From Trichomonas tenax (Eukaryota; Parabasalia; Trichomonadida; Trichomonadidae): DNA of 64,000 nucleotides. Below the pieces are notes generated by a model, which worked only from the letters and a program-made list of their open reading frames with translations, was not told the origin of the DNA and made no database searches. Both the position numbers and the translations under genes were made by a program. The stretch lies in the NCBI GenBank assembly GCA_023091735.1, contig JALKBU010000074.1, positions 29,636 to 93,635 of the forward strand. The letters run 5' to 3'. Shown piece after piece: positions 1-64,000 of the stretch. How positions within the stretch are numbered: the stretch's first letter is position 1; every line of letters begins with the position of its first letter.

Positions 1-16
1 TGTAAGAATTTCATCA

Positions 17-3000
17 ATGATCATCTCTTATTATGATTCCGCGGATTTCATAAAACTCCACAAAAATATCATCAAAAACACAGTTTTGTCGCTTCTTTCG
101 AATATTATTAACTCACAAGAAGAAGTTCCAGATTTCAAATCAAATGATATCGAAAGAATAATTTCATTATTCACAAGTCCAACTAATTTAGAATTCGCGA
201 TTGTTTCTAACGAATTGAATGAATTACACGAAATAACCCCAGCAACAAAAGAAATTAAATTATTCTTCGATATATTCGAGACAATACCAAATATCTTGAA
301 TTTCATTACACTTGTTTTGAAAGTAACAAAAGCTCGTCCAGAGAAAATCGGTCCAAAACTTGTTCAATTCATGAGAAATCTCTTCATTCCATGGGATCCT
401 TATTTCACATTATTCGAAAAAATGAGAGACAAAGAAATTGCATCTTATTTATATAATATTTGTCAAAACTTTTTATCTGTTTTAACATCAATCGATGTTT
501 CGCATGTTTCGAGTCTCGACTATCTTGAAGTCATTGCGCAAGAATTCTTGAACTTTTCATATATAGTATTGCGTGAATCACTTAAGAAATATCAACCAAA
601 CATTTTCCAATCATTTGTTCAATCACTCGCTGATTTAGATCTTGTTTTCAGAACAGTTTGCTTTGAAGCAAGCAAAGAATGGCTTCAAAGAGTCTCAAAT
701 ATATATGAGAAAACAAACACTCTTGTGTATGGACAAAAGACGAAATTGTGGCCATCAGAAAATGCATGGAAAGAACTTGTTAAAATTCCATTTAGATGGC
801 ACCATTGCTCTCCAAAAATCTATTTCTCGGTGATGGATAAACTCACTTTCGAAGCTCCTTATATTGACGAATTTCGCGTTAAGTACACAACAAGAATATT
901 CTCTGAAGAAAATATTAAAGACGAATATCTTCAAGCAGCATCAAAATCTGCAGTAACATTTGGCGTTTCTTTATTGAAAGCAATTCACAAAGAGATGAAT
1001 AATGTTTTATCAAATCTCTATGGAATATATTTACAACGCGTTAATAATATCGTTAAAGTATGCAATGCACTAGTTTCAAATCCACAAATTGCAGCCAATC
1101 CAATATGCGGCGATCTCTGTATCCAATTTTTCGAAATCGTAATGACCGAAGGAATTTCAAGCACTGAATTAGAAACATTGTCTATGAATATTTTCGAATT
1201 TATTGGAATGATATCAAATTGCATTGGTTATCAATCAAGATACAATATTATTCTTTTGCTGACAGATCTTTTAGCTTATGAATTACATAAGACTGCAAAT
1301 CACATCATTCTTAAAAATGCAGTGAAATCATATTCATACCTTCTCAAAGACTTTAAGTTTTTCCAGAAAATCGATCATGCTTCACTATTCCATGAATATA
1401 TGCTTGCACGCGAAGATATTGTCTATATAATTAAATGCTTGAAGAGAACAGCTGCTGAGTTTGTTAAAAACAAAATCGACACAGAATACATCGTTTCCGC
1501 TTTTTGCAGTTTGATTGCCAATAACTTCTCACTTTGCATTGACTATTTCAACAAATTGGGCGAATCAACAATCATTGATTCAGTCATCGTTCCTGTTATT
1601 TCATCAATTACTCGTGATCTCGTCATGAAATCATCACCGAAAGTTGGCCAAGATTATATCGAAAACGAATACTTCACATTCAAATTCTCTGATGTTATAG
1701 ATGAAAACAATGCTGTTCCAGAGTACCACAGCGCTGCTGTTGACTATGCATGGTTCTACGGAAAACACAGAGATTTATTGCAGTTTGTAATGAAAAATGG
1801 ATCTGAAAAGATAAAGAATCAGTTCTTCACTGCATATTTCCAAAGGTGTGGAGCAGATATAGACTTCAATGATATCATTAATGCATATGAAAATGGAACA
1901 GTTATCAATTGGTCCGACAAATTTAAGCTCAATGAAGAGTTCGAATTTTTCTTCAGTTGTTATGACGGAAAAGCAAACAACCTTTCACTGTTTCAGACAT
2001 TTTTCGTCCTTTCATTCTTCTCAGATCCATACAGATATGGAATCATCAAAGAATTCGAGATTAACAAAGTTATTGCATTTGTGGATTTCATTTCAAAGAG
2101 TCTTATTTTCACTCGAAAGTTCGATAATGAATTAACGCTTCATAGGCCATTGCTTAATCAGCCAAACATTCATGATGTACATGAGAGAGCATTAAAGTAT
2201 CTTCCTAACAAGAAGATACCAAAAGATAATTGCAAATCCACAGACAAATTCAAGAATCTTTCAACAGAAGTTATTGCAAAAATGAGAAGTTGCAACATTA
2301 TCACACCAATACCTGGAGAACCAAGAGCGAAGCTCGTAAGACTTGAGAGGCTGCATCCAGAGGATATTAAGTACTTTGGAGATTTCTTCCTTGGCCATTT
2401 CCTTGCTTCTGTAAAGAGTTTCGTTGTTGTCGATATCTATGGTGCGAATATTACAGACTTTGAAGAATTCCATAAGCAAGTTGTATATATCTTCAAGGAG
2501 ATGGGCGAAATATTCGAGAATGTTTATATTTTGAACCTCACGAAGAATGCTTCAGGTTTCTTCAACAGTTATAGAGATGAAGAGTGGACGGCAGTTATTT
2601 CAATTATGAATGATCCAAACTCGATTTTCGAGATATTCCCATTGCTGACATTACCAATTAATTCTCTCAGATTCAATTTCAACTTAACAACAGTTACAGT
2701 TCCTTCTGGATTACAGGCTAATATCAGTTTCTCAAGAAGAGCTCTAGATATCACTGCTCCAGGAGATGTATTGACAATACCGCGTGCAACAAGAGTTTTG
2801 TCAGTTCCTTTGGATTTAATCACGAAGATAGAGATATGCGAAAAGAATCTTGACATTCAATATTCTGCTGATTTGCATGCTCAGTTAACAAGTCCTTCTC
2901 CTCAAGCAGTTTCGAAAGTAATTCAAGTCAAACGCGCAGGAATTTTCATCAGGCAAAAATTCATGCCAACGTATGTTTCTCATCCAAGATTCGAAGATTA

Positions 3001-4453
3001 TACAGCTGCAACAATATCAATGATATCTTTTGCAAGTCATGATATTAGTGCAGCAGCTGTTAATTTATTCTTCAGACTTATATCAGAGAATTATGTTGGA
3101 TTTGTTGGAAGCAGATACGCTTATCCATCGCAAGAGTGGGTAATACAAAAATTGTTTAGTATTCCTGATGGTTTTGAAATCTTCACGAGGTATCTTGAAA
3201 TGTCGAGAATGAACCCAGAAACATCACATTATTTGTCATTAGGACTAAGTCACATGGATAATGAGCAAATAAGAAAATTAGTTTTGAGATTATCCAAAGG
3301 CGATGATATTGATGAAATCCTTTGGAGCAAGACACCAATCGACAAAGCTGCAATTGTTCTTAGTTCGTCTGTCAGCGTTTCAAAGAAATTCCCATTCGAG
3401 CTCGCTCAGATATCTTTGGAAGGTGTTCCAGACTTTATTCGTGACAAGAAGATTTCCAAAGAACTCCTTGACAACACTATTAGAATGCTTCCTTCTGTCA
3501 TTTTAAGTATTCAAACAATTCCTCATGGTTTTGAATCAGTTGTATTCGGCTTTTGCATTGAAAAATTTGCGAGAATTAACCAAATCGATACTTCTCTTCT
3601 TGCTTTCGCAGAATCTGTTTGTATTCGTCATAAATCTCCTTTATTCATTGGAGATGAAATCGAAGATATCAAGAAAGATCTCGATGCAAGTGATATCTTT
3701 GAGTTCATTCAACATTTCAGAGGAATCTGCTACAGAACAAATTGCGGAAAGGAGTTTGATGCGATGTTTGCAAACAAAACAACACCAATTGCAATTCTTT
3801 GCAGATCACTCTTTGATGAGGATCTCGAGAAACTTTCTGAAGAATGCCTCAAGGCATTTGAAAAATCAGGTGTTTCAAATTCAGGATATTTGTTAATAAC
3901 ACTTCTCGGATTACTTGATTCACTTCCAAATAAAGTCACGCATTACGCTAAGACTGCTATTGATTTCGGAAGAAGAGACATCAAGATGTCCATCAAGTTA
4001 TTAATCAAGTGCTTCGAAATGAATCAGAACATTGCTGGACCAAATATTACAACAATCGTCTCATCAATGAAAGATGTGTTGTTGAATATTATTTCATCAG
4101 GTGATGCTTTAAAGCTTTTCAAGTGCATCAAGCAAACACAACATTTGACACCAGAAGAATCTTCTATTTTGTCCATCCCTCTTTACGTTTTCGATCCAGA
4201 TGATTCATTAACTACGAACTTGATTCCATCAGAGTTCACAGTCAATTACATGCTTGATATCCTTCAAATGAATACAATCAGTGTTAAGCAACTTAATAGA
4301 GTTCTAGACTTCCTTGCAAAAGCGCAGCAAGCGATGAACGATCAAACAGAAGAAAGATTGTATCAAGAAATATATTCAAGGATGTTCAACGAGAATACAT
4401 TCGAGACAACGAAGAAACTTACAGCAATTATACAACTATTGAATCTTCACTAA
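17..4453 (+). CDS. Large helical protein with neurofibromin-like Sec14-PH region (5' end may lie outside window)
   Basis: The frame is open to the left edge, so the ATG at 17 may be internal. Most of the 1,478 residues look like alpha-helical (HEAT/ARM-like) repeats. Around residues 776-850 there is a segment with FVVVDIYG and VYILNLTK, followed at about 880-970 by a beta-rich stretch ending in VIQVKRAG. The order and spacing resemble the Sec14/CRAL-TRIO plus PH-like module of neurofibromin and yeast Ira proteins, and the following helical region also resembles neurofibromin's C-terminal part. I see no RasGAP domain with an arginine finger before it, so Ras-GAP activity is not supported. It might be a lipid-binding or scaffold relative. 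The assignment rests on pattern recognition only. Confidence 0.5.
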   Translation: MIISYYDSADFIKLHKNIIKNTVLSLLSNIINSQEEVPDFKSNDIERIISLFTSPTNLEFAIVSNELNELHEITPATKEIKLFFDIFETIPNILNFITLVLKVTKARPEKIGPKLVQFMRNLFIPWDPYFTLFEKMRDKEIASYLYNICQNFLSVLTSIDVSHVSSLDYLEVIAQEFLNFSYIVLRESLKKYQPNIFQSFVQSLADLDLVFRTVCFEASKEWLQRVSNIYEKTNTLVYGQKTKLWPSENAWKELVKIPFRWHHCSPKIYFSVMDKLTFEAPYIDEFRVKYTTRIFSEENIKDEYLQAASKSAVTFGVSLLKAIHKEMNNVLSNLYGIYLQRVNNIVKVCNALVSNPQIAANPICGDLCIQFFEIVMTEGISSTELETLSMNIFEFIGMISNCIGYQSRYNIILLLTDLLAYELHKTANHIILKNAVKSYSYLLKDFKFFQKIDHASLFHEYMLAREDIVYIIKCLKRTAAEFVKNKIDTEYIVSAFCSLIANNFSLCIDYFNKLGESTIIDSVIVPVISSITRDLVMKSSPKVGQDYIENEYFTFKFSDVIDENNAVPEYHSAAVDYAWFYGKHRDLLQFVMKNGSEKIKNQFFTAYFQRCGADIDFNDIINAYENGTVINWSDKFKLNEEFEFFFSCYDGKANNLSLFQTFFVLSFFSDPYRYGIIKEFEINKVIAFVDFISKSLIFTRKFDNELTLHRPLLNQPNIHDVHERALKYLPNKKIPKDNCKSTDKFKNLSTEVIAKMRSCNIITPIPGEPRAKLVRLERLHPEDIKYFGDFFLGHFLASVKSFVVVDIYGANITDFEEFHKQVVYIFKEMGEIFENVYILNLTKNASGFFNSYRDEEWTAVISIMNDPNSIFEIFPLLTLPINSLRFNFNLTTVTVPSGLQANISFSRRALDITAPGDVLTIPRATRVLSVPLDLITKIEICEKNLDIQYSADLHAQLTSPSPQAVSKVIQVKRAGIFIRQKFMPTYVSHPRFEDYTAATISMISFASHDISAAAVNLFFRLISENYVGFVGSRYAYPSQEWVIQKLFSIPDGFEIFTRYLEMSRMNPETSHYLSLGLSHMDNEQIRKLVLRLSKGDDIDEILWSKTPIDKAAIVLSSSVSVSKKFPFELAQISLEGVPDFIRDKKISKELLDNTIRMLPSVILSIQTIPHGFESVVFGFCIEKFARINQIDTSLLAFAESVCIRHKSPLFIGDEIEDIKKDLDASDIFEFIQHFRGICYRTNCGKEFDAMFANKTTPIAILCRSLFDEDLEKLSEECLKAFEKSGVSNSGYLLITLLGLLDSLPNKVTHYAKTAIDFGRRDIKMSIKLLIKCFEMNQNIAGPNITTIVSSMKDVLLNIISSGDALKLFKCIKQTQHLTPEESSILSIPLYVFDPDDSLTTNLIPSEFTVNYMLDILQMNTISVKQLNRVLDFLAKAQQAMNDQTEERLYQEIYSRMFNENTFETTKKLTAIIQLLNLH

Positions 4454-5160
4454 TTTAATGCGATTTATTGCCAATGTTTTATTAAATATTTGTTTTATTC
4501 ATATTTTAACTTTTGATACTATATTTCATACCTTGATAATGTAATTAAAGTTAAAACGAATCCTCAACCACATTCTTCTACAAATTTACTTTCATATTTG
4601 GTGAAATGAATTCTTTGCAGTTCATTTTTTCTCATTCTGATATCCAGGAGTTTTCTCGTAGATCTTTGAGCATAAACATTAGCTTTTATTAAAAATCCAT
4701 TATGTAGTTAAAGCATTCATTACCAAATCCCAAACTTTTATCTTGATACCAAAGTTTACATCATGTCACTTTTATTAGCGAATTATTGAATTTTTTAGGT
4801 TCCGAGACATGTTTTGAAAGGAGAAAACCAAAAATTCATATCAAATTCCTACTTAAACTATATTTTTCAACAAGTGAAGAAAAATTACAAAATGAATAAA
4901 TGTAAAATAAAACCTTTGGAAAAAAATACGAATGACCAACTTAGAAACGTTAATTTTACGCTAGAAATCGAGAATAACAACAGACACAATGAGCACAGAC
5001 ATATGATCACAGTTATCCATAGAAGGAACCTGTGAGAAAATTTCAAACTTCAAATTTGATAATTTTTTTGGCTGCAAAAAGACTTTACTTCATCACCACA
5101 TTATGTGCACAGTCTTAAAATTTTTGTGATAAAATTTTAATTAAAAATATCATTGCTATA
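4454..5160. other. AT-rich intergenic spacer
   Basis: I see no coding signal here. A promoter-like GTCACTTTT lies near 4763-4772 with no convincing gene after it. The short frame at 4814-5035 starts at TTG and has a composition like the surrounding spacer, so I do not call it. Confidence 0.5.
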
Positions 5161-6388
5161 AACTGATGTGCGAAAAATGATACTAATACAATTTTTTGAG
5201 ATGTTTACAAATCCAAATGGAGAGTTTTGATTCTTGCACCAAAATTGTGTAAAACGAGTCTTTGATACCTTCAGCTATAAATGGGTATCAATATTCAATA
5301 CACCACTTCATTACCACTGATATTATTCGGAACATTTTCCATTTTGTATTTACATTATACGAAATTTGACTTCAAATCTCAAGCTCTAAGACTTACCCAT
5401 GATGCAAATTAAAAATTTGGCCGAACATTTTGAAATTGTAGGTTATTAAAAAATTCATCATTAAAAAAACGTTAAAATTGCTTGAATGCCATCTCCATAT
5501 ACTTTCTACAGTTTTGTTAATATCTTCTCAAAGAATTGCTGTTCAATTTAAAACTTTCAAAATCTGAATATTGAAATCAACTATTTATTTCATGTTACTG
5601 CTTAGGATTCATTTACAGTTTGTGTAGCTAGAGTGCAAAGGATGGATTATTCATTTTGTTTACTTTTGATGATATTCAAAAGAATACATAATGATTTGTA
5701 GCCTAAAGAGAGCATCATTACTAATTTTCTACATTACTTATCTCATTAATGATGATTCCAATATCTTAATCTTGATATTTCAAATAAAGATATTAAAATC
5801 CATTGCGAACCCATTGAATTTTCATCAAACCAATGAAAAATCGCTATGAACTTGTAGCATGTAACTATTTTACTTTGCCTTAATATGTTCTAGAAGCTCT
5901 TAAAACCGTATCGAAAACATTCCTTGAAAGACTTTCTTCATATGATGAATTAAATTAGAGCATTGATCACTTGTATCCCAGGAGAATAGAATTTTAGTAG
6001 CACTCTTCCCAGAATATTCAATATATGATTGATATGTAATTTGACTTCATACCTACCGAAGTCTTATTGTTTTGCATATTTTTTGTTGCTATTATTGTTT
6101 TTGTTTTGTTTTACAAAAGAATTATTGTTTAATGGCCTAGTTTAGAGGATTTCAGATCTGATATTCTCTGAATTTTAGGTATTTTTCATTCTTTCATATA
6201 CAGAGATATGAACCATAGTTTTATGTTGATCGCCAACCTTGTTCGCGATTTTTCCTTCAAACACACGAGGCTAAAAATTCATATGTGCGAAAAATGATAC
6301 TGGATGACCAAATAATTTCTAAACATCTCACTTAATTTTTCAATGGGTTCTCTCAACTTCCGATAGTATCATTTTTCGCACATCAGTT
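5161..6388. mobile_element. Non-autonomous element with perfect 25-bp terminal inverted repeats
   Basis: Positions 5161-5185 (beginning AACTGATGTGCGAAAAATG) are the exact reverse complement of 6364-6388. A further partial copy of the end sequence lies inside at 6283-6301, so the right end can also fold on itself. The interior holds no open reading frame of note, as expected of a MITE-like or deleted DNA transposon. I could not identify a clear target-site duplication. The last 320 bp recur in diverged form at 24816-25130. The superfamily is not recognisable from the ends. Confidence 0.6.
6072..6388 (+). repeat. Dispersed repeat, copy 1 (right part of the 5161-6388 element)
   Basis: This segment aligns by eye along its length with 24816-25130. 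Shared blocks include TTTTGTTTTACAAAAGA, TGGCCTAGTTT, CAGATCTGATAT, TGAATTTTAGGTATTTTTC and CGATTTTTCCTTC. Both copies end in an inverted repeat of similar design but different sequence. Confidence 0.75.
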
Positions 6389-6889
6389 TTCTAAAGCACA
6401 GTTTATCGTTTGTCATTTTAACCGCTTTTTTCATTATTGAAAAAGCCAAAAATTTTTATTTGATAAATAAAAACCATATAGCAATATAATCATGAATATT
6501 AATTAATGGTAAATTGAGAGTAGTTTGAAAAATCTTAAAATTGTGAGCATAAAACATTTTATTTAAATGATTCACACACATGTGTAATCAATAATATCGA
6601 GAAATAAACAGTTTATTTTTTATGAAAAGGTGGTTGAAAAAAAATTCCTTAATTTTATGAAAAATAGATTCAACACTTTCCATTGATTATATCTCATGAC
6701 TGTCTTTTTTGTAAACTTCATAAAATATCATTGGATTGAGAAGTTTATATAAAAATGACAAATGATTTTATGCTCAAATCCCTATCAATGCATATTAATA
6801 GCCAATTTTTATTTTTCGGATAAATAAATTGAGAACAATTTCAATCTTTTCATTATTTTTTGATGCTAAATATCCTTTTTGACTTAGCT
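6389..6889. other. AT-rich spacer
   Basis: Nothing beyond AT-rich sequence is visible between the end of the inverted-repeat element and the broken surface-protein gene. Confidence 0.4.
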
Positions 6890-9233
6890 TCAGCCAGTAA
6901 TTTCTCATACCAATGGGTTAACAATTGGAACAGGATTCAGATGTACATGAATCAGACAAAAATAATCGATTGGATGCAATTTGGTTATCGAATTCGAGGA
7001 GAATATTGGCGTTAGATACCAGAAAACACGAAAAGATTTGCTTTCTACAATGGAAACATTATAAATAGTTCCATAATATTACCTGAAAACGAGAACAAAT
7101 TTATCTTCGAACTTACAATTCAAAATAATCGAACGATTACACGAGATTTCGACTTTTGGATATATTCGCAGCCTCAAATAGGAGGTAAAAGAAACTTAAA
7201 ACGCGACATGTTCAAAGATTGGAGAGGAGTTAAAATAACAGATCCAAACACCAATAACGGCTTCCTTTGCCTTGGGATTGGAGGAGATTATGCAAATCAA
7301 TCAAATTGGGAATACAACTATGAACCTGGCACAAATACAACACAGCAATACACTTTCACAAGTACGAACTATCTCAATATTCTTTGGAAAAACCTAAAAA
7401 TTTCTGACACAAACATCACAAAACTCTCCTTTACATTCACTGACTTTACAATTTTGAAAAAAAGTTACAACATCTCAGTTGACATCGAGTTCTCGCCAAG
7501 TTACAGGCATCGCCAAGATGTGCAGGTTACAGGAAATGAAGAGTCGTTCGAGATCAATAGAGAACTCAGCATTTATTACAAGTTCAATGGTGGTCCTTCA
7601 CATCTTGTCGAACAATTTAATGCTACAGAAGAACAAGTTATCTTTTCATTTGTTGTAAGCTTTAATTTACCCAATGGAAGAGGGAAGTATGGTATGGCAA
7701 TTTGGACCCAAACAAATGACGCCGTTTCTGATTTACGGTTTTATCATACATTTATCGTTACAACTATTCCAACATTGAGATTCCAAAACATTCTGAACAC
7801 TGTATATTACCCAGAGTCATTAGTTTATCTGGATTTCATAGGCTATGATGAACATTATGCTCGACTAGTTTATAAATTTGACAATGGGCAATTATATGAT
7901 AGTGTACACGATTGGTATAATTATGAGAGAAGGAGATATTATTCGATTTTATTACCAAATCTAGGAGAAGGAATGCACAAACAGCCTTAGCGAAACTATT
8001 TATGGCCACGCGTGCATCGAAGTTGATGTCAGTATATTCGATGATACAGACTTCTGGGTTTACTATCAGATCGACAATCTGCCAGAGAATTGCATTTCAT
8101 CGAAGATCCAGAGTTTCTTCGAGATCGAGCGCCGCGCTCTTCAGATCGAGATCCCAGCCAGATCGATCTCACTTGGAGACCACACACTCAAGATATACGT
8201 CAAGGATGAGTTCAGCTCTATGTCTGATCCGATCATTCACAACTTCAAATATCTCGATAAATATTCGACACCTGAGCTCAAAGTCGACGCGCAAATCAAA
8301 CCTTACAGGTATGGATTCTTCGAGACGATCACTTTCAAGTCCAATCAACGAGCACGACAGACATCATCACTCTCTATCTCCTATTCGACTTCGAAGATTA
8401 TTTCACAATCCACAGTTACATCTCTGATGGAGGGAAACACGAGTACACGTACACGTTCCACGTCCCATTCGTTGAGGACTTCCACTTCTTCAGCGTCATA
8501 GCAAAGAACCAGGACGGTGTCTGCTCTAGGTTTGTGACATACGCCTTCGAGGTCAGGATGAATCCAGGTCTCGAGTTCAAGCAGCCTCTCAAAGTCTCTT
8601 ACAGGGCAGACGCAGTGATCACGATCACAGGGTATGCAGTCAACTTTCAGCCTGGAACACTCCTCAGCGTCTTCTACAAGCTCGACAACGGTGACGAGAT
8701 TCCAGGAGGAAGAGTCAGGATTAACGGTGACTTCAAGACGGACTTGTTCACGTTCGATGTTCACCCATCGCGAGATGTCAACATCCACAGCATCAGGATA
8801 TGGATCGAGAGCAACAATAGGGACGTCTACGGAATCAGCGGAAACTTCATCGTCAACTCGAGGCCTCGAAATCAGTTTCTTCGACACAACATTCAGAAAG
8901 TACATTCTTTGGCCTATCATCGTCGGTGTTGTTGTGTTGGTGATCATCATTGTTGTCATTATTGTATACTATCTCAAGAACCGCAAAGAGGAAAGTTCCG
9001 AAGAAGAGGAAGCGGTGGAAATGAAGACAGAAACTACGCAGTTTGTGACAACCGAAGACACAATGGTAACCAGCGAGAATCCTCTCTATTCTTCATCTGG
9101 ACGTGAGGATGATCCATTCCGAGAAGATTTCCAAGAAGATGATCGAATCACAGAAGGAAACGACAATGTAATTAATGATGACATTGAAGATGAAGATATA
9201 GACGATGCTGGCGTTAACGAAGTCAATTTATGA
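6890..9233 (+). pseudogene. Broken surface-protein gene with C-terminal transmembrane anchor
   Basis: Coding-like sequence runs through here but is interrupted at least four times: an in-frame TAG at 7013-7015, and frameshifts near 7980, near 8345 and near 8870. The pieces (7016-7990, about 7982-8345, 8350-8870, 8870-9233) join into one plausible ectodomain with repeated modules such as YYKFNGG, VYKFDNG and FYKLDNGD. Then comes one hydrophobic segment (about 8900-8980, very rich in V and I), a basic stop-transfer KNRK and an acidic tail ending at 9233. This is the layout of trichomonad type I surface proteins. No 5' start remains before 6890. The middle (8100-8900) is richer in GC than the flanks. 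It is probably a dead member of a surface family; sequencing error is less likely given four lesions. Confidence 0.75.
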
Positions 9234-9798
9234 TTTATTTTATTAAATTGCGTTTATTTCATTTACGATTCTTTGTTTTCATGATATGTGATTTTTAATG
9301 ATATTTCGACTTCTACAAATCACGATATGTATATTCCATTATTAAGCATTACCATGTCAACGTGATTTTGAATTGTTGAAGACTTCTAACAGTATTTTTA
9401 CATGTTTCATTCGCCATTAATTCATACTAATGATGATTGCATCCTTCGTTATCTCTCGTCTAATAAATCTATTTCCATGAAAAAGTAATGAAGCATCGAA
9501 CAACATTGAAAGCAAATCCAGATTTATACTCAATAATTATGTATCTATACAATTAAAACGAACTCCTTGAAGATGGCTTCATGAAATTTTTGCAGCGAAT
9601 TATTGAGAACAAAGGCGTTGATGAAAGTTTTATTTATTGTGTAATTATCAATCAAAAAGTGATTTGGCATAAAAAAGCCAAAATAAAAACTAAATACAAC
9701 AAAGATATAGTATATTCCATCAATAAAAGTGTTTCTCAGTTCATTTTTCAGCAAGAATCATTCAGATTAATCCACCGAAAAATTATATTCCTCCAGAA
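9234..9798. other. Spacer with possible lost N-terminus of the ankyrin gene
   Basis: 9234-9580 shows nothing. From 9581 an ATG opens a frame (reads MKFLQRIIENKGVDESF) that runs past 9770 in a different phase from the ankyrin gene that follows. It looks like the gene's original N-terminus cut off by a frameshift near 9755-9780. Confidence 0.4.
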
Positions 9799-11829
9799 TT
9801 GGAATCTGAAGTTCAAATCCAAAGGCTTGTCGATGGTGTATCGGAGAGCACTGTTGATGATGTCGAAAAGGTGATTTTTGAAACAGATATTAATGACATA
9901 CCCTTCATTTTACAAATTTTAGTCAAAATGACAATAATTCTGCATCAAAAAAGTGGACTGTATCTTAAACTTTACTTTAAAACCATTATACACTTTGGAT
10001 TGAAAGTTCATGCATTTCCAATCGCGAGATGTTCTGTTCAATTTGTGCAGAAACTATACATATTGGGTCTATTACCTACTCATGAGATCAAAGGACTATT
10101 AAACGGAGGAAAATTAATTTCAAATTTCCCTTACAGAGAATTTATCGACATTAACTTTATAGACGTTTTCAACAACATCTATATACCATACGACAGTGAT
10201 TACTTCAAATATGGATACACGAAAGGTTCATTAATTTACATTATCAAATATGATTTGATCGATGATTTTAAAGAATATATTAAAGTTCATCCAGACTACT
10301 CCAAGCAGGGTTTATCATTTAATTTATTGCACATAGGGTATATGTTTTTCAAGGATGTGTCACCAATAGCCGCTGCAGCATTTTATTGTGCAGAGAAGAT
10401 CTTTGATTGCATGATTTTACTCGGCTGTGATGTTGATGAAACTGTTGCAAAATATGCTGTTTTAGGAGGTAATATGGCAATTTTTAAAACATGCAAAAGT
10501 TGTGGCTGTGTTTTCAGAGATTGCATTAAATATGCAGTGAATGCCCACAAAAGTGAAATCTTTGAGTGGCTTCTAAAAAGATCAACTGCTACTCCTGATT
10601 TTCCAATGTGCGCCAGATCGTGCAACGTTGAAGCTCTGTTATATTTTCTTTCAATGAGTAATATCGATATCAACCAGACTGATAGCAGGTCAAGAACTTG
10701 CCTTCATTTTGCTTGTCGCTTCTTATCATTGAAAATGATTAAGCATTTAATTCACAACTACAAAGCAGATCCTACATTAGCATGTGATAGATCGCAAAAT
10801 GCGTTGCATAATGCTGCGAGATATGATAGGTTTGAGATCATTAAGTATTTAATCAATGAATTAAGTATTTCTGTGACCAGCGGAAAGATAAGAACTCCTT
10901 TTAGTTGCGCATTAACCACAAATAATAATGAAATGATTAATTACTTCATTCATAAAGATAAAAATGTTCTCAATAAGACAACTTTCAGATTTGGTTTACA
11001 TCCAATTGATTTAGTTTCAATGCACAACGATATTGAATCGATGAAATCAATCAAAGAGAACTGCGGTGATATGAATGGAGAATCGTATGGATTATTAGGA
11101 AATGGCGCTAACTCATTGGTTTACGCCACTCGAGGAGGTTTTTATGATGCATGCAAGTATCTTTTAGAAAATGGTGCTGATCCAAACGCGAAAACAAGTT
11201 CCGGAAAGAATATTTATTATTACGCCGCCAAACGAAATGATATTTCATTATTGAAATTATATAAATCGAGAAATGTTGAGATGAATGGTATAGAAATGGT
11301 TGCTGCAGGTTCAAGCGTAACTGTTATGATGTGGTTCCTGAAGAATGGATCAAATTTCAATGACAATTTTCATAAAAACGCTTTCCATGTTGCTGCACAA
11401 TGCGGAAATGTTCGTGAACTTGATTTCATCTTTAAGAACTCAAACATTGACATACGAAAGAAAGATAATAATGGACGCACTCCATTACATTATGCCGCTT
11501 GTTTACCTCATTTTGACTCAAAGTTCCTCGAAAACACCAATCTCGAAAATGACAAAAGAAAGAGCATCCAGAAAGTAAAATTCCTGCTGAACCATGGTTC
11601 AAGGATTGATGATATAGATGAAGATGGTGTCAATGTTATATGGCGTGCAGTCTATTCGAACAATGAACAACTCTGTGAATACTTAATCGAAGAATGGATA
11701 AAACAAGGATTTTCGAAAGAACAATTGATTAACATGTGCAACACTTCTGATCTCAATCTTTACGAATATATGAAGATGATTTCGGTTGATTTTGATTGCA
11801 TTAAGAAGCTTTTTAACAAAGATAATTAA
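9799..11829 (+). CDS. Ankyrin-repeat protein, DUF3447-like trichomonad family; start uncertain
   Basis: About 630-676 residues. The N-terminal third looks like the DUF3447-type region common in trichomonad ankyrin proteins (SLIYIIKYDLIDDF around residues 140-155, then paired helices). Ankyrin repeats follow, including RTCLHFACRF, QNALHNAARY, YACKYLLENGADPNAKT-like units, GRTPLHYAA and LLNHGSRIDD. Position 9799 is a TTG, and the first in-frame ATG is at 9928. No ATG exists in this frame between the stop at 9724 and 9799, although coding-like sequence (PPKNYIPPELESEV) extends upstream of 9799. Either the gene starts at 9928 or it lost its start by a frameshift near 9755-9780. Such proteins are thought to bind other proteins; the partner is unknown. 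Confidence 0.8.
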   Translation: MESEVQIQRLVDGVSESTVDDVEKVIFETDINDIPFILQILVKMTIILHQKSGLYLKLYFKTIIHFGLKVHAFPIARCSVQFVQKLYILGLLPTHEIKGLLNGGKLISNFPYREFIDINFIDVFNNIYIPYDSDYFKYGYTKGSLIYIIKYDLIDDFKEYIKVHPDYSKQGLSFNLLHIGYMFFKDVSPIAAAAFYCAEKIFDCMILLGCDVDETVAKYAVLGGNMAIFKTCKSCGCVFRDCIKYAVNAHKSEIFEWLLKRSTATPDFPMCARSCNVEALLYFLSMSNIDINQTDSRSRTCLHFACRFLSLKMIKHLIHNYKADPTLACDRSQNALHNAARYDRFEIIKYLINELSISVTSGKIRTPFSCALTTNNNEMINYFIHKDKNVLNKTTFRFGLHPIDLVSMHNDIESMKSIKENCGDMNGESYGLLGNGANSLVYATRGGFYDACKYLLENGADPNAKTSSGKNIYYYAAKRNDISLLKLYKSRNVEMNGIEMVAAGSSVTVMMWFLKNGSNFNDNFHKNAFHVAAQCGNVRELDFIFKNSNIDIRKKDNNGRTPLHYAACLPHFDSKFLENTNLENDKRKSIQKVKFLLNHGSRIDDIDEDGVNVIWRAVYSNNEQLCEYLIEEWIKQGFSKEQLINMCNTSDLNLYEYMKMISVDFDCIKKLFNKDN

Positions 11830-12128
11830 TTTCAGAAATTCTCAATTATCTTTGCTTTTAGTTATTTATAAATATGTTATTTTTTAAGTTTCTAAGCTTT
11901 TCTTATTGTAATTATGAAATGAATATTTTTATTTTGAAATCTCATTTTATTTCTTCTGGCTTTCTGTCACCACTGAGCATGGATAAATGAATCAAACCTT
12001 GATTTGAGGAAAAGAAAATAATATTTGAGATTTGAAAAATTTTGAATTTTTAGTCTTTGATATGGTATACAACATCAGGCTATTCGATAAACAATCAGAC
12101 TTGATGCTTTGTCAATGATGATAGTAAT
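11830..12128. other. Short convergent spacer
   Basis: AT-rich 3' region between the ankyrin gene and a convergent membrane-protein gene. I see no feature in it. Confidence 0.4.
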
Positions 12129-12794
12129 TTAAAGTATTTTTTCAAATAAAAATCCGAGATATGCGCCAATAAATCCGGCCTGGACGCACCATGGTCCAAC
12201 ATCGAGGCCATCGCTGAAAATGAGTCCGACAAGATCAAGTAACAGAATAAATAAAAATACTTTGCTGTAGATAAATGTTGTAAGATATGTCTCATTGTTG
12301 AATCTGATCAAGCAGAACACGATTGCGAAAGCAAATAATATAAATACTGCGTATGGAATTGTATATAATAATGCACTTACGAAGAGCGTTGCTGGGAAGA
12401 AAGACGCAATAGCAACGATCTTAGATCCGAGAAGCAATGGATAGAATATGCCAAGAATTGAAGAAATGGTTGCTAATCCGAAAAAGAATTGTGAATGCTT
12501 CGAATAAATGGCGCCAAAGGCCGATAATAATATTGGAATGACTGTTATTAAAATGCTGACGCGTGTGAATACTTGTTTAGCTGTTATGTACATGCAACGG
12601 TATTCGTGTGCATATCTATAGAACAAAGAAGAGCAAACGAAGGCCGCAATGCAGACAGGAATGAACTCCAAATTTTGTGAGTTCTCCTTGTAGGCGCTCC
12701 ACCAAGTTTGAGATATGAACTCAAGAATTCCTTCAATGTATTCCATTTGATATAAAAACCGCCACTTAAGAAAAAGGTTAATTGTGTCATCCAA
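12129..12794 (-). CDS. Multi-pass membrane protein, unknown function
   Basis: 221 residues. About six hydrophobic stretches are visible: roughly 45-62, 78-98, 104-122, 125-142, 143-162, 172-190, plus a possible one at 198-216. The N-terminal 45 residues are polar with several tryptophans (WRFLYQ, TWWSAY). I recognise no family motif. A second in-frame methionine at residue 17 (MEYIEG) is an alternative start. The sequence upstream of the ATG does not carry the GTGACA/GTCAA box seen at other genes here. Confidence 0.6.
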   Translation of the reverse strand: MDDTINLFLKWRFLYQMEYIEGILEFISQTWWSAYKENSQNLEFIPVCIAAFVCSSLFYRYAHEYRCMYITAKQVFTRVSILITVIPILLSAFGAIYSKHSQFFFGLATISSILGIFYPLLLGSKIVAIASFFPATLFVSALLYTIPYAVFILFAFAIVFCLIRFNNETYLTTFIYSKVFLFILLLDLVGLIFSDGLDVGPWCVQAGFIGAYLGFLFEKIL

Positions 12795-12987
12795 AGATTA
12801 AAAATACTATTTTAAACAAAAAACTTTAAATGCGTACAACCTGTTGAGAACTATGCTATCATAAGTTTGAGGAAATAAAGCAGGGAATGATCATTTTCTT
12901 TGTCTACCAGTCTAATAAAGTTATTTAATTCCAGACATTTGAAAAATTTTAAAATTCTGAGGTTGAACAGAACAATCATTTTTTTCG

Positions 12988-13554
12988 ATGTATCCTAGCG
13001 TGAGATATGTTGACCGGACGAGGAAAGATCTGCATGGACCAATCTTCCCTGGTTACATCCAGAACAATATTCACATCCAAGCCCTGCTGAAATCAAAATA
13101 TAAGGATAATGAAATTGATAAAATCATCAAAGACATTGCAGAACAAAAAGATAGATAAGAATTTGAATTTGCTATCAGACGCAAATTCTTTAATTCTTGT
13201 ATGTTTAATGCTCTTATAATGGCTGCGAGAGACAACAATTTAAATCTTGCTAAATTTTTCTTTGAATCAGGTGCACCTGCAGATTATTTGGGTCGTGATT
13301 TCTGTGGAAATAATGCCTTATGACATTTCGGTCATAACGGAAATCTCGCAGCCGTAAAATATTTTTGTCTTCTGCCAAATGTTGATCCAAATGCTCCAAA
13401 CTACCATTTGACTACAACTGTTCATCTCGCATCAAAATTTAATTATTACGAAGTCTTAGAATTCCTTCTGACACTTCCTGACATCAAAGCTAATATCAGA
13501 TCTATGTTTGATGATACGCCTCTTTTAATTGCACCAAATCAAAAAATAAAATAG
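12988..13554 (+). pseudogene. Ankyrin-repeat pseudogene with two in-frame stops
   Basis: One continuous frame starts at ATG 12988 and ends at TAG 13552-13554, broken only by TAA at 13156-13158 and TGA at 13321-13323. The conceptual product has trichomonad ankyrin features (MYPSVRYVDRTRKDL at the start, FNALIMAARDNNLNLAKFF, TVHLASKFNYYEVLEFL). TCATTTTTTTC lies just before the ATG and fits the trichomonad initiator TCAYW. Without the two stops the frame would give 188 residues, short for the family, so the 3' end may also be lost. Confidence 0.75.
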
Positions 13555-13768
13555 TTATTTTATTTGCCTCCATGCAGATGTAAAAATGAAGCTCTGTACA
13601 CAACTACTTTATAATTTTTCTCCTCGTTTTTATCAGAATTCATTTACATCATGATTGAAGAAAACAACTTGCTATGTAAAATGTCAAATGTCAAAAGACG
13701 ATAGCACACTTTTGTCCGACACCCGGTAAAATATAAACAAAACATTTTATTAATATAAACAAAACAGA

Positions 13769-15580
13769 CTATTTCTTCAAGACTTGAGATTTTCTCACCA
13801 CTGAATCTCTTGTTGAAGTTTTTGATGATGTTGATTCTCTTGCTGGACTCTTTGCTGTTAAGACAGACTTCTTTTGTTGATGGAAGATTTGCTCAGCCTC
13901 CTTCAAGCGTTGTTGCGCAAGTGTAAGTTGTTCTCTTAACTGATTGATAGTACCATCTTTCTGTTCAACGAGAGCTCTGACTCTCTTTGTAACAGCAGCG
14001 AATTCTTCCTCGTTGTTCTTTGCAATTGTCTCCTTTTCAGCTTGCCATGACATTTTCTCTGCTTCAAAGGCAGCTCTGTCCTTTGCATTTTGCTCCTTTT
14101 GCTTTGAAAGCTCTGCTTCGAGTTCTTTCTTGGCATCCTTAATCCTTGAATCATATGAGTTAAGAGTATCTTGTAATAATTTATCTTTGGCGTCCAATTC
14201 TGTGTGAAGAGATTTGATTGTTGTTTTATGGTTTTCTATTTCATGCATTAATCTCTCGTTTTCTCGTTCAAGTCTTCCATTCATTGCTCTTTCATCAGCA
14301 ATTCCTGCTTCTAGTAATGATATATGACGCTTTGAGCTTGCTTGCAAATCCTCAAGTTGTAATACAAATTTCTTAGTTTCAGCCTGAGCAGCATTAACTT
14401 TACGTTCAGCATCATCTGTGACTTTCTTAACTTTTTGATTTGTTTCTGCTTCTAATTTCTCAATAACAACTTGTAATTTCTTTTGATTCTTTTCTTTAGA
14501 AACCTCTGTTGTTTGTGCTTTGATTGCTTCTTCACGCTTTGCAAACTTTTCTTTCTCCTCGTTAACAGCAATTTCAACCTTTTTCTCTAATTCATTTTTC
14601 AGCTTTGCAACTTCTTGTTGATGTTTTAATTGCTCTGCTTCAAGCTCAGCCCGCCATCTATCTCTCATTTCAGCAATGATTGCATCATTTTCAGTTCGAG
14701 CTGCCTCAACAACGACTTGAGCTGGTTTCGAAAGATTTTTATCAAGCTCTGATTGAGTTGTTTTAAGTTTTTCAACGAGTCTGTCTAATTCAGCATTGTG
14801 AATCTGTCTTTCTCTATCAAGCTGTCCTTGTAGCCTCTGTTCAACCTGCTGAACTTCGAGCTTCCTTTCTCTATCCAATTGCTCTATCAATCTTGTTCTT
14901 TCTTCTTCTGCAAGTCTTTCAATCGATGCTTTCGCTGCACGAATTTCTTCCTCTTTTGCAGCTCGTACTTCATCTAATTCACGCTTCTGACGAGCAATAA
15001 GGTTTTCAAGCTCCGGTTGCAATGCCTTTACGGTGTTTTCTTTGATTTCTTTCTCGCGAGTTTCGAGATACTTCTTCTGTCTTGCTTTTTCTTGTGCGAT
15101 AGCAAGTTCACGTTGTTGTGCAACTTGCTGTGTGGCTTGATCTTCTATTTCTTTGATTCTTCTTGCTGCTTCTTCTCTAGCGACTGTTGCACGCTTCTTT
15201 TCTTGTTGTATTTGTAACAAAAGCTGCTCTTTTTGTTTAATAAGTGCCTCCTCTCTTTCCTGTTGCTGCTTAATGATTTCTGTGTATTTTTGTGCTGCCT
15301 GTGCGACTTTTTTCTTTGATTTTGCTTTAATTTTTTCGATTTCTTTTGCTGATTGCTCTTTGACTTGCGCTAGTTCTTCTTTTGCCTCTTTCTCTTTCTT
15401 TCGTGAGGCTTCTATCGTGCTTTCAAGCTCATCCATTTTATTAACGATCTCAGAGTGAACTTCCTGCGCTTGCGATAAATCCGGCAGCACGAAGTCATTC
15501 ACTGATCTCGATTGAACAGAATCTAAGTACCCAAGAAGGTCATTGAGCGTTCCTGAGTCTCTTAAAAAATTGTCACTCAT
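13769..15580 (-). CDS. Long coiled-coil protein
   Basis: 603 residues. After a short N-terminal segment (MSDNFLRDSGTLNDLLGYL, about 1-45) nearly the whole length is charged heptad sequence rich in E, K, Q, A and R, with few prolines until the end. The last 40 residues are Ser/Thr/Lys-rich (SPARESTSS). A structural role in the cytoskeleton, basal body or flagellar apparatus is likely but not shown. I do not assign an orthologue, because low-complexity coiled coils mislead. The coding strand reads AAAGTAACAAATTTT just before the ATG, a variant of the GTGACA box found at its neighbours. Confidence 0.75.
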   Translation of the reverse strand: MSDNFLRDSGTLNDLLGYLDSVQSRSVNDFVLPDLSQAQEVHSEIVNKMDELESTIEASRKKEKEAKEELAQVKEQSAKEIEKIKAKSKKKVAQAAQKYTEIIKQQQEREEALIKQKEQLLLQIQQEKKRATVAREEAARRIKEIEDQATQQVAQQRELAIAQEKARQKKYLETREKEIKENTVKALQPELENLIARQKRELDEVRAAKEEEIRAAKASIERLAEEERTRLIEQLDRERKLEVQQVEQRLQGQLDRERQIHNAELDRLVEKLKTTQSELDKNLSKPAQVVVEAARTENDAIIAEMRDRWRAELEAEQLKHQQEVAKLKNELEKKVEIAVNEEKEKFAKREEAIKAQTTEVSKEKNQKKLQVVIEKLEAETNQKVKKVTDDAERKVNAAQAETKKFVLQLEDLQASSKRHISLLEAGIADERAMNGRLERENERLMHEIENHKTTIKSLHTELDAKDKLLQDTLNSYDSRIKDAKKELEAELSKQKEQNAKDRAAFEAEKMSWQAEKETIAKNNEEEFAAVTKRVRALVEQKDGTINQLREQLTLAQQRLKEAEQIFHQQKKSVLTAKSPARESTSSKTSTRDSVVRKSQVLKK

Positions 15581-15622
15581 AAAATTTGTTACTTTTGGTG
15601 AAATTTTATAACAAAAAAATGT

Positions 15623-16228
15623 TTATTGAACTGAAACGTATTTGTTCCAATATTCAGCTGAAGCACGATACTTGGCTTCATCTATAGGGACAGAGGAACC
15701 ACCGTATTGACGTCCAAGTGCGTTTCTCATTGCTGTGATTGGTTGCATTGGAATTTCGCCTGGTGTGTGCTGTCCTTTGATTGAGATGAGTCCCCAATCC
15801 CAGTCACCCGGCTGTAACTGGAGCTTCATGTCTGCGGCTTCAGCAACGAGTTGTTCATGATTATAGAAAATTAAATCGAGTATTGGGGCCTTTGGAACAC
15901 CTCCTGGGATATCCTTAGCGCACACCCAGCGGCATAGTACTGGCAATTCGTCCTCGCGACGTGCACAATATCCACTCTTGATTAATGGTTCGATTTCTGA
16001 TGTAATTTTGACGGAATCAACGCAAGCATCTGTTGGATTTGGAATAAAGATGTGTCTGCAGAATGAAGCATAACCCTCTACAGAGATCTTGTCAAATCCG
16101 CCGTTCTCTTCAATATATTTGCGAACATGTTCAATGAATTCGTCCTTTGTCATCGTTGTAATGCGTGCACCGTGATAGTTTGGATTGTTCCAATGTCTAT
16201 AACAGAATTCGTCTAAAACAATTGTCAT
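15623..16228 (-). CDS. DUF3228-like conserved protein, unknown function
   Basis: 201 residues from the ATG at 16228 (MTIVLDEFCYRHW). The frame stays open upstream to 16381, but the extra 51 residues are spacer-like. The coding strand has CAAAGTGACATA directly before the 16228 ATG, the same promoter box as other genes here, so I prefer this start. Visible blocks are FCRHIFIPN, ELPVLCRWV, WGLISIKGQ and MQPITAMRNALG. I recall this as the DUF3228 pattern, found in scattered bacteria and protists, with no known activity. The family call is from memory of motifs. Confidence 0.7.
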   Translation of the reverse strand: MTIVLDEFCYRHWNNPNYHGARITTMTKDEFIEHVRKYIEENGGFDKISVEGYASFCRHIFIPNPTDACVDSVKITSEIEPLIKSGYCARREDELPVLCRWVCAKDIPGGVPKAPILDLIFYNHEQLVAEAADMKLQLQPGDWDWGLISIKGQHTPGEIPMQPITAMRNALGRQYGGSSVPIDEAKYRASAEYWNKYVSVQ

Positions 16229-17418
16229 TATGTCACTTTGATATTGATGAAAAATGTTGATGATGTCACATTTTTGAAAAGTGATAAAAATATTTTTGTA
16301 AAGTGTCAAATAAAGTTTTGTAAAGTGAGAGGTGGGCCAACCATTGAAAATCGAAATTGGAGCACCAAACTTTGCACACATGTTTGCATAGTCTCATATA
16401 TGCTATATTATAAATAGCAGAGGAAAATAAGAAAGTCAAAGATTAAACATAATCCCCCTTTACAGTTTAAAAATTAAATTTCGAATTTTGGCTCAAAAAT
16501 TAAATTTTGAAAAAAATGATTGGAAAACTTTCATTAAATGAGAAACTAAATAAGCAAAAACTCATAAATAATGGTAATATATATTATTCTAGAGAAAAAA
16601 AATGTCCAGCAGCCATGGTTATTAATGAGAATCTGATGAATGAAATTTGGAAATTCATCAAATACTTAAATTTCCTCATGATAACCTTAGATCTGGCAGA
16701 ATGGTTAACCTTATCATTACATTGGAACTATGTTCGAACCTTGATTGCAATCATTTCTTTTTGTCTTTTTTATCTAGCTTCGATTGATATACGCTTAATT
16801 GGGAAACTATTGATATCATATTGTTTACTTCTATAACCAGATCGGATTGATATCATTTAACATTGCTCACACTATTTTCATTGTTAGCGTCGTTTCAATT
16901 TTAATTCAATCAACATGAAAAAAAAACAATTATGGAATGAAACATATAACAAAATATAAGTATGTTAAATTTAACCTACATAAGCATTCCAAAATGCTTA
17001 AAGTCGAGAAACAATGATTTCCATTTCGTGATAAATAGAATGGAGCTCACTTAAAAGCCAAGTACACTGATCTTCTATATGTGTTATACTATAATCTACA
17101 TTTTAATTGCCTTTTCTAACAAAATTTTATGCTGAAACTCAATACCGAAAAAAAATAAAAATCTGACTTTACAAATGAAAATTTTTGCCAATTTTACAAT
17201 AACCGTCGTGAAGGGTAATTTTTTGATAAGTTATTTTAGATACGTATGATATGCCGATATAAAATAAACCATTTTTGATGTTTCAATGTTTTTTGCGGCT
17301 ATCGTGAACAAGCATGCTCTAATATTTGATGGATAGCATCACAATAGTATTTAAAAGCTATAGAACCATCAAAGTATTCATTGTTTCACATTGTCACTTT
17401 TAGTGATAAAAAGTGTCA
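16229..17418. other. Divergent intergenic spacer
   Basis: It separates the divergent genes starting at 16228 and 17419. Promoter-type boxes sit at both ends (GTCACTTT at 16232-16239; 17393-17418). A 106-codon frame from ATG 16516 to 16836 with one hydrophobic stretch is present but has no supporting signal, so I leave it uncalled. Confidence 0.5.
17393..17418 (+). promoter_or_regulatory. Promoter box abutting the CYTH start codon
   Basis: GTCACTTTT, a short spacer, then AAAAAGTGTCA directly joined to the ATG at 17419. The arms form an imperfect inverted repeat. TCACTTT also fits the trichomonad initiator TCAYW. The leader would be under 25 nt. Confidence 0.55.
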
Positions 17419-18039
17419 ATGACCGAGATTGAGATCAAATTAACTGTATTGAAAGAAGGCTATGAGACACTTTTAAGCATATTAGCGCTTAACATCACAG
17501 GTGTACTCCGCCAGAACAACATTTTCTTCAACACAAATGATGGAAAGCTCAAGAGATCAATGAGATTAAGAAGTATTAAGACAGCTGAAATTCCAACAAG
17601 ATGGATAGTTAACACCAAGGGCCCAGGTGCCATTGTCAATGGTATTTCTACAAGAAGTGAGATCGAAGAAACTGTTTCAGAAGAAATTGCTCAAAAGATC
17701 TTAAACGACACAAAGCATTTATACAAATACATTCCAAAGTGCGTTTCTGATGCTGTTGAGCCAACAAAAGATTCCGAATATTTTATCTCCGGAAACTTCG
17801 TCTCAATCCGCCGTGTTATTCCAATTGATGGATACACGATCGAAGCTGATGAATGCATTTATCCAAATGGAGAAAAATTCTACGAATTGGAAGTCGAATC
17901 TCAACACGCAGTAGAGGATAAAGTCAAAGTTGAGAAACTCCTCAACGACTTCAAGATTCACTTCGAGGAATCTAAGATTACAAAACTCAAGAGATTGATG
18001 AATTGCCCAGAAGATCATAGAATTAACTTGAACTTATAA
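17419..18039 (+). CDS. CYTH-domain triphosphate tunnel enzyme
   Basis: 206 residues. An in-frame GTG six bases upstream is not the start. Family signatures are in order: ExExK (E3, E5, K7), LRLRS-type strand (MRLRSI around 51-56), NTKGPGA with lysine, SRSEIEE-like (TRSEIEET), SIRRVIPIDGYTIEADE and FYELEVES. Members bind triphosphates with a divalent metal inside a beta-barrel tunnel. Known activities include inorganic triphosphatase, thiamine triphosphatase and RNA triphosphatase. All expected acidic and basic tunnel residues appear present, so it is probably active. The substrate cannot be fixed. In protists an mRNA-capping triphosphatase role is possible but the sequence looks more like the small-substrate branch. 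Confidence 0.85.
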   Translation: MTEIEIKLTVLKEGYETLLSILALNITGVLRQNNIFFNTNDGKLKRSMRLRSIKTAEIPTRWIVNTKGPGAIVNGISTRSEIEETVSEEIAQKILNDTKHLYKYIPKCVSDAVEPTKDSEYFISGNFVSIRRVIPIDGYTIEADECIYPNGEKFYELEVESQHAVEDKVKVEKLLNDFKIHFEESKITKLKRLMNCPEDHRINLNL

Positions 18040-18123
18040 AACCTATAACATGTACATACGCTTAAATTGGTAATCCATAGATTTTTAACATAACAAAAAA
18101 ACAAATATTTGGAAATAATAAAA

Positions 18124-18795
18124 TTAGCTCAAATTGTAAAAAGTAACGTGTGGCTTGAATGTTGTAGTCTGTGTAGGTGCTGGTTGTTCCTGAGAGATCT
18201 CAGAAGAGCTTGATAATATAGATTGTCGTTGATTTTGAACACGTGGTGAGCTAATTTCACGACTTTGCGTAAGGGGAGATCCGGTAACACGTGGACTTCC
18301 CATTCCTGTTTGTCTAAAGCGATCGTTGATCAAAGGAGAACGCGGTTTCTCAGAAACGCGTTCATTGCACGTACACTGTACTACCTTCGATCCGCATGAA
18401 CAAGTAAATCCATTCCAAATGCCTTTATCGACTAATTTGTGACCTTTGTGGCACTGTTCGGCGCAAACATTGCAAATTCCTTCGAATTCATCCATTCCGC
18501 AGGTCTGGCACACCCAAACATGCTGTGCCGGAACGTTTGTGCCGATTTTCAAATTTGTGCAGTATTTGTTGCCAACAGAGCACTTACAAGGGGATTTTCC
18601 GCATTCAGCGCCGCAGTCGCAGTTGAAGTACTGAGTTCCACGAACAGGAACTAAAGTGTGTCCAGCATGGCATAATTTCGCGCAGGCCTCGCAGCAGCCA
18701 AGTTCGTTGACCAATCCGCACGTTCTGCAGTGGTACATCTTCTGCTCCGTTCCACGGGATCCTTTTGCAAAAGTGCACTTTGTGGCTGAAAGCAT
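18124..18795 (-). CDS. UBR-box type zinc-binding protein with two Cys/His-rich domains
   Basis: 223 residues. Two related Cys/His clusters cover roughly residues 5-75 and 78-150, each with CxxCG, CExCAxxCHxGH or CNVCAEQCHKGH, and a CDCG or CSCGS turn. The pattern matches the UBR box of N-degron ubiquitin ligases, where it binds destabilising N-terminal residues. There is no RING or other E3 domain. The last 70 residues are Ser/Pro/Gln-rich and probably disordered. It may be an adaptor or substrate receptor. The coding strand reads ACGTGACAAATAAAA before the ATG, the shared promoter box. Confidence 0.8.
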   Translation of the reverse strand: MLSATKCTFAKGSRGTEQKMYHCRTCGLVNELGCCEACAKLCHAGHTLVPVRGTQYFNCDCGAECGKSPCKCSVGNKYCTNLKIGTNVPAQHVWVCQTCGMDEFEGICNVCAEQCHKGHKLVDKGIWNGFTCSCGSKVVQCTCNERVSEKPRSPLINDRFRQTGMGSPRVTGSPLTQSREISSPRVQNQRQSILSSSSEISQEQPAPTQTTTFKPHVTFYNLS

Positions 18796-18962
18796 TTTTA
18801 TTTGTCACGTTTTTAAAACGATTTATTCATTTTCTAATTTTTTTCATTCTAAAAATTTAACTTTTATTTTATTTTCATTCTGTTGATTCTAAAGTTAAAT
18901 TTTTATAGACAGGTGTAATCTATAATAGATTTAGTTACTGTGTTTAAATCATCAGCAATTAA
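18796..18962. other. Upstream region of the UBR-box gene
   Basis: TTTGTCACGT at 18800-18810 (ACGTGACAAA on the coding strand) is the box next to the start. Otherwise AT-rich. Confidence 0.4.
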
Positions 18963-19186
18963 TTAAAAATAAATCTTTTTATTAAACTCTATTTCATCAG
19001 TTGCTTTGAATCTTGGCAGCCATTTTAGTGCGTATTCAACAAATTCTCGAGCAGCTCCTTGGGAAAAGACTATAAGTCCCAAGAACAAACTTTTTATGTA
19101 TCATAAACACGATCTAGGTTGTCTAACAATGCGCATAATCTTTCTAAATTGATTGGAATCTCATCACGCGTAACAAAAACCCATCT
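18963..19186 (-). pseudogene. Unidentified gene relic
   Basis: On the minus strand two coding-like stretches lie end to end in different phases. One reads WVFVTRDEIPINLERLCALL and ends at a stop in the phrase DRVYDT. The other reads LGLIVFSQGAAREFVEYALK and continues to a stop at 18963-18965. A frameshift near 19095-19105 separates them, and there is no start codon. I do not recognise the family. It lies between the UBR-box gene and IFT56. Confidence 0.4.
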
Positions 19187-19343
19187 AAAATAAATGCTGA
19201 TTATCAAAATTAGCCAGAATCAATGATTGAAATATGATATCATATAATCTAAAGGTGATGAAGTTGAATATTACAATCAAAATAGTTTTATATCTACTTC
19301 ATTTTTTTCTTACATCAATAATAAATCAAATAATATTAATATT

Positions 19344-21020
19344 CTACGAGGTATCAAACTCTCCAGACGTTTCTACATAGTTCTGTATAGTTTGTAGTAC
19401 CTGCTCCGCATCCTTTTCATGCATCAAACAGTCGTATATTTCATTAATCTTATCTGGATCTTCTTTTCTAGAAAGGATGTTTCTAAATACACCGACAGCA
19501 GAAGCAATCATACCTTGCTTCATTTCTTCGTCCATTTCATAGCCAGCGAGAACGTAGTAGGCCTTCATGGCGAAGTAGAACTGTCCCTGTGAGTAGCATT
19601 CAGACGAGATAATCTGCAAGATTGTCTTAGCGTCTTCAGCAACTGTGCACTGCGTATAGATCTCCCAGGCCTTCTCTGGTTTGCGATTCATGATAAAACA
19701 CATACAGAGCCATGACGTGTAATAAAGCTCACGCAAGTATGCTGGGTTCTTGACAAGCAAGAAGAAGCGTTCAGCTTCAGCCCATCTGTTCAACTGTGCG
19801 AGAGTAATAGCTTTGTTGTAGTTAAATTCATCATACATCTTGAGATATTCTTCGACTGTTTGGAGAATCTTAAGGACAGATTCCCATTCGCGTTCTATAA
19901 ACTTGTGCGTAGAAAGTGCCTGACGACCTTGGATAGTGTCACAGCGGTCTTCCATCTTTCCGAATTCCTTGAAAACTTCGCTTGCGCCAGCAATCAAGTT
20001 TGGATCGCCGCTGACTTGTCCATAGGCGAAATCAACTGTTGCTTTGAGTAAAGATTCATTGATATCGAGCGGCTGAAACTCCTGGAGCATGTTATATGCT
20101 TCGAGGGCGTTAGCTTCGCGCAAATATAATATACTTAAGTTTTGCCTTGCTTGTGGAATAACATCAACAAGTTTTGGAAGGATTGTGAAGCCATCGTCAC
20201 CATCATGGAAAATGCATATGTTGTGGTTAATGAGGGCATCAACAAATCCATATGTTGCTGAACTGAATTTGCGAATTTGTAATAATTGAGATTCTGCAGT
20301 GTTTGGATCGTACAATTTGAGATAGTCACAGCTCTTAAGGTTCAACGCGACAGCAGAATCCGAGCTGAATTGCAAATATTGATCAACAGATTCATTTGAT
20401 TGCTGATGTTGATCAAGTTTAAATTGACACATAGCAATGTATACGTTCAGAGCGATATAATCTGGATGATCCGCAAGAAGTTTTTGATAAATATCAATGG
20501 CATCTTGATAATGCGATCTAATATAGTGAATAGCAGCAAGAGAAAGCTGATTCGGCAAAGTTCCGAGTAACTGCGAGTGTGTTTTGTAAAGTTGATCGTC
20601 ATCATTTGTCTGCTGCGCAATGTGGAACAGAAGTCTAGTTTTATAATCACATTGCGGGCCTTTTTCTGCATAAGCGCGAGCTGCTTCGAAATCTCTTAAG
20701 TAAAATTCGCACGATGATATGTATAGATTTACTGTTGTATCTTCAGGGTCTGTTTCGAGTAATTTCTTGTAAATTTCGATGGCTTCTTCGTACTGTCCTA
20801 AGTGGAACGAGCTATATCCGTGCCAAAGCTGCATTTCCTTCGTGTATGGCTGATTTAGCTCTTTGTGTAAGAAATCAATGAAAGTTGCGGCCGCTGAATA
20901 GTCACGATTTGCGATATTGTCCAAAATTATCTGCTCATTCGTCTCAGTGGTGGGAATTACAACCTCCTCTGCCTGCGTAACGACCTGCGACTGCTTCTTC
21001 CTCTTTCCACCGACAATCAT
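19344..21020 (-). CDS. IFT56: Intraflagellar transport protein IFT56 (TTC26/DYF-13)
   Basis: 558 residues, close to the 554 of animal TTC26. TPR motifs run along the length. Family-specific phrases are clear: LWHGYSSFHLGQYEEAIEIY, LSLAAIHYIRSHYQDAIDIY, LNVYIAMCQFKLD, a VDVIPQARQNLSILYLREA block, CDTIQGRQA and FNYNKAITLAQLN. IFT56 is part of IFT-B, which moves cargo (notably motility proteins and tubulin) into flagella. Its presence shows a flagellated organism. The lysine-rich N-terminus (GGKRKKQ) is also seen in orthologues. The region before the ATG lacks the GTGACA box and instead carries AACCGTTTT, a Myb-site-like sequence, on the coding strand. Confidence 0.93.
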   Translation of the reverse strand: MIVGGKRKKQSQVVTQAEEVVIPTTETNEQIILDNIANRDYSAAATFIDFLHKELNQPYTKEMQLWHGYSSFHLGQYEEAIEIYKKLLETDPEDTTVNLYISSCEFYLRDFEAARAYAEKGPQCDYKTRLLFHIAQQTNDDDQLYKTHSQLLGTLPNQLSLAAIHYIRSHYQDAIDIYQKLLADHPDYIALNVYIAMCQFKLDQHQQSNESVDQYLQFSSDSAVALNLKSCDYLKLYDPNTAESQLLQIRKFSSATYGFVDALINHNICIFHDGDDGFTILPKLVDVIPQARQNLSILYLREANALEAYNMLQEFQPLDINESLLKATVDFAYGQVSGDPNLIAGASEVFKEFGKMEDRCDTIQGRQALSTHKFIEREWESVLKILQTVEEYLKMYDEFNYNKAITLAQLNRWAEAERFFLLVKNPAYLRELYYTSWLCMCFIMNRKPEKAWEIYTQCTVAEDAKTILQIISSECYSQGQFYFAMKAYYVLAGYEMDEEMKQGMIASAVGVFRNILSRKEDPDKINEIYDCLMHEKDAEQVLQTIQNYVETSGEFDTS

Positions 21021-21844
21021 TTTTAATTTAAAACGGTTATTAAAATACGGTACTTTTTATTTCTCCAAATTCTGGCTGCGAGAATGCTGTCAGACGACTC
21101 AAGATTGCCTTTATAGGCATTTGGAAGGGACAAAGTCTCGTTTACACAAACAAAATGTGTTCTCATAATTGTTCATTCATTTTCTGTTTGTGAGAATATT
21201 GTAAATTACTATACTTTATATATAATAGCTATTTCCAAAGCCAATTTATGAAGAGTCGCTTGAGTTTATTAAAAATTAATTCGTTCATTCTAATAAGCCA
21301 TATATCTATTACAATTTTATTTAATTCAGAATAATATGATTGATGACAAAGTATTGCTTGAAATAAATAGTTCATATATTTTGAAGATTCAATTTCATGG
21401 TGAACTCATACTGTTTCTTGTACCATTAAATTATCATATACGAATTATAATGTAAAGATATGTTTAACATGGACAAAAATGCTAATATATCAAAAGTTTT
21501 ATAATTATCAATATACCATTCAAAAATTCTATGAATTCCACTACAGAAGGGATAGCAAGTATGCTCCTATCGTATACAATAATAGAATCAATATATATAT
21601 CAAATTGTTAAAATATAATGTTGCTTTTCGAATTCATATAATAATTCACTAATATTTTTGATTTATCACTTGATTTGAGCTAATAAGAGAAATTAATTCA
21701 TTTCGTATTAATCTTAAATATTAAGATTGCTGCAGTTAATGCGTATTCATATTTTCATGTAAGAATATCATTTCAAAGTGAGTTATGAGTTACTAAACTT
21801 AATTGTTTTTTTTATTAATATTAAAAACATTAAAATAAGGATGC
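21021..21844. other. AT-rich spacer
   Basis: Nothing recognisable. Composition is strongly AT with short A/T runs. Confidence 0.4.
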
Positions 21845-23023
21845 TTAGCATGAGTGGACGACCTTGGAGATTGGCTCACAGAAATCTGTGCAAATGCCCT
21901 TAACACCCATGCTGATTTGTTCTTTAACAGTTTTCTCTTCATAATTAAGCTTACCATAAGTATAAAGACTATAATCGTTAGAAATGACCTCATTTGGAAT
22001 ATCTCTGAACTTGAAAATCAACTCACTATCGAGAACGAAACCATTAATTCCGATTTCTTTGTGTGTGTTGATGCATGACTTTAATCTCCTAAGAGCGATC
22101 TCGTCTGTCTCAAATGTGTCAGAGCAAGAGAGTTGGTAAACTGGATACTTGTTCTGCTTGTGTTTGAGGATAATTGCGGACATTGGATCAAATGTTGAGA
22201 AAATGATCTTTCTTGTTCCAATGTGCTGATTAATGACTTCAAGAACTGCATCAAGGAACATATTACGCTCTGGGAATGCAACCTTTGGGAATAATCTCGC
22301 TTCTTCAAAAATGGATTTGATTTCGATATCGATCGGAATGGATTCAGAAAGTTCTGTCAATATTTCCTTTAGTGATGGAACAGGTGTCTTCCAACACGTT
22401 TCCATTCCCCAATCGATATATTGCTGAAAAGTGAGTTGATAGACTGCATACTCATAAGTACCATTCTCGGCTGTTATTGGTTGCTCGTTCGGGATTGGTT
22501 TGTTTGTCTTGATAGTGAAATCGTGCCAAATAACTGGAATATGGTCCTTAGTGAATTGGACATCGAGTTCAATCATGTCAGCACCATGCTTAGCTGCATA
22601 GTTGAAAGATGGTATTGAGTTCTCGAGCATTGATGTAGAAACTTTGTTCATTCCAAAACCGCGGTGACCAATGCAAAGAGTATTCTTGAATTCATTCTCA
22701 ACACGAGCATACATGTTCGAAATGCTTGATGTAAAGAGGCAAATATCCATGAAACTGATGAAATTCGTTTTAGATCCATTCTCCAAAAATACTGGGAACT
22801 GGTAAATTCCTCTGTGAGCCAAATCAGACTGAATACACACATACGCAGCCTGGTTTCCGATTAGTACAGGGAGCTTTAGTTCGTATTGATTTGGTTTCTG
22901 TTGAAATGCATGAATTCCATAAATATAAGGACGAATGCTGTGCAACTTAAGACCACCAACATTCACTTGCTGATACTCAAAATCGCCTTTTCTGTCTACT
23001 TCGATGAACGCAACAAAATACAT
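21845..23023 (-). CDS. Glycerophosphodiester phosphodiesterase, GPCPD1/GDE1-like
   Basis: 392 residues. The GDPD catalytic domain starts near residue 116 with IGHRGFG (His120), followed by MLENSIPSF, MIELDVQFTKD (Glu and Asp metal ligands around 152-154) and the second histidine in VIWHDF (His167). Later blocks include WGMETCWKTPVPSLKEILTEL, DIEIK and IIFSTFDP. The enzyme hydrolyses glycerophosphodiesters to glycerol-3-phosphate and an alcohol. The first 115 residues form a beta-rich domain in the position of the starch-binding-like domain of GPCPD1. No signal peptide is seen, so it is probably cytosolic. A 24-bp palindrome lies just upstream of the start. Confidence 0.88.
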   Translation of the reverse strand: MYFVAFIEVDRKGDFEYQQVNVGGLKLHSIRPYIYGIHAFQQKPNQYELKLPVLIGNQAAYVCIQSDLAHRGIYQFPVFLENGSKTNFISFMDICLFTSSISNMYARVENEFKNTLCIGHRGFGMNKVSTSMLENSIPSFNYAAKHGADMIELDVQFTKDHIPVIWHDFTIKTNKPIPNEQPITAENGTYEYAVYQLTFQQYIDWGMETCWKTPVPSLKEILTELSESIPIDIEIKSIFEEARLFPKVAFPERNMFLDAVLEVINQHIGTRKIIFSTFDPMSAIILKHKQNKYPVYQLSCSDTFETDEIALRRLKSCINTHKEIGINGFVLDSELIFKFRDIPNEVISNDYSLYTYGKLNYEEKTVKEQISMGVKGICTDFCEPISKVVHSC

Positions 23024-23045
23024 TTTAAATATATTTCAATACCCT

Positions 23046-23069
23046 CTCAAAACAAAATTTCGTTTTGAG
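23046..23069. promoter_or_regulatory. 24-bp near-perfect palindrome upstream of the phosphodiesterase gene
   Basis: The arms are CTCAAAAC and GTTTTGAG around an AAATTT-like centre, with one mismatched pair. It starts 23 bp before the start codon at 23023, so it could bind a dimeric factor. The gene lacks the GTGACA box. Confidence 0.4.
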
Positions 23070-23911
23070 CCAATACAACTTTATATCACTGTAAATAACA
23101 AAATTACAAAGACAAAAAAGTTGGAGAATATTTTGAGGCAATTTATTTTATTCTGTTAAATATCATGATATATGATATTACATCTACATATGATCGTTTG
23201 TGAATTTGAGAATTACCTGCTTTGTAAAATTCAATTTTAAGCCGATAGAATGAACATTTATATTGTTATTTATCGATTTATTTACTTTTTAGAAAATGAG
23301 TTTTGAAAAGTTTATTTTGATTCAACAAAACAGATTTACTAACAGTGGTACTTCTAAATTTATAATAATTTTATTTTTCAGCTCATCGTGACACTTTTTA
23401 ATATAAAAATTTAATGATCAACAAGCAAACTCATTATAATCATCACTGAGTCATGAAATTTATTTTACACATATTTTTAGTGGACAAACAATGAAAGTTT
23501 ATTTTGTTGCATTTTAGATTTTCACGATTTGCAAATATTCGTCTCAAAAATATGATTACCTAATGAAATTTGCTACTTTGCGTTCGTAACAATTCTTTCC
23601 TACGTATATGGGACCTTTATATCGACAAATTTTGCAAAAATATGTGTTTTCCTAATTTGGAAATCGAAAATGCATGAATAAGCTCAGAGGAATGATGTCA
23701 CGATACAACACTGAGTCCAAATATGTTGCTTTTGAAGCGTGATGCGACAGCGTGAGAAAAAAGTTTCGTCAAATATGAAACGAGCGTCCAATTCATGTAA
23801 TTTGATAAAGCAATGATTGTTAATACCATTGTTATTGGCCACTGAATCATTTGTCTATGAATATTTCAAAAAAATAAGTCATCTACCTTTCTAGAAAAGT
23901 GACAAATTTAC
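23070..23911. other. AT-rich spacer
   Basis: No gene. The end (23898-23915) holds AAAGTGACAAATTTACATGTCA, both promoter motifs together, directly before the Myb-like relic. Confidence 0.45.
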
Positions 23912-23926
23912 ATGTCAAAATTTTTC

Positions 23927-24758
23927 ATGGAGGCAACACATGTTGATGAAACAAACAGAACACAAGATGAAATTGATGCAAGATCAAGCGAGATTCAACT
24001 TTGACGTGAAAGAAGGGAAATTGAACGAATTCTCCACCGAACCCAAAATAGAAGACATCCAGACGTCGAAGAGAGATTAAAAGAAACCGATAAAGTTCTG
24101 ATTCAGGAATGAAATCAAGCACTAGCTGATGATCATAATGAGTTTGAACAACATTATCGAGAGCTCATTCAACAATCGCAAAATTCACCGGTGTCTGAAA
24201 AAGATGATGAACAAACAATTGCTGAAAAAAGAAGGCAAAATGGAATTATCCAGCCGGGTGGCCACCTTAATAACTTTACTATTCCTCATGTTATAACACC
24301 TGAAGAAGATATATTTCTGCTAAGAATATACAGATTTCGAGCCTGAAAACAAATGGACAAAAATTGCAGAACAATCAAAATTGCCTTGGATGACCACAAG
24401 AATTGCTAAATGGCGTATTAAATACCTTTATTGGTTGAGTTACGAACGATTCACAATCCTTAGAATAGAACCAATCTCAGGAACACACTTAGCAAATGTT
24501 CACTCTCAATTAACTGCGCCCCTCGAAAAGCATATATATTATACTACAGATAATTTAAACCAGATAGCAAACAGTAAAACTGTTCCATTAGATAAAGACC
24601 CTATTTATGTTAGTGATAGTGACAGTAGTGTGTCAGATATCCCAAGCAAAGGGGCCGATGCAATGGAGTATCTGAGTGATCCACATCTTTATAGTGAGGA
24701 TCACTCAGAGTTTAACGAAGAACAGCTTAGTTCAGGTGATCTACTCGAAGATGATTAA
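23927..24758 (+). pseudogene. Myb-like DNA-binding protein pseudogene
   Basis: The frame starts at ATG 23927 (MEATHVDETN; an earlier ATG at 23912 lies inside the promoter motif). It is broken by TGA at 24002-24004, TGA at 24110-24112 and a frameshift near 24328-24340, after which it continues to TAA at 24756-24758. Across the frameshift the joined sequence resembles one Myb/SANT repeat: TPEEDIFLLRIY, then W in NKWTKIAEQS and W in AKWRIKYL. The N-terminus is charged and helical and the tail is acidic and serine-rich. Trichomonads have very large Myb families. The promoter module in front of it is intact. Confidence 0.65.
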
Positions 24759-24815
24759 TTTTCTGAGTGATCAAATTATTTGATTTGAGTCATATGTAAT
24801 TATATTAATTTATTA

Positions 24816-25130
24816 TGTTTAGCATTGTTTCTATTGTTTGTTGTCTTGTTTTACAAAAGATTTATTGTTTCTTGGCCTAGTTTGTGGGAGATTAGATCTG
24901 ATATCTCATGAATTTTAGGTATTTTTCCTTGTTTCGAGTACAGATATATGGGTCATGGTTTTCCGATGATTGTTCATATTGTTCACGATTTTTCCTTCTA
25001 ACACACGGGGCTAAAAATTAAAATGTGCCAAAGGGAGTACTGCTGTGATCAAATATTTTCACAATATCTCACAGAAAAATTCAATGAGTTGTCTCAATTT
25101 TCAGCAATACTCCCTTTTACACATCAGTTG
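24816..25130 (+). repeat. Dispersed repeat, copy 2
   Basis: Diverged copy of 6072-6388 lying just downstream of the Myb-like relic. It ends in an inverted repeat: ATGTGCCAAAGGGAGTACTG at 25023-25042 faces CAATACTCCCTTTTACACAT at 25105-25124. The arm sequence differs from copy 1 but is still complementary. No matching left end was found upstream. Confidence 0.7.
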
Positions 25131-25339
25131 ATAAAATTAGTAAAGTTATCAATGTAAAATTTAACAATACATTATATAAGTAAAACGATGTTATGGTCCT
25201 TTGCCTGCATTATAAATGAACTATAAGCTAATTTTTAACAGTTGTCGGTTCTACTGTAACCTCCAAAATGTCAGTTTTTGAATTTGGACGTAACAAAGTT
25301 GCAAATCTGACACGTAAACTGAAAAATTAAAAATAATAA

Positions 25340-25595
25340 GGGGCGGAAAAACTATTAAGTTTGATTGAGCGCATAGTGCAGTGGGATAAAGGTTACCTAT
25401 GCTCATTGACTCGGGCCCGATGCATTTTCTTTCTTTTGTAAAATGGATCTTTTTAATGCTTTTGTACGGAAATACTAGAAGGGCGGGTGTAAGACCGAGG
25501 CGCTTGCAAAGCGCCGAGCTATTGAGAGATACAACTGTGAATGCGCCGCAGAGAATTAGCGATTGCCTTTGCAACAACTTTTTTGGCTAAAAATC
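25340..25595. ncRNA. GC-rich structured island, candidate non-coding RNA
   Basis: This stretch is much richer in GC than its AT-rich surroundings and contains several local stems: GAGC..ATAG (25367-25376) with CTATGCTC (25397-25404), the palindrome TCGGGCCCGA (25411-25420), and a strong hairpin GGCGCTT-GCA-AAGCGCC (25499-25515). A T6 run at 25579-25584 could end pol III transcription. GTGCAGTGGG and GGCCCGATGC are weakly like tRNA A and B boxes. It does not fold as a standard tRNA by eye. GC islands in AT-rich genomes are often RNA genes, but a tRNA-derived repeat is an alternative. The strand is uncertain, plus is favoured by the T run. Confidence 0.35.
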
Positions 25596-25604
25596 AGAGC
25601 AACC

Positions 25605-25646
25605 GATGACGATTCAATGGCTTCGCTACGCCATTGAATCGTCATC
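25605..25646. repeat. Perfect 17-bp inverted repeat with 8-nt loop
   Basis: GATGACGATTCAATGGC at 25605-25621 is the exact reverse complement of 25630-25646, loop TTCGCTAC. With one mismatch the stem extends to about 21 bp (25601-25650). It lies 100 bp before the BspA-like gene and 20 bp after the T run of the candidate RNA. Confidence 0.8.
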
Positions 25647-25691
25647 AGTTGTGGAAAAATTCGTAAAATAACTGGGGAAATGGTGCCAAAA

Positions 25692-25724
25692 TTTACATGT
25701 CAGATTCACACTTTTGTTACGGGC
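25692..25724 (+). promoter_or_regulatory. Promoter module of the BspA-like gene
   Basis: TTTACATGTCA at 25692-25702, followed by TCACACTTTTGTTAC, about 45 nt before the ATG at 25746. It is the same module as at 23900, 29697 and 56839. Confidence 0.5.
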
Positions 25725-25745
25725 TTTTTTTGAATAATTTATATA

Positions 25746-27365
25746 ATGTTTTTGCTTATTTTTTCCGCCCTGTGCGCACCGCGGGCAACATACGATGCTG
25801 CAACGAGCACCCTCACTATCCAGGCAGACGAGGCTTACTCTAAAGACGTCTTGAAAGATATTGGATCTGAAATTCCTCCACCACCAGTAGATATTAAAGT
25901 CGTGATTAAAGGCTCATATAACGAAATTCCTGCAGGCTTATTTTATCAATTCCAACCAAATATAATTAATCTCGATATTCAAGCACCGATTAACCAAATT
26001 AATGATGCGGCTTTCAAGGAAGCAAAAATAACAAAATTCATCGCCAATAGACAGCTTTATCATATATACAAGGAAGCATTCGCTTCTTCATCAATCACAG
26101 AATTTCGCTACAGAAATTCGATAATGACATATTCAGAGCGCGCATTTTATAACTGCCAAAAACTCACTATCTTCTTGCAAGTAGAGAACGACGATTCTAC
26201 AATATTACCAGGATGGGGAAAGTATCTCGGCTCAAGCCTCTTTGAGGGTTGCATTATGTTGACACAAGTCAGCCTTCCAGCAGATATTATACATTTTACC
26301 GAACCTGCAATATTTAAGGCAACTGGTATTAAAACAATCACTTTTCCATCAGGCGTCAACAACATTCCTTCATCGTGCTTCATGGATAGTCAAATCATGC
26401 AAATAAATCTCAAGGGAATCCGCTATGTCGGTTCAATGGCTTTCTATAATTGTTTGTATTTGCAGACCATCGATTTTGGCACAGATGTTGAACATGTTTA
26501 CGGAAGTGCCTTTTGGCTTTGCAAATCATTACAATCGATAACAATGTCCCCAAAGATCCTTACATTAGGCGATAGTTGTTTCGTGGAATGCACAAAGCTT
26601 ACAACGGCCAACCTCGCGAACATAATAACAATCAATAGGAACGCTTTTACCTTATGTTCACAATTATCGACTATTACAATGGAGAAAGTTGAGACTATCT
26701 ACGACAACGCTTTCATTGGATGCGCGTTAACTAATCTTGTTATTCGCTCGGCAATTAAATATATCGGTCCATCAGCATTTTCAAATTGCCCTAATCTCGA
26801 GACAGTCGAGATTGAGAGCTCGAACAGAATCAACATCTCCGAGCTTGTCTTCAAGAACTCAAACAAGCTCACTCAGATAACGATTAAGGGATTCTTCAAA
26901 TATGTGAACCCGGCTGCCTTTGATTCAACCTCTTCCCTTTCTAAAATCATATACTGCGGCGAAGAAGATATCAATACTCGCCTCAACCCACATAGCCCCG
27001 CCCTTGACATCGAAGTCACAAATGAGTATTCTTTATCAACATTTGGCGGTATCTATGTTAAGAAGACAACATTGCCTCAGTGTGCCGTCCCACGTACACA
27101 AACACCAACTTCACCACCATCATCATCTTCCGGTGGAAATCCCGCAACATCAACACCAAAGCCTCAATCTGAAACAGAAGCTGCAATTCGTTACGTTCAA
27201 GTAGCAGACTCTAAGGCCGTTGCTGCAGTTGCTACCATTTTCACTATTATATTCTTATTGATTATTGTTGTTGGCTTTGTCCTCTTCTGGTTCAGAAAGA
27301 AGATCTTCAGAAAAGAAGAGCTTTCTCCAGATGAGCAGAATATTCTTAAAGTTACCCTCGTATAA
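25746..27365 (+). CDS. BspA-type leucine-rich-repeat surface protein
   Basis: 539 residues. A hydrophobic N-terminus (MFLLIFSALCAPRA) looks like a signal peptide. From about 60 to 430 there are Treponema pallidum-type (BspA) LRR units of about 23 residues with recurring IG..AF..C..L..I.IP-like phrases (for example VGSMAFYNCLYLQTIDF and IGPSAFSNCPNLETVEI). A Pro/Ser/Thr linker (about 449-478) leads to one transmembrane helix (about 489-514) and a short charged cytoplasmic tail. This is the standard layout of the large trichomonad BspA family, thought to act in adhesion and host or bacterial contact. The frame is intact, so it may be expressed. Confidence 0.9.
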   Translation: MFLLIFSALCAPRATYDAATSTLTIQADEAYSKDVLKDIGSEIPPPPVDIKVVIKGSYNEIPAGLFYQFQPNIINLDIQAPINQINDAAFKEAKITKFIANRQLYHIYKEAFASSSITEFRYRNSIMTYSERAFYNCQKLTIFLQVENDDSTILPGWGKYLGSSLFEGCIMLTQVSLPADIIHFTEPAIFKATGIKTITFPSGVNNIPSSCFMDSQIMQINLKGIRYVGSMAFYNCLYLQTIDFGTDVEHVYGSAFWLCKSLQSITMSPKILTLGDSCFVECTKLTTANLANIITINRNAFTLCSQLSTITMEKVETIYDNAFIGCALTNLVIRSAIKYIGPSAFSNCPNLETVEIESSNRINISELVFKNSNKLTQITIKGFFKYVNPAAFDSTSSLSKIIYCGEEDINTRLNPHSPALDIEVTNEYSLSTFGGIYVKKTTLPQCAVPRTQTPTSPPSSSSGGNPATSTPKPQSETEAAIRYVQVADSKAVAAVATIFTIIFLLIIVVGFVLFWFRKKIFRKEELSPDEQNILKVTLV

Positions 27366-27724
27366 ATTTAATTTTATTATTAATTAATATATTGCAAAAT
27401 AATACAATTTAGCTGTGGCCAATATGAATAACCATTCCATGAGATGGTAGATTCTTTGAAAGATAACTGCTTATAACTGATTTCGAAAATATGAAATTGA
27501 AATATATCAATCTTCCATGACTCATCTTTATAGGGAAAGCTCATTTTTCATTATTCTATTTATTTTCAAATTCCTTTTAGGAAATTGCCTTAATTTAGAA
27601 ATTCAATAGTATTATTCGCATTATTATATTTTTAACAACTATCCATATGTTGCAAGGAGTCATTGAAATAATATACAAAGGTTTATTAAGTACAAAAAAA
27701 TCGATAAATTGATTTTTGTTGGAA
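27366..27724. other. AT-rich convergent spacer
   Basis: Nothing visible between the two convergent genes. Confidence 0.4.
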
Positions 27725-28690
27725 TCATGAATAATGAACTATCATATCACAATCGTGGACATCCAGTGATGGACTGTAAGTGTATTGCTCGTCTAATTTA
27801 ACATAGTTCTCCCGAAACTTATCTTGAATAATTTTTGCATTTTTCTCAATTGAAATGCAGCAGTACTTACCTATATTTTGATACTGTATTCCAATAACGC
27901 CATAAGGAGCAAGAATTCTAAGTAGCTTTGCTTCAAAGTTAGCAGGAAAACCTTGGAAACCAAATGCAGCCAGTTTCATGTCTGGTTTCAAAGAAGGATC
28001 TCCACTTATTAAATTATTTCCCGCTCTTTTAACTAGTGTATCTGATTTGGCATCGGCTGAACTTTCTAGTGTGTATCTGATCTTTAAATAATCGCCATAT
28101 TCAGTGATAGAAAGAAGATGACTGAAATATTTCAGAGAAAAGAATTTCGGGAGCATTGTTAACTGCTTAATGGAGGATTTGTGAATGCAGGCATATTCAA
28201 TACTACTATTAGGTAAGTCCTCTTTTGAAAGTACAAAATAAACAATATTACAACCTATTCTAAATAGCTTATTGAAAACATTGAATATGGGGTCTTGTGA
28301 AACAGCGGACGTATTTACCAATGAATAGACAAATAATTGAACTTTAGAGTTGTGTTTATTAATTGAAAATGATATATATATTTCTGATTTGCCACCGTTA
28401 TTTGTGTTTAATAATTGATGAATTTTAAGCAATGATTTATCCTTTGGTTCCAAAATATGTTCACCCTTTATTAATGCTGTTTTTATCCTATAGTGCTCAA
28501 TGTGTATTTTTTTGTCTACAAATGGATCATTTTCACTCTTCAGAATGACACGAAAATAAGGATAAAATTTTGGATCCATTGTAGCAACATGCAAGAAATA
28601 TATTACCTGAGCGCCAATTGAACTGGAATTATCAATTTCAATATTATCAATGCTCGAAATATCTGTTGGATATAATAATTTTCTGCACAT
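27725..28690 (-). CDS. Unidentified protein, downstream part of a frame split by one stop codon
   Basis: 321 residues from ATG 28690. The segment upstream (28703-28996) is in the same frame, separated only by TAA at 28703-28705 and four sense codons. The promoter-like motifs lie before 28996, not before 28690, so the two parts were probably one 420-residue gene. The C-terminal 85 residues (MKLAAFGFQGFPANFEAKLL, then APYGVIGIQYQNIGKYCCI) faintly resemble the RRM-like fold of Nup35/Nup53 nucleoporins. I treat that as a hint only. The middle has no recognised domain. Confidence 0.55.
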   Translation of the reverse strand: MCRKLLYPTDISSIDNIEIDNSSSIGAQVIYFLHVATMDPKFYPYFRVILKSENDPFVDKKIHIEHYRIKTALIKGEHILEPKDKSLLKIHQLLNTNNGGKSEIYISFSINKHNSKVQLFVYSLVNTSAVSQDPIFNVFNKLFRIGCNIVYFVLSKEDLPNSSIEYACIHKSSIKQLTMLPKFFSLKYFSHLLSITEYGDYLKIRYTLESSADAKSDTLVKRAGNNLISGDPSLKPDMKLAAFGFQGFPANFEAKLLRILAPYGVIGIQYQNIGKYCCISIEKNAKIIQDKFRENYVKLDEQYTYSPSLDVHDCDMIVHYS

Positions 28691-28702
28691 TTTCCTAACT
28701 TT

Positions 28703-28996
28703 TTAAAGGAATTGATGTTTACAAACGATTGAAAATGTGAATTGTTTAATTTTCATTATTTCTGTAAGTACACGAATGTTTTTCATTGTGTAATATAGCA
28801 TCGTAACCAGCCTATTATTGTATTCGTTCATTAAACTTTCTTTATCCCTTAATTTATACCAAACCGCGACATACAAATTTGTGTTGAAAGTACTTAATGA
28901 GAAAGGAAAGCACAAATCCGCATCGCCGCTAAGTCTGTCAAGTTTTAGATTGACTTCTGTTTGGAATACAGCAAGCGTGAAATGCCTTCCATCCAT
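28703..28996 (-). pseudogene. Upstream part of the same split frame
   Basis: 97 residues beginning MDGRHFTLAVFQTEVNLKLD. The terminating TAA (28703-28705) is in frame with the following 321-residue part. Upstream on the coding strand are CATGTCAAA and TTGACT. It is either a single-nonsense pseudogene, a sequencing error, or a short independent protein. Confidence 0.5.
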
Positions 28997-29753
28997 AATT
29001 TTAAGTAGTCAAAAAAATCACAAAAATTTGACATGAAATGATAACTTTTTTCATTATTTGGCATGTAAAGTGTCAACAAAAAGGAAGCACTTCATCGCAA
29101 TCATGATCCAGCCAAAAAAATACGGAAAATAAAGAAAAAATAAATGCGCATTGAGGTCAATCAAATATTTTAAAGCTACAAGTTTATTCATTTCTTCTTT
29201 CAATTTTGCTATTTTTTCATAAATTGGCTTTTTATCTATTATGAAAAAACTAAACATAACAACAGCTAAGACATCTAGCCTTTGTTATATAAGGCAGCTG
29301 AGACGCCGATTTTTTCGTGCTGCTCTATTGTAACTTTTTTGATGTCAGTGTTATTGTCGTGTAAATCTATTTTACATGACAATATGAAATTTACATGTCA
29401 TAATTCTAAAATATAGGACTTTTTTCGATTGATGAGCAAGTTAGTTGATTGTTTAGATGTGAATTGAAGTGCCTATCACAGGTGAATCTAAAGGACCATT
29501 AACTTTTTGAAATGGTGAAAGAGAAAACTATGGAAATTGGACATTCCAATAAAAAAAAGATGTATTGAAACAAATATATATTTCATTACTACCGTCGAAT
29601 ATATCATCTGTTGCTTGTTTGATGTAATGCTATCATACTTATAATGATCAAATACTTTTAATAATCTGAGAAAAAAATTTATAGTGAGAAAAATAATGAC
29701 ATGTAAATGTCATATTTTGTCGTGTAAATGAAAATCTCTGTCAAAAAAAATAT
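28997..29753. other. Spacer with promoter modules and a doubtful small frame
   Basis: A 67-codon minus-strand frame (29054-29257) has a short coiled coil (YEKIAKLKEEMNKL) then a hydrophobic stretch, but no promoter box precedes it. TTTACATGTCA at 29389-29399 and TTTACATGACA nearby are orphan motif copies. The last 60 bp is the promoter of the next gene. Confidence 0.4.
29697..29753 (+). promoter_or_regulatory. Promoter module of the ubiquitin-like/UBA gene
   Basis: TGACATGTAAATGTCA at 29697-29712 is a TTTACATGTCA-type site overlapped by a second TGTCA half. TCTGTCAAAAA follows at about 29738, close to the ATG at 29754. Confidence 0.55.
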
Positions 29754-32408
29754 ATGTTGGATAAATTAGAGTACCCAATTTTTGTTTTACCGTCAAAGCT
29801 AATTCCTCTTATTGAAAAAGCAAAGAACGATAGTACTCTGAATTCAGTGCGCAGTCAATTAGATATTAATCCAGCTCAACAATTTTATTGCATTCAAGTT
29901 ATTAGCGATGAAAATCAAACATTATCACAGATATTCAATTCAAATACATCATGCAACTTAATTGCCTTGGATATTCCAAATTTTTCATTAGATTCTTCAA
30001 ATATTTCACAAGAAAAACGCGAATTTAAGGGTGATAAGATAAAACTGCATTTCATTGATAGATTTAGTAAACATGAATTTGATTTAGAATTCCTTCCAAC
30101 AGAAAATTTAAATTCCAAAATACAAAATATAATTAAATTTTGCAATTTTGGTCAACATCAATTAGCATTTGTTCTTTCAGGTGTTTCTCTTGATCCTGAC
30201 GAAAATATTTTGAATATTTACCAACGAAATCGTTGCGATCGCCCAATTTACGTTTCTGAAACGACAAAGAAGCTCAAAGTAGTTGAAAAAGTACAAATAC
30301 AGAGTCCTCAAAACCAAATAATTACAGAAAATGTCCCATTAGTAGAAACAAAATCTGAAATACAAAATGATAACAAAATTTTGATAAAACTACACTCTTT
30401 TACAGATGACAGTCACTACGATGAACTATTCGGGCCAAATTCAACTTTTGAGGAAGTTGTTGATAGATTAGTTAGATTTCAATCACAACTCGATGGTGTT
30501 GAAATTGGATTATTTAATGAAGATGGAAAAGAAATTGAGCTTGATGATACAGTGGATGAGTATAATGGTAAATATGTAATCTTTGGAGATAAAGATAAAG
30601 TTCTTGAATCTGAAGTCGATGTGAAACAGATCCTAAGGAATCTCATTCATACGGATCCACCACCAGCAGTCAATGTTAAACCAATTGATGAAGAGGCTCC
30701 AATTAGCTCCACAACGACTACAGAGAAAGAAACTCCATTAATTCCTGAAGAACCAAGCAATATATTAAGATTGATCAGCTTTAAAGATGAAAAAATTACA
30801 GAAATAGAAGTCGATGAAAATACAGAATTTGATAATATTATAGATTTGCTATATACTAATGAATTGGAAGACACTGTTATAACATTCTCAACAGTCAATG
30901 GTCAAATCATTCGAGATATAAATGAATCAGCAATGAATTATACATCAATGTTCCTTCTCTGGGCCGATGAAAAAGTTATCAATGACATGTCCAAAGATTG
31001 GCAGCAAACTCCTTATAATGTGAAAAGTGATCTTCCTGTTGCAGCCAAATTGCGTGCAATCAAACAGCAACCAAAATCTGATGTAAGTGAACCTGATCTT
31101 AAACCGGAATTCGACGTATCTAAAATTAACAAAGGACCTGTCGAAATTCCAGAAGAAGAAGAACCACAGCGAGATGAAAATAAAATTACAATTGCACTTC
31201 AAAGACTGAATGGTGATGAAAAGAAGATGGAGCTTCCTTCAGATAACACATTTGACGACTTAACCACACTTCTATTCAATCAAGAAAATGTTGAAGAAGA
31301 TATATGTTTCGCATATATGACTGAAGATGGAAAAATTATAGATAATAACCAGCCAATCAAAAATTATGTTAACAAGAAGATTATCTGGGAAGATACTAAT
31401 GAGATAAAAGAAGCATCAGATAAGATTACAGGGGAAGACTCTAAAAATGAATCCGAAAACTCACCGGTATCTGAACCAGCTGAGAACATTATTTCACCAA
31501 CTCCAATAGAAATAGACAAAACACGAATCAAAGAAAATATTAATGATTTAATTACAGATACTGTAACTGCATTCACGGAACATGAGGATGAAAATAATAT
31601 ATTGCTTGATGTTAAGTTATTCAGTTCATTCTCTGATGATCACGAAGTTAATCATATGCAATTGAAATTTCCTCCAGGAACAAAATTACCAGAAATAAAG
31701 CAAGCACTGATTCAACAAAATAGAGAATTTGCAAAAGATACAATTGAGCTCAGAGATCAAAATAGAATTCTTTGGGATGATGATGCCACTGTTGAAGAAA
31801 TTAGAGAAGATGGAATTTGTACAATATTGCCAATTATAACTAAAAGGTCTCTTCAATTGATTTTCGACAATTGGAAGACTTTTGAAATAGAATGTTCTCC
31901 AAAGGAAAAAGTTGCGGAATTTAATATTATAGGCAATGTTAATTTTGAATTCAATCCAACAATTGAAGAAATAGAAAGGGATCCGAATATAACAGTCTGT
32001 CATGCAAAAATAATCGATGGTGTTCCAATCAAAGCTGTTGATGTTGATGATAAATTCCTCGGTGAGTATATTCTCAATATCGATTACCCATTCGCATTTC
32101 TCATTTCTAAAGTTGGTCCAATAGGATTGAAAAACCCAATGACTTACTTAAAAGGCGAAGATGTAATTGATTTGACTCCACGCAAAAAGAATATAACATC
32201 ACCAATCGAAATTAAAATTAGTGAGAGCTTCATATCCACAAAACAAGCTCTTCCAACAGAAGAGATAAGTTCAAAGCCAAGTGAAGAAAATATTAATCAA
32301 ATTTGTGAAATTTGCAGCTCAATTTCTCGTGAAAAAGCAATTGAATTATTAATGAAGCATAACAATAATGCTGATAATGCAATTCTTGCATACTTTGATG
32401 AAGGTTAA
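29754..32408 (+). CDS. Multi-repeat ubiquitin-like beta-grasp protein with C-terminal UBA domain
   Basis: 884 residues. I see four to seven segments with a common ubiquitin-like pattern (strand pair, helix with L..LL, then Edg..I.d....Y...iiW.D). Approximate positions: 206-285 (ILIKLHSFTDD..FEEVVDRLV..YVIFGD), 340-412 (NILRLISFKDE..FDNIIDLLY..FLLWAD), 475-550 (KITIALQRLNG..FDDLTTLLF..KIIWED), 613-695 (ILLDVKLFSSF..RILWDD), with weaker ones at 105-170 and 697-790. Residues 845-884 form a UBA-like helix bundle (AIELLMKHNNNADNAILAYF). UBL plus UBA suggests a proteasome shuttle or ubiquitin-adaptor role. Known shuttles have a single UBL, so the tandem form is unusual. Intact frame. Confidence 0.7.
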   Translation: MLDKLEYPIFVLPSKLIPLIEKAKNDSTLNSVRSQLDINPAQQFYCIQVISDENQTLSQIFNSNTSCNLIALDIPNFSLDSSNISQEKREFKGDKIKLHFIDRFSKHEFDLEFLPTENLNSKIQNIIKFCNFGQHQLAFVLSGVSLDPDENILNIYQRNRCDRPIYVSETTKKLKVVEKVQIQSPQNQIITENVPLVETKSEIQNDNKILIKLHSFTDDSHYDELFGPNSTFEEVVDRLVRFQSQLDGVEIGLFNEDGKEIELDDTVDEYNGKYVIFGDKDKVLESEVDVKQILRNLIHTDPPPAVNVKPIDEEAPISSTTTTEKETPLIPEEPSNILRLISFKDEKITEIEVDENTEFDNIIDLLYTNELEDTVITFSTVNGQIIRDINESAMNYTSMFLLWADEKVINDMSKDWQQTPYNVKSDLPVAAKLRAIKQQPKSDVSEPDLKPEFDVSKINKGPVEIPEEEEPQRDENKITIALQRLNGDEKKMELPSDNTFDDLTTLLFNQENVEEDICFAYMTEDGKIIDNNQPIKNYVNKKIIWEDTNEIKEASDKITGEDSKNESENSPVSEPAENIISPTPIEIDKTRIKENINDLITDTVTAFTEHEDENNILLDVKLFSSFSDDHEVNHMQLKFPPGTKLPEIKQALIQQNREFAKDTIELRDQNRILWDDDATVEEIREDGICTILPIITKRSLQLIFDNWKTFEIECSPKEKVAEFNIIGNVNFEFNPTIEEIERDPNITVCHAKIIDGVPIKAVDVDDKFLGEYILNIDYPFAFLISKVGPIGLKNPMTYLKGEDVIDLTPRKKNITSPIEIKISESFISTKQALPTEEISSKPSEENINQICEICSSISREKAIELLMKHNNNADNAILAYFDEG

Positions 32409-32486
32409 TTATAATAAAAAATAAAATATGCATGGTTTTACTATATGTATATATCAAATATATACCGCAAAACAAACAATTAAAAA

Positions 32487-33788
32487 TTACATATAATTTG
32501 AATATCGTCTTCTGGACTTAATTTTTGCTGGAACATTCTCTGGCTCGTGTATGTTGTTTGGTGGACGAGCTGTGTTCGTTTCTCTTGGAGTTTGCTGAAT
32601 GGATTGTTCAAATAACGCCATGTAACGAGAAGCGGGCTGGGAACCAATGGCTGGCTTTATTGTCGGGAGCATAGGTGTAGACATAGTAGCAGTAATGTGC
32701 TGCTTCTTTCCAGGCGTTAAAACTGGCGCTTCGACAGCTTTCGCTTGAGATATTGGGCAGAAACTTGCCTCAACGCGGTGCAAGTATGGGAAAGGAGGAA
32801 ATGTGAACTCTTCGACGCATCTGACTTTAACAAGTAACGCTCCTGCTTTATTGAAATTTTCACCACAATATTTTGACGCGCTGAAGACAGTGTAGATTTT
32901 GTTCTCGTGTAGCTTTTCAATTCCACCGTCAACACATTGATGGCCGCGAACAATTATGTCGATTCTGTTTTTACGAATAAAATCATATGTAATGCATTGT
33001 CCAAACATATACCCAAGGCCTCGTGGTGACACCTCGAGATTGTCTGTTTCTGTAGTGGGATCGCTCCACAAAGCATCGTTTATAATTGGATTACCGGTCT
33101 CATAAATTGGTCTTTTTAGCGATTCTATTTGACTAATCATCTTGAAATCGGCGCCCAAGCCTCCGTGGACACAGAAAGCGTAGTTATCTATAATTGCTGC
33201 GAGCGGCATATAAAAAAAAGATTCGTTAAATGCGTTTGAAACTTCGCTGGAGCCGTAAGTGCAGTGTGCCTCATAAGCGAAACCGCCGTAATCACACATT
33301 TCGGGGAATTCGTGATTTCCACGAATCAAAAAAACTCGGGTCGGATATAATACTTTGAGAAGATATACGAGAGTTATAGTTTCTGTGGAAAATTCGCCTC
33401 TGTCGACGTAATCGCCGAGAAAAACGTAGCTTAAAGAACTAGGAAGGTGAAATTTTTGAATAATTCGGAATAAATCCATAATATGGCCATGAATGTCACC
33501 TACAACGACAGTATTTGGTGGTGCGTGAACGATATTCGGTTCTTTCTTGAATATATCCAACACAACTCTCGTTAATTGAATCAAAACACTCGGCGGAACC
33601 ATTGGGAGCTTTAAAACCTTTGCTTTCGTGACGTATAGTTCGAGGTCTGTGTTTATAATATTCATGTAATTGTCGAGAATTGTTCTATACAAGCTTTTCT
33701 GCAAATCCATTAAAAATAATGAAAATTGACTAAAAAATTTAGACAGTATAATCATTAAATCGCATTTTTTACCATTAATATTTTCCAT
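32487..33788 (-). CDS. PPP-family serine/threonine protein phosphatase
   Basis: 433 residues. All catalytic motifs are present: GDIHGH (97-102), GDYVDRG (about 125), RGNHEFPE (about 154), HGGLG (about 218), and RGHQ (about 283). The order and residues match the metal-dependent PP1/PP2A/PP5 fold. The 85-residue N-terminal part is helical. The C-terminal 100 residues are Pro/Thr/Arg-rich and unlike PP1 or PP2A tails, ending in a basic KSRRRYSNY. Large protist-specific PPP sets are normal in trichomonads, so I do not assign a subtype. The coding strand reads TTGGTCA directly before the ATG. Confidence 0.92.
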   Translation of the reverse strand: MENINGKKCDLMIILSKFFSQFSLFLMDLQKSLYRTILDNYMNIINTDLELYVTKAKVLKLPMVPPSVLIQLTRVVLDIFKKEPNIVHAPPNTVVVGDIHGHIMDLFRIIQKFHLPSSLSYVFLGDYVDRGEFSTETITLVYLLKVLYPTRVFLIRGNHEFPEMCDYGGFAYEAHCTYGSSEVSNAFNESFFYMPLAAIIDNYAFCVHGGLGADFKMISQIESLKRPIYETGNPIINDALWSDPTTETDNLEVSPRGLGYMFGQCITYDFIRKNRIDIIVRGHQCVDGGIEKLHENKIYTVFSASKYCGENFNKAGALLVKVRCVEEFTFPPFPYLHRVEASFCPISQAKAVEAPVLTPGKKQHITATMSTPMLPTIKPAIGSQPASRYMALFEQSIQQTPRETNTARPPNNIHEPENVPAKIKSRRRYSNYM

Positions 33789-33979
33789 TGACCAAAAATA
33801 AAAATTTATAGATTTTTGTGGTGTGAATGATATGCTGACGATATTTTATAATCAAAAGTTGAAAAATAAATTGTTGTGAAATGTAAACATTTTATAATGT
33901 ATTATTTGGACTTAATGATGATGAACGGAAGGAAATGAAGTGATTTTTCATCTTTTGGTGTCAAAACAAAAAATAGTGT

Positions 33980-34262
33980 TGAAAACGAAACAAACCACCA
34001 GTTGGAACTTTCTAATATTCGTGTGTTGGACATATTTCACGATGTCGAAACGTTTGATGTAAAAAATGATTTTTTTATGATTTTGAAACGAAATTAAATG
34101 AAGTTTGGTAATCGGGAAATGATATCACCCGTGATTTAAATGAATTTCTGTGATTGCTGGAAGTTGAAACTTCGAGATTCACAATTCCAAAAATATATTT
34201 GTTGAACCCATTGATCAAACATGAAGCCATGAAAAATCCACAATGAATATTCTGTGTTTTCA
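33980..34262 (+). pseudogene. Decayed coding fragment, family unknown
   Basis: One frame reads VENETNHQLELSNIRVLDIF and onward to 34097. In a shifted frame the sequence continues GNDITRDLNEFL, stop, LLEVETSRFTIPKIYLLNPL, with a further stop near 34243. Amino-acid composition and periodicity look coding, but there are at least one frameshift and two stops and no start. No family recognised. Confidence 0.35.
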
Positions 34263-34719
34263 TTCTTCAAAACGGTCATTTATTAAAAAAAAAATCATGG
34301 AAAAATATCATCTATATTCTATATATATAACTAAATTACAAAACTTGCGAAATTACTCATAATAAGGATGTCGGGGCTCCCCACCCCACCTATAGTAAGT
34401 GCCGCATACTTAATGGCCCCCTGGTCTGGGATTTTTTGCGTACCGCTATCTATAAGGTTTACTGTAATTTTTCTTACATTTTTTGCCTTTCTCACAAATC
34501 TTAAAACCTTGCCCTTTTTCAACGACAATTATAGATTTTATCGCTGTACAGTGATTTTAGTATACATTCTTGATATAAATGATACACTTTTATTGCCAAA
34601 TTCTCAAAAATGAGTATGATTTAAAAAACCTCAAATTTTATGATAGGCAATCACCTTCAAAACACGAAAAATATGGTAAAAAAGTGATATTTTTAGGCTA
34701 AATTTTCAAAATCGTACCT

Positions 34720-34830
34720 GCAATCAGGGGGCAATTGGCACCTCCACCCCAAGGGGGATTTTTATGATAGGTTAAACGTCACCCTTATGGGTGGCGGTTT
34801 GCAGGGTATTTTGGGGGTCTTTTAATGCTG
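34720..34830. other. GC-rich hairpin island
   Basis: Short strong stems lie together: CCCCAAGGGGG at 34747-34757, and AAACGTCACCC TTAT GGGTGGCGGTTT at 34774-34800 (one bulge). A second island at 34365-34445 (GGGGCTCCCC) stands 350 bp away. TTTTATGATAGG precedes a similar element at both 34637 and 34766. It may be a structured RNA or a piece of a mobile element. Confidence 0.3.
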
Positions 34831-36630
34831 TCGACAATATTCCGCTTTGATTTTAAATGCATTTGGACTCTTTTTGAGCTCAAAAAAACCAATATTCAAA
34901 AACAACGAACATTATTATAGTCCATACAAAATATCGTCCGAGGTGTCTCAATTTTTTGAGGACTTTTAACGTACAAACATTTTTCGAAAAACTTAACAAA
35001 ACATGAATTAAATCATGTTTACAGTATTTATTTCAAATTCCTAAAATCCGCAAATTTCGTCTGAAATTTGAAAAGTGTAATGAAATGAGAAAATAACATG
35101 ATAAACAGAAACTGCATTGACTAAAGAAAGATATTTGACCTAAAAATGCAAAATGTACATTAATCGAATAAAATGTTGATTTATTGAAGGCAAATTGTAT
35201 AAAATTGTTTTATGTTATGACAACAAATCTTTTATTCAATGCCCAGCAATAATATTGCGGGTATAAAATCATATTTTCAAAATCCAAAAAAATAAATTCT
35301 CATTCTTTTAAATAATTATGCACTTTTCAAGTTGCACATCTATAGGAAAGTTAGACTGAAAAGAGTAAAACCAGATTTGATGACTGTTTCACAAAACAAG
35401 TTTTCATTTTTTGATGAAATTATGAAATAACATGATTGTCGTCTGTTACTTTGTGTATATTTCAAAACCACAAAACCAAAATTGAGTTATGGTGAGTTTC
35501 ATCTTGACAAAATTTCAAAATTTCATGTTTGACTAATTTTGAGCAGAGAATCAGATTTTCTAATTATTGGAGATCATGAACAACAAAAATCAAGTCATTT
35601 TAGAATAATGTACGTTAAACATCTGATCCATCACTACCTCCTTAAGATTGGAGATAGTGAACACCAAAAATCATTTGCACCATGGAACCATATTATCTTC
35701 ATAATGTAGAATTCCCAAAAAGCCGAAATTTCAATACCATTTGATATTGAATTCCTTAATTTTTCAAGGTTTTAGTCCTGTGATCATCTTTAAATCAATA
35801 TTGCTTACCTATCCACGGTTGTTAATTATCATTTCAAGCAAGATTTCGAATTCTCAAATCATAAAAAGTTAGCGAAAACATGACAAAAGTATTTATTGAA
35901 TCGAACATATGATTATTGAGCATGCTCTCCTTAAGATGTCCACCAAATAGTAAAGCAAAGGACTACAAATGTTCATATACCAAAATTTTTTAAAATTTTC
36001 ATAAAATGGAAAATGATATATGTTCATTGTAGTCCCTATATTTTTGGTTTTTATTGATTTTTTATTTGAACACTAAATGATTATTTTATTGAAAAAAAAA
36101 TTGAATGGCCCCATCCAAAATCCAGACTAAGCTTTTTCAATAATTTACACTAAAATACCATCACATGTCAAAATAATGTCAAATCTGACATGTAAGTATG
36201 TCACTTTTCATGACACATTATCATACCCTTCAATTTTGATATTATTTTATAATTATCCGCCTCCGTTTCCTTTTTTATTATTATAAAAATAATGATGCTG
36301 AATTGTCAAGAGGTATTACGATTTACATGTCAGAAATCACTTTTGTCACTCAATCATATGTGATGATGGGATTATTTCGGACTCAATTTATGGTATATTT
36401 TTTTACTTGTGAATAAACAATGTAATCAATTACTGTACCCTTTGAATTTTTTTATTACCAAATTTCAGATTCTAATTTCAATATTTTGCAATGATTATTT
36501 CAAATTTAGAATATTCACATTATATTGTTGATGCAGAGGAAGAAATAAAACACACGTAAACAAGGAATCTCGTTTAATTGATTAACAAAAGTTCATTTAT
36601 TGTATTAATACAAATTTGATAATTTTGAAA

Positions 36631-37305
36631 TTAATATTTTTTGGGTTCAACAAGTTCTATATTAGACTCGTAATATGCTAGCAACTCTTTTAAGTGGTTA
36701 TTCTTCATATCTTCATTCGATAAAATAACCCTTTTTCCATCTTCAATCACACCAAAAACTAAATTGTTCTGCATATCTCTAAATGCCCCAATGATTTCAA
36801 ATGATGTAGATGATGTTTTTGTAAATTTTGCTTCAGTAAGAGTTGCTATTTGCTTTGGCTGTGATTTTGGTTGTGAATTTGATTTTTCTGTTTGTTTCGG
36901 TGTTGTTTCTTTCTGTGAAGATGTTTGTTGCTGAGTTTCATTTCCGTTAACTTTTGTATTATCTGCCAAATCTTTCTTTGCTTGATTCTCTTGTGTTTTC
37001 TGTTTCTTTGCTTTTGTCCTTCTGGTAGTTTTTGTCTTCTCTTCCTTCTTTTTAGATGAATCTGTTTTCGAAGGTGGCGTTGTTCCGATTTTCTCCCAAT
37101 ATTCATCAAGCAACGCCTGCGAACCCGTGAGGTTCATCATTGGCTCCCAAGTGTTCTGATCTGATGGATATCCTTTCCATTTGATGAAAAACTCGTATTC
37201 GCCGTTCCTTTTCTGTCTGTGCTTCACTATGGCCTCGACTGTGTACTCTCCTTCTGGAGTGTCTGAGGAAGACGAACTTGAATCATCAAATGGTGTTTGT
37301 TCCAT
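36631..37305 (-). CDS. HP1-like chromodomain protein with chromoshadow-like C-terminus
   Basis: 224 residues. The chromodomain is at 20-73 (YTVEAIVKHRQKRNGEYEFF, then IKWKGYPSDQNTWEPMMNL). The methyl-lysine aromatic cage is intact (Y21, W43, Y46 by position). A basic, Gln/Lys/Thr-rich linker follows (about 75-145), then a 70-residue chromoshadow-like domain (FEIIGAFRDMQNNLVFGVIE). Chromodomain, linker and shadow domain is the HP1 layout, which binds H3K9-methylated or related histone tails and dimerises. Role: heterochromatin silencing in the nucleus. The promoter on the coding strand is AAAAGTGTCA, AAGAA, AAGTGACA directly before the ATG. Confidence 0.85.
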   Translation of the reverse strand: MEQTPFDDSSSSSSDTPEGEYTVEAIVKHRQKRNGEYEFFIKWKGYPSDQNTWEPMMNLTGSQALLDEYWEKIGTTPPSKTDSSKKKEEKTKTTRRTKAKKQKTQENQAKKDLADNTKVNGNETQQQTSSQKETTPKQTEKSNSQPKSQPKQIATLTEAKFTKTSSTSFEIIGAFRDMQNNLVFGVIEDGKRVILSNEDMKNNHLKELLAYYESNIELVEPKKY

Positions 37306-37335
37306 TTTATGTCACTTTTCTTGACACTTTTAGAT
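37306..37335 (-). promoter_or_regulatory. Promoter boxes of the HP1-like gene
   Basis: On the plus strand GTCACTTTTC (37311-37320) then TTGACACTTTT (37321-37331). On the coding strand this is AAAAGTGTCA followed by AAAGTGACATAAA and the ATG, two boxes in 25 bp. Confidence 0.55.
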
Positions 37336-38235
37336 TTCAGATTATGTTATCTATGAAATGAAGAGCTTAAATATTTGAACCTTCAAACCCCTTAAAAGCA
37401 TGATTCAGCCTCCAAACTATACCTATGATCTATATGCATCCTTCTAAAACTAATATGATAAAATAAAATACGATTTTGCTGATGAAATAAAAATAGGGAT
37501 AAAATCAACTTTTATACATTAATTTGTTTTATGCATATATACATACAGATAGTCCTCGAAATAATAGGATCGCAAAATTGAAAGGAATTGAAAAAAAAGG
37601 AAATCCCTTTTCCAGATTCAATTTCCTTGTAACTTTAATGGTAGATACAGGGGGTAGTGTAGATGCTCATATTAAAATATCTTAGCTCTACTAACTTAAG
37701 TTATAGAGAACATAATTTTGGAATTTGATTAAATAAAAATTTTCGAAAATTTACATGTCAAATTAGTATAATACAAAAGTGCTTTTTTTACATATTAGTC
37801 GAGTGTTCGATTCTCGATGAAATTGTATTTTTTCTTTCTAATCATAACTACATATGTGCTCGTTGAAAATATCATTCCATTGCAGAATAGTTATATGTAG
37901 GATGTAATGTATTAAAATGAGTAAGAGTTAATCATCAAATGAAATTTTTCAATTCAATCAATTAATATTACATTTGATTTCATGCTTTTACATATGATAT
38001 ACATATTTCTGTATTAAGTAGTATGTGATTTATCATTTAATATTATTTTTTAGCTAGTATAAAAAATAATTGAGAATTACGACAATATTTCGCTTTGAAT
38101 GTTTAGCCAACATAGCTGCACATTCTCAAAAAAATTATAATATATATGTATGCATAAAATATAGTTTCATAATCAAGATCTTTGTGAAATTGATTTTTTT
38201 CGGGACTGGGACAAAATAGAACAACGTGCTTTTCT
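37336..38235. other. AT-rich spacer
   Basis: Only orphan motif copies are seen (TTTACATGTCA at 37750-37761 followed by AAAAGTGC). No coding signal. Confidence 0.4.
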
Positions 38236-38540
38236 GACATGCAACTTATTTTTGGCATGTAAAGTCAGGATGTCAAAATAAAGGAAAGTGACATGTTTGC
38301 GGGGGAAAAATGGAAAAGTGTCAATAGGTTGAAATGGATTGAACTCAATGTTGGAAGCCAAAGAAGACTTCATTCTGAGTAGTTGTGGCCTCATAGTGAA
38401 GGATGACCTGGTGATCTAGCAGAGATGCATCCAGATGCCTATTCAACAGAAGCATGATTCGATGTATGGCGAGGTCGACCTGATACTTCCAAAGCCCTCG
38501 AGTGGCCAAACCAGGCCCTAACAAGAACCCACTTATTGAT
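38236..38540 (+). pseudogene. Dead reading frame behind an intact promoter-like cluster
   Basis: Five motif copies (TGACATGC, GGCATGTAAAG, ATGTCAAAA, AAAGTGACATG, AAAAGTGTCA) lie in 38236-38322. An ATG at 38293 opens a frame that keeps coding-like composition to about 38535 but has stops at 38380, 38404 and 38455 (segments read MFAGEKWKSVNRLKWIELNV and FDVWRGRPDTSKALEWPNQA). The family is not recognised. An intact regulatory module with a broken frame fits a recent pseudogene. Confidence 0.45.
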
Positions 38541-38996
38541 TCAATTTTTAATACACATTACATTTTCACTTTTGATATTAATATATTATTATTTTTTTTT
38601 ATTTTTTATTTTTTCACAGATACCTTTTTCATTACAAGATTATTTTCATTTTATTACTTATTCTCATAATTATTAATATATCATTAAATTCATAATTAAT
38701 TGTTCTTGAATCATGAATTAGATAATGTTTTCATATTACGTTCATTTTATATACTGATTTATATTATTTAGATTCTCAATTTGATCCTTATATTCTTTGT
38801 AAAATTCGTTTTTTACTAAATTTTTATTTTTTTTTTTTCTTCAAATTATTTGTTTATAATTCATATTTACCATGCAATAAGGGATAATTTCGACCGAGTT
38901 TCTTGGTTTACTTAGGTTTGGAGTGCAACAAAAATTTGTAATGAACTACGTTTATGGTCTTCATACTCAGCGTGGAGTTTCAATCTATAAATGTCA
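38541..38996. other. Low-complexity T/A-rich stretch
   Basis: Runs of T and A around 38580-38860. No feature. Confidence 0.4.
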
Positions 38997-39140
38997 GTAT
39001 TGTTTAGACTACAAAGATATTTATAACACTTTTTATAAAAGTGACAATTTACCTGCGCAAAAAAAGTGACAGTTTATTCATGAAAAGTGACTTTAAGGTT
39101 CAATATCACTTTTTTGTTGTTCACTTTTGTCCTAGACTCG
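38997..39140 (+). repeat. Dispersed repeat carrying promoter-like boxes, copy 1
   Basis: Matches 62029-62156: GACTACAAAGATATTTAT, CACTTTTTATAAA, AGTTTATTCATGAAAAGTGA and CTTTAAGGTTC are shared. It contains three AAAGTGAC or GTCACTTT-type boxes in both orientations. No gene follows either copy. Confidence 0.75.
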
Positions 39141-40620
39141 ATTTTTTTCATTGAATTCATCAGTTTCAAACGAATTTATTTAATTTTGGTTTAAAAGCCA
39201 AATTTATTTCAACTATCTGTATGCAGTTACTTATTCTGATTTTTAATTATCATTTATCATATTTGATTAAATTTGACAAAGACGTTAATTTTTTTGACAT
39301 ATCTTTATTGGAATTTTTACGGCAAACTTCGATATATTTCAGGGAACATTAATAACTTTCAGTATAAGCGTCCATCCATGACTGTATAGATTGAAGCAGA
39401 ATCACTGTTTGATTATGTTGAGTAAATTGTCTTTTCGAAACTAATTTTAAAATGGATATTGATAACGAATACAGTAACCTCATACTAGAAAATCAAAAAA
39501 AACATTAGGATCAAATACCATTTTATTGACTGCAGTTTTAAAAAACAAATTGTATCTCGAGAAGTTATTTTAGCCAAGCCATGGTAATCAAGTATCTTAA
39601 TCTTTAGGCTAGTGGCTTACCAATATTTCAAATTTATAAAAATAGCAACTGACAATTTTTTTTGCATATGTGATAATTAAATGAAATATCATAACATATA
39701 TTACATGATATAAAATGCATGGTTACTTCAAAGTTTGGGCAAAATTCGATTTTTTTTTTGTGTAAATTGAATATATTTTCAACAAAAATGAGATCCATGC
39801 CTAATTAAATGTATAATAATATTTAGCTCTATGTTGTTGTTGACTATATCATTGTTTTAAAATATTAATATAATCCAATTCAATGATAAGAACCATTTTA
39901 TTAGCCCGAGAAGGTTTTTGTAAAATAAGGTTAAGAGTGTCACAGCCTTTAATTGAAAAGACAAAGTATTCAGGATCTTTCTATAAAGTTGATTTTGATT
40001 AAAAATACTACAATAAGCATATATTTACTAAATAACAAAGTAAAAGAAAAGATTAAAAGAATAAATACGCAAAATGGATTGAAAGATAGGAAAATTCTTG
40101 AGTATTTCGACTTTCGTGTAGTGCCTTGGTAAGTTGGGAAATAATCTAAGCATGAATGTTAAACAATAATTATTGAAGCCTAGATTATAGGGCTTTAAGG
40201 ATCAAGAGATGGTATTTGAGAGAATGCAACTAAATATATGACATGCCAAGCTAGTTTAGGATGCTGAATATTGATTTCGGGTATAAAATCCAATAATTTT
40301 GGGCGCTTTTCGAGAAAAACTAAGTAATTTCGCTGCAGCTGAGTTTTTAGTTATGTTTGAACTGGTGTAAGCAGCTTTTACTTCATGATATTGGCCTCAA
40401 ATCAGCACATGAGTGAGGCCATCATTAAATAGTAAACGGTCTCGTTTGCCAAGTAAAATGAATATTTGGCAAGTAAATTTTGAAATATATTTTATTTGTC
40501 AAAGATTGTCAGAAAATAATCTTACAAATCGAATTAACGATGTAGAAATGTATTCAATTTAAAATGAAGTACTCCCATTATTTATTTTCGTTAAATTACG
40601 CAAAAATTTCATTGAAAAAT
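39141..40620. other. AT-rich spacer
   Basis: No gene, repeat or motif recognised. Confidence 0.4.
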
Positions 40621-40637
40621 CTTATTCAACCATCGGG

Positions 40638-41012
40638 CTTTTCCCCATTTCCCATATGGGGGTCTTCCCCACTTGCGTCCCCAAATGGGAAAAAATTATA
40701 TTTTACAATAAAAAGTGTTTTTTTTTTTTGGAAAATGGGGAAACTTTTACAGTGGGGAATTGTACATTAGATGGGGAAATACATCGCGAATTCATGGTTT
40801 CAATTTCAAAGAAAACGAAATACCTTTCTCCGTATCTACATCTTTTCCCATTTTTCCTCTCAATTTCCACAAAAGGTGACACAAAATTGAATTCCCGCCA
40901 CGCAATTTTTAGTTGTGGGAACAATTTTGGAGAAAAGTGACACTCAATTTCAATACCGCAAATGGGGATTTTGGGGAATTTGAGAGTCATTGGCCGCAAA
41001 AATGGGGATTTC
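40638..41012. other. Cluster of TGGGGAA / TTCCCCA motifs
   Basis: About eight copies of ATGGGGA, TGGGGAA or the complement (near 40640, 40657, 40736, 40752, 40770, 40960, 40971, 41003) in 375 bp of otherwise AT-rich DNA, in both orientations. AAAAGTGAC boxes also occur (40934, 41169). The overlapping short frames share this composition and are not called. Confidence 0.4.
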
Positions 41013-42065
41013 GTAGTTTTATTGCTTATAATGTAATAAATCAATGCTATTTTTGCTTTTTGATAAGTTCAGAATTTTTAGTTCATTTATTTGTGTTTGT
41101 CATGTGGCAAAGCCTCCGGCCACGATTTTTTTTGGTTCTCCAATGGGAAAAAACTTAAATCACGTACAAAAAGTGACCTGTAAACAAGATGGTCGATCTA
41201 ATTCTCAAAATTTTTAACAAAATGTAGGAATTTTAAATAAAAGTCTTGGTTATGGAAAGTTGCTCCACAAATTGATTGCAACCATAAAAATATTGCTTGT
41301 ATGTTTCAATATGGATACAGAATAATATGGGAAAGAATGAAAGAGATATATCGATATTTTATGAACAATTATGAATTGATGGCAATAATCAAAATTATCG
41401 GATTTGTGATATAACTAATCTGCTATAATTTAGATTGGCAATAATAAAAGACAAAAATAAGGTGATTTATTTATTTGAAAATCAAATTCTTTGGAAAAAT
41501 CCATTTTTAATCTCATTCATCAATACGATTACATATACAAAGCCGATTTATGATTTTAAAAAGCTCCAAAACGACACTTTTTGTTAAAAAATTTTCTAAA
41601 ATAGCTGAAAATAATATACCGAATATAATGAACTAATAATATTTTTCATCACTATTCAAAAAATAAAGAATTCAAAATTTCTTTAATGAATTATACTCAT
41701 CAATATGTTTTGTACATTATTATGGAAAACAACATTATAAAATAGTAATCTTTTGATTGGTTATACTAGAATAGAGGAATTCAATTCTAGAAATAATATA
41801 TATTGATTAAATGCCTCTATAAAATCTGACAGAAAATCAAAAATCGACTTTTTCAACACCTATGATATATTCAGGAAATGACATCATATAATCATAAATA
41901 CCCCTAAAGACCTTGAGAATAATGTTTCGACTTTTATTCATATATCTTCAATGCTGAACGATTTAAGGGGTGCAAAATATTTATTAGACACCCGCTAGAA
42001 TTGTAATAAGCATTTTTATCGGCCATTGCAATGCAAGTAACAATGAAAATCATATTATAATCAAC
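41013..42065. other. AT-rich spacer
   Basis: Contains one AAAAAGTGACCTGTAAAC promoter-like site near 41168 followed by ATGG, with no open frame. Otherwise nothing. Confidence 0.4.
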
Positions 42066-42628
42066 TTGCTGCAACTATGTACCTCTTCCCTAGTTCAAGT
42101 TATTCCATCATTAAGTATTGAAGAAAGGTCAAAAACGGTTTTAAAAATGTTGCAAATCATCAAAAACTCAATCGATAAAAACGCATCATTTCAAATTATA
42201 TCATCAATAGTGCATCCAGATTTATTTATATTATGTTTTAAAGCTGTCAAGGAATCACTTGAACTTCAATTTCCTTTCTTAGATCTATTTGAACTTCTTA
42301 CAAAATATGAAATAATATCATTCAATGGTAGTAATTTACAAAAGTTATTGTGCAAAATTCTATATTTTTACTTGGAACTATCCACAAAGGACGAAAGTAT
42401 AGGTATAATTTCGTTCATTGTGATCAGTATCATTTACCAAAAGCATGACTGTTGGTATTTAATGCACATTTTTGTTGAAAGAAATTGGGATATTATTGAC
42501 GAAATTTTTGATGCATCGTTTTATTTGTCGACAAAGATGTTTTTCATGAAATCAATATCATTCTCACTCGATATGATCTCATTGAAAATGATATAGAAAT
42601 TGAAGATGAATATGACGAAGAACTATAA
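42066..42628 (+). pseudogene. 3' fragment of a helical (ARM/HEAT-like) protein gene
   Basis: An open frame of 176 codons starts at a TTG with no ATG upstream, encodes regular amphipathic helices (RSKTVLKMLQIIKNSIDK; HPDLFILCFKAVKESLEL) and stops at 42594-42596. A shift near 42570 restores an acidic tail ending EDEYDEEL at TAA 42626-42628, typical of importin- or condensin-like C-termini in these genomes. It is truncated at 5' and frameshifted near 3'. The parent family is not identified. Confidence 0.5.
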
Positions 42629-44067
42629 AATTATGATTCATTTCAACTTCCATTTAGATGTTAAAATTTTTACATTTTCTGCCTTCCTTATTTATTTTTA
42701 TAAGGATGTAGTTTTGGAAGAACCTTAAAAATGCAAAAACGCCTAAAAATTCATCTTGCAATCGGTGATTATTTTTTTTTTTTTTTTTTGTAAATTGTTA
42801 AAAATCTCATGATTTTACTCGCCAAAAACACATGTTTAATTAATCCATTACCACCTAATGATGCCTGTGATGCTATATACAATGATTAGATGGTAGGCTA
42901 TATTTTCGAACGGAGCTACTTTTTCCCTGTTCAATTTTTAAAAGATTTTTGAGATATTGGAAAATCCGAGAAACTTCATGAAATTTAGTGAATTTTGAGA
43001 AGGATGGATTTATAAAGGATAGCTGAGATGATAACATTTGAAACATCATTTGGTAAACGTTTTATCTTGTTTTCTATGCGAGATTTCTCTTTGGTATGGT
43101 AAAAATCAATAAACGTCGGCACCAAATGTGCAAAAACCAAGAGAGCTTTACAACATTGAAATATATATATCGGATGCATGTAGGGATCATTGAGCAAACT
43201 GTGTCGTGTTCTGCTGTCTTATAGTTTTTGCGTTTTGATGAAAGTATCAATTATAATAGTTCTTATGCACTATTAATCATGTGCACATGGTCAAAATTTG
43301 CAATAGATTATGATTTTCATGACAGCATATGCGGTTGTCATCGATTTTGAATCTTGAATATATTTATTTCGCAATTTGCAAAACTAAGTTTTTTTGATGA
43401 TATACAACTCTAATGCTGGGGTGTATATATCTACCTATTTTTACTTTCTAATTTTCCCTTTTTCCAATACTTTTTCCTATTTATCTTTTATTTTTATTAA
43501 ATCTATGTTATTATTTTTAATTATTGTTATGTATATCTAAATTCTGCTCAATTCACTTATTTCAGATTTCATTTTTTTTTGTCAATTTCCATAAATAATA
43601 TTAATAAGTAGTTACAAATATATTTGCAACCTTGTTAAATCCATTGGTGCATTTGTTTCTTATGATTTACATTTCATCAAAATATAATAGGAGAAAAATT
43701 TTGAAATTTCCTCAAAAATTAGTTTTGCTTATAACAACCTATATCAAAAATGAAGTTAATGTAGCAATTTAAAAATTAAGCAAACATCAAAAAAAGCTTG
43801 AAAAGTGAAAAAGAAAGAAAAATATCTATTTTTATATAAATAATTCGGCTTTTTTTCTCGGCTTCCGTTAGAACAAATTACGCGGTAGTCGAGGTTTGAA
43901 AGTAATTCTTATCGATATATATACTTTAAATATTAGCCCAAGTTCTTGGGAAATGGGAAGTGCTATCACCTTTTTTAGGAAGATTTAGGATGGAAGGAAG
44001 ATTTTTTGAATGATTTTTTTTCATATTCGTCTTAAAATAGCCTCATGGTTCCAATTAAACTGCTGTT
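42629..44067. other. AT-rich spacer
   Basis: Includes a T15-18 run near 42772-42789. A 70-codon minus frame at 42985-43197 has slightly coding-like composition but no other support. Confidence 0.35.
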
Positions 44068-44160
44068 CAAAATATGGGACTGAGAAAAAATTGAGAGAAC
44101 TCATAGAATTTTTCTATGAGTTTTATTCAAAAAATAAAAAAAGTGCAGTCCCATATTTTG
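44068..44160. repeat. Nested perfect inverted repeats
   Basis: Outer arms CAAAATATGGGACT (44068-44081) and AGTCCCATATTTTG (44147-44160) are perfect, 14 bp. Inside them AACTCATAGAA (44098-44108) and TTCTATGAGTT (44112-44122) are perfect, 11 bp with a 3-nt loop. Both lie inside a doubtful 96-codon frame (44010-44300). Confidence 0.8.
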
Positions 44161-44863
44161 AAACATTTAGTTTTTTTTTTGGTACTTTAGGAGTGTGCCA
44201 AAATTTGCAAACTAGAATGACAGCTATACTCCTGTATGAGGAAGTGTTTGATATTAATATATTAAAAAAATATCATGATTTCGAGTCAGCACGTTCGTGA
44301 TTTCGACGAGTTCACGATAGGCAAGTAAAATAAGTTTTTGATAAACAAAACAAGAATGTGTAAGTTATAAATCAGGTGTGATCATCATGAAATCGATCGA
44401 TTCAAAATCTGATTATTAATTATACCTGATTTGAACATGTTCTGGCATAACAATATTTTCCAAAGGCTGTGTGTAGTATTTGCAACTCGTTGACACAGCG
44501 ATTAATAAATGGCGGTGAAAATTTGCATCAGTCACCGAAACAAACTTATGATTGGACTTTGCCTGCAATAGGGTAGATTCGCATAAATACATGCTCGCAA
44601 AATTGGAGCTGTTCAATGAATCTGTCTTATTACCAATCTGTCGTATATTGAGCTATGTTTCAGTATTGCATTCAATAGCAATGCTCTTGTGGATACACAA
44701 CTTCAGTTGGTTCGATCGAAAAAACAATGCTATTTTGCGATTTTTACTCTAAATTCGTAATTAATAACTTAAATGGGATAACTTTAATTATAGAATAAAA
44801 ATTTATTTTCAATTCAAAACTTATCGTTTTAGAAGAAAAATAATCATACGATTCTATAATTAA
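44161..44863. other. Spacer without supported gene
   Basis: Short overlapping frames on both strands (44416-44752) lack any domain or promoter box. Confidence 0.35.
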
Positions 44864-44903
44864 AGTTTTCACGCATTTTTCATGCGCTTTTGCGCCCGTA
44901 AAC
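44864..44903. repeat. Short dispersed repeat, copy 1
   Basis: AGTTTTCACGCATTTTTC followed by ATGCGCTTTTGCGCCCGTAAA. It matches 49392-49431 with about seven differences. The core resembles GCGCTTTCGCACCTATAA at 49333-49350. Confidence 0.5.
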
Positions 44904-46032
44904 ATATGAAACTTTCAATTTTCACTAGTTTTTGTCCCACTTACGTATATTTTACATGACTTAATAGGAAAATTTATTATAGTGCATATAGCTTTAGAAT
45001 GCTATATAGAGCCTATATAACCTAACATATTTTCTAAATAAAACAGAGTTTGCCCCTTTATCCCGCGACTTTATACAAAAAATTGCTGGAATTACAATGT
45101 TTCTAGAGACTTATTCATGAATATAACAAATACTCTAAACTAGATATTATGTGAGTATCATTTTTTTTCCATTCCAATATTGTAATGAATTAGTTCATTG
45201 GTTGAAATTTCATTATTAATGCTTTTGGGTGAGCCTGGGATTAAAATATCTGAGTCGTATTGCTTATCCATTATATTATCATCATTCAAAGATTTTTGCG
45301 TCGAAGCAGGAGACAATCCATTTTATTGATGGATCATTACTATATCCAAAACTACACTTTAGACATTTTTATTTATGTTTGCTGTGCTAATAAATGGGGC
45401 TTAAACAACCAACTTTCCTTCAATGCAGTAAAAAATTGGATGGCTTATAGGGTCGCCAGGTGGATTGATGATTTTATAAAACAAACCTATTTTATTTGGA
45501 TAATTATATTTCTAAAATATCCTTTTCTAGCTTGAATATATAATGCGATGCATTTAACACAAAGAATCAGACTAATTACGTAATGACGTTTAATTTCCCT
45601 CACCTTTAAAAATCCTCCTAAGATTAAAAAGAGGAAGAACATACGGGTTTTGTAATTTGTTTGATAAATAGTTTTGCCAAAATCAATCATTATTGATGAT
45701 TAAAAATAGAAAAAGGCAATTACAATAAAGAAATGCTGTAATGTAGTCAACTTTTGCACCCCAGTTGAGAAAGGTACATATAATAAAGTCCTTACAAAAT
45801 GAGCAGTTGCGTACCAATATATATCATTGATAATATGAAAACAATATTATTCTATATATCTCAAACGATGCATTCCTATGTGCCTTCAAATCATTTAAAC
45901 ATAAATAGCATTATGCCTCATTATTATCGAGTCCTTAAGAAATGTGACAAACATGAATGCCTCATAGATTTTTTGAGTTCAAAGGGAAGGCTTTGGAAAA
46001 AGAATTAATTGAAGTAAGGTTAATTCTTTCTG
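44904..46032. other. Spacer upstream of the glycan gene cluster
   Basis: A 91-codon frame at 45260-45535 reads NNQLSFNAVKNWMAYRVARW in part and could be a transposase relic, but this is too weak to call. Otherwise AT-rich. Confidence 0.35.
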
Positions 46033-47217
46033 ATGATTTTGAACAGCAGAACAAGTTTCTTCAAAGAATTTCTTCTCTTCGGATTGATTATTTGCGGTTT
46101 TCTGCTTCGGGTTCTTCCTTTCTCAACATATATACCGCAATCTCAGTCAGAAAACCTTTACGTAAGATTTCATACTGAATTAGATCGACCAAAGTATCCA
46201 AATATAGAAATTATACAACCAATAACAAACAGATGTACTCATTGCAACTTCAAACCAGCAAACTACAAACCGAATTCCACGCCAAATGATGTAATTGTGA
46301 CAGAATGTAGAAAGAAAGCATCAGGATTATTGCCATTCGTACATTCTCTCAGAACTACAGGCAGCAAGGCTTCGATTGTCGTTCTAGCGGATACAGAATC
46401 ATATAATTCAATTTCTAATTTCACATGGAGTTTCTTAAATGAATGTGGAGTCACAATTATCGATTGCGGAAATAAATTATTCGAACTTGATCCTGTTAAG
46501 AAAGGAATATATTGGGCATATGACTTCGTTTTGATGAATCGACATAAGATAAATAGAGTAATTTACTGCGATCTTTTCGACACGTTTTTCCAAGGTGATC
46601 CATTCTATGAAGGGTTCCCAGAGGACGAGTTCATCGTTTATGATGAAAGCAAGGAACTTCGAAGAATAACAGTTATGAAGAAATGGATAAACGAAACAAA
46701 TATTATAACTTTGACACCTCAATTAATGGGAAACTTTAAATACATTTGTGCAGGAAATATGGCTGCATCAACCGATGTTTTCATTAAATCAATAGGTTTG
46801 ACACTTGCATGGTACGAAGAAGGTATCTTGAGGAGAGATCAGTCTGTTGTTAATATTCTTATAATGTTAGGCGAATATAAGAGAAATGGAATTAAGATAA
46901 CACGTCCAAACAACAAGGATTTCAGGCTCGTTACTCACCTTATTCATCTTCCTCCTAAACACAATGAAATCATTGGCAATTATACAATATATAACAACAA
47001 AAAACCTGCTCTTATCCTACATCAGACACATTATCATGATAAAGTTCTGGATCAAATTCTCGAAGTTTGCCCAGAGCCAACAATAGAAAACTACATTCAC
47101 TATAGACATAAAAAGAAGCCAAAAACAAATTTAGAAGAGAAAAAGAAAGAGCTTAAGGCAAGTAAAGAGAATAAAGACGATATAAAGGAATCAAAGCAAA
47201 TAAAATCAATAATTTAA
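46033..47217 (+). CDS. Type II membrane protein, putative GT-A-fold glycosyltransferase
   Basis: 394 residues. An N-terminal signal anchor (about 11-30, FLLFGLIICGFLLRVLPF) is followed by a stem and a globular domain. The domain has a GT-A-like core: SIVVLADTESYN, ..YWAYDFVLMNRHKINRVIYCD, LFDTFFQGDPF (about 178-188, with acidic residues at the DxD position), and a late HQTHYH. The last 35 residues are Lys/Glu-rich. It resembles lineage-specific GT8/GT77-like enzymes, which transfer sugars in the Golgi lumen. No close family is certain. It heads a group of glycan genes with the GT61 and GT64 genes downstream. Confidence 0.6.
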   Translation: MILNSRTSFFKEFLLFGLIICGFLLRVLPFSTYIPQSQSENLYVRFHTELDRPKYPNIEIIQPITNRCTHCNFKPANYKPNSTPNDVIVTECRKKASGLLPFVHSLRTTGSKASIVVLADTESYNSISNFTWSFLNECGVTIIDCGNKLFELDPVKKGIYWAYDFVLMNRHKINRVIYCDLFDTFFQGDPFYEGFPEDEFIVYDESKELRRITVMKKWINETNIITLTPQLMGNFKYICAGNMAASTDVFIKSIGLTLAWYEEGILRRDQSVVNILIMLGEYKRNGIKITRPNNKDFRLVTHLIHLPPKHNEIIGNYTIYNNKKPALILHQTHYHDKVLDQILEVCPEPTIENYIHYRHKKKPKTNLEEKKKELKASKENKDDIKESKQIKSII

Positions 47218-47755
47218 ATGTTTGAAATGATGATAAATTCGCTTTTTCCGATTATATTTATCAGTATCTTATAATTTGTTAGATTTGTTTTAATAAATTG
47301 TTTTCATGTTTGGTTCCCTGATAAGGGAATTATAATCACTTTTTATTATGTTAAGGTGCTTAGTGTATCATTGTATTTTGATCTATTTGAATAAATATTT
47401 TCGATTGAAAAAAATTGTTGATTTCACTACATCAATATTATCATGCATTAATGCAGCAAATATTTGTCCAATGCCTGACTTAGTATTATTTGAGCATTAG
47501 CTGAATTCAATGTCATTCGTCTATAATTAAATAAGCATGAATGCAAATGGTAGATTCTTGATTGTATGCCATATTGACAGTTATATCGGTCTCAGCACAC
47601 TATGAGCAGAGCTTTTTATAAATTCATGAATGTCTCACCGGTATTTGCTATGAATCGAATCATTTTGTATGAATCGTATGAACTTTCTCGAAATTTATTT
47701 ATACGCATTATAAAATGAAGATAGAGTTATTATATTGGACTCTAATATATTTACA
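47218..47755. other. AT-rich convergent spacer
   Basis: Nothing visible between the convergent genes. Confidence 0.4.
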
Positions 47756-49120
47756 TTAAGTGACAGAGCACTTTCTAAAATATTTTGCACAATATGGTGT
47801 TACTGTCTCAAATGAATTAAATGAGAAGTTAAAAACATTTGTCTGGTTCTGATACAACGATCTAAATCTTGAATATAGGGCGTCACGATTTATCAAGCTA
47901 GTGGCTATTCTATTAATATCTTTTGGCCAGCTTTCATTATAAACTGCCTTAAGTATTATAGGTATTGTATTGTTATATAAATCTAGTGAAAAGTTACCAC
48001 CTCGGTATTTTTTTCCAAATTTGAGGCCTGGAGTTCCTACTCCAAAGGCCGAAACATTGAGGGAATAAGAACTTGAAAAAGCAGCATGATCGAGGCGCGT
48101 TGGAGCCATAATATATAAGCCTGAATTAGGTTGGAGGAAGATACAGTTGAATGCCAGCGAGCCAGATGCTGAGAGAAGAATTCTTGCGGACGCAATAATC
48201 TTGCTAATTTCGCGGACATTCAGTGCAACACTTGGTTCAGTTGCGATCCATTTGAATTCTGGATACTTAAAACGCGAAAAATTCAAAAGTTCCTGAACAT
48301 TGATAATGTGTCCCCACTCGTGTGGGAATTTATTGATGAAAACGTGATTCACTGGAATTATTTGACTAAGATTATTGACTCTGTAAATGTGGTCGTGGAG
48401 ATCTTTCCATGCAACATGTAGTGCATTCATTCCATGCCATGATTCGCAAATATAAAGATCATTGCAGTATATCCAGTCAAAAGGAAGCTGATGGACATGA
48501 TCTGGGTCAAATCCTAAAAGTAGAGTGTAATTCTTAATAGAGTTGATTAGCTTTGTTCGAATGAATATCTCAGCGCCCTCGAGAATCGAAGATGGGACGG
48601 TCATAATTCCGCATATACAGTCTGAAATGAAATGACCAAACTCGAGATGATAGGAAAAGCCAACCACAACTTTATTATAAATCTTAAGGGAATGATATTT
48701 CCCAGGAGCAGGAATGTGGTAAAGACTGCCGGCCCTTGGTCTCCTTCTGCCGCGGCCAAAATGCGATTGAACCGGTCGAATAAATAATCCTTTTTGGTTG
48801 ACGCCTTCAAAAACGATATTAGCCCCATGAAAATGCTGAAACATGACCCTTTGGGAAACAGGGAATTCATAAGTTGCCATTGGCTTTTTTAAAATATTTT
48901 TTGTTACATAAATTGTTGATTTATTCTCTGGTGCATTAAATGTAAAGTTGAAAAATCGCTCATAATCAATTAATTCTGTATAATTATGATGGATCATTGA
49001 AACTAGATCATATGGTTTTGACATTGAATAACCAGGACAATCAATGAAGCTTATGAATACAACAGCATAGGACATAATAAATATCAATTGTAATATGCCA
49101 CTCAAAATCTGAAATAGCAT
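47756..49120 (-). CDS. GT61-family glycosyltransferase
   Basis: 454 residues. An N-terminal hydrophobic anchor (about 5-27) indicates a type II Golgi protein. The rest has the GT61/DUF563 pattern: YHLEFGHFISDCICGI (His at the start of the domain), a middle part with NHVFINKFPHEW, then EWIATEPS-like FKWIATEPSVALNVREISKI, and the hallmark ASARILLSASGSLAFNCIFL, QPNSGLYIMAP. GT61 includes xylosyl-, arabinosyl- and O-GlcNAc (EOGT) transferases. The donor and acceptor are unknown. Neighbours encode another glycosyltransferase and a sugar-modifying enzyme. Confidence 0.8.
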   Translation of the reverse strand: MLFQILSGILQLIFIMSYAVVFISFIDCPGYSMSKPYDLVSMIHHNYTELIDYERFFNFTFNAPENKSTIYVTKNILKKPMATYEFPVSQRVMFQHFHGANIVFEGVNQKGLFIRPVQSHFGRGRRRPRAGSLYHIPAPGKYHSLKIYNKVVVGFSYHLEFGHFISDCICGIMTVPSSILEGAEIFIRTKLINSIKNYTLLLGFDPDHVHQLPFDWIYCNDLYICESWHGMNALHVAWKDLHDHIYRVNNLSQIIPVNHVFINKFPHEWGHIINVQELLNFSRFKYPEFKWIATEPSVALNVREISKIIASARILLSASGSLAFNCIFLQPNSGLYIMAPTRLDHAAFSSSYSLNVSAFGVGTPGLKFGKKYRGGNFSLDLYNNTIPIILKAVYNESWPKDINRIATSLINRDALYSRFRSLYQNQTNVFNFSFNSFETVTPYCAKYFRKCSVT

Positions 49121-49586
49121 TTAATCTGAGAGTAAGCCGCAACGTTTTTATGTTTTGTCAAATTTTAAAGAATTAAACATCCTCAATATGTCTTATAATA
49201 GAACTTCCCAACAGATTGTAGGTGTGAAAAGTCAAATCAAAAATGAGCATTTAGTTTTTAAAACAATGTGACAAAACTTTGATATTTATCTAATTTTTTG
49301 AGTCGTTGAATAGTTTGACATCCAATTTTAGGGCGCTTTCGCACCTATAAGCGTTTTCAAAAGCCAGTATAATTATAAGTTAATAGAATAACAGTTTTCA
49401 TGCATTATTCGTGGGCTTTCACGCCAGTAAAACGCACTGAAATCAGTAAATTTTGAATTATAAAAACCCGTAGATAATAGGGTATTAGCCAGATAATTTA
49501 CGTGCTTCACTCCTGTTAACATCAGAAGTCATTCAATATACAGATTTAAAATCTCTACGCCTGTTTGTTTTGAATATTACTGTGCG
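49121..49586. other. Spacer with short repeat copies
   Basis: Contains related GC-richer motifs at 49333-49350 (GCGCTTTCGCACCTATAA), 49413-49431 (GGGCTTTCACGCCAGTAAA) and 49502-49519 (GTGCTTCACTCCTGTTAA), spaced 80-90 bp. Confidence 0.4.
49392..49431. repeat. Short dispersed repeat, copy 2
   Basis: CAGTTTTCATGCATTATTC then GTGGGCTTTCACGCCAGTAAA. It matches 44864-44903. Confidence 0.5.
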
Positions 49587-50483
49587 TCATTTGACTTGGA
49601 ATAGCTGCTTATTATATGAAAAAATTGTATCGTTTGTTCCTGTTATTTTGTATAGATACTTTAAAAAGTTCTTTCGAACTTTAACGAAGTTCTTATTTTC
49701 TGAAATTGCTTTTTCCTTTGATTGAATCCCATAATGATCTATGGTGCAAGCAACTGGTGGTAAATGCGTTATATTTGCATGAACAAAATTCATTAACAAA
49801 TCGTCACAATTTTGAACTCTAGCTGCATAATCTCTTGCAAGTTGGAAACGTGGCTCATAAAACTTTTCCCAATAGAGAGCATTGGAAAATGTAAACCCAA
49901 TCAGCACAAAATTGTATGGTATTCTTTTGCCGCCCAGATACTTATATGATTTATAGTTTCGAGGAAAGTTACCAAATATTTGATGCGTTAAATTATTTTC
50001 TTTATAAATTTCAAACATTCGATCAACAAGATTCAATTCAACAACTATATCATCATCTATGTTGAAAATAAATTGTGTATCAAGTGTATCTGGTATCAAA
50101 AAACGACTCGACATATTTCGACCTATTGTATCATATATATCCATTGGACGCAATCTATTGCAAGAGATATTTAAGTTGAGCTCGCTAATAGAGTATCTGT
50201 CTTTATGAAAGTCATTCCACAAAAGATAGACTTTACTTAAATATTTACTATGAGTGCATAAGAATTTAGGGAGAATAATGTTTAAATTCTCTTGCCTTCC
50301 TGTGTAAGTGCTGATAACAATGCTATATTTATTCTGGTCCAAAGTTCGATTTGGTAATCGTGTAAGAAGTGTCTTTCTGTTTACCACACCTGATAGCTGT
50401 GATGTATTGAAGTACACAGAGAATAAAACTGCGTACACAATAGGATAAAATAGAAAAAAAAGGCTAAAATTTAAATTCTTCAT
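49587..50483 (-). CDS. GT64 (exostosin-type) glycosyltransferase
   Basis: 298 residues. A signal anchor spans about 5-24. The domain follows the exostosin C-terminal GT64 pattern: YSIVISTYTGRQENL, a KVYLLWND strand, NRL.PMDIYDTIGRNMSSRF, the metal-binding DDD at about 143-145 in FNIDDDIVV, then IGFTFSNALYW and QNCDDLLMNFVHANI. GT64 enzymes transfer GlcNAc, or GlcA in bifunctional forms, onto heparan- or other glycans in the ER/Golgi. Only the GT64 half is present, as in EXTL2-like proteins. It is divergent from the DegT-family gene across 46 bp. Confidence 0.87.
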   Translation of the reverse strand: MKNLNFSLFFLFYPIVYAVLFSVYFNTSQLSGVVNRKTLLTRLPNRTLDQNKYSIVISTYTGRQENLNIILPKFLCTHSKYLSKVYLLWNDFHKDRYSISELNLNISCNRLRPMDIYDTIGRNMSSRFLIPDTLDTQFIFNIDDDIVVELNLVDRMFEIYKENNLTHQIFGNFPRNYKSYKYLGGKRIPYNFVLIGFTFSNALYWEKFYEPRFQLARDYAARVQNCDDLLMNFVHANITHLPPVACTIDHYGIQSKEKAISENKNFVKVRKNFLKYLYKITGTNDTIFSYNKQLFQVK

Positions 50484-50529
50484 TATTTTTTTGACAAAAC
50501 CTTTGATTTACGTGACAAATATAAATCGA
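50484..50529. promoter_or_regulatory. 46-bp bidirectional promoter between GT64 and DegT-family genes
   Basis: The two start codons are only 46 bp apart. TTTGTCAAAAAAATA lies next to the minus-strand ATG and ACGTGACAAATATAAATCGA next to the plus-strand ATG (coding-strand readings). Both genes thus carry the common box in a shared short region, suggesting co-expression. Confidence 0.6.
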
Positions 50530-51714
50530 ATGACGAAGAAAATTTGGTACGCACCAAATCGCATGGAAGCCTACAATCAGAGAGAGATTGATGCTGTTGT
50601 AGCCGCACTGAACGATGGTTGGCTTTCCCCAGGTCCTAGAACTGAAGAGTTCGAAAAGAAAATTAGCCAAATTTTCGGAAAGAAATACGGTCTTTTCGTT
50701 AATAGTGGATCATCCGCCAATATGCTCGCTGTTATCTGTGCTGGAGTAGGTCCTGGCGTTGAAGTTGTTACACCAGCCTGCACATTTTCAACAACTGTTG
50801 CTCCTTTAGTTCAAAATGGCGCCACAGTGAAGTTCTGTGACATTGCCCCACAGTGTTACGTTCCAACTGTCGAGCAGGTTATGGCTGAAGTCACAGCAAA
50901 CACAAAAGTTATTATGATACCGAACTTACTCGGCAACAAGATTGATTGGGCTTCTTTGAAGGCTGAACTCCTCAAGAAGAGCCGCAGCGACATCATTCTC
51001 ATCGAAGACTCTTGCGACACAATCACACATACAGATGAAACTGATATCGCAACATGCTCCTTCTATTCGTCACACATCATCACAGCTGGTGGTACCGGTG
51101 GTATTGTCATGTTCAATGACAAGAAACAGTACAACAAAGCCCTCCGTATACGTGATTGGGGTCGTGCTGGAAATAACGACGAATCAATTTCCGAGAGATT
51201 CAATCACGGCCTCCTTGGTGATGTGCAGTATGACTGGAAGTTCCTTTATGTCGAATTTGGATACAACTTCAAGGCCTGCGAGATGAACGCCGCCTTCGGC
51301 TTAGCACAGCTTGAAAAGCTCCCAATATTCGAGAAGATCCGCCACGACCTTTTCAATAGATATATGCACAATCTTCAGAATGATGAGTACACTTCTAAGT
51401 ACTACAAGTTCCCAATCATCAAACCAGAGATCCTCCTTCTCGCCCTCCCACTTGAGTGCCCACACAGAATGGAGCTTCTCACATATCTCGAGGATCACCA
51501 AATCCAGACAAGAGTTGCGATGGCTGGCAACATTCTCCGCCACCCAATCTACATGAAGCAGTTCCCAGAGGAGGCTAAGAGATCATTCCCAGAGGCAGAT
51601 ATCGTCATGAAGAATGGCTTCCTCATTGGCTGCCATCACGGATTGACAGAGGCCGACGTCGACCGTGTTTGCAAGGTCTTGAGTGACTTCGCTAAGGAGC
51701 ATCTCGGAATGTAA
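50530..51714 (+). CDS. DegT/DnrJ/EryC1/StrS-family PLP enzyme, 3-dehydratase-like (His in place of Lys)
   Basis: 394 residues from ATG 50530; an in-frame TTG at 50491 is not preferred because it would overlap the promoter. Family blocks: the GWLSPGPRTEEFEKK start, VNSGSSANMLA (phosphate-binding), a TPACTFSTT motif, EDSCDTI, and CSFYSSHIITAGGTGGIV. At the position of the Schiff-base lysine stands His182, as in ColD and the E1/RfbH 3-dehydratases that remove the C3 hydroxyl of nucleotide-4-keto sugars using PLP or PMP. This predicts a deoxysugar step rather than transamination. The gene is richer in GC and C-ending codons than its neighbours. The family is mainly bacterial, so lateral transfer is likely. 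Confidence 0.85.
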   Translation: MTKKIWYAPNRMEAYNQREIDAVVAALNDGWLSPGPRTEEFEKKISQIFGKKYGLFVNSGSSANMLAVICAGVGPGVEVVTPACTFSTTVAPLVQNGATVKFCDIAPQCYVPTVEQVMAEVTANTKVIMIPNLLGNKIDWASLKAELLKKSRSDIILIEDSCDTITHTDETDIATCSFYSSHIITAGGTGGIVMFNDKKQYNKALRIRDWGRAGNNDESISERFNHGLLGDVQYDWKFLYVEFGYNFKACEMNAAFGLAQLEKLPIFEKIRHDLFNRYMHNLQNDEYTSKYYKFPIIKPEILLLALPLECPHRMELLTYLEDHQIQTRVAMAGNILRHPIYMKQFPEEAKRSFPEADIVMKNGFLIGCHHGLTEADVDRVCKVLSDFAKEHLGM

Positions 51715-52590
51715 CAAAATATTAGTTGTCGTAAATATTAAATCAACGAATAAAATAAACCGAGTTCTCTAAAGCGGCCCCTTTGTATTAAGTTTACGAA
51801 TTTTTAATTTATGCATTTAAATAGTTGGGTACAGCAAAATTGACATTGATTGTGACCCAAGCAAAGGAACTAAAATATGAAAAGATTCAAAGTTTAAGGT
51901 ATTATCAAAAAAATCTTTGAACTAACATCAAATTTATTTATTTATCGCATGCTTATGTACAACAGACCCATTTTATACAATATCCATCCCTCAATTTTGG
52001 GAATCGGTGAATTTCAAATTTAAAATCCAATTTTTGACAAAAAATAACTATCCACGTTGTTCTTTTGATTTATTTGAAATCAAATCGATGTGAATAGATC
52101 TGGAAAACAATTTTGTTCCAATATCCGAGTCAGACAAAAGTAACAGAATTTATGGCAAATCGACAAATTTAAAAGAATGGGGAAAAAATGTTATGCGCGC
52201 AAATCAAACATCCTAACCCAAGGTAATATTTAACCTTATTTATTAGTTTCAAATGTTTACGAACTTAGAATGGAAATCAATTATTTACATGAATGAGATT
52301 AGTAACTGCTTGATTTGCAATATAGTGAAGAAATGATGAGGATTTGCAAGCCATTTTATTATGAATTGAAGCTTAATATAACCTTAAATTAGTACATTTA
52401 TCGACTCTTGACATTTTTTAAAATTTAAATAATGAATCGCAACTAATTCTTCTGCAGTGAGTTAATGACCAGATGCAATCAATACTTCTCTTGTTCTTTC
52501 ATTGTGAATCATCTTTATCCATATAAAAATGTGACATTTTATTGATGTTTAATACAATAAGTATTTTGTTAAATTGCATTACTCATATAC
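51715..52590. other. AT-rich spacer
   Basis: No feature recognised. Confidence 0.4.
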
Positions 52591-53046
52591 GTGCTAGCAT
52601 TGATATATACCGTGCATTTGTTGCATATCAGTGTCGATGTTAATGTATTACAAGTTCTGAAGAAACTCGATATTATTCGTTATAAATATCACATTTATCC
52701 AGAAGAGTTAAAGTTGATGCTTACCAGAAACGACTCCTTCATTAATATTCAAGGTAATTCATTTGTTTATAATGCAAAGCTTAAAACGTTTGAGATTAAA
52801 CAAGAATTGATTAAAAATGAAACTAAAGTTCACTCTAAACATGACACTAAATTCATCAAGAAGCAAGTCTTAATGAGTCATAAAGTATGGCATGATTTTA
52901 AGAACTGGACAATGCCAGACTATCCAGAATTATTTTTCCTTACTCCTAAGATGTTGATTGATATTACAGACAAGTGCACACTGTTGATTACTGTAGATAT
53001 AGCATTTTGGACCATTTTCTTAATAATACTCTGTCCCAACTATTGA
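52591..53046 (+). pseudogene. Unidentified open fragment without start codon
   Basis: 151 codons beginning at GTG with no ATG near the 5' end, a hydrophobic start (LALIYTVHLLHI) and a hydrophobic end (IAFWTIFLIILC). The middle (KVWHDFKNWTMPDYPELFFL) looks coding. It may be a remnant of a membrane or glycan gene of the adjacent cluster. Not recognised. Confidence 0.3.
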
Positions 53047-53730
53047 ATGAAAGATTAATTTTGCAATATTTGTATATGTTTCCTTGAAGATTTAAGGTGT
53101 TATAAATATGAAGGTTTTGAAAACAATGCGATTGTCTTCAAGCACAACGAATAGATTTATGTTCAGGAAATCTTTCTTCTAATATAAAAATATCTAAAAT
53201 AAAATAATTTGAAGCAGAAATCATTCAATTTATAAACGTGACGGAGGTTTGCTCGAACTTTTTCTGTTATATATTCTATATGTAAGATGCATTTCCGCAA
53301 ATCAGGCCAAAATAATTTTGTTCAAAAATGATTTTTGTGTAAACTGGATTTCAAAAGTCTATGAGGTCTCTCAAAAGAAGTTTGCTCCAGAGTTCTGTAA
53401 CGCAGCTTATTTCTCGTCGAATATTGAATATTTTAAGAAACTAAATCGGAGGAATGGATTAATAATATGTTCTCTACATACATTCGAGTTAGGCCCTCGC
53501 CTCGCCCGAATTTTTTGACAGGCGAAAAAAAGCAAAGCATAAAGATGTCCCATTTCCAATGGTCTGGAGAGTTCGAGGACCAGGGAGAAGACCACATTCA
53601 ATTTTTTGCAGGGGCGAATAATTATTTTCTTGAGTTCCCCTTTTATGATTTTTCGTAAAGTTTCAGAAGATGAAAAAACGAAGTCATAATAAATATCTTT
53701 TACTTCTTATATCTATCGTTTAAACATCAT
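53047..53730. other. Spacer with coding-like fragment
   Basis: 53249-53518 reads NDFCVNWISKVYEVSQKKFA and onward without an ATG, ending at a stop; an overlapping frame continues to 53658. Probably a decayed gene, family unknown. Confidence 0.3.
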
Positions 53731-55149
53731 TTACTTGCCTATGGCAACATATGCGAGACGGTGCTCTTTAAGAGGCCACAAACCAATGCCAATTGATTTA
53801 GCTTCTTTGTTGAGAACATATTCTTCTTGGGCCTTCTTCAAGCCTTTGATAAGCTGACAGAACTCGCAAAGAATGTTGTTCTGATTAACGCAAAAGAAAA
53901 TTCCCATTCCTTTGTCATTAGAGTACAAACATGAACTTGGAACAGTGCTGATTTCTTGATGATACTTCTTTGATATCTTCATCGCGCGATCTTTCATGAC
54001 TTCATTCGATTCCAATGGATTAAGTTTGTGATTGGTGCGGACAGCATTAATGTTAAAGAATATAACGTTGAGAAGCATTTCATACTGCATCTGTGGTTTC
54101 AATGGTCTAAGTTCTGGCAAAATTCCGTTTTCTTTCTTCTTTCCAAGCAAAATGACTGTCGTGTAGAAGTTTCTGATTTCAAATGATGACACAAGGAGAG
54201 TATCGGCTTCTTTGAACCTAACATCATTCTGCGTCTTCTCGTTGTTGATGGTATCATCGAAAAGTCTGTTGATAATGTTCACGTATTCGCGAATTGGTGT
54301 TGATTGATTCTGTGTAAAAACAAAAAGATGATCATAATAAGAATTGAAATCATAGAAGTCCAATTTATCAATCTTATTGCTCGAAAGGATGATTCTCCTG
54401 TGCTTCTCCATGAAGATGCTGATTGTGGTTGGATCAGATGAGAGTTTCGGCAATTTTGCGTTTTCGCGTTTTCTGTTGATGAACGCTTCGATGAGCATTT
54501 GAATTTGAGCTGCGTCGGAGTCGCACGGTATCAGGTAGTCGTTAGTCTTGTTAATTGGCTTCTTTCTTTTATTGCCTGTAGAATCAACTTTAAGAGGAGG
54601 GGAGTGCTGCAGTTTTTTAGCCGGAGAAGATTTTGCTGATTTTGCTTCGATGACAACTGATTTTTCTTTCTTTTTTTCAGCTTTAGATTCATTAGAAGTA
54701 GAAGCTTTGTCCTTTTTCGCATGTTTAGCGTCTGTTAAAGTCTCTTCTTTGGCCTTATTCACTGGTTTTGGATCGATTGAGAAACTTTTGACATTTTCAA
54801 ATTTAAGATTTGATAATTCGTCTGAAATAAAAAGTGCGGCAATGGAATTTATTTCTTGTAAGATTGCAATGCCAATTTTCGTCATAGATTGAGATTTGAA
54901 ATTAAATGTCAATCCTGAATGAATTAGTGTCTGTTGAATGATAACATTCCATAATTTCATATCATCTGTAGCTGTTTCTGTTATTGGAACTCGAAAATAT
55001 AGTTTTTTGTTTTTGATGTTATTATTTTCATTGTAATCATGAATTTTTTCATTTGCGAGTTTGCAGAGATCGGTATCCAACGTCAGCTCCTTCATTCCTT
55101 TGCGGAACATTTTGTTTATAAAGTTAAAAATTCCATTCGGAAAATCCAT
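53731..55149 (-). CDS. Unidentified protein with charged linker
   Basis: 472 residues. N-terminal region 1-120, then a Lys/Ser/Glu-rich low-complexity stretch (about 125-205, with NKRKKP), then a conserved-looking C-terminal half. Residues about 360-470 (MLLNVIFFNINAVRTNHKLN, PLESNEVMKDRAMKISKKYH, and final SIGIGLWPLKEHRLAYVAIG) faintly resemble a CAP/SCP-like fold (L.NxxR...L.PL, A, final IGIG.W...V). No signal peptide is seen, so an extracellular CAP protein is doubtful. The coding strand reads AAACGTCAA directly before the ATG. Confidence 0.6.
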   Translation of the reverse strand: MDFPNGIFNFINKMFRKGMKELTLDTDLCKLANEKIHDYNENNNIKNKKLYFRVPITETATDDMKLWNVIIQQTLIHSGLTFNFKSQSMTKIGIAILQEINSIAALFISDELSNLKFENVKSFSIDPKPVNKAKEETLTDAKHAKKDKASTSNESKAEKKKEKSVVIEAKSAKSSPAKKLQHSPPLKVDSTGNKRKKPINKTNDYLIPCDSDAAQIQMLIEAFINRKRENAKLPKLSSDPTTISIFMEKHRRIILSSNKIDKLDFYDFNSYYDHLFVFTQNQSTPIREYVNIINRLFDDTINNEKTQNDVRFKEADTLLVSSFEIRNFYTTVILLGKKKENGILPELRPLKPQMQYEMLLNVIFFNINAVRTNHKLNPLESNEVMKDRAMKISKKYHQEISTVPSSCLYSNDKGMGIFFCVNQNNILCEFCQLIKGLKKAQEEYVLNKEAKSIGIGLWPLKEHRLAYVAIGK

Positions 55150-55383
55150 TTGACGTTTACATACCCCCTCTTAATTTTTAAAGACCCTTCTTAATTGGAT
55201 TGTCGAAAATGAAATATTTTTCTTAAATGAATATTTCGAAGCATGGGCCCTTAGCAGACCTTTTTTGTCATTTGAGGATTTATATTATTCGTTATTGATA
55301 TCGAAATAACAAAATTTTAGATATAAATAACAATGGTAAAAAATTTAATATAAACAAACATACAAATAGAATTAATTATAAAA
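55150..55383. other. Spacer between two same-strand genes
   Basis: GACGTTTACAT next to the 55149 start is a box variant. Otherwise nothing. Confidence 0.35.
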
Positions 55384-56733
55384 TTACTCATCCTGGGAGT
55401 TGGCAATCATCCACTCTTTGATGTTCTTCATTTTGACTTCGATCTCTTTATCAGGATCATCATCATAAAGGTCCAAAAAGTCATCGAAAGAGATTCCTTC
55501 TCTGATTGAATGCCAAACGTGTGGATATTGATCATTCGGTGATATAGAGATAACTCTGTCAATGGCAATGACCATTCTGTTGGATAGCACGTTATCGTTC
55601 GCTTCGGTGGTAAATGAAATCATTTTCGTGAAAAAATGCAAATTCAAAAAATTAAAATTCTCGGTTGTAATCGAGCGCAATAGCCGTGTATACAATGAAA
55701 ATATGGCTTTTCTTAAGTCAAATCCTGCATTTTCTATATATTTTTCCATTCTAAATATAAATCCTAAAATAATGAAATTTTCAGTGAAAACTGGTGAATC
55801 ACTCAAAATCACGAACATTTTGAAGATAGAAACTCTGTGCTTTGCTGTTGAAATGTCACGAATTTTGTCGAAAATCAACTTTAGATTAATAGTCTCATAG
55901 TAAAGACCTTTTTCCGACATAAAAACAATGAAATCTATGATATGAGCGTGTGTTTTCATGTTATCTGTCTCCAAAAGAGGAGAAAATGATTGCCAAAATG
56001 TTTCATTCAATAAATCACGTGATGCAATGGTTTTGAAGATAGATATTGATGATCTAACGACAGCTGAATCGATATCAGGTCGTGCAATTGTAGATAAAAG
56101 AAATTTTGAAATTTTTAAAGTTTCTTCTTCTTCGAGATAATGATTCACTAAAGAGTTGAAAACATTAAAAACGTGTGTGGAAACTTTTGAGTCGAATATT
56201 GGAATTAATTTAAGTATATTGACGAGAATTTGAATTGTTTCTTCCTCAATTTGTGTGTTTTCTAGTGAAAACTCTAAAATATCGTATACTTCATCGATGT
56301 AAAGAAGAATTTCGTTCTGAGAAATGGCTGATATTAAACTAGAAAGTAAATTTTTTGATAAATAAAACTCAAATAATGACTGAGAAGACGAAATGATGAT
56401 GTGAATCAATGAAGCGCATAATTTCTTTGTCTGTGCATCATTAGATTCATAGAATAAATTAATTATTTCGAGAAATCGAATTTGAAATTTGTCTGAATTA
56501 TCAATATTTTGTGGATTTGTACATAACATCGTATTGACATGCTCGAGTTGCTTGTTTATCGATCCATTTGAATAGTATTCGTCGAAGTTTGAATCGAATT
56601 CATTCAATATTCGATAATTTTCTTCGCTTTCTTGGCTGAAATCCTTTATAACAGGATTCGCTATCACTTCAACGATCTTTAAATCTTTGCTTTGAGGACT
56701 TGTTAAGTCCTTATAAAGCATAAAACAATACAA
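55384..56733 (-). CDS. Helical armadillo-like protein, unknown function
   Basis: 449 residues, almost entirely amphipathic helices (for example NLLSSLISAISQNEILLYID, and RPDIDSAVVRSSISIFKTIA), consistent with ARM/HEAT repeats from about 60 to 400. The C-terminus is acidic (FLDLYDDDPDKEIEV) and ends in a last helix. It is similar in style to the fragment at 42066-42628, but I cannot show homology by eye. The promoter on the coding strand has AAAAAAGTGACC about 10-20 bp before the ATG, with TTTACATGTCA-type sites about 110 bp away. Confidence 0.65.
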   Translation of the reverse strand: MYCFMLYKDLTSPQSKDLKIVEVIANPVIKDFSQESEENYRILNEFDSNFDEYYSNGSINKQLEHVNTMLCTNPQNIDNSDKFQIRFLEIINLFYESNDAQTKKLCASLIHIIISSSQSLFEFYLSKNLLSSLISAISQNEILLYIDEVYDILEFSLENTQIEEETIQILVNILKLIPIFDSKVSTHVFNVFNSLVNHYLEEEETLKISKFLLSTIARPDIDSAVVRSSISIFKTIASRDLLNETFWQSFSPLLETDNMKTHAHIIDFIVFMSEKGLYYETINLKLIFDKIRDISTAKHRVSIFKMFVILSDSPVFTENFIILGFIFRMEKYIENAGFDLRKAIFSLYTRLLRSITTENFNFLNLHFFTKMISFTTEANDNVLSNRMVIAIDRVISISPNDQYPHVWHSIREGISFDDFLDLYDDDPDKEIEVKMKNIKEWMIANSQDE

Positions 56734-57257
56734 ATTTTAGAGGTCACTTTTTTCTCTCAAAATTCATTTACATGATAAAATTTTATATTTACAAGGCATT
56801 TTCCAAAAATTGCATTGTCACATTTGGAAAATGCCAAATTTACATGTCATTTTTGAAACTTTGCCTTTTTCATTAGTAAATTCAGTCTCTCTAGCAACCG
56901 AAAGCTATTAAGAAAGTAATTGAATAAAATGCGGTGGTTAAGCAAATGTTTTTCGAGATATAACTATATCAAGATTATTTTGATGATTATCTCATTTTTG
57001 AGAATAAAAACTGAGGAACTGCAATTATGTTATATAATTGATAGTAAATATTGGCTATAATGCATCTTTAAACATTTTATTGAAATTTCATGGTAGATCA
57101 TTTCATCAAACTTTTCATCATTGAATACCATGGATTTTCTTGGTTGTGATTAATCACCCATGATTTGGTATACTAATGAATTGATTTAAAGATATCAACA
57201 TGAATAGAAATGAAGGATGTTAATAAAACAAACAATTTTTTATAAGTCTAAAACATT
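56734..57257. other. Upstream region with promoter module
   Basis: See the entry at 56743-56849. 56860-57257 shows nothing. Confidence 0.4.
56743..56849 (-). promoter_or_regulatory. Promoter module with 13-bp inverted repeat
   Basis: GTCACTTTTTT at 56743-56753 lies next to the start at 56733. Further out is a perfect inverted repeat, GGCATTTTCCAAA (56795-56807) and TTTGGAAAATGCC (56823-56835), enclosing GCATTGTCACA, followed by TTTACATGTCA at 56839-56849. Confidence 0.5.
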
Positions 57258-60200
57258 TCAGTTCTTTCGCTGACAAGATAATATGATTTTCTGTGCTGCT
57301 GTGCGAATTTCCAATGACTGTGAGTCTGTTAACTTCACCATGAGACCAATAACAAAGAAAATATGCCCTTGCGTGTGGAATCCTCCAATATTGAATATTC
57401 TATCATCAGTGTGAATATTAATAATCCTATCGAGTAAATTGATCATTCCAGAGTATCTATTCTTTGGCAATATCGATCCTAAAGCTTTCTCTTCTGATAT
57501 AATAAGTTCCACTTGTTCTTTCAATGAGTCGTAAACGAAATCTTTCGTTGCGTTTGCAAATGATAATTTCGAATCTGAAACTCCATCATTGCAAATGTTT
57601 TCAAAGAAAGCCGCAACAACATCAACAGATCCCAAACTTAAATATATAGAGAAAGCAGAAGGAGAAATAAACTCCATGTAAGGGATCGATCTGCTAATTA
57701 CAATATCCCTAAATTCATCGAATCTTCTTCCCAAGTCAACGAATCTTCTCACGTTGATATTTTTGACGAAGAAGGACGATAAATTGATTGGAAACTCAAA
57801 CATTTTCTTCAAACATGACACACAATCTGTTGATGGCAATAAAACTAAGAAAATTGGTAAAACTAACTCTAAGCATCGGCATCTGTTTTCTTCGTTAAAT
57901 GATTTCGTGTATAAAGTTTCAATAACTTCGAAGCATTTCGTTGTCAAAGGTTGGTGTCTTATTGAGAACAAAGAGAGAATCATTTGGACTAAGAATGACA
58001 TTCTTTCAATTGTTAAATCATGCAATTGACAAATAGTGTTCAAAGAAACGTGGGTTGCAAGATTTAAGAATGGTTTATCGACTTGAAATGTGCAGAAAAC
58101 ATCAAGAATTCCAAGCCAAACAGCGAATTCACCATCATCTATGATATTTGCAATCTTTGGAAGAATTTCTGAAACAACGTTTGCTGATCCTTGCATAATT
58201 GTGTCTGACAAGTTCTTGCAATAGTTTCTCACTATTCTGTCGATTGATTTTGTTACTGCTGAGTTTAGTGATCTGTCGTTGTTGTTGCAAAGCTGAATGA
58301 AACATTTCATGAAGTCAACACAGCGATTTCCTAATTCACTTCTTAACGAGAGAGCTTCTGCCGATTTAATGATTAAAGGCATTACTTCCTGATAATTTCC
58401 TAATGAATACAAACATTGGATTCCATTTTGCAGAGCCAATAAAAATGATTCGATTTTGTTCGATAAATCAACTGAATAATCTTGAGCTTCACTATAAATT
58501 TTGTTGAACAGAGGAATGAAAATATCATTGATTACGAAATCATTCAAATTTGTTGGAAATTGAGGAGAAAATGTAGAAACAAGATTGAAAAATGTCTCTA
58601 ATGAAGCAATTCTCACATTTTGTCGTGAATCATGAAAATGTTTCTCTAACGTTTCGAGCAAAATTTTCCATGCATTTTCATGTGCATCGCTGGAAATAGG
58701 AACAATCTCTGATCCAATGTCCCAGAACAAACCAACACCACCAAGAGCAGTGTTGATATCTTCGTCCTGAGAAATATATGAAGAAACAGTAGACATCAAT
58801 ATTTGTATTGAAGAAGGACCAATTAGTTTCATGCAATCTCTGCAAACGTAGTTTAATGTTCTAAATCCATTGTCGATATTTTCTTTGTTGCAGGAGCTCC
58901 AAACGGCTTTGAGTGTTGTTAATATAACTAGCCAATTGTTGTTGATATAATTCGATGTTTCTCCATTCAAGAAGTTAAGCAAACAGGAGAAAGCAGTGAT
59001 CGAAACATCTTTAAATGTAGAACAAGTTGTCATTTGCATGAAATCGAATATAATGCTAGAACTTTCTTTGTTCTTGACCAAAGACTTAGAAACACCGAAG
59101 AACTCAATGACTGCCTGAATTCTGAACTCTTTGGAATCGCATTCGATGAGTTTCTTGAGATGATCGAAATAAAACTTTTCGATTGATGAAACTCGAAAAT
59201 CATTCATTATAAAAATCGTTGAAAGAGTTTTGAGGGGCCAAAAGTTTGCAACTGTCCCTTTGTTCGATATGAAAGAGTTGACCTCACTTTCAGATAAATT
59301 AATGAGAATGTTAAACAACGAAATAAAATGTTCCGTTTGAATTTCTGATGAAAAATCAAATAAATTCGGTGAAATTAATATCAAAGCTTGTGCATCAGCT
59401 GCTGATCTCCTATGTGAAGCTGTGTGATAACATTTTGATATTGTTTCTAAGATCAAAGGCCAAAATTTAACTAATCTATATGTTAAACTTGAAAACAATC
59501 TTGTTATCGAACTCAATGAAATTACGCTCTTCAATGTCAATGGATAAGCAGAAGACTGTGGTAATGAGACCCCACAGAGCGTTGATAATATTCTGTTGAC
59601 AGGATCAGTCATTTGCTGAGCGACGGCGATTTTAACAGCAATTCTAGAAATCTTCATTGATGTCAACAAAGATTGTTGATCTTCTGTTAAATTCACAACT
59701 CTTTGCCATATTGTTTCGAATGAATCAAATATTTGATCGAAGTGCTCCAAATGATGAATGCATTGAGGGATTTGTAGATAAAGAATTTCGATACACGAAT
59801 TGATTATTTTCGACGTAGAAATATTTTTTGGATCATAATTTTCAATCAATGGTTTGTTTCTTCCTGATATAACAATGGAGTTTGTGAAATGTCCCTTAAA
59901 ATTAGCTAAGACAAAATTACATGCTTTCTTTGATAGATTCCCTAAATCCGGTCCATTTATCAATGAAAATTGAATCGAAGAATTCAACAAAAAAGAAATT
60001 GAAAGAGCTGAAAAAGCAACAGGATTCGTGTCTACCATATTAATAAGAGTTGATGTATATTGTTGTGCTTTCGGTGGATTCGTTTGCGATAAGAAAATGA
60101 TGATAAAAGGAACAAATTGCAAATAAATTATATTATCTTTTTGAGGAGCAATATAAGAACATAATTTTGTGATAATTGTGCTATATTCTGTCTGATAAAG

Positions 60201-60968
60201 CGCGAGAATTCTGTGATTTTTATCTAAAATGTATTTCAAAATATCAGGTAAATTGTTTTTCACAATTTCTGTTGATAATTCATTCGAAAAGCAGACAGCC
60301 GACTCATTGTGGAGCACAGAAACTATATCTTTGAGGAATGAAAAGAGAAATAAAATCGAACAATCTGTATTTTCAGAAGTATCAAATTTGTCTGTATATT
60401 TGTTTTTTGCATCGACAGTTAAGTCTTGTGGAACAGAATGAGACGAATTTATTAAATTATGTTGAGATGAAGCCCTTTCGTAAGTGATATCGATTAGTTG
60501 ATATATTGTTGCAATCGAAACTTGTTTAACTATTTCTGCTGTAGAATTTAAAAGCAGCAATGCCCATTTAAAAACGGAGATTCGATCATTTAATCCGCCA
60601 ATCTTTGAAGAAAACAGAGAAAGAGCGATTTGAAGTACTTTCAGACAGAAGTTATCGGAGTTTGACTGTATTTGCTCGGAAACATCTTCGAAAATTAACT
60701 GAATCGCTGGATAATCAATCATTTCGTTCTCTATCAGCAATCTTATTATCGATATTAGGTTCATGTATTCCGCTGATTGTCTTTTCGTCGTCGAAATATC
60801 TTTATATACCGAAATAAATGCCTCATCTTTGTTTTTTATCGAAAAGGAAGACAAATCAGCCGATTTCAGCTGGTAGATCACTTTTTCTATGTTTTTCTTC
60901 GTTGAATCGGATATCGAACCGCTTGCGATACTTCTCAATTCATTCTCAATCTGTTCCCTGATATCCAT
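57258..60968 (-). CDS. MON2-like HEAT-repeat protein (Sec7/BIG-related, no Sec7 domain)
   Basis: 1,236 residues of helical repeats. Residue order resembles MON2: an N-terminal DCB-like region with repeated HEAT helices, and around 740-830 the phrase ALGGVGLFWDIGSEIVPI, then AWKILLETLEKHFHDSRQNV and RIASLETFFNLVSTFSPQFP, matching MON2's late HDS segment (AIGLLWNISD..L..DPRPAVRKSA..TLFSTI). MON2 works with DOP1 at endosome and trans-Golgi membranes in retrograde traffic. It is shorter than yeast and human MON2 (over 1,600). BIG-type GEFs are the alternative but no Sec7 catalytic domain is seen. Five TTGTCAA/TTGACAA copies precede the start. Confidence 0.75.
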   Translation of the reverse strand: MDIREQIENELRSIASGSISDSTKKNIEKVIYQLKSADLSSFSIKNKDEAFISVYKDISTTKRQSAEYMNLISIIRLLIENEMIDYPAIQLIFEDVSEQIQSNSDNFCLKVLQIALSLFSSKIGGLNDRISVFKWALLLLNSTAEIVKQVSIATIYQLIDITYERASSQHNLINSSHSVPQDLTVDAKNKYTDKFDTSENTDCSILFLFSFLKDIVSVLHNESAVCFSNELSTEIVKNNLPDILKYILDKNHRILALYQTEYSTIITKLCSYIAPQKDNIIYLQFVPFIIIFLSQTNPPKAQQYTSTLINMVDTNPVAFSALSISFLLNSSIQFSLINGPDLGNLSKKACNFVLANFKGHFTNSIVISGRNKPLIENYDPKNISTSKIINSCIEILYLQIPQCIHHLEHFDQIFDSFETIWQRVVNLTEDQQSLLTSMKISRIAVKIAVAQQMTDPVNRILSTLCGVSLPQSSAYPLTLKSVISLSSITRLFSSLTYRLVKFWPLILETISKCYHTASHRRSAADAQALILISPNLFDFSSEIQTEHFISLFNILINLSESEVNSFISNKGTVANFWPLKTLSTIFIMNDFRVSSIEKFYFDHLKKLIECDSKEFRIQAVIEFFGVSKSLVKNKESSSIIFDFMQMTTCSTFKDVSITAFSCLLNFLNGETSNYINNNWLVILTTLKAVWSSCNKENIDNGFRTLNYVCRDCMKLIGPSSIQILMSTVSSYISQDEDINTALGGVGLFWDIGSEIVPISSDAHENAWKILLETLEKHFHDSRQNVRIASLETFFNLVSTFSPQFPTNLNDFVINDIFIPLFNKIYSEAQDYSVDLSNKIESFLLALQNGIQCLYSLGNYQEVMPLIIKSAEALSLRSELGNRCVDFMKCFIQLCNNNDRSLNSAVTKSIDRIVRNYCKNLSDTIMQGSANVVSEILPKIANIIDDGEFAVWLGILDVFCTFQVDKPFLNLATHVSLNTICQLHDLTIERMSFLVQMILSLFSIRHQPLTTKCFEVIETLYTKSFNEENRCRCLELVLPIFLVLLPSTDCVSCLKKMFEFPINLSSFFVKNINVRRFVDLGRRFDEFRDIVISRSIPYMEFISPSAFSIYLSLGSVDVVAAFFENICNDGVSDSKLSFANATKDFVYDSLKEQVELIISEEKALGSILPKNRYSGMINLLDRIINIHTDDRIFNIGGFHTQGHIFFVIGLMVKLTDSQSLEIRTAAQKIILSCQRKN

Positions 60969-61030
60969 TTGACAGATTACTTGTCAAATATCGTTTTTAT
61001 TTGACAAATATCAAGTCTACTTGACAAATT
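60969..61030 (-). promoter_or_regulatory. Array of TTGTCAA/TTGACAA boxes before the MON2-like gene
   Basis: In 62 bp: TTGACA (60969), TTGTCAAA (60981), TTGACAAA (61000), a degenerate TCAAGTC (61011) and TTGACAAA (61021). On the coding strand the last one reads CTGTCAA joined directly to the ATG. Dense version of the common box. Confidence 0.55.
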
Positions 61031-61074
61031 GCATGGAGAAAAATAATGATGATTCTTTTTTGCGCGCTAAATTT

Positions 61075-61443
61075 GAGAATGATACACAGAGCTTATGTGT
61101 GAACACTTGGAATACTTTTTTTGGAAAAAAAGCTAAAAAAGCATATTTGTGATTAGATTTACCTATTTATCATCGACAACAACATATTTTACGTTATAAA
61201 AATGCTATACAATGGAAATATAATATATTATAATGAGTAAAGCATATCATGGCAAATCATTATTTTTGGGAGAATAACACACAGAGCTTATGTGTGAACA
61301 CTTGGAATACTTTTTTCAAAAAAGCATATTTGTGATTAGATTTACCTATTTATCATCAACAACAGCCTATTTTACGTTATAAAAATGCTATACAATGGGA
61401 ATATAATATATTATAATGAGTAAAGCACATCATGGCAAATCAA
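61075..61443 (+). repeat. Tandem duplication of about 180 bp
   Basis: Copy A 61075-61259 and copy B 61270-61443 are about 93 percent identical by eye. Shared: ACAGAGCTTATGTGTGAACA, CTTGGAATACTTTTTT, GCATATTTGTGATTAGATTT, and TAATGAGTAAAGCA. B lacks about 12 bp found in A (near 61122-61135). No coding capacity. Confidence 0.9.
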
Positions 61444-62028
61444 TGTTTTTGATGCAAGATATATCTAATATTTTAATGAAATATAGACTTTGTTAGCTAA
61501 TTGTTTAATATATCATGCACAACAGGAATTTATACATTGGGTTCAATAACTTAGCAAAAAGTTCATCCAGTGAGTTAAAAAACGAGTTTCGCCGACTTTG
61601 CGTATCAATTTTAGACAAGCCGAAGTAATCCCACTCTGAAAAAGTGCCTATTAGCATAAAATAAATAGAAATTTAGAATCAGCATATGGTGTAGATGCCA
61701 AATATATCATAAAAATCATAACCTTACTGTAAAGTCCAGAAAAAATACAAACGTGACACAAAAATGATCGGACTATTTTTACAGCATATATTATTCTAAG
61801 TTCAAATTTTATTGAAAAGCCCAAAATAATTCTGAAAATAAACGATATATAAAAACTTCTATTTTGGCTTTTTAAATGAAGCTTTGGAAGTCTCAGGCCG
61901 ACCTCGCCCAATGACATTCTCGCAACAATTTAAGCATGCATAAATATCGTTGTTTTCTTACCAATTATCAGTTAGGTATATGCTCGTTGATGATAGAGTT
62001 GTGGCTCGTCAACAACACTAACCTGGAT
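61444..62028. other. AT-rich spacer
   Basis: No feature recognised; a short minus frame (61651-61917) is not supported. Confidence 0.4.
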
Positions 62029-62156
62029 GTATTGGTTAGACTACAAAGATATTTATGACACTTTTTATAAAGGTGCCAAAAAAGTGATAGTTTATTCATG
62101 AAAAGTGACTTTAAGGTTCGCTGTCACTTTTTAATGTTCATGTTTGTCATAGACTC
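62029..62156 (+). repeat. Dispersed repeat carrying promoter-like boxes, copy 2
   Basis: Matches 38997-39140. This copy lacks the GACAATTTACCTGCG-like insert and reads AAAGGTGCCAAAAAAGTGAT instead. Confidence 0.75.
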
Positions 62157-62939
62157 CCTTTTCATATGGTAACTACTTCTTTATGGATTCAAAAGGATAA
62201 AATTCTTCGCTCAGGTGCCGTGTGGCGTTGAGCTATCCACTATTTTTATCATTCCGTTCGATATTTAATGACAATCTTTTATTTTTCTTATTTTCATCAT
62301 CAAAATCCAAACGTTATGCTAGCCAAAACGCAAATACATCTATATGACTACATTAATCACAAAGACAATGCACCATGAACTTTCAGATCGAAATTTTGCA
62401 AGATATGAAAGCACGAACACCAAATAATGCATCAACAAATACTTTAAATCACTATGCAAGGCTTCTGAGCCTTATGGTGCCCCTCTATGCCCTATCTAAA
62501 TTACATTAAATATTTTATCATTTCAATTCCTCAGTAAATCACATCTTTTTTATCATTTTAATGTTTATTACAATAAAGCATAGCATATCTATGAGTTAAA
62601 ACTTCTAATAATGACTTTTTGGAATCATAATTTTGATTTTCAAATTTTTTACCTAGAAAAAAAGTAATTTTTTGTGGTCCATTTAAAAATTTCATGATTT
62701 AATGCAGAAGCTTCCTCACCGAAGAAGGGCGCTGAAACGACCGCAAAGCTATGATTTGATGCACCTTGGGTGCCTCCTTTCACTGCCCCACCAAACAGAG
62801 CGCTCATGCTCACAAATTTAGGTGAATTACATTAATCAAAGAAAATTTCATTACATTTAAGCCGTCTTTAGATTGGATGACGATGTAGAAACGGTCGACA
62901 CACATTACATGTGATCTTGCAAAAAAATCAAAATACACA
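62157..62939. other. Spacer with a GC-richer patch
   Basis: 62705-62815 is richer in GC and includes the small hairpin GCACC-TTG-GGTGC (62760-62772). No gene recognised. Confidence 0.35.
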
Positions 62940-63141
62940 AGATTAAAGCGATATTGCCTGGAACGAGATGGCGACTTTCAGCAACCGGAGTTTGAGTACC
63001 AGCAGCCTGAAGAAGACATCTTACAACTAGAAAACTTGACAAATAAAACCAGAGATTCTGACAACTTTACATGTCAGATAATATCACTTTTTATATCACT
63101 TTTTCGTGACAACTTTCGGTACGTGACATTTTTCTATTAGC
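62940..63141 (+). pseudogene. C-terminal gene relic running into a promoter-like cluster
   Basis: Open frame reading RYCLERDGDFQQPEFEYQQP then EEDILQLENLTNKTRDSD looks coding. It then runs into TTTACATGTCA (63068-63078), TCACTTTTT twice, CGTGACA and ACGTGACA (to about 63128). Family unknown. The cluster has no gene after it. Confidence 0.3.
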
Positions 63142-63928
63142 TTCACATGTCTAGTGTTTATATTTATCATTAACTCATAGTTATTTTACACGAAAAGTGA
63201 CTGACAAATTGCCATGTAAAGCATTCAAAAGGCCGAAGATTATTTTTTAAAGCGAAAAATGAACTATGCTATGGCCGAAGAAAAAATTTTTGCTTTTTAA
63301 TCGTCATTACCACACCTCTCTCCTTGAGCTTTCATTAATTGATAATGGAATTGGAAAATTGTGCTTTCGATGTTATCATTTTGGACTGGTTTGTATGAGA
63401 GCCTTTCACTATATTCTGAATTGCCTTTTTGAACATAATGTACTGCCTCAGAAGGCTTTGGGTGGAATACTTTTACAAATGTGATTTTGTCAGAGTCCTC
63501 TTCATCTTGAAAATGTTTCTTTCACCCTCGAATCTTGGGAGAACGATTGTTTTATAAGCAATGACTTCTCCTGGTTTATTTTGGAGATCACCTCTCCTTC
63601 CGCCAAAGAACAACGTGAGCAAAGCCAACGATTGACCAAAAATGAATTGAATCTAAATATTTCTCAAAATAGATCGTAATGACAAAATGGCAATTAAGAT
63701 ATAAAATAAAAATACAGACTTGAAAGCACTACGTCATCCAAGCAAATTCTTTCTATTTCAACCAGAAAGTTACCTCGAAATAAATTTTCTTGACAAAAAG
63801 CCAAAATCAAATTTCACAAACATAAAGAATTTCCTGTTTCATTTAAGCATAAATCTTTATAAATCTTTTCTAGCAATTGATATATTATGACTAGAAAATG
63901 AAATAATATGTAAAGCAAAATGAAATGG
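63142..63928. other. 3' flank of the ABC transporter gene
   Basis: Orphan boxes near 63194-63220 (AAAAGTGACTGACAAATTGC, CATGTAAAG). A 72-codon frame at 63266-63484 is not supported. Confidence 0.35.
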
Positions 63929-64000
63929 TTATTTTGCATTTTCTTGTTTCTGGAGCTGTCTTTTCACGAGATTGTAATAGAATCCTTGTGCAGCAACGAG
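63929..64000 (-). CDS. C-terminus of an ABC transporter (P-glycoprotein/ABCB-like), cut by window edge
   Basis: 23 codons read from the right edge: LVAAQGFYYNLVKRQLQKQE then NAK and stop at 63929-63931. The phrase G.YY.LV..Q at the extreme C-terminus is typical of the nucleotide-binding domain end of ABCB-type exporters (H.EL....G.Y..LV..Q). The body of the gene lies beyond the window. Confidence 0.6.
   Translation of the reverse strand, partial: LVAAQGFYYNLVKRQLQKQENAK

Follow-up and report, generated by a model that had tools for sequence, protein, structure and literature searches.

Several genes of unrelated function in a 64,000-nucleotide stretch of the Trichomonas tenax genome (the window, by which we mean the whole stretch analyzed) carry similar short strings immediately before their start codons. 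Are these strings one core promoter element, and if so, which one? Trichomonads have few known core promoter elements, of which the initiator, M3, and M5 are the ones usually named; the Trichomonas vaginalis initiator is TCAYW, or HCAHW in its relaxed form. The initial annotation listed 12 such strings and read them as a single box that includes GTCAA and overlaps TCAYW only partly. All 12 strings can be found letter for letter on the coding strand at the starts named there, but they are not one motif. In the 60 nts upstream, AAAGTG[AT]C, forward or reverse-complemented, is found at four starts (16228, 17419, 37305, and 56721, the last annotated as 56733), a second word, TG[AT]C[AG]N[GA]TAAA, again in one or the other orientation, at five (18795, 29754, 50483, 50530, and 60968), and neither word at three (33788, 55149, and 15580). 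AAAGTAACA differs from the first word by one base, and the variant AAAGTAAC has no association with starts in our 314 kb sample.

Judged by its sequence, the box in the strict sense is M2, a trichomonad motif that here reads AAAAGTGAC(A), and what had been annotated as one box is mainly this M2 promoter motif, already described in T. vaginalis, with a second, different word mixed in. A passage in PMC4223856 quotes Smith et al. 2011 for AAAGTGAC as the T. vaginalis M2 motif, terms M2 "non-functional", and reports that expressed pseudogenes and lncRNAs also have M2 upstream. What that passage describes and what we find in this related trichomonad have in common the same 8-base word, over-represented upstream of genes; the differences are the species, and that here both orientations are counted together with the distance to the start codon. 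In the window, exact AAAGTGAC occurs at starts 16228, 37305, and 56721; at 17419 the word is present as GTCACTTT. Start 16228 lies inside a longer ORF (15623-16381), yet it is chosen by the codon model, in agreement with the initial annotation, and consistent with this the DUF3228 match does not start until residue 54 of that ORF. The second word has TGACATGTAAA as its consensus and is separate from M2, from which it can now be told apart; it is the strongest intergenic word, even more over-represented than M2.

Table 1. Words, elements, and repeat pieces located in the window; distances are to the start codon of the gene named.
Feature	Positions	Strand	Context
M2 word AAAGTGAC	16232..16239	-	3 nt before ATG 16228, DUF3228 gene; start by codon model and Pfam
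GTCACTTT, M2 word in initiator orientation	17393..17400	+	18 nt before ATG 17419, CYTH-domain gene
AAAGTGTC	17410..17417	+	1 nt before ATG 17419, CYTH-domain gene
AAAGTGAC	37311..37318	-	5 nt before ATG 37305, chromodomain gene
AAAGTGTC	37323..37330	-	17 nt before ATG 37305, chromodomain gene
AAAGTGAC	56743..56750	-	21 nt before ATG 56721
AAAGTAAC, one-base variant, not counted as box	15588..15595	-	before ATG 15580
Second word TGACAAATAAA	18797..18807	-	1 nt before ATG 18795, UBR-box gene
Second word, two copies, TGACATGTAAA and TGTCGTGTAAA	29697..29728	+	46 and 25 nt before ATG 29754
Second word TTTACGTGACA / TGTCACGTAAA	50507..50517	.	46-bp spacer common to divergent starts 50483 and 50530
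Second word TGTCAAATAAA	60996..61006	-	27 nt before ATG 60968
M3 (Myb-type) element TAACCGTTT	21031..21039	-	before IFT56, without M2 word
Dispersed repeat pieces, 5 copies of AAAGTG[AT]C (38285, 38315, 39038, 39063, 39084)	38202..39141	.	
Dispersed repeat piece, 3 copies of AAAGTG[AT]C (62057, 62102, 62123)	61881..62156	.	

To ask how the word is distributed, we used the window plus 250 kb of the 53.4 Mb genome, 25 stretches from contigs chosen non-randomly, according to their number and known length. Base 1 of a contig, where repeats are common, is the starting point of 17 of these stretches. As gene models we took ORFs given a codon score, not annotated genes: there are 109, of which 102 were used, 18 of them in the window, and the other 84, outside it, form the held-out set. 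Enrichment before starts was compared with 300 dinucleotide shuffles and with 576 blocks of 30 nts taken at −60 to −270. An earlier set of ORFs, made without codon scores, pointed the same way but with less contrast. The models miss some genes, for instance a 298-aa ORF at 49587-50483.

Of the 84 held-out models, 12 have AAAGTG[AT]C, in one orientation or the other, no more than 30 nts from the start, against a mean of 0.2 and a maximum of 2 in the shuffles, and against 12/576 of the same-width upstream blocks (Fisher p 6.4e-6). When starts adjoining repeats are dropped the enrichment is kept (12/80), and among all modelled genes 16/102 have the word within about 30 nts of the start codon. The forward word alone is weakly enriched (4/84 starts vs. 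4/576 blocks, p 0.011), and exact forward AAAGTGAC alone is found at 2/84 (shuffles 0.0, upstream blocks 0.6), while GTCACTTT is found at 6/84. Both orientations peak within 20 nts of the ATG: 8/16 forward copies are at 0-20 nts, and 8/21 reverse copies at 10-20 nts. In contrast, the 100 nts after stop codons contain no AAAGTG[AT]C in the 105 stops examined. The word, its position before starts, its occurrence in both orientations, and its absence just after stops are direct observations in this second species, and this recurrence of the orphan M2 word suggests that its "non-functional" status merits a retest.

The loose set of strings in the initial annotation is found within 30 nts of 15/84 held-out starts, vs. 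5.0 in shuffles and 5.5 in upstream blocks. The window, with 11/18 in the nearest 36-nt bin, therefore flattered this set. GTCAA alone is not enriched (6/84 vs. 3.4 and 3.4), and we reject it as part of the box. What holds of the annotated box is the 12 strings and the enrichment at starts, and of its interpretation the start-proximal word common to functionally unrelated genes, but neither the single box nor the partial overlap with TCAYW. As for diversity of function, we compared 18 held-out proteins with Pfam. In 14 of them the gene has AAAGTG[AT]C, in one or the other orientation, 60 nts or less from the start, and the remaining 4 have just CACTTT close to it. Of the 18, 13 matched diverse families, including kinase, C2, Vps39 zinc finger, ankyrin, MKT1, FKBP, thioredoxin, PPDK, DEAD_2 helicase, adaptin, and Mob1. 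A Snapin match fell below Pfam's cut-off.

Genome-wide counts are of box-ATG pairs with repeats included, and all are lower bounds. Over-representation of the word is 14- to 24-fold, whether an ATG is close by or distant. Comparing AAAGTGACA N{0,12}ATG with its reversed pattern (at least 2180 vs. at least 91) would seem to prove an association with starts, but it does not, because the word is about equally over-represented at 40-52 nts (at least 1629 vs. at least 83), and a GTA control has the same over-representation (at least 616 vs. at least 231). We therefore compared distances instead. Forward pairs at 0-12 nts (at least 2180) exceed those at 40-52 nts (at least 1629) by 1.34-fold, and reverse pairs (at least 1659 vs. 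at least 1381) by 1.20-fold. Reverse pairs at 13-25 nts (at least 1319) have no excess, yet the sampled reverse copies peak at 10-20 nts. The large majority of AAAGTGACA copies in the genome have no link to a start codon.

Could the word simply travel with repeats? On this view the word is common mainly because it is carried about by mobile or repeated elements, and it would occur next to starts as a passive by-product. Indeed 33/76 of the AAAGTGAC copies in the 314 kb sample are within the 7.6% that is repeated, entire repeat pieces, with several copies in them, occur again both in the window and at other loci, and repeat families are prominent among the genome matches listed. But unique intergenic DNA has 39 copies of AAAGTGAC where 8.9 are expected, and the start enrichment survives without repeats, which makes this explanation improbable. 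Another possibility is a signal in the mRNA 5′ UTR that acts on translation. Forward copies are located where short trichomonad 5′ UTRs would be, but the reverse complement, at least equally enriched over the same interval, is not what an RNA signal predicts, and we give this idea very little credence.

A more serious contender, although still unlikely in our judgment, is that there is nothing here beyond the ordinary initiator: GTCACTTT in the sense orientation would be the initiator, and AAAGTGAC the same site reversed, marking starts that are divergent or antisense and contributing nothing to the gene it precedes. Read on the opposite strand the word is GTCACTTT, in which TCAYW is matched perfectly (TCACT), so the overlap is not partial as annotated, and 10/12 of the TCACTTT copies seen within 60 nts have their A+1 9-24 nts before the ATG. 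TCA+1YW within about 20-30 nts of the ATG is found for GTCACTTT but not for forward AAAGTGAC, which is itself no TCAYW site. Moreover, TCA[CT]T is itself enriched before held-out starts (22/84; shuffles 10.0, upstream 7.7), and the initiator orientation is the commoner one in held-out genes (8 vs. 4 forward). On the other hand, forward copies sit close to their own ATG, the last A of AAAGTG(A/T)CA being 1-17 nts before it in 8/10 cases. The over-represented form is also longer and more specific than TCAYW, with 23 copies of AAAAGTGACA in unique intergenic DNA and 0 of it reversed. Finally, 7/18 genes with the word within 60 nts have a divergent modelled neighbor, none nearer than 214 nts; with no modelled divergent start within 200 nts in these 7, we reject the box as a divergent neighbor's initiator. 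A palindrome, AAAGTGWCACTTT, is likewise rejected: the bases after AAAGTGAC in unique intergenic DNA have no preference for CTTT.

On balance, we lean towards the M2 word being a promoter-proximal DNA site, used in both orientations, that would bind an initiator-type factor near the transcription start. Next to the transcription start, the site may be bound by a sequence-specific factor that belongs to the initiator-binding class or one like it and that would help position RNA polymerase II, and in the initiator orientation GTCACTTT would supply TCA+1YW close to the ATG. From the sequence evidence we infer both that a protein reads the word as DNA and that the word sets, or helps to set, the start. 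The reading gains support because the enrichment at starts exceeds both controls and persists without repeat-adjoining starts, and because the excess in unique intergenic DNA, the diverse genes, and the identity with the T. vaginalis M2 word all agree with it. It is weakened because M2 is called non-functional in the cited passage, because the genome-wide excess near ATGs is so small in either orientation, and because many copies are in repeats and the forward word alone is weak. A bolder version, which we consider doubtful, has M2 as a reversible initiator-type element, AAAAGTGACA / TGTCACTTTT, that the initiator-binding (IBD) family might read both ways at start sites without fixed polarity, with TGACATGTAAA as a second, upstream word whose sense copies cluster 20-50 nts before starts. 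The IBD family (PF10416) has 110 matches in the genome, 7 of them with internal stops, and is found in 0/14 control genomes; the best IBD protein examined had no match in the PDB.

There remains the suggestion of a second promoter class, drawn from three genes said to lack the box, and it is borne out in part. For one, a 12.8 kb membrane protein, we found no intact ORF of that size: the longest closed ATG ORF in the window is 1236 aa, and stop-to-stop frames at 33-47 kb are all short except those of the 433-, 224-, 394-, and 149-aa ORFs. None of the tested elements is found at the phosphodiesterase gene. We reject M5 for the second class, since unlike in T. vaginalis CCTTT is not enriched here (1/84 held-out starts, shuffles 2.0), and it is absent from the box. 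The box does not match the M3 (Myb recognition) pattern either, given in a passage of PMC9203502 as [AGT][AG]C[GC]G[TC]T[TAG]. IFT56, in which the M2 word is absent, has M3 matches TAACCGTT and AACCGTTT 19 and 18 nts before its ATG, and as in T. vaginalis M3 is enriched before starts (8/84, shuffles 1.6).

The word AAAGTG[AT]C, whose exact form AAAGTGAC (reverse complement GTCACTTT) is the M2 motif of T. vaginalis, is enriched immediately before start codons outside the window. The genome comprises 53.4 Mb in 1528 contigs. Its IFT56 protein shares 82% identity with the nearest T. vaginalis protein and about 60% with the nearest ones of T. foetus, besides one match at 98%, which marks the source as a near relative of Trichomonas among the trichomonads. 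From this genome we drew 25 stretches of 10 kb as a held-out sample. A codon score yielded 109 gene models; 102 had 150 nt upstream of the start and were used, 84 of them outside the window. For these 84, we count genes with a word within 30 nt of the start, against the means per 84 for shuffles and for upstream blocks. In either orientation, AAAGTG[AT]C is found at 12/84 starts (shuffles 0.2, blocks 1.7), 4 with the forward word (0.1, 0.6) and 8 with the reverse (0.1, 1.2); Fisher p-values against blocks at -60 to -270 are 6.4e-6, 0.011 and 0.00027, respectively. The exact form gives 2/84 forward (0.0, 0.6) and, as GTCACTTT, 6/84 (0.1, 0.9). Either orientation still gives 12/80 when starts adjoining repeats are removed, and 10/71 for ORFs of at least 200 aa. 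Among copies in the last 300 nt before the 102 starts, 8/16 forward ones lie 0-20 nt from the ATG and 8/21 reverse ones 10-20 nt, and neither orientation occurs within 100 nt downstream of 105 stop codons.

The initial annotation had claimed a single box, including GTCAA, before 12 starts in the window. All 12 strings are there, but two explicit words searched over 60 nt upstream split them. AAAGTG[AT]C or its reverse complement is present at four (16228, 17419, 37305, 56721); a distinct second word, TG[AT]C[AG]N[GA]TAAA, is present in either orientation at five (18795, 29754, 60968, and 50483 and 50530, which share one spacer); and the remaining three (33788, 55149, 15580) have neither. Start-proximal enrichment does hold for the loose set of strings (15/84; shuffles 5.0, blocks 5.5), but not for GTCAA alone (6/84; 3.4 for both controls), which therefore does not belong to the box. 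The accessible text of PMC7370421 gives a relaxed initiator, HCAHW, and that of PMC8871863 two TCAAA-type initiators in T. vaginalis, so individual GTCAA strings may be initiators despite the lack of enrichment for GTCAA as a class.

Nor is the overlap of the box with the initiator TCAYW only partial, as had been proposed: its opposite strand carries TCA+1CT. TCA[CT]T itself is found at 22/84 held-out starts (shuffles 10.0, blocks 7.7). Within 60 nt, 10/12 TCACTTT copies have their A+1 at 9-24 nt upstream of the ATG; TCATTT lies closer (5-11 nt in 7/16), and the last A of AAAGTG[AT]CA is 1-17 nt away in 8/10. Our literature search for AAAGTGAC with Trichomonas returned PMC4223856 only, which, in its accessible part, attributes it to Smith et al. 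2011 as their M2 motif, describes it as non-functional, and reports it before coding genes, pseudogenes and lncRNAs that are expressed.

Could the forward boxes simply be the initiators of neighboring genes? A divergent modeled neighbor exists for 7 of the 18 modeled genes whose upstream 60 nt contain the word, the nearest at 214 nt or more, which argues against it as far as the models show. We favor a promoter-proximal site, usable in both orientations, that would be read by a putative initiator-type or similar factor. PF10416, the domain of IBP39, the initiator-binding protein of T. vaginalis, has 110 matches in this genome (7 with internal stops), while 14 control genomes yield no match. 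These would form a large family of possible DNA-binding proteins. The best PF10416 protein has no PDB match, so a role for the family at the box is conjecture. The genes with the box are functionally unrelated, as first noticed: of 18 held-out proteins, 14 from genes carrying AAAGTG[AT]C in either orientation within 60 nt and 4 from genes that have only CACTTT, 13 match Pfam, in unrelated families.

Genome-wide word-ATG pairs, summed over both strands with repeats included, are lower bounds, and the reversed pattern is the control. At 0-12, 13-25 and 40-52 nt, AAAGTGACA precedes ATG at least 2180, 1667 and 1629 times (control at least 91, 108 and 83), and TGTCACTTT at least 1659, 1319 and 1381 times (at least 120, 95 and 98). 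For AAAGTGTCA there are at least 1086 pairs at 0-12 nt and 869 at 40-52 nt (at least 81 and 84), one repeat family being prominent among the matches listed. AAAGTGACA precedes GTA at 0-12 nt at least 616 times (at least 231). Thus the over-representation of all three words is about 10- to 24-fold at every distance tested, and counts at 0-12 nt exceed those at 40-52 nt by factors of 1.34, 1.20 and 1.25, respectively. The lack of a TGTCACTTT excess at 13-25 nt does not fit well with the reverse-word peak at 10-20 nt in the sample.

In the 314 kb of sample plus window, 39 of the 76 copies of AAAGTGAC are in unique intergenic DNA (8.9 expected; the second most over-represented 8-mer there), 33 in repeats and 4 in genes. 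An A precedes it in 33/36 copies and follows it in 23/36, giving the extended form AAAAGTGACA; the flanking bases show no preference for a palindromic extension. The window has 25 AAAGTG[AT]C copies on either strand; the four box starts account for 6 of them, and 10 fall in repeats by coordinate. Several copies sit on dispersed repeat pieces, also seen in loci L001, L007, L008, L009, L016, L018 and L019, as if host promoter words had been taken up by repeated elements.

The second word is the stronger signal by composition: in unique intergenic DNA, TGACATGTAAA ranks first among over-represented 8-mer families, and GACATGTA first among single 8-mers (35 seen, 5.0 expected). TG[AT]C[AG]N[GA]TAAA has 73 unique intergenic copies, 11 in repeats and 5 in genes (reversed word 7, 1 and 6), and tends to cluster, with 25/66 neighboring pairs at most 80 nt apart. 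In the last 300 nt, 9/19 sense copies, and 8/13 of sense CATGTAAA, lie 20-50 nt before starts; antisense copies of the degenerate word have no clear peak. Genome-wide, TGACATGTAAA precedes ATG at least 3379 times at 20-50 nt (control at least 10) and at least 2835 times at 80-110 nt (at least 19). The open-licence literature returned nothing relevant for either orientation with Trichomonas.

Copies of the second word (among others) and repeat pieces carrying the M2 word, in window positions
Feature	Position	Remark
Second word	18797-18807	
Second word	25692-25702	
Second word	29697-29728	
Second word	50507-50517	
Second word	56839-56849	
Second word	60996-61006	
Repeat piece	38202-39141	second-word copies too
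Repeat piece	40648-41193	
Repeat piece	61881-62156	

The accessible parts of PMC7946386 and PMC7370421 cover the initiator, M3 and M5; that of PMC9203502 gives the M3 pattern. Here M3 is enriched before held-out starts in either orientation (8/84; shuffles 1.6, blocks 1.0), whereas the T. vaginalis M5, CCTTT, is not (1/84; 2.0, 1.6). The suggested second promoter class finds support at IFT56, with M3 matches AACCGTTT/TAACCGTT 18/19 nt upstream, but not at the phosphodiesterase gene at 23023, where no tested element occurs. M3 also matches at a 205-aa gene (12746) and a GT61 gene (49120). M2, TCAYW, M3 and CCTTT are all missing within 30 nt in 56/102 genes, so either most promoters here lie outside this set or modeled starts are misplaced.

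The 12.8 kb membrane protein of the initial annotation has no counterpart as an intact long ORF in 37300-46000, which may be where it was seen; the stretch is long, AT-rich and poor in ORFs, with short frames scattered along it. Finally, 46 bp (50484-50529) separate the divergent start codons of a GT64 glycosyltransferase and a DegT-type aminotransferase, and from its sequence this spacer is a putative, very compact bidirectional promoter.
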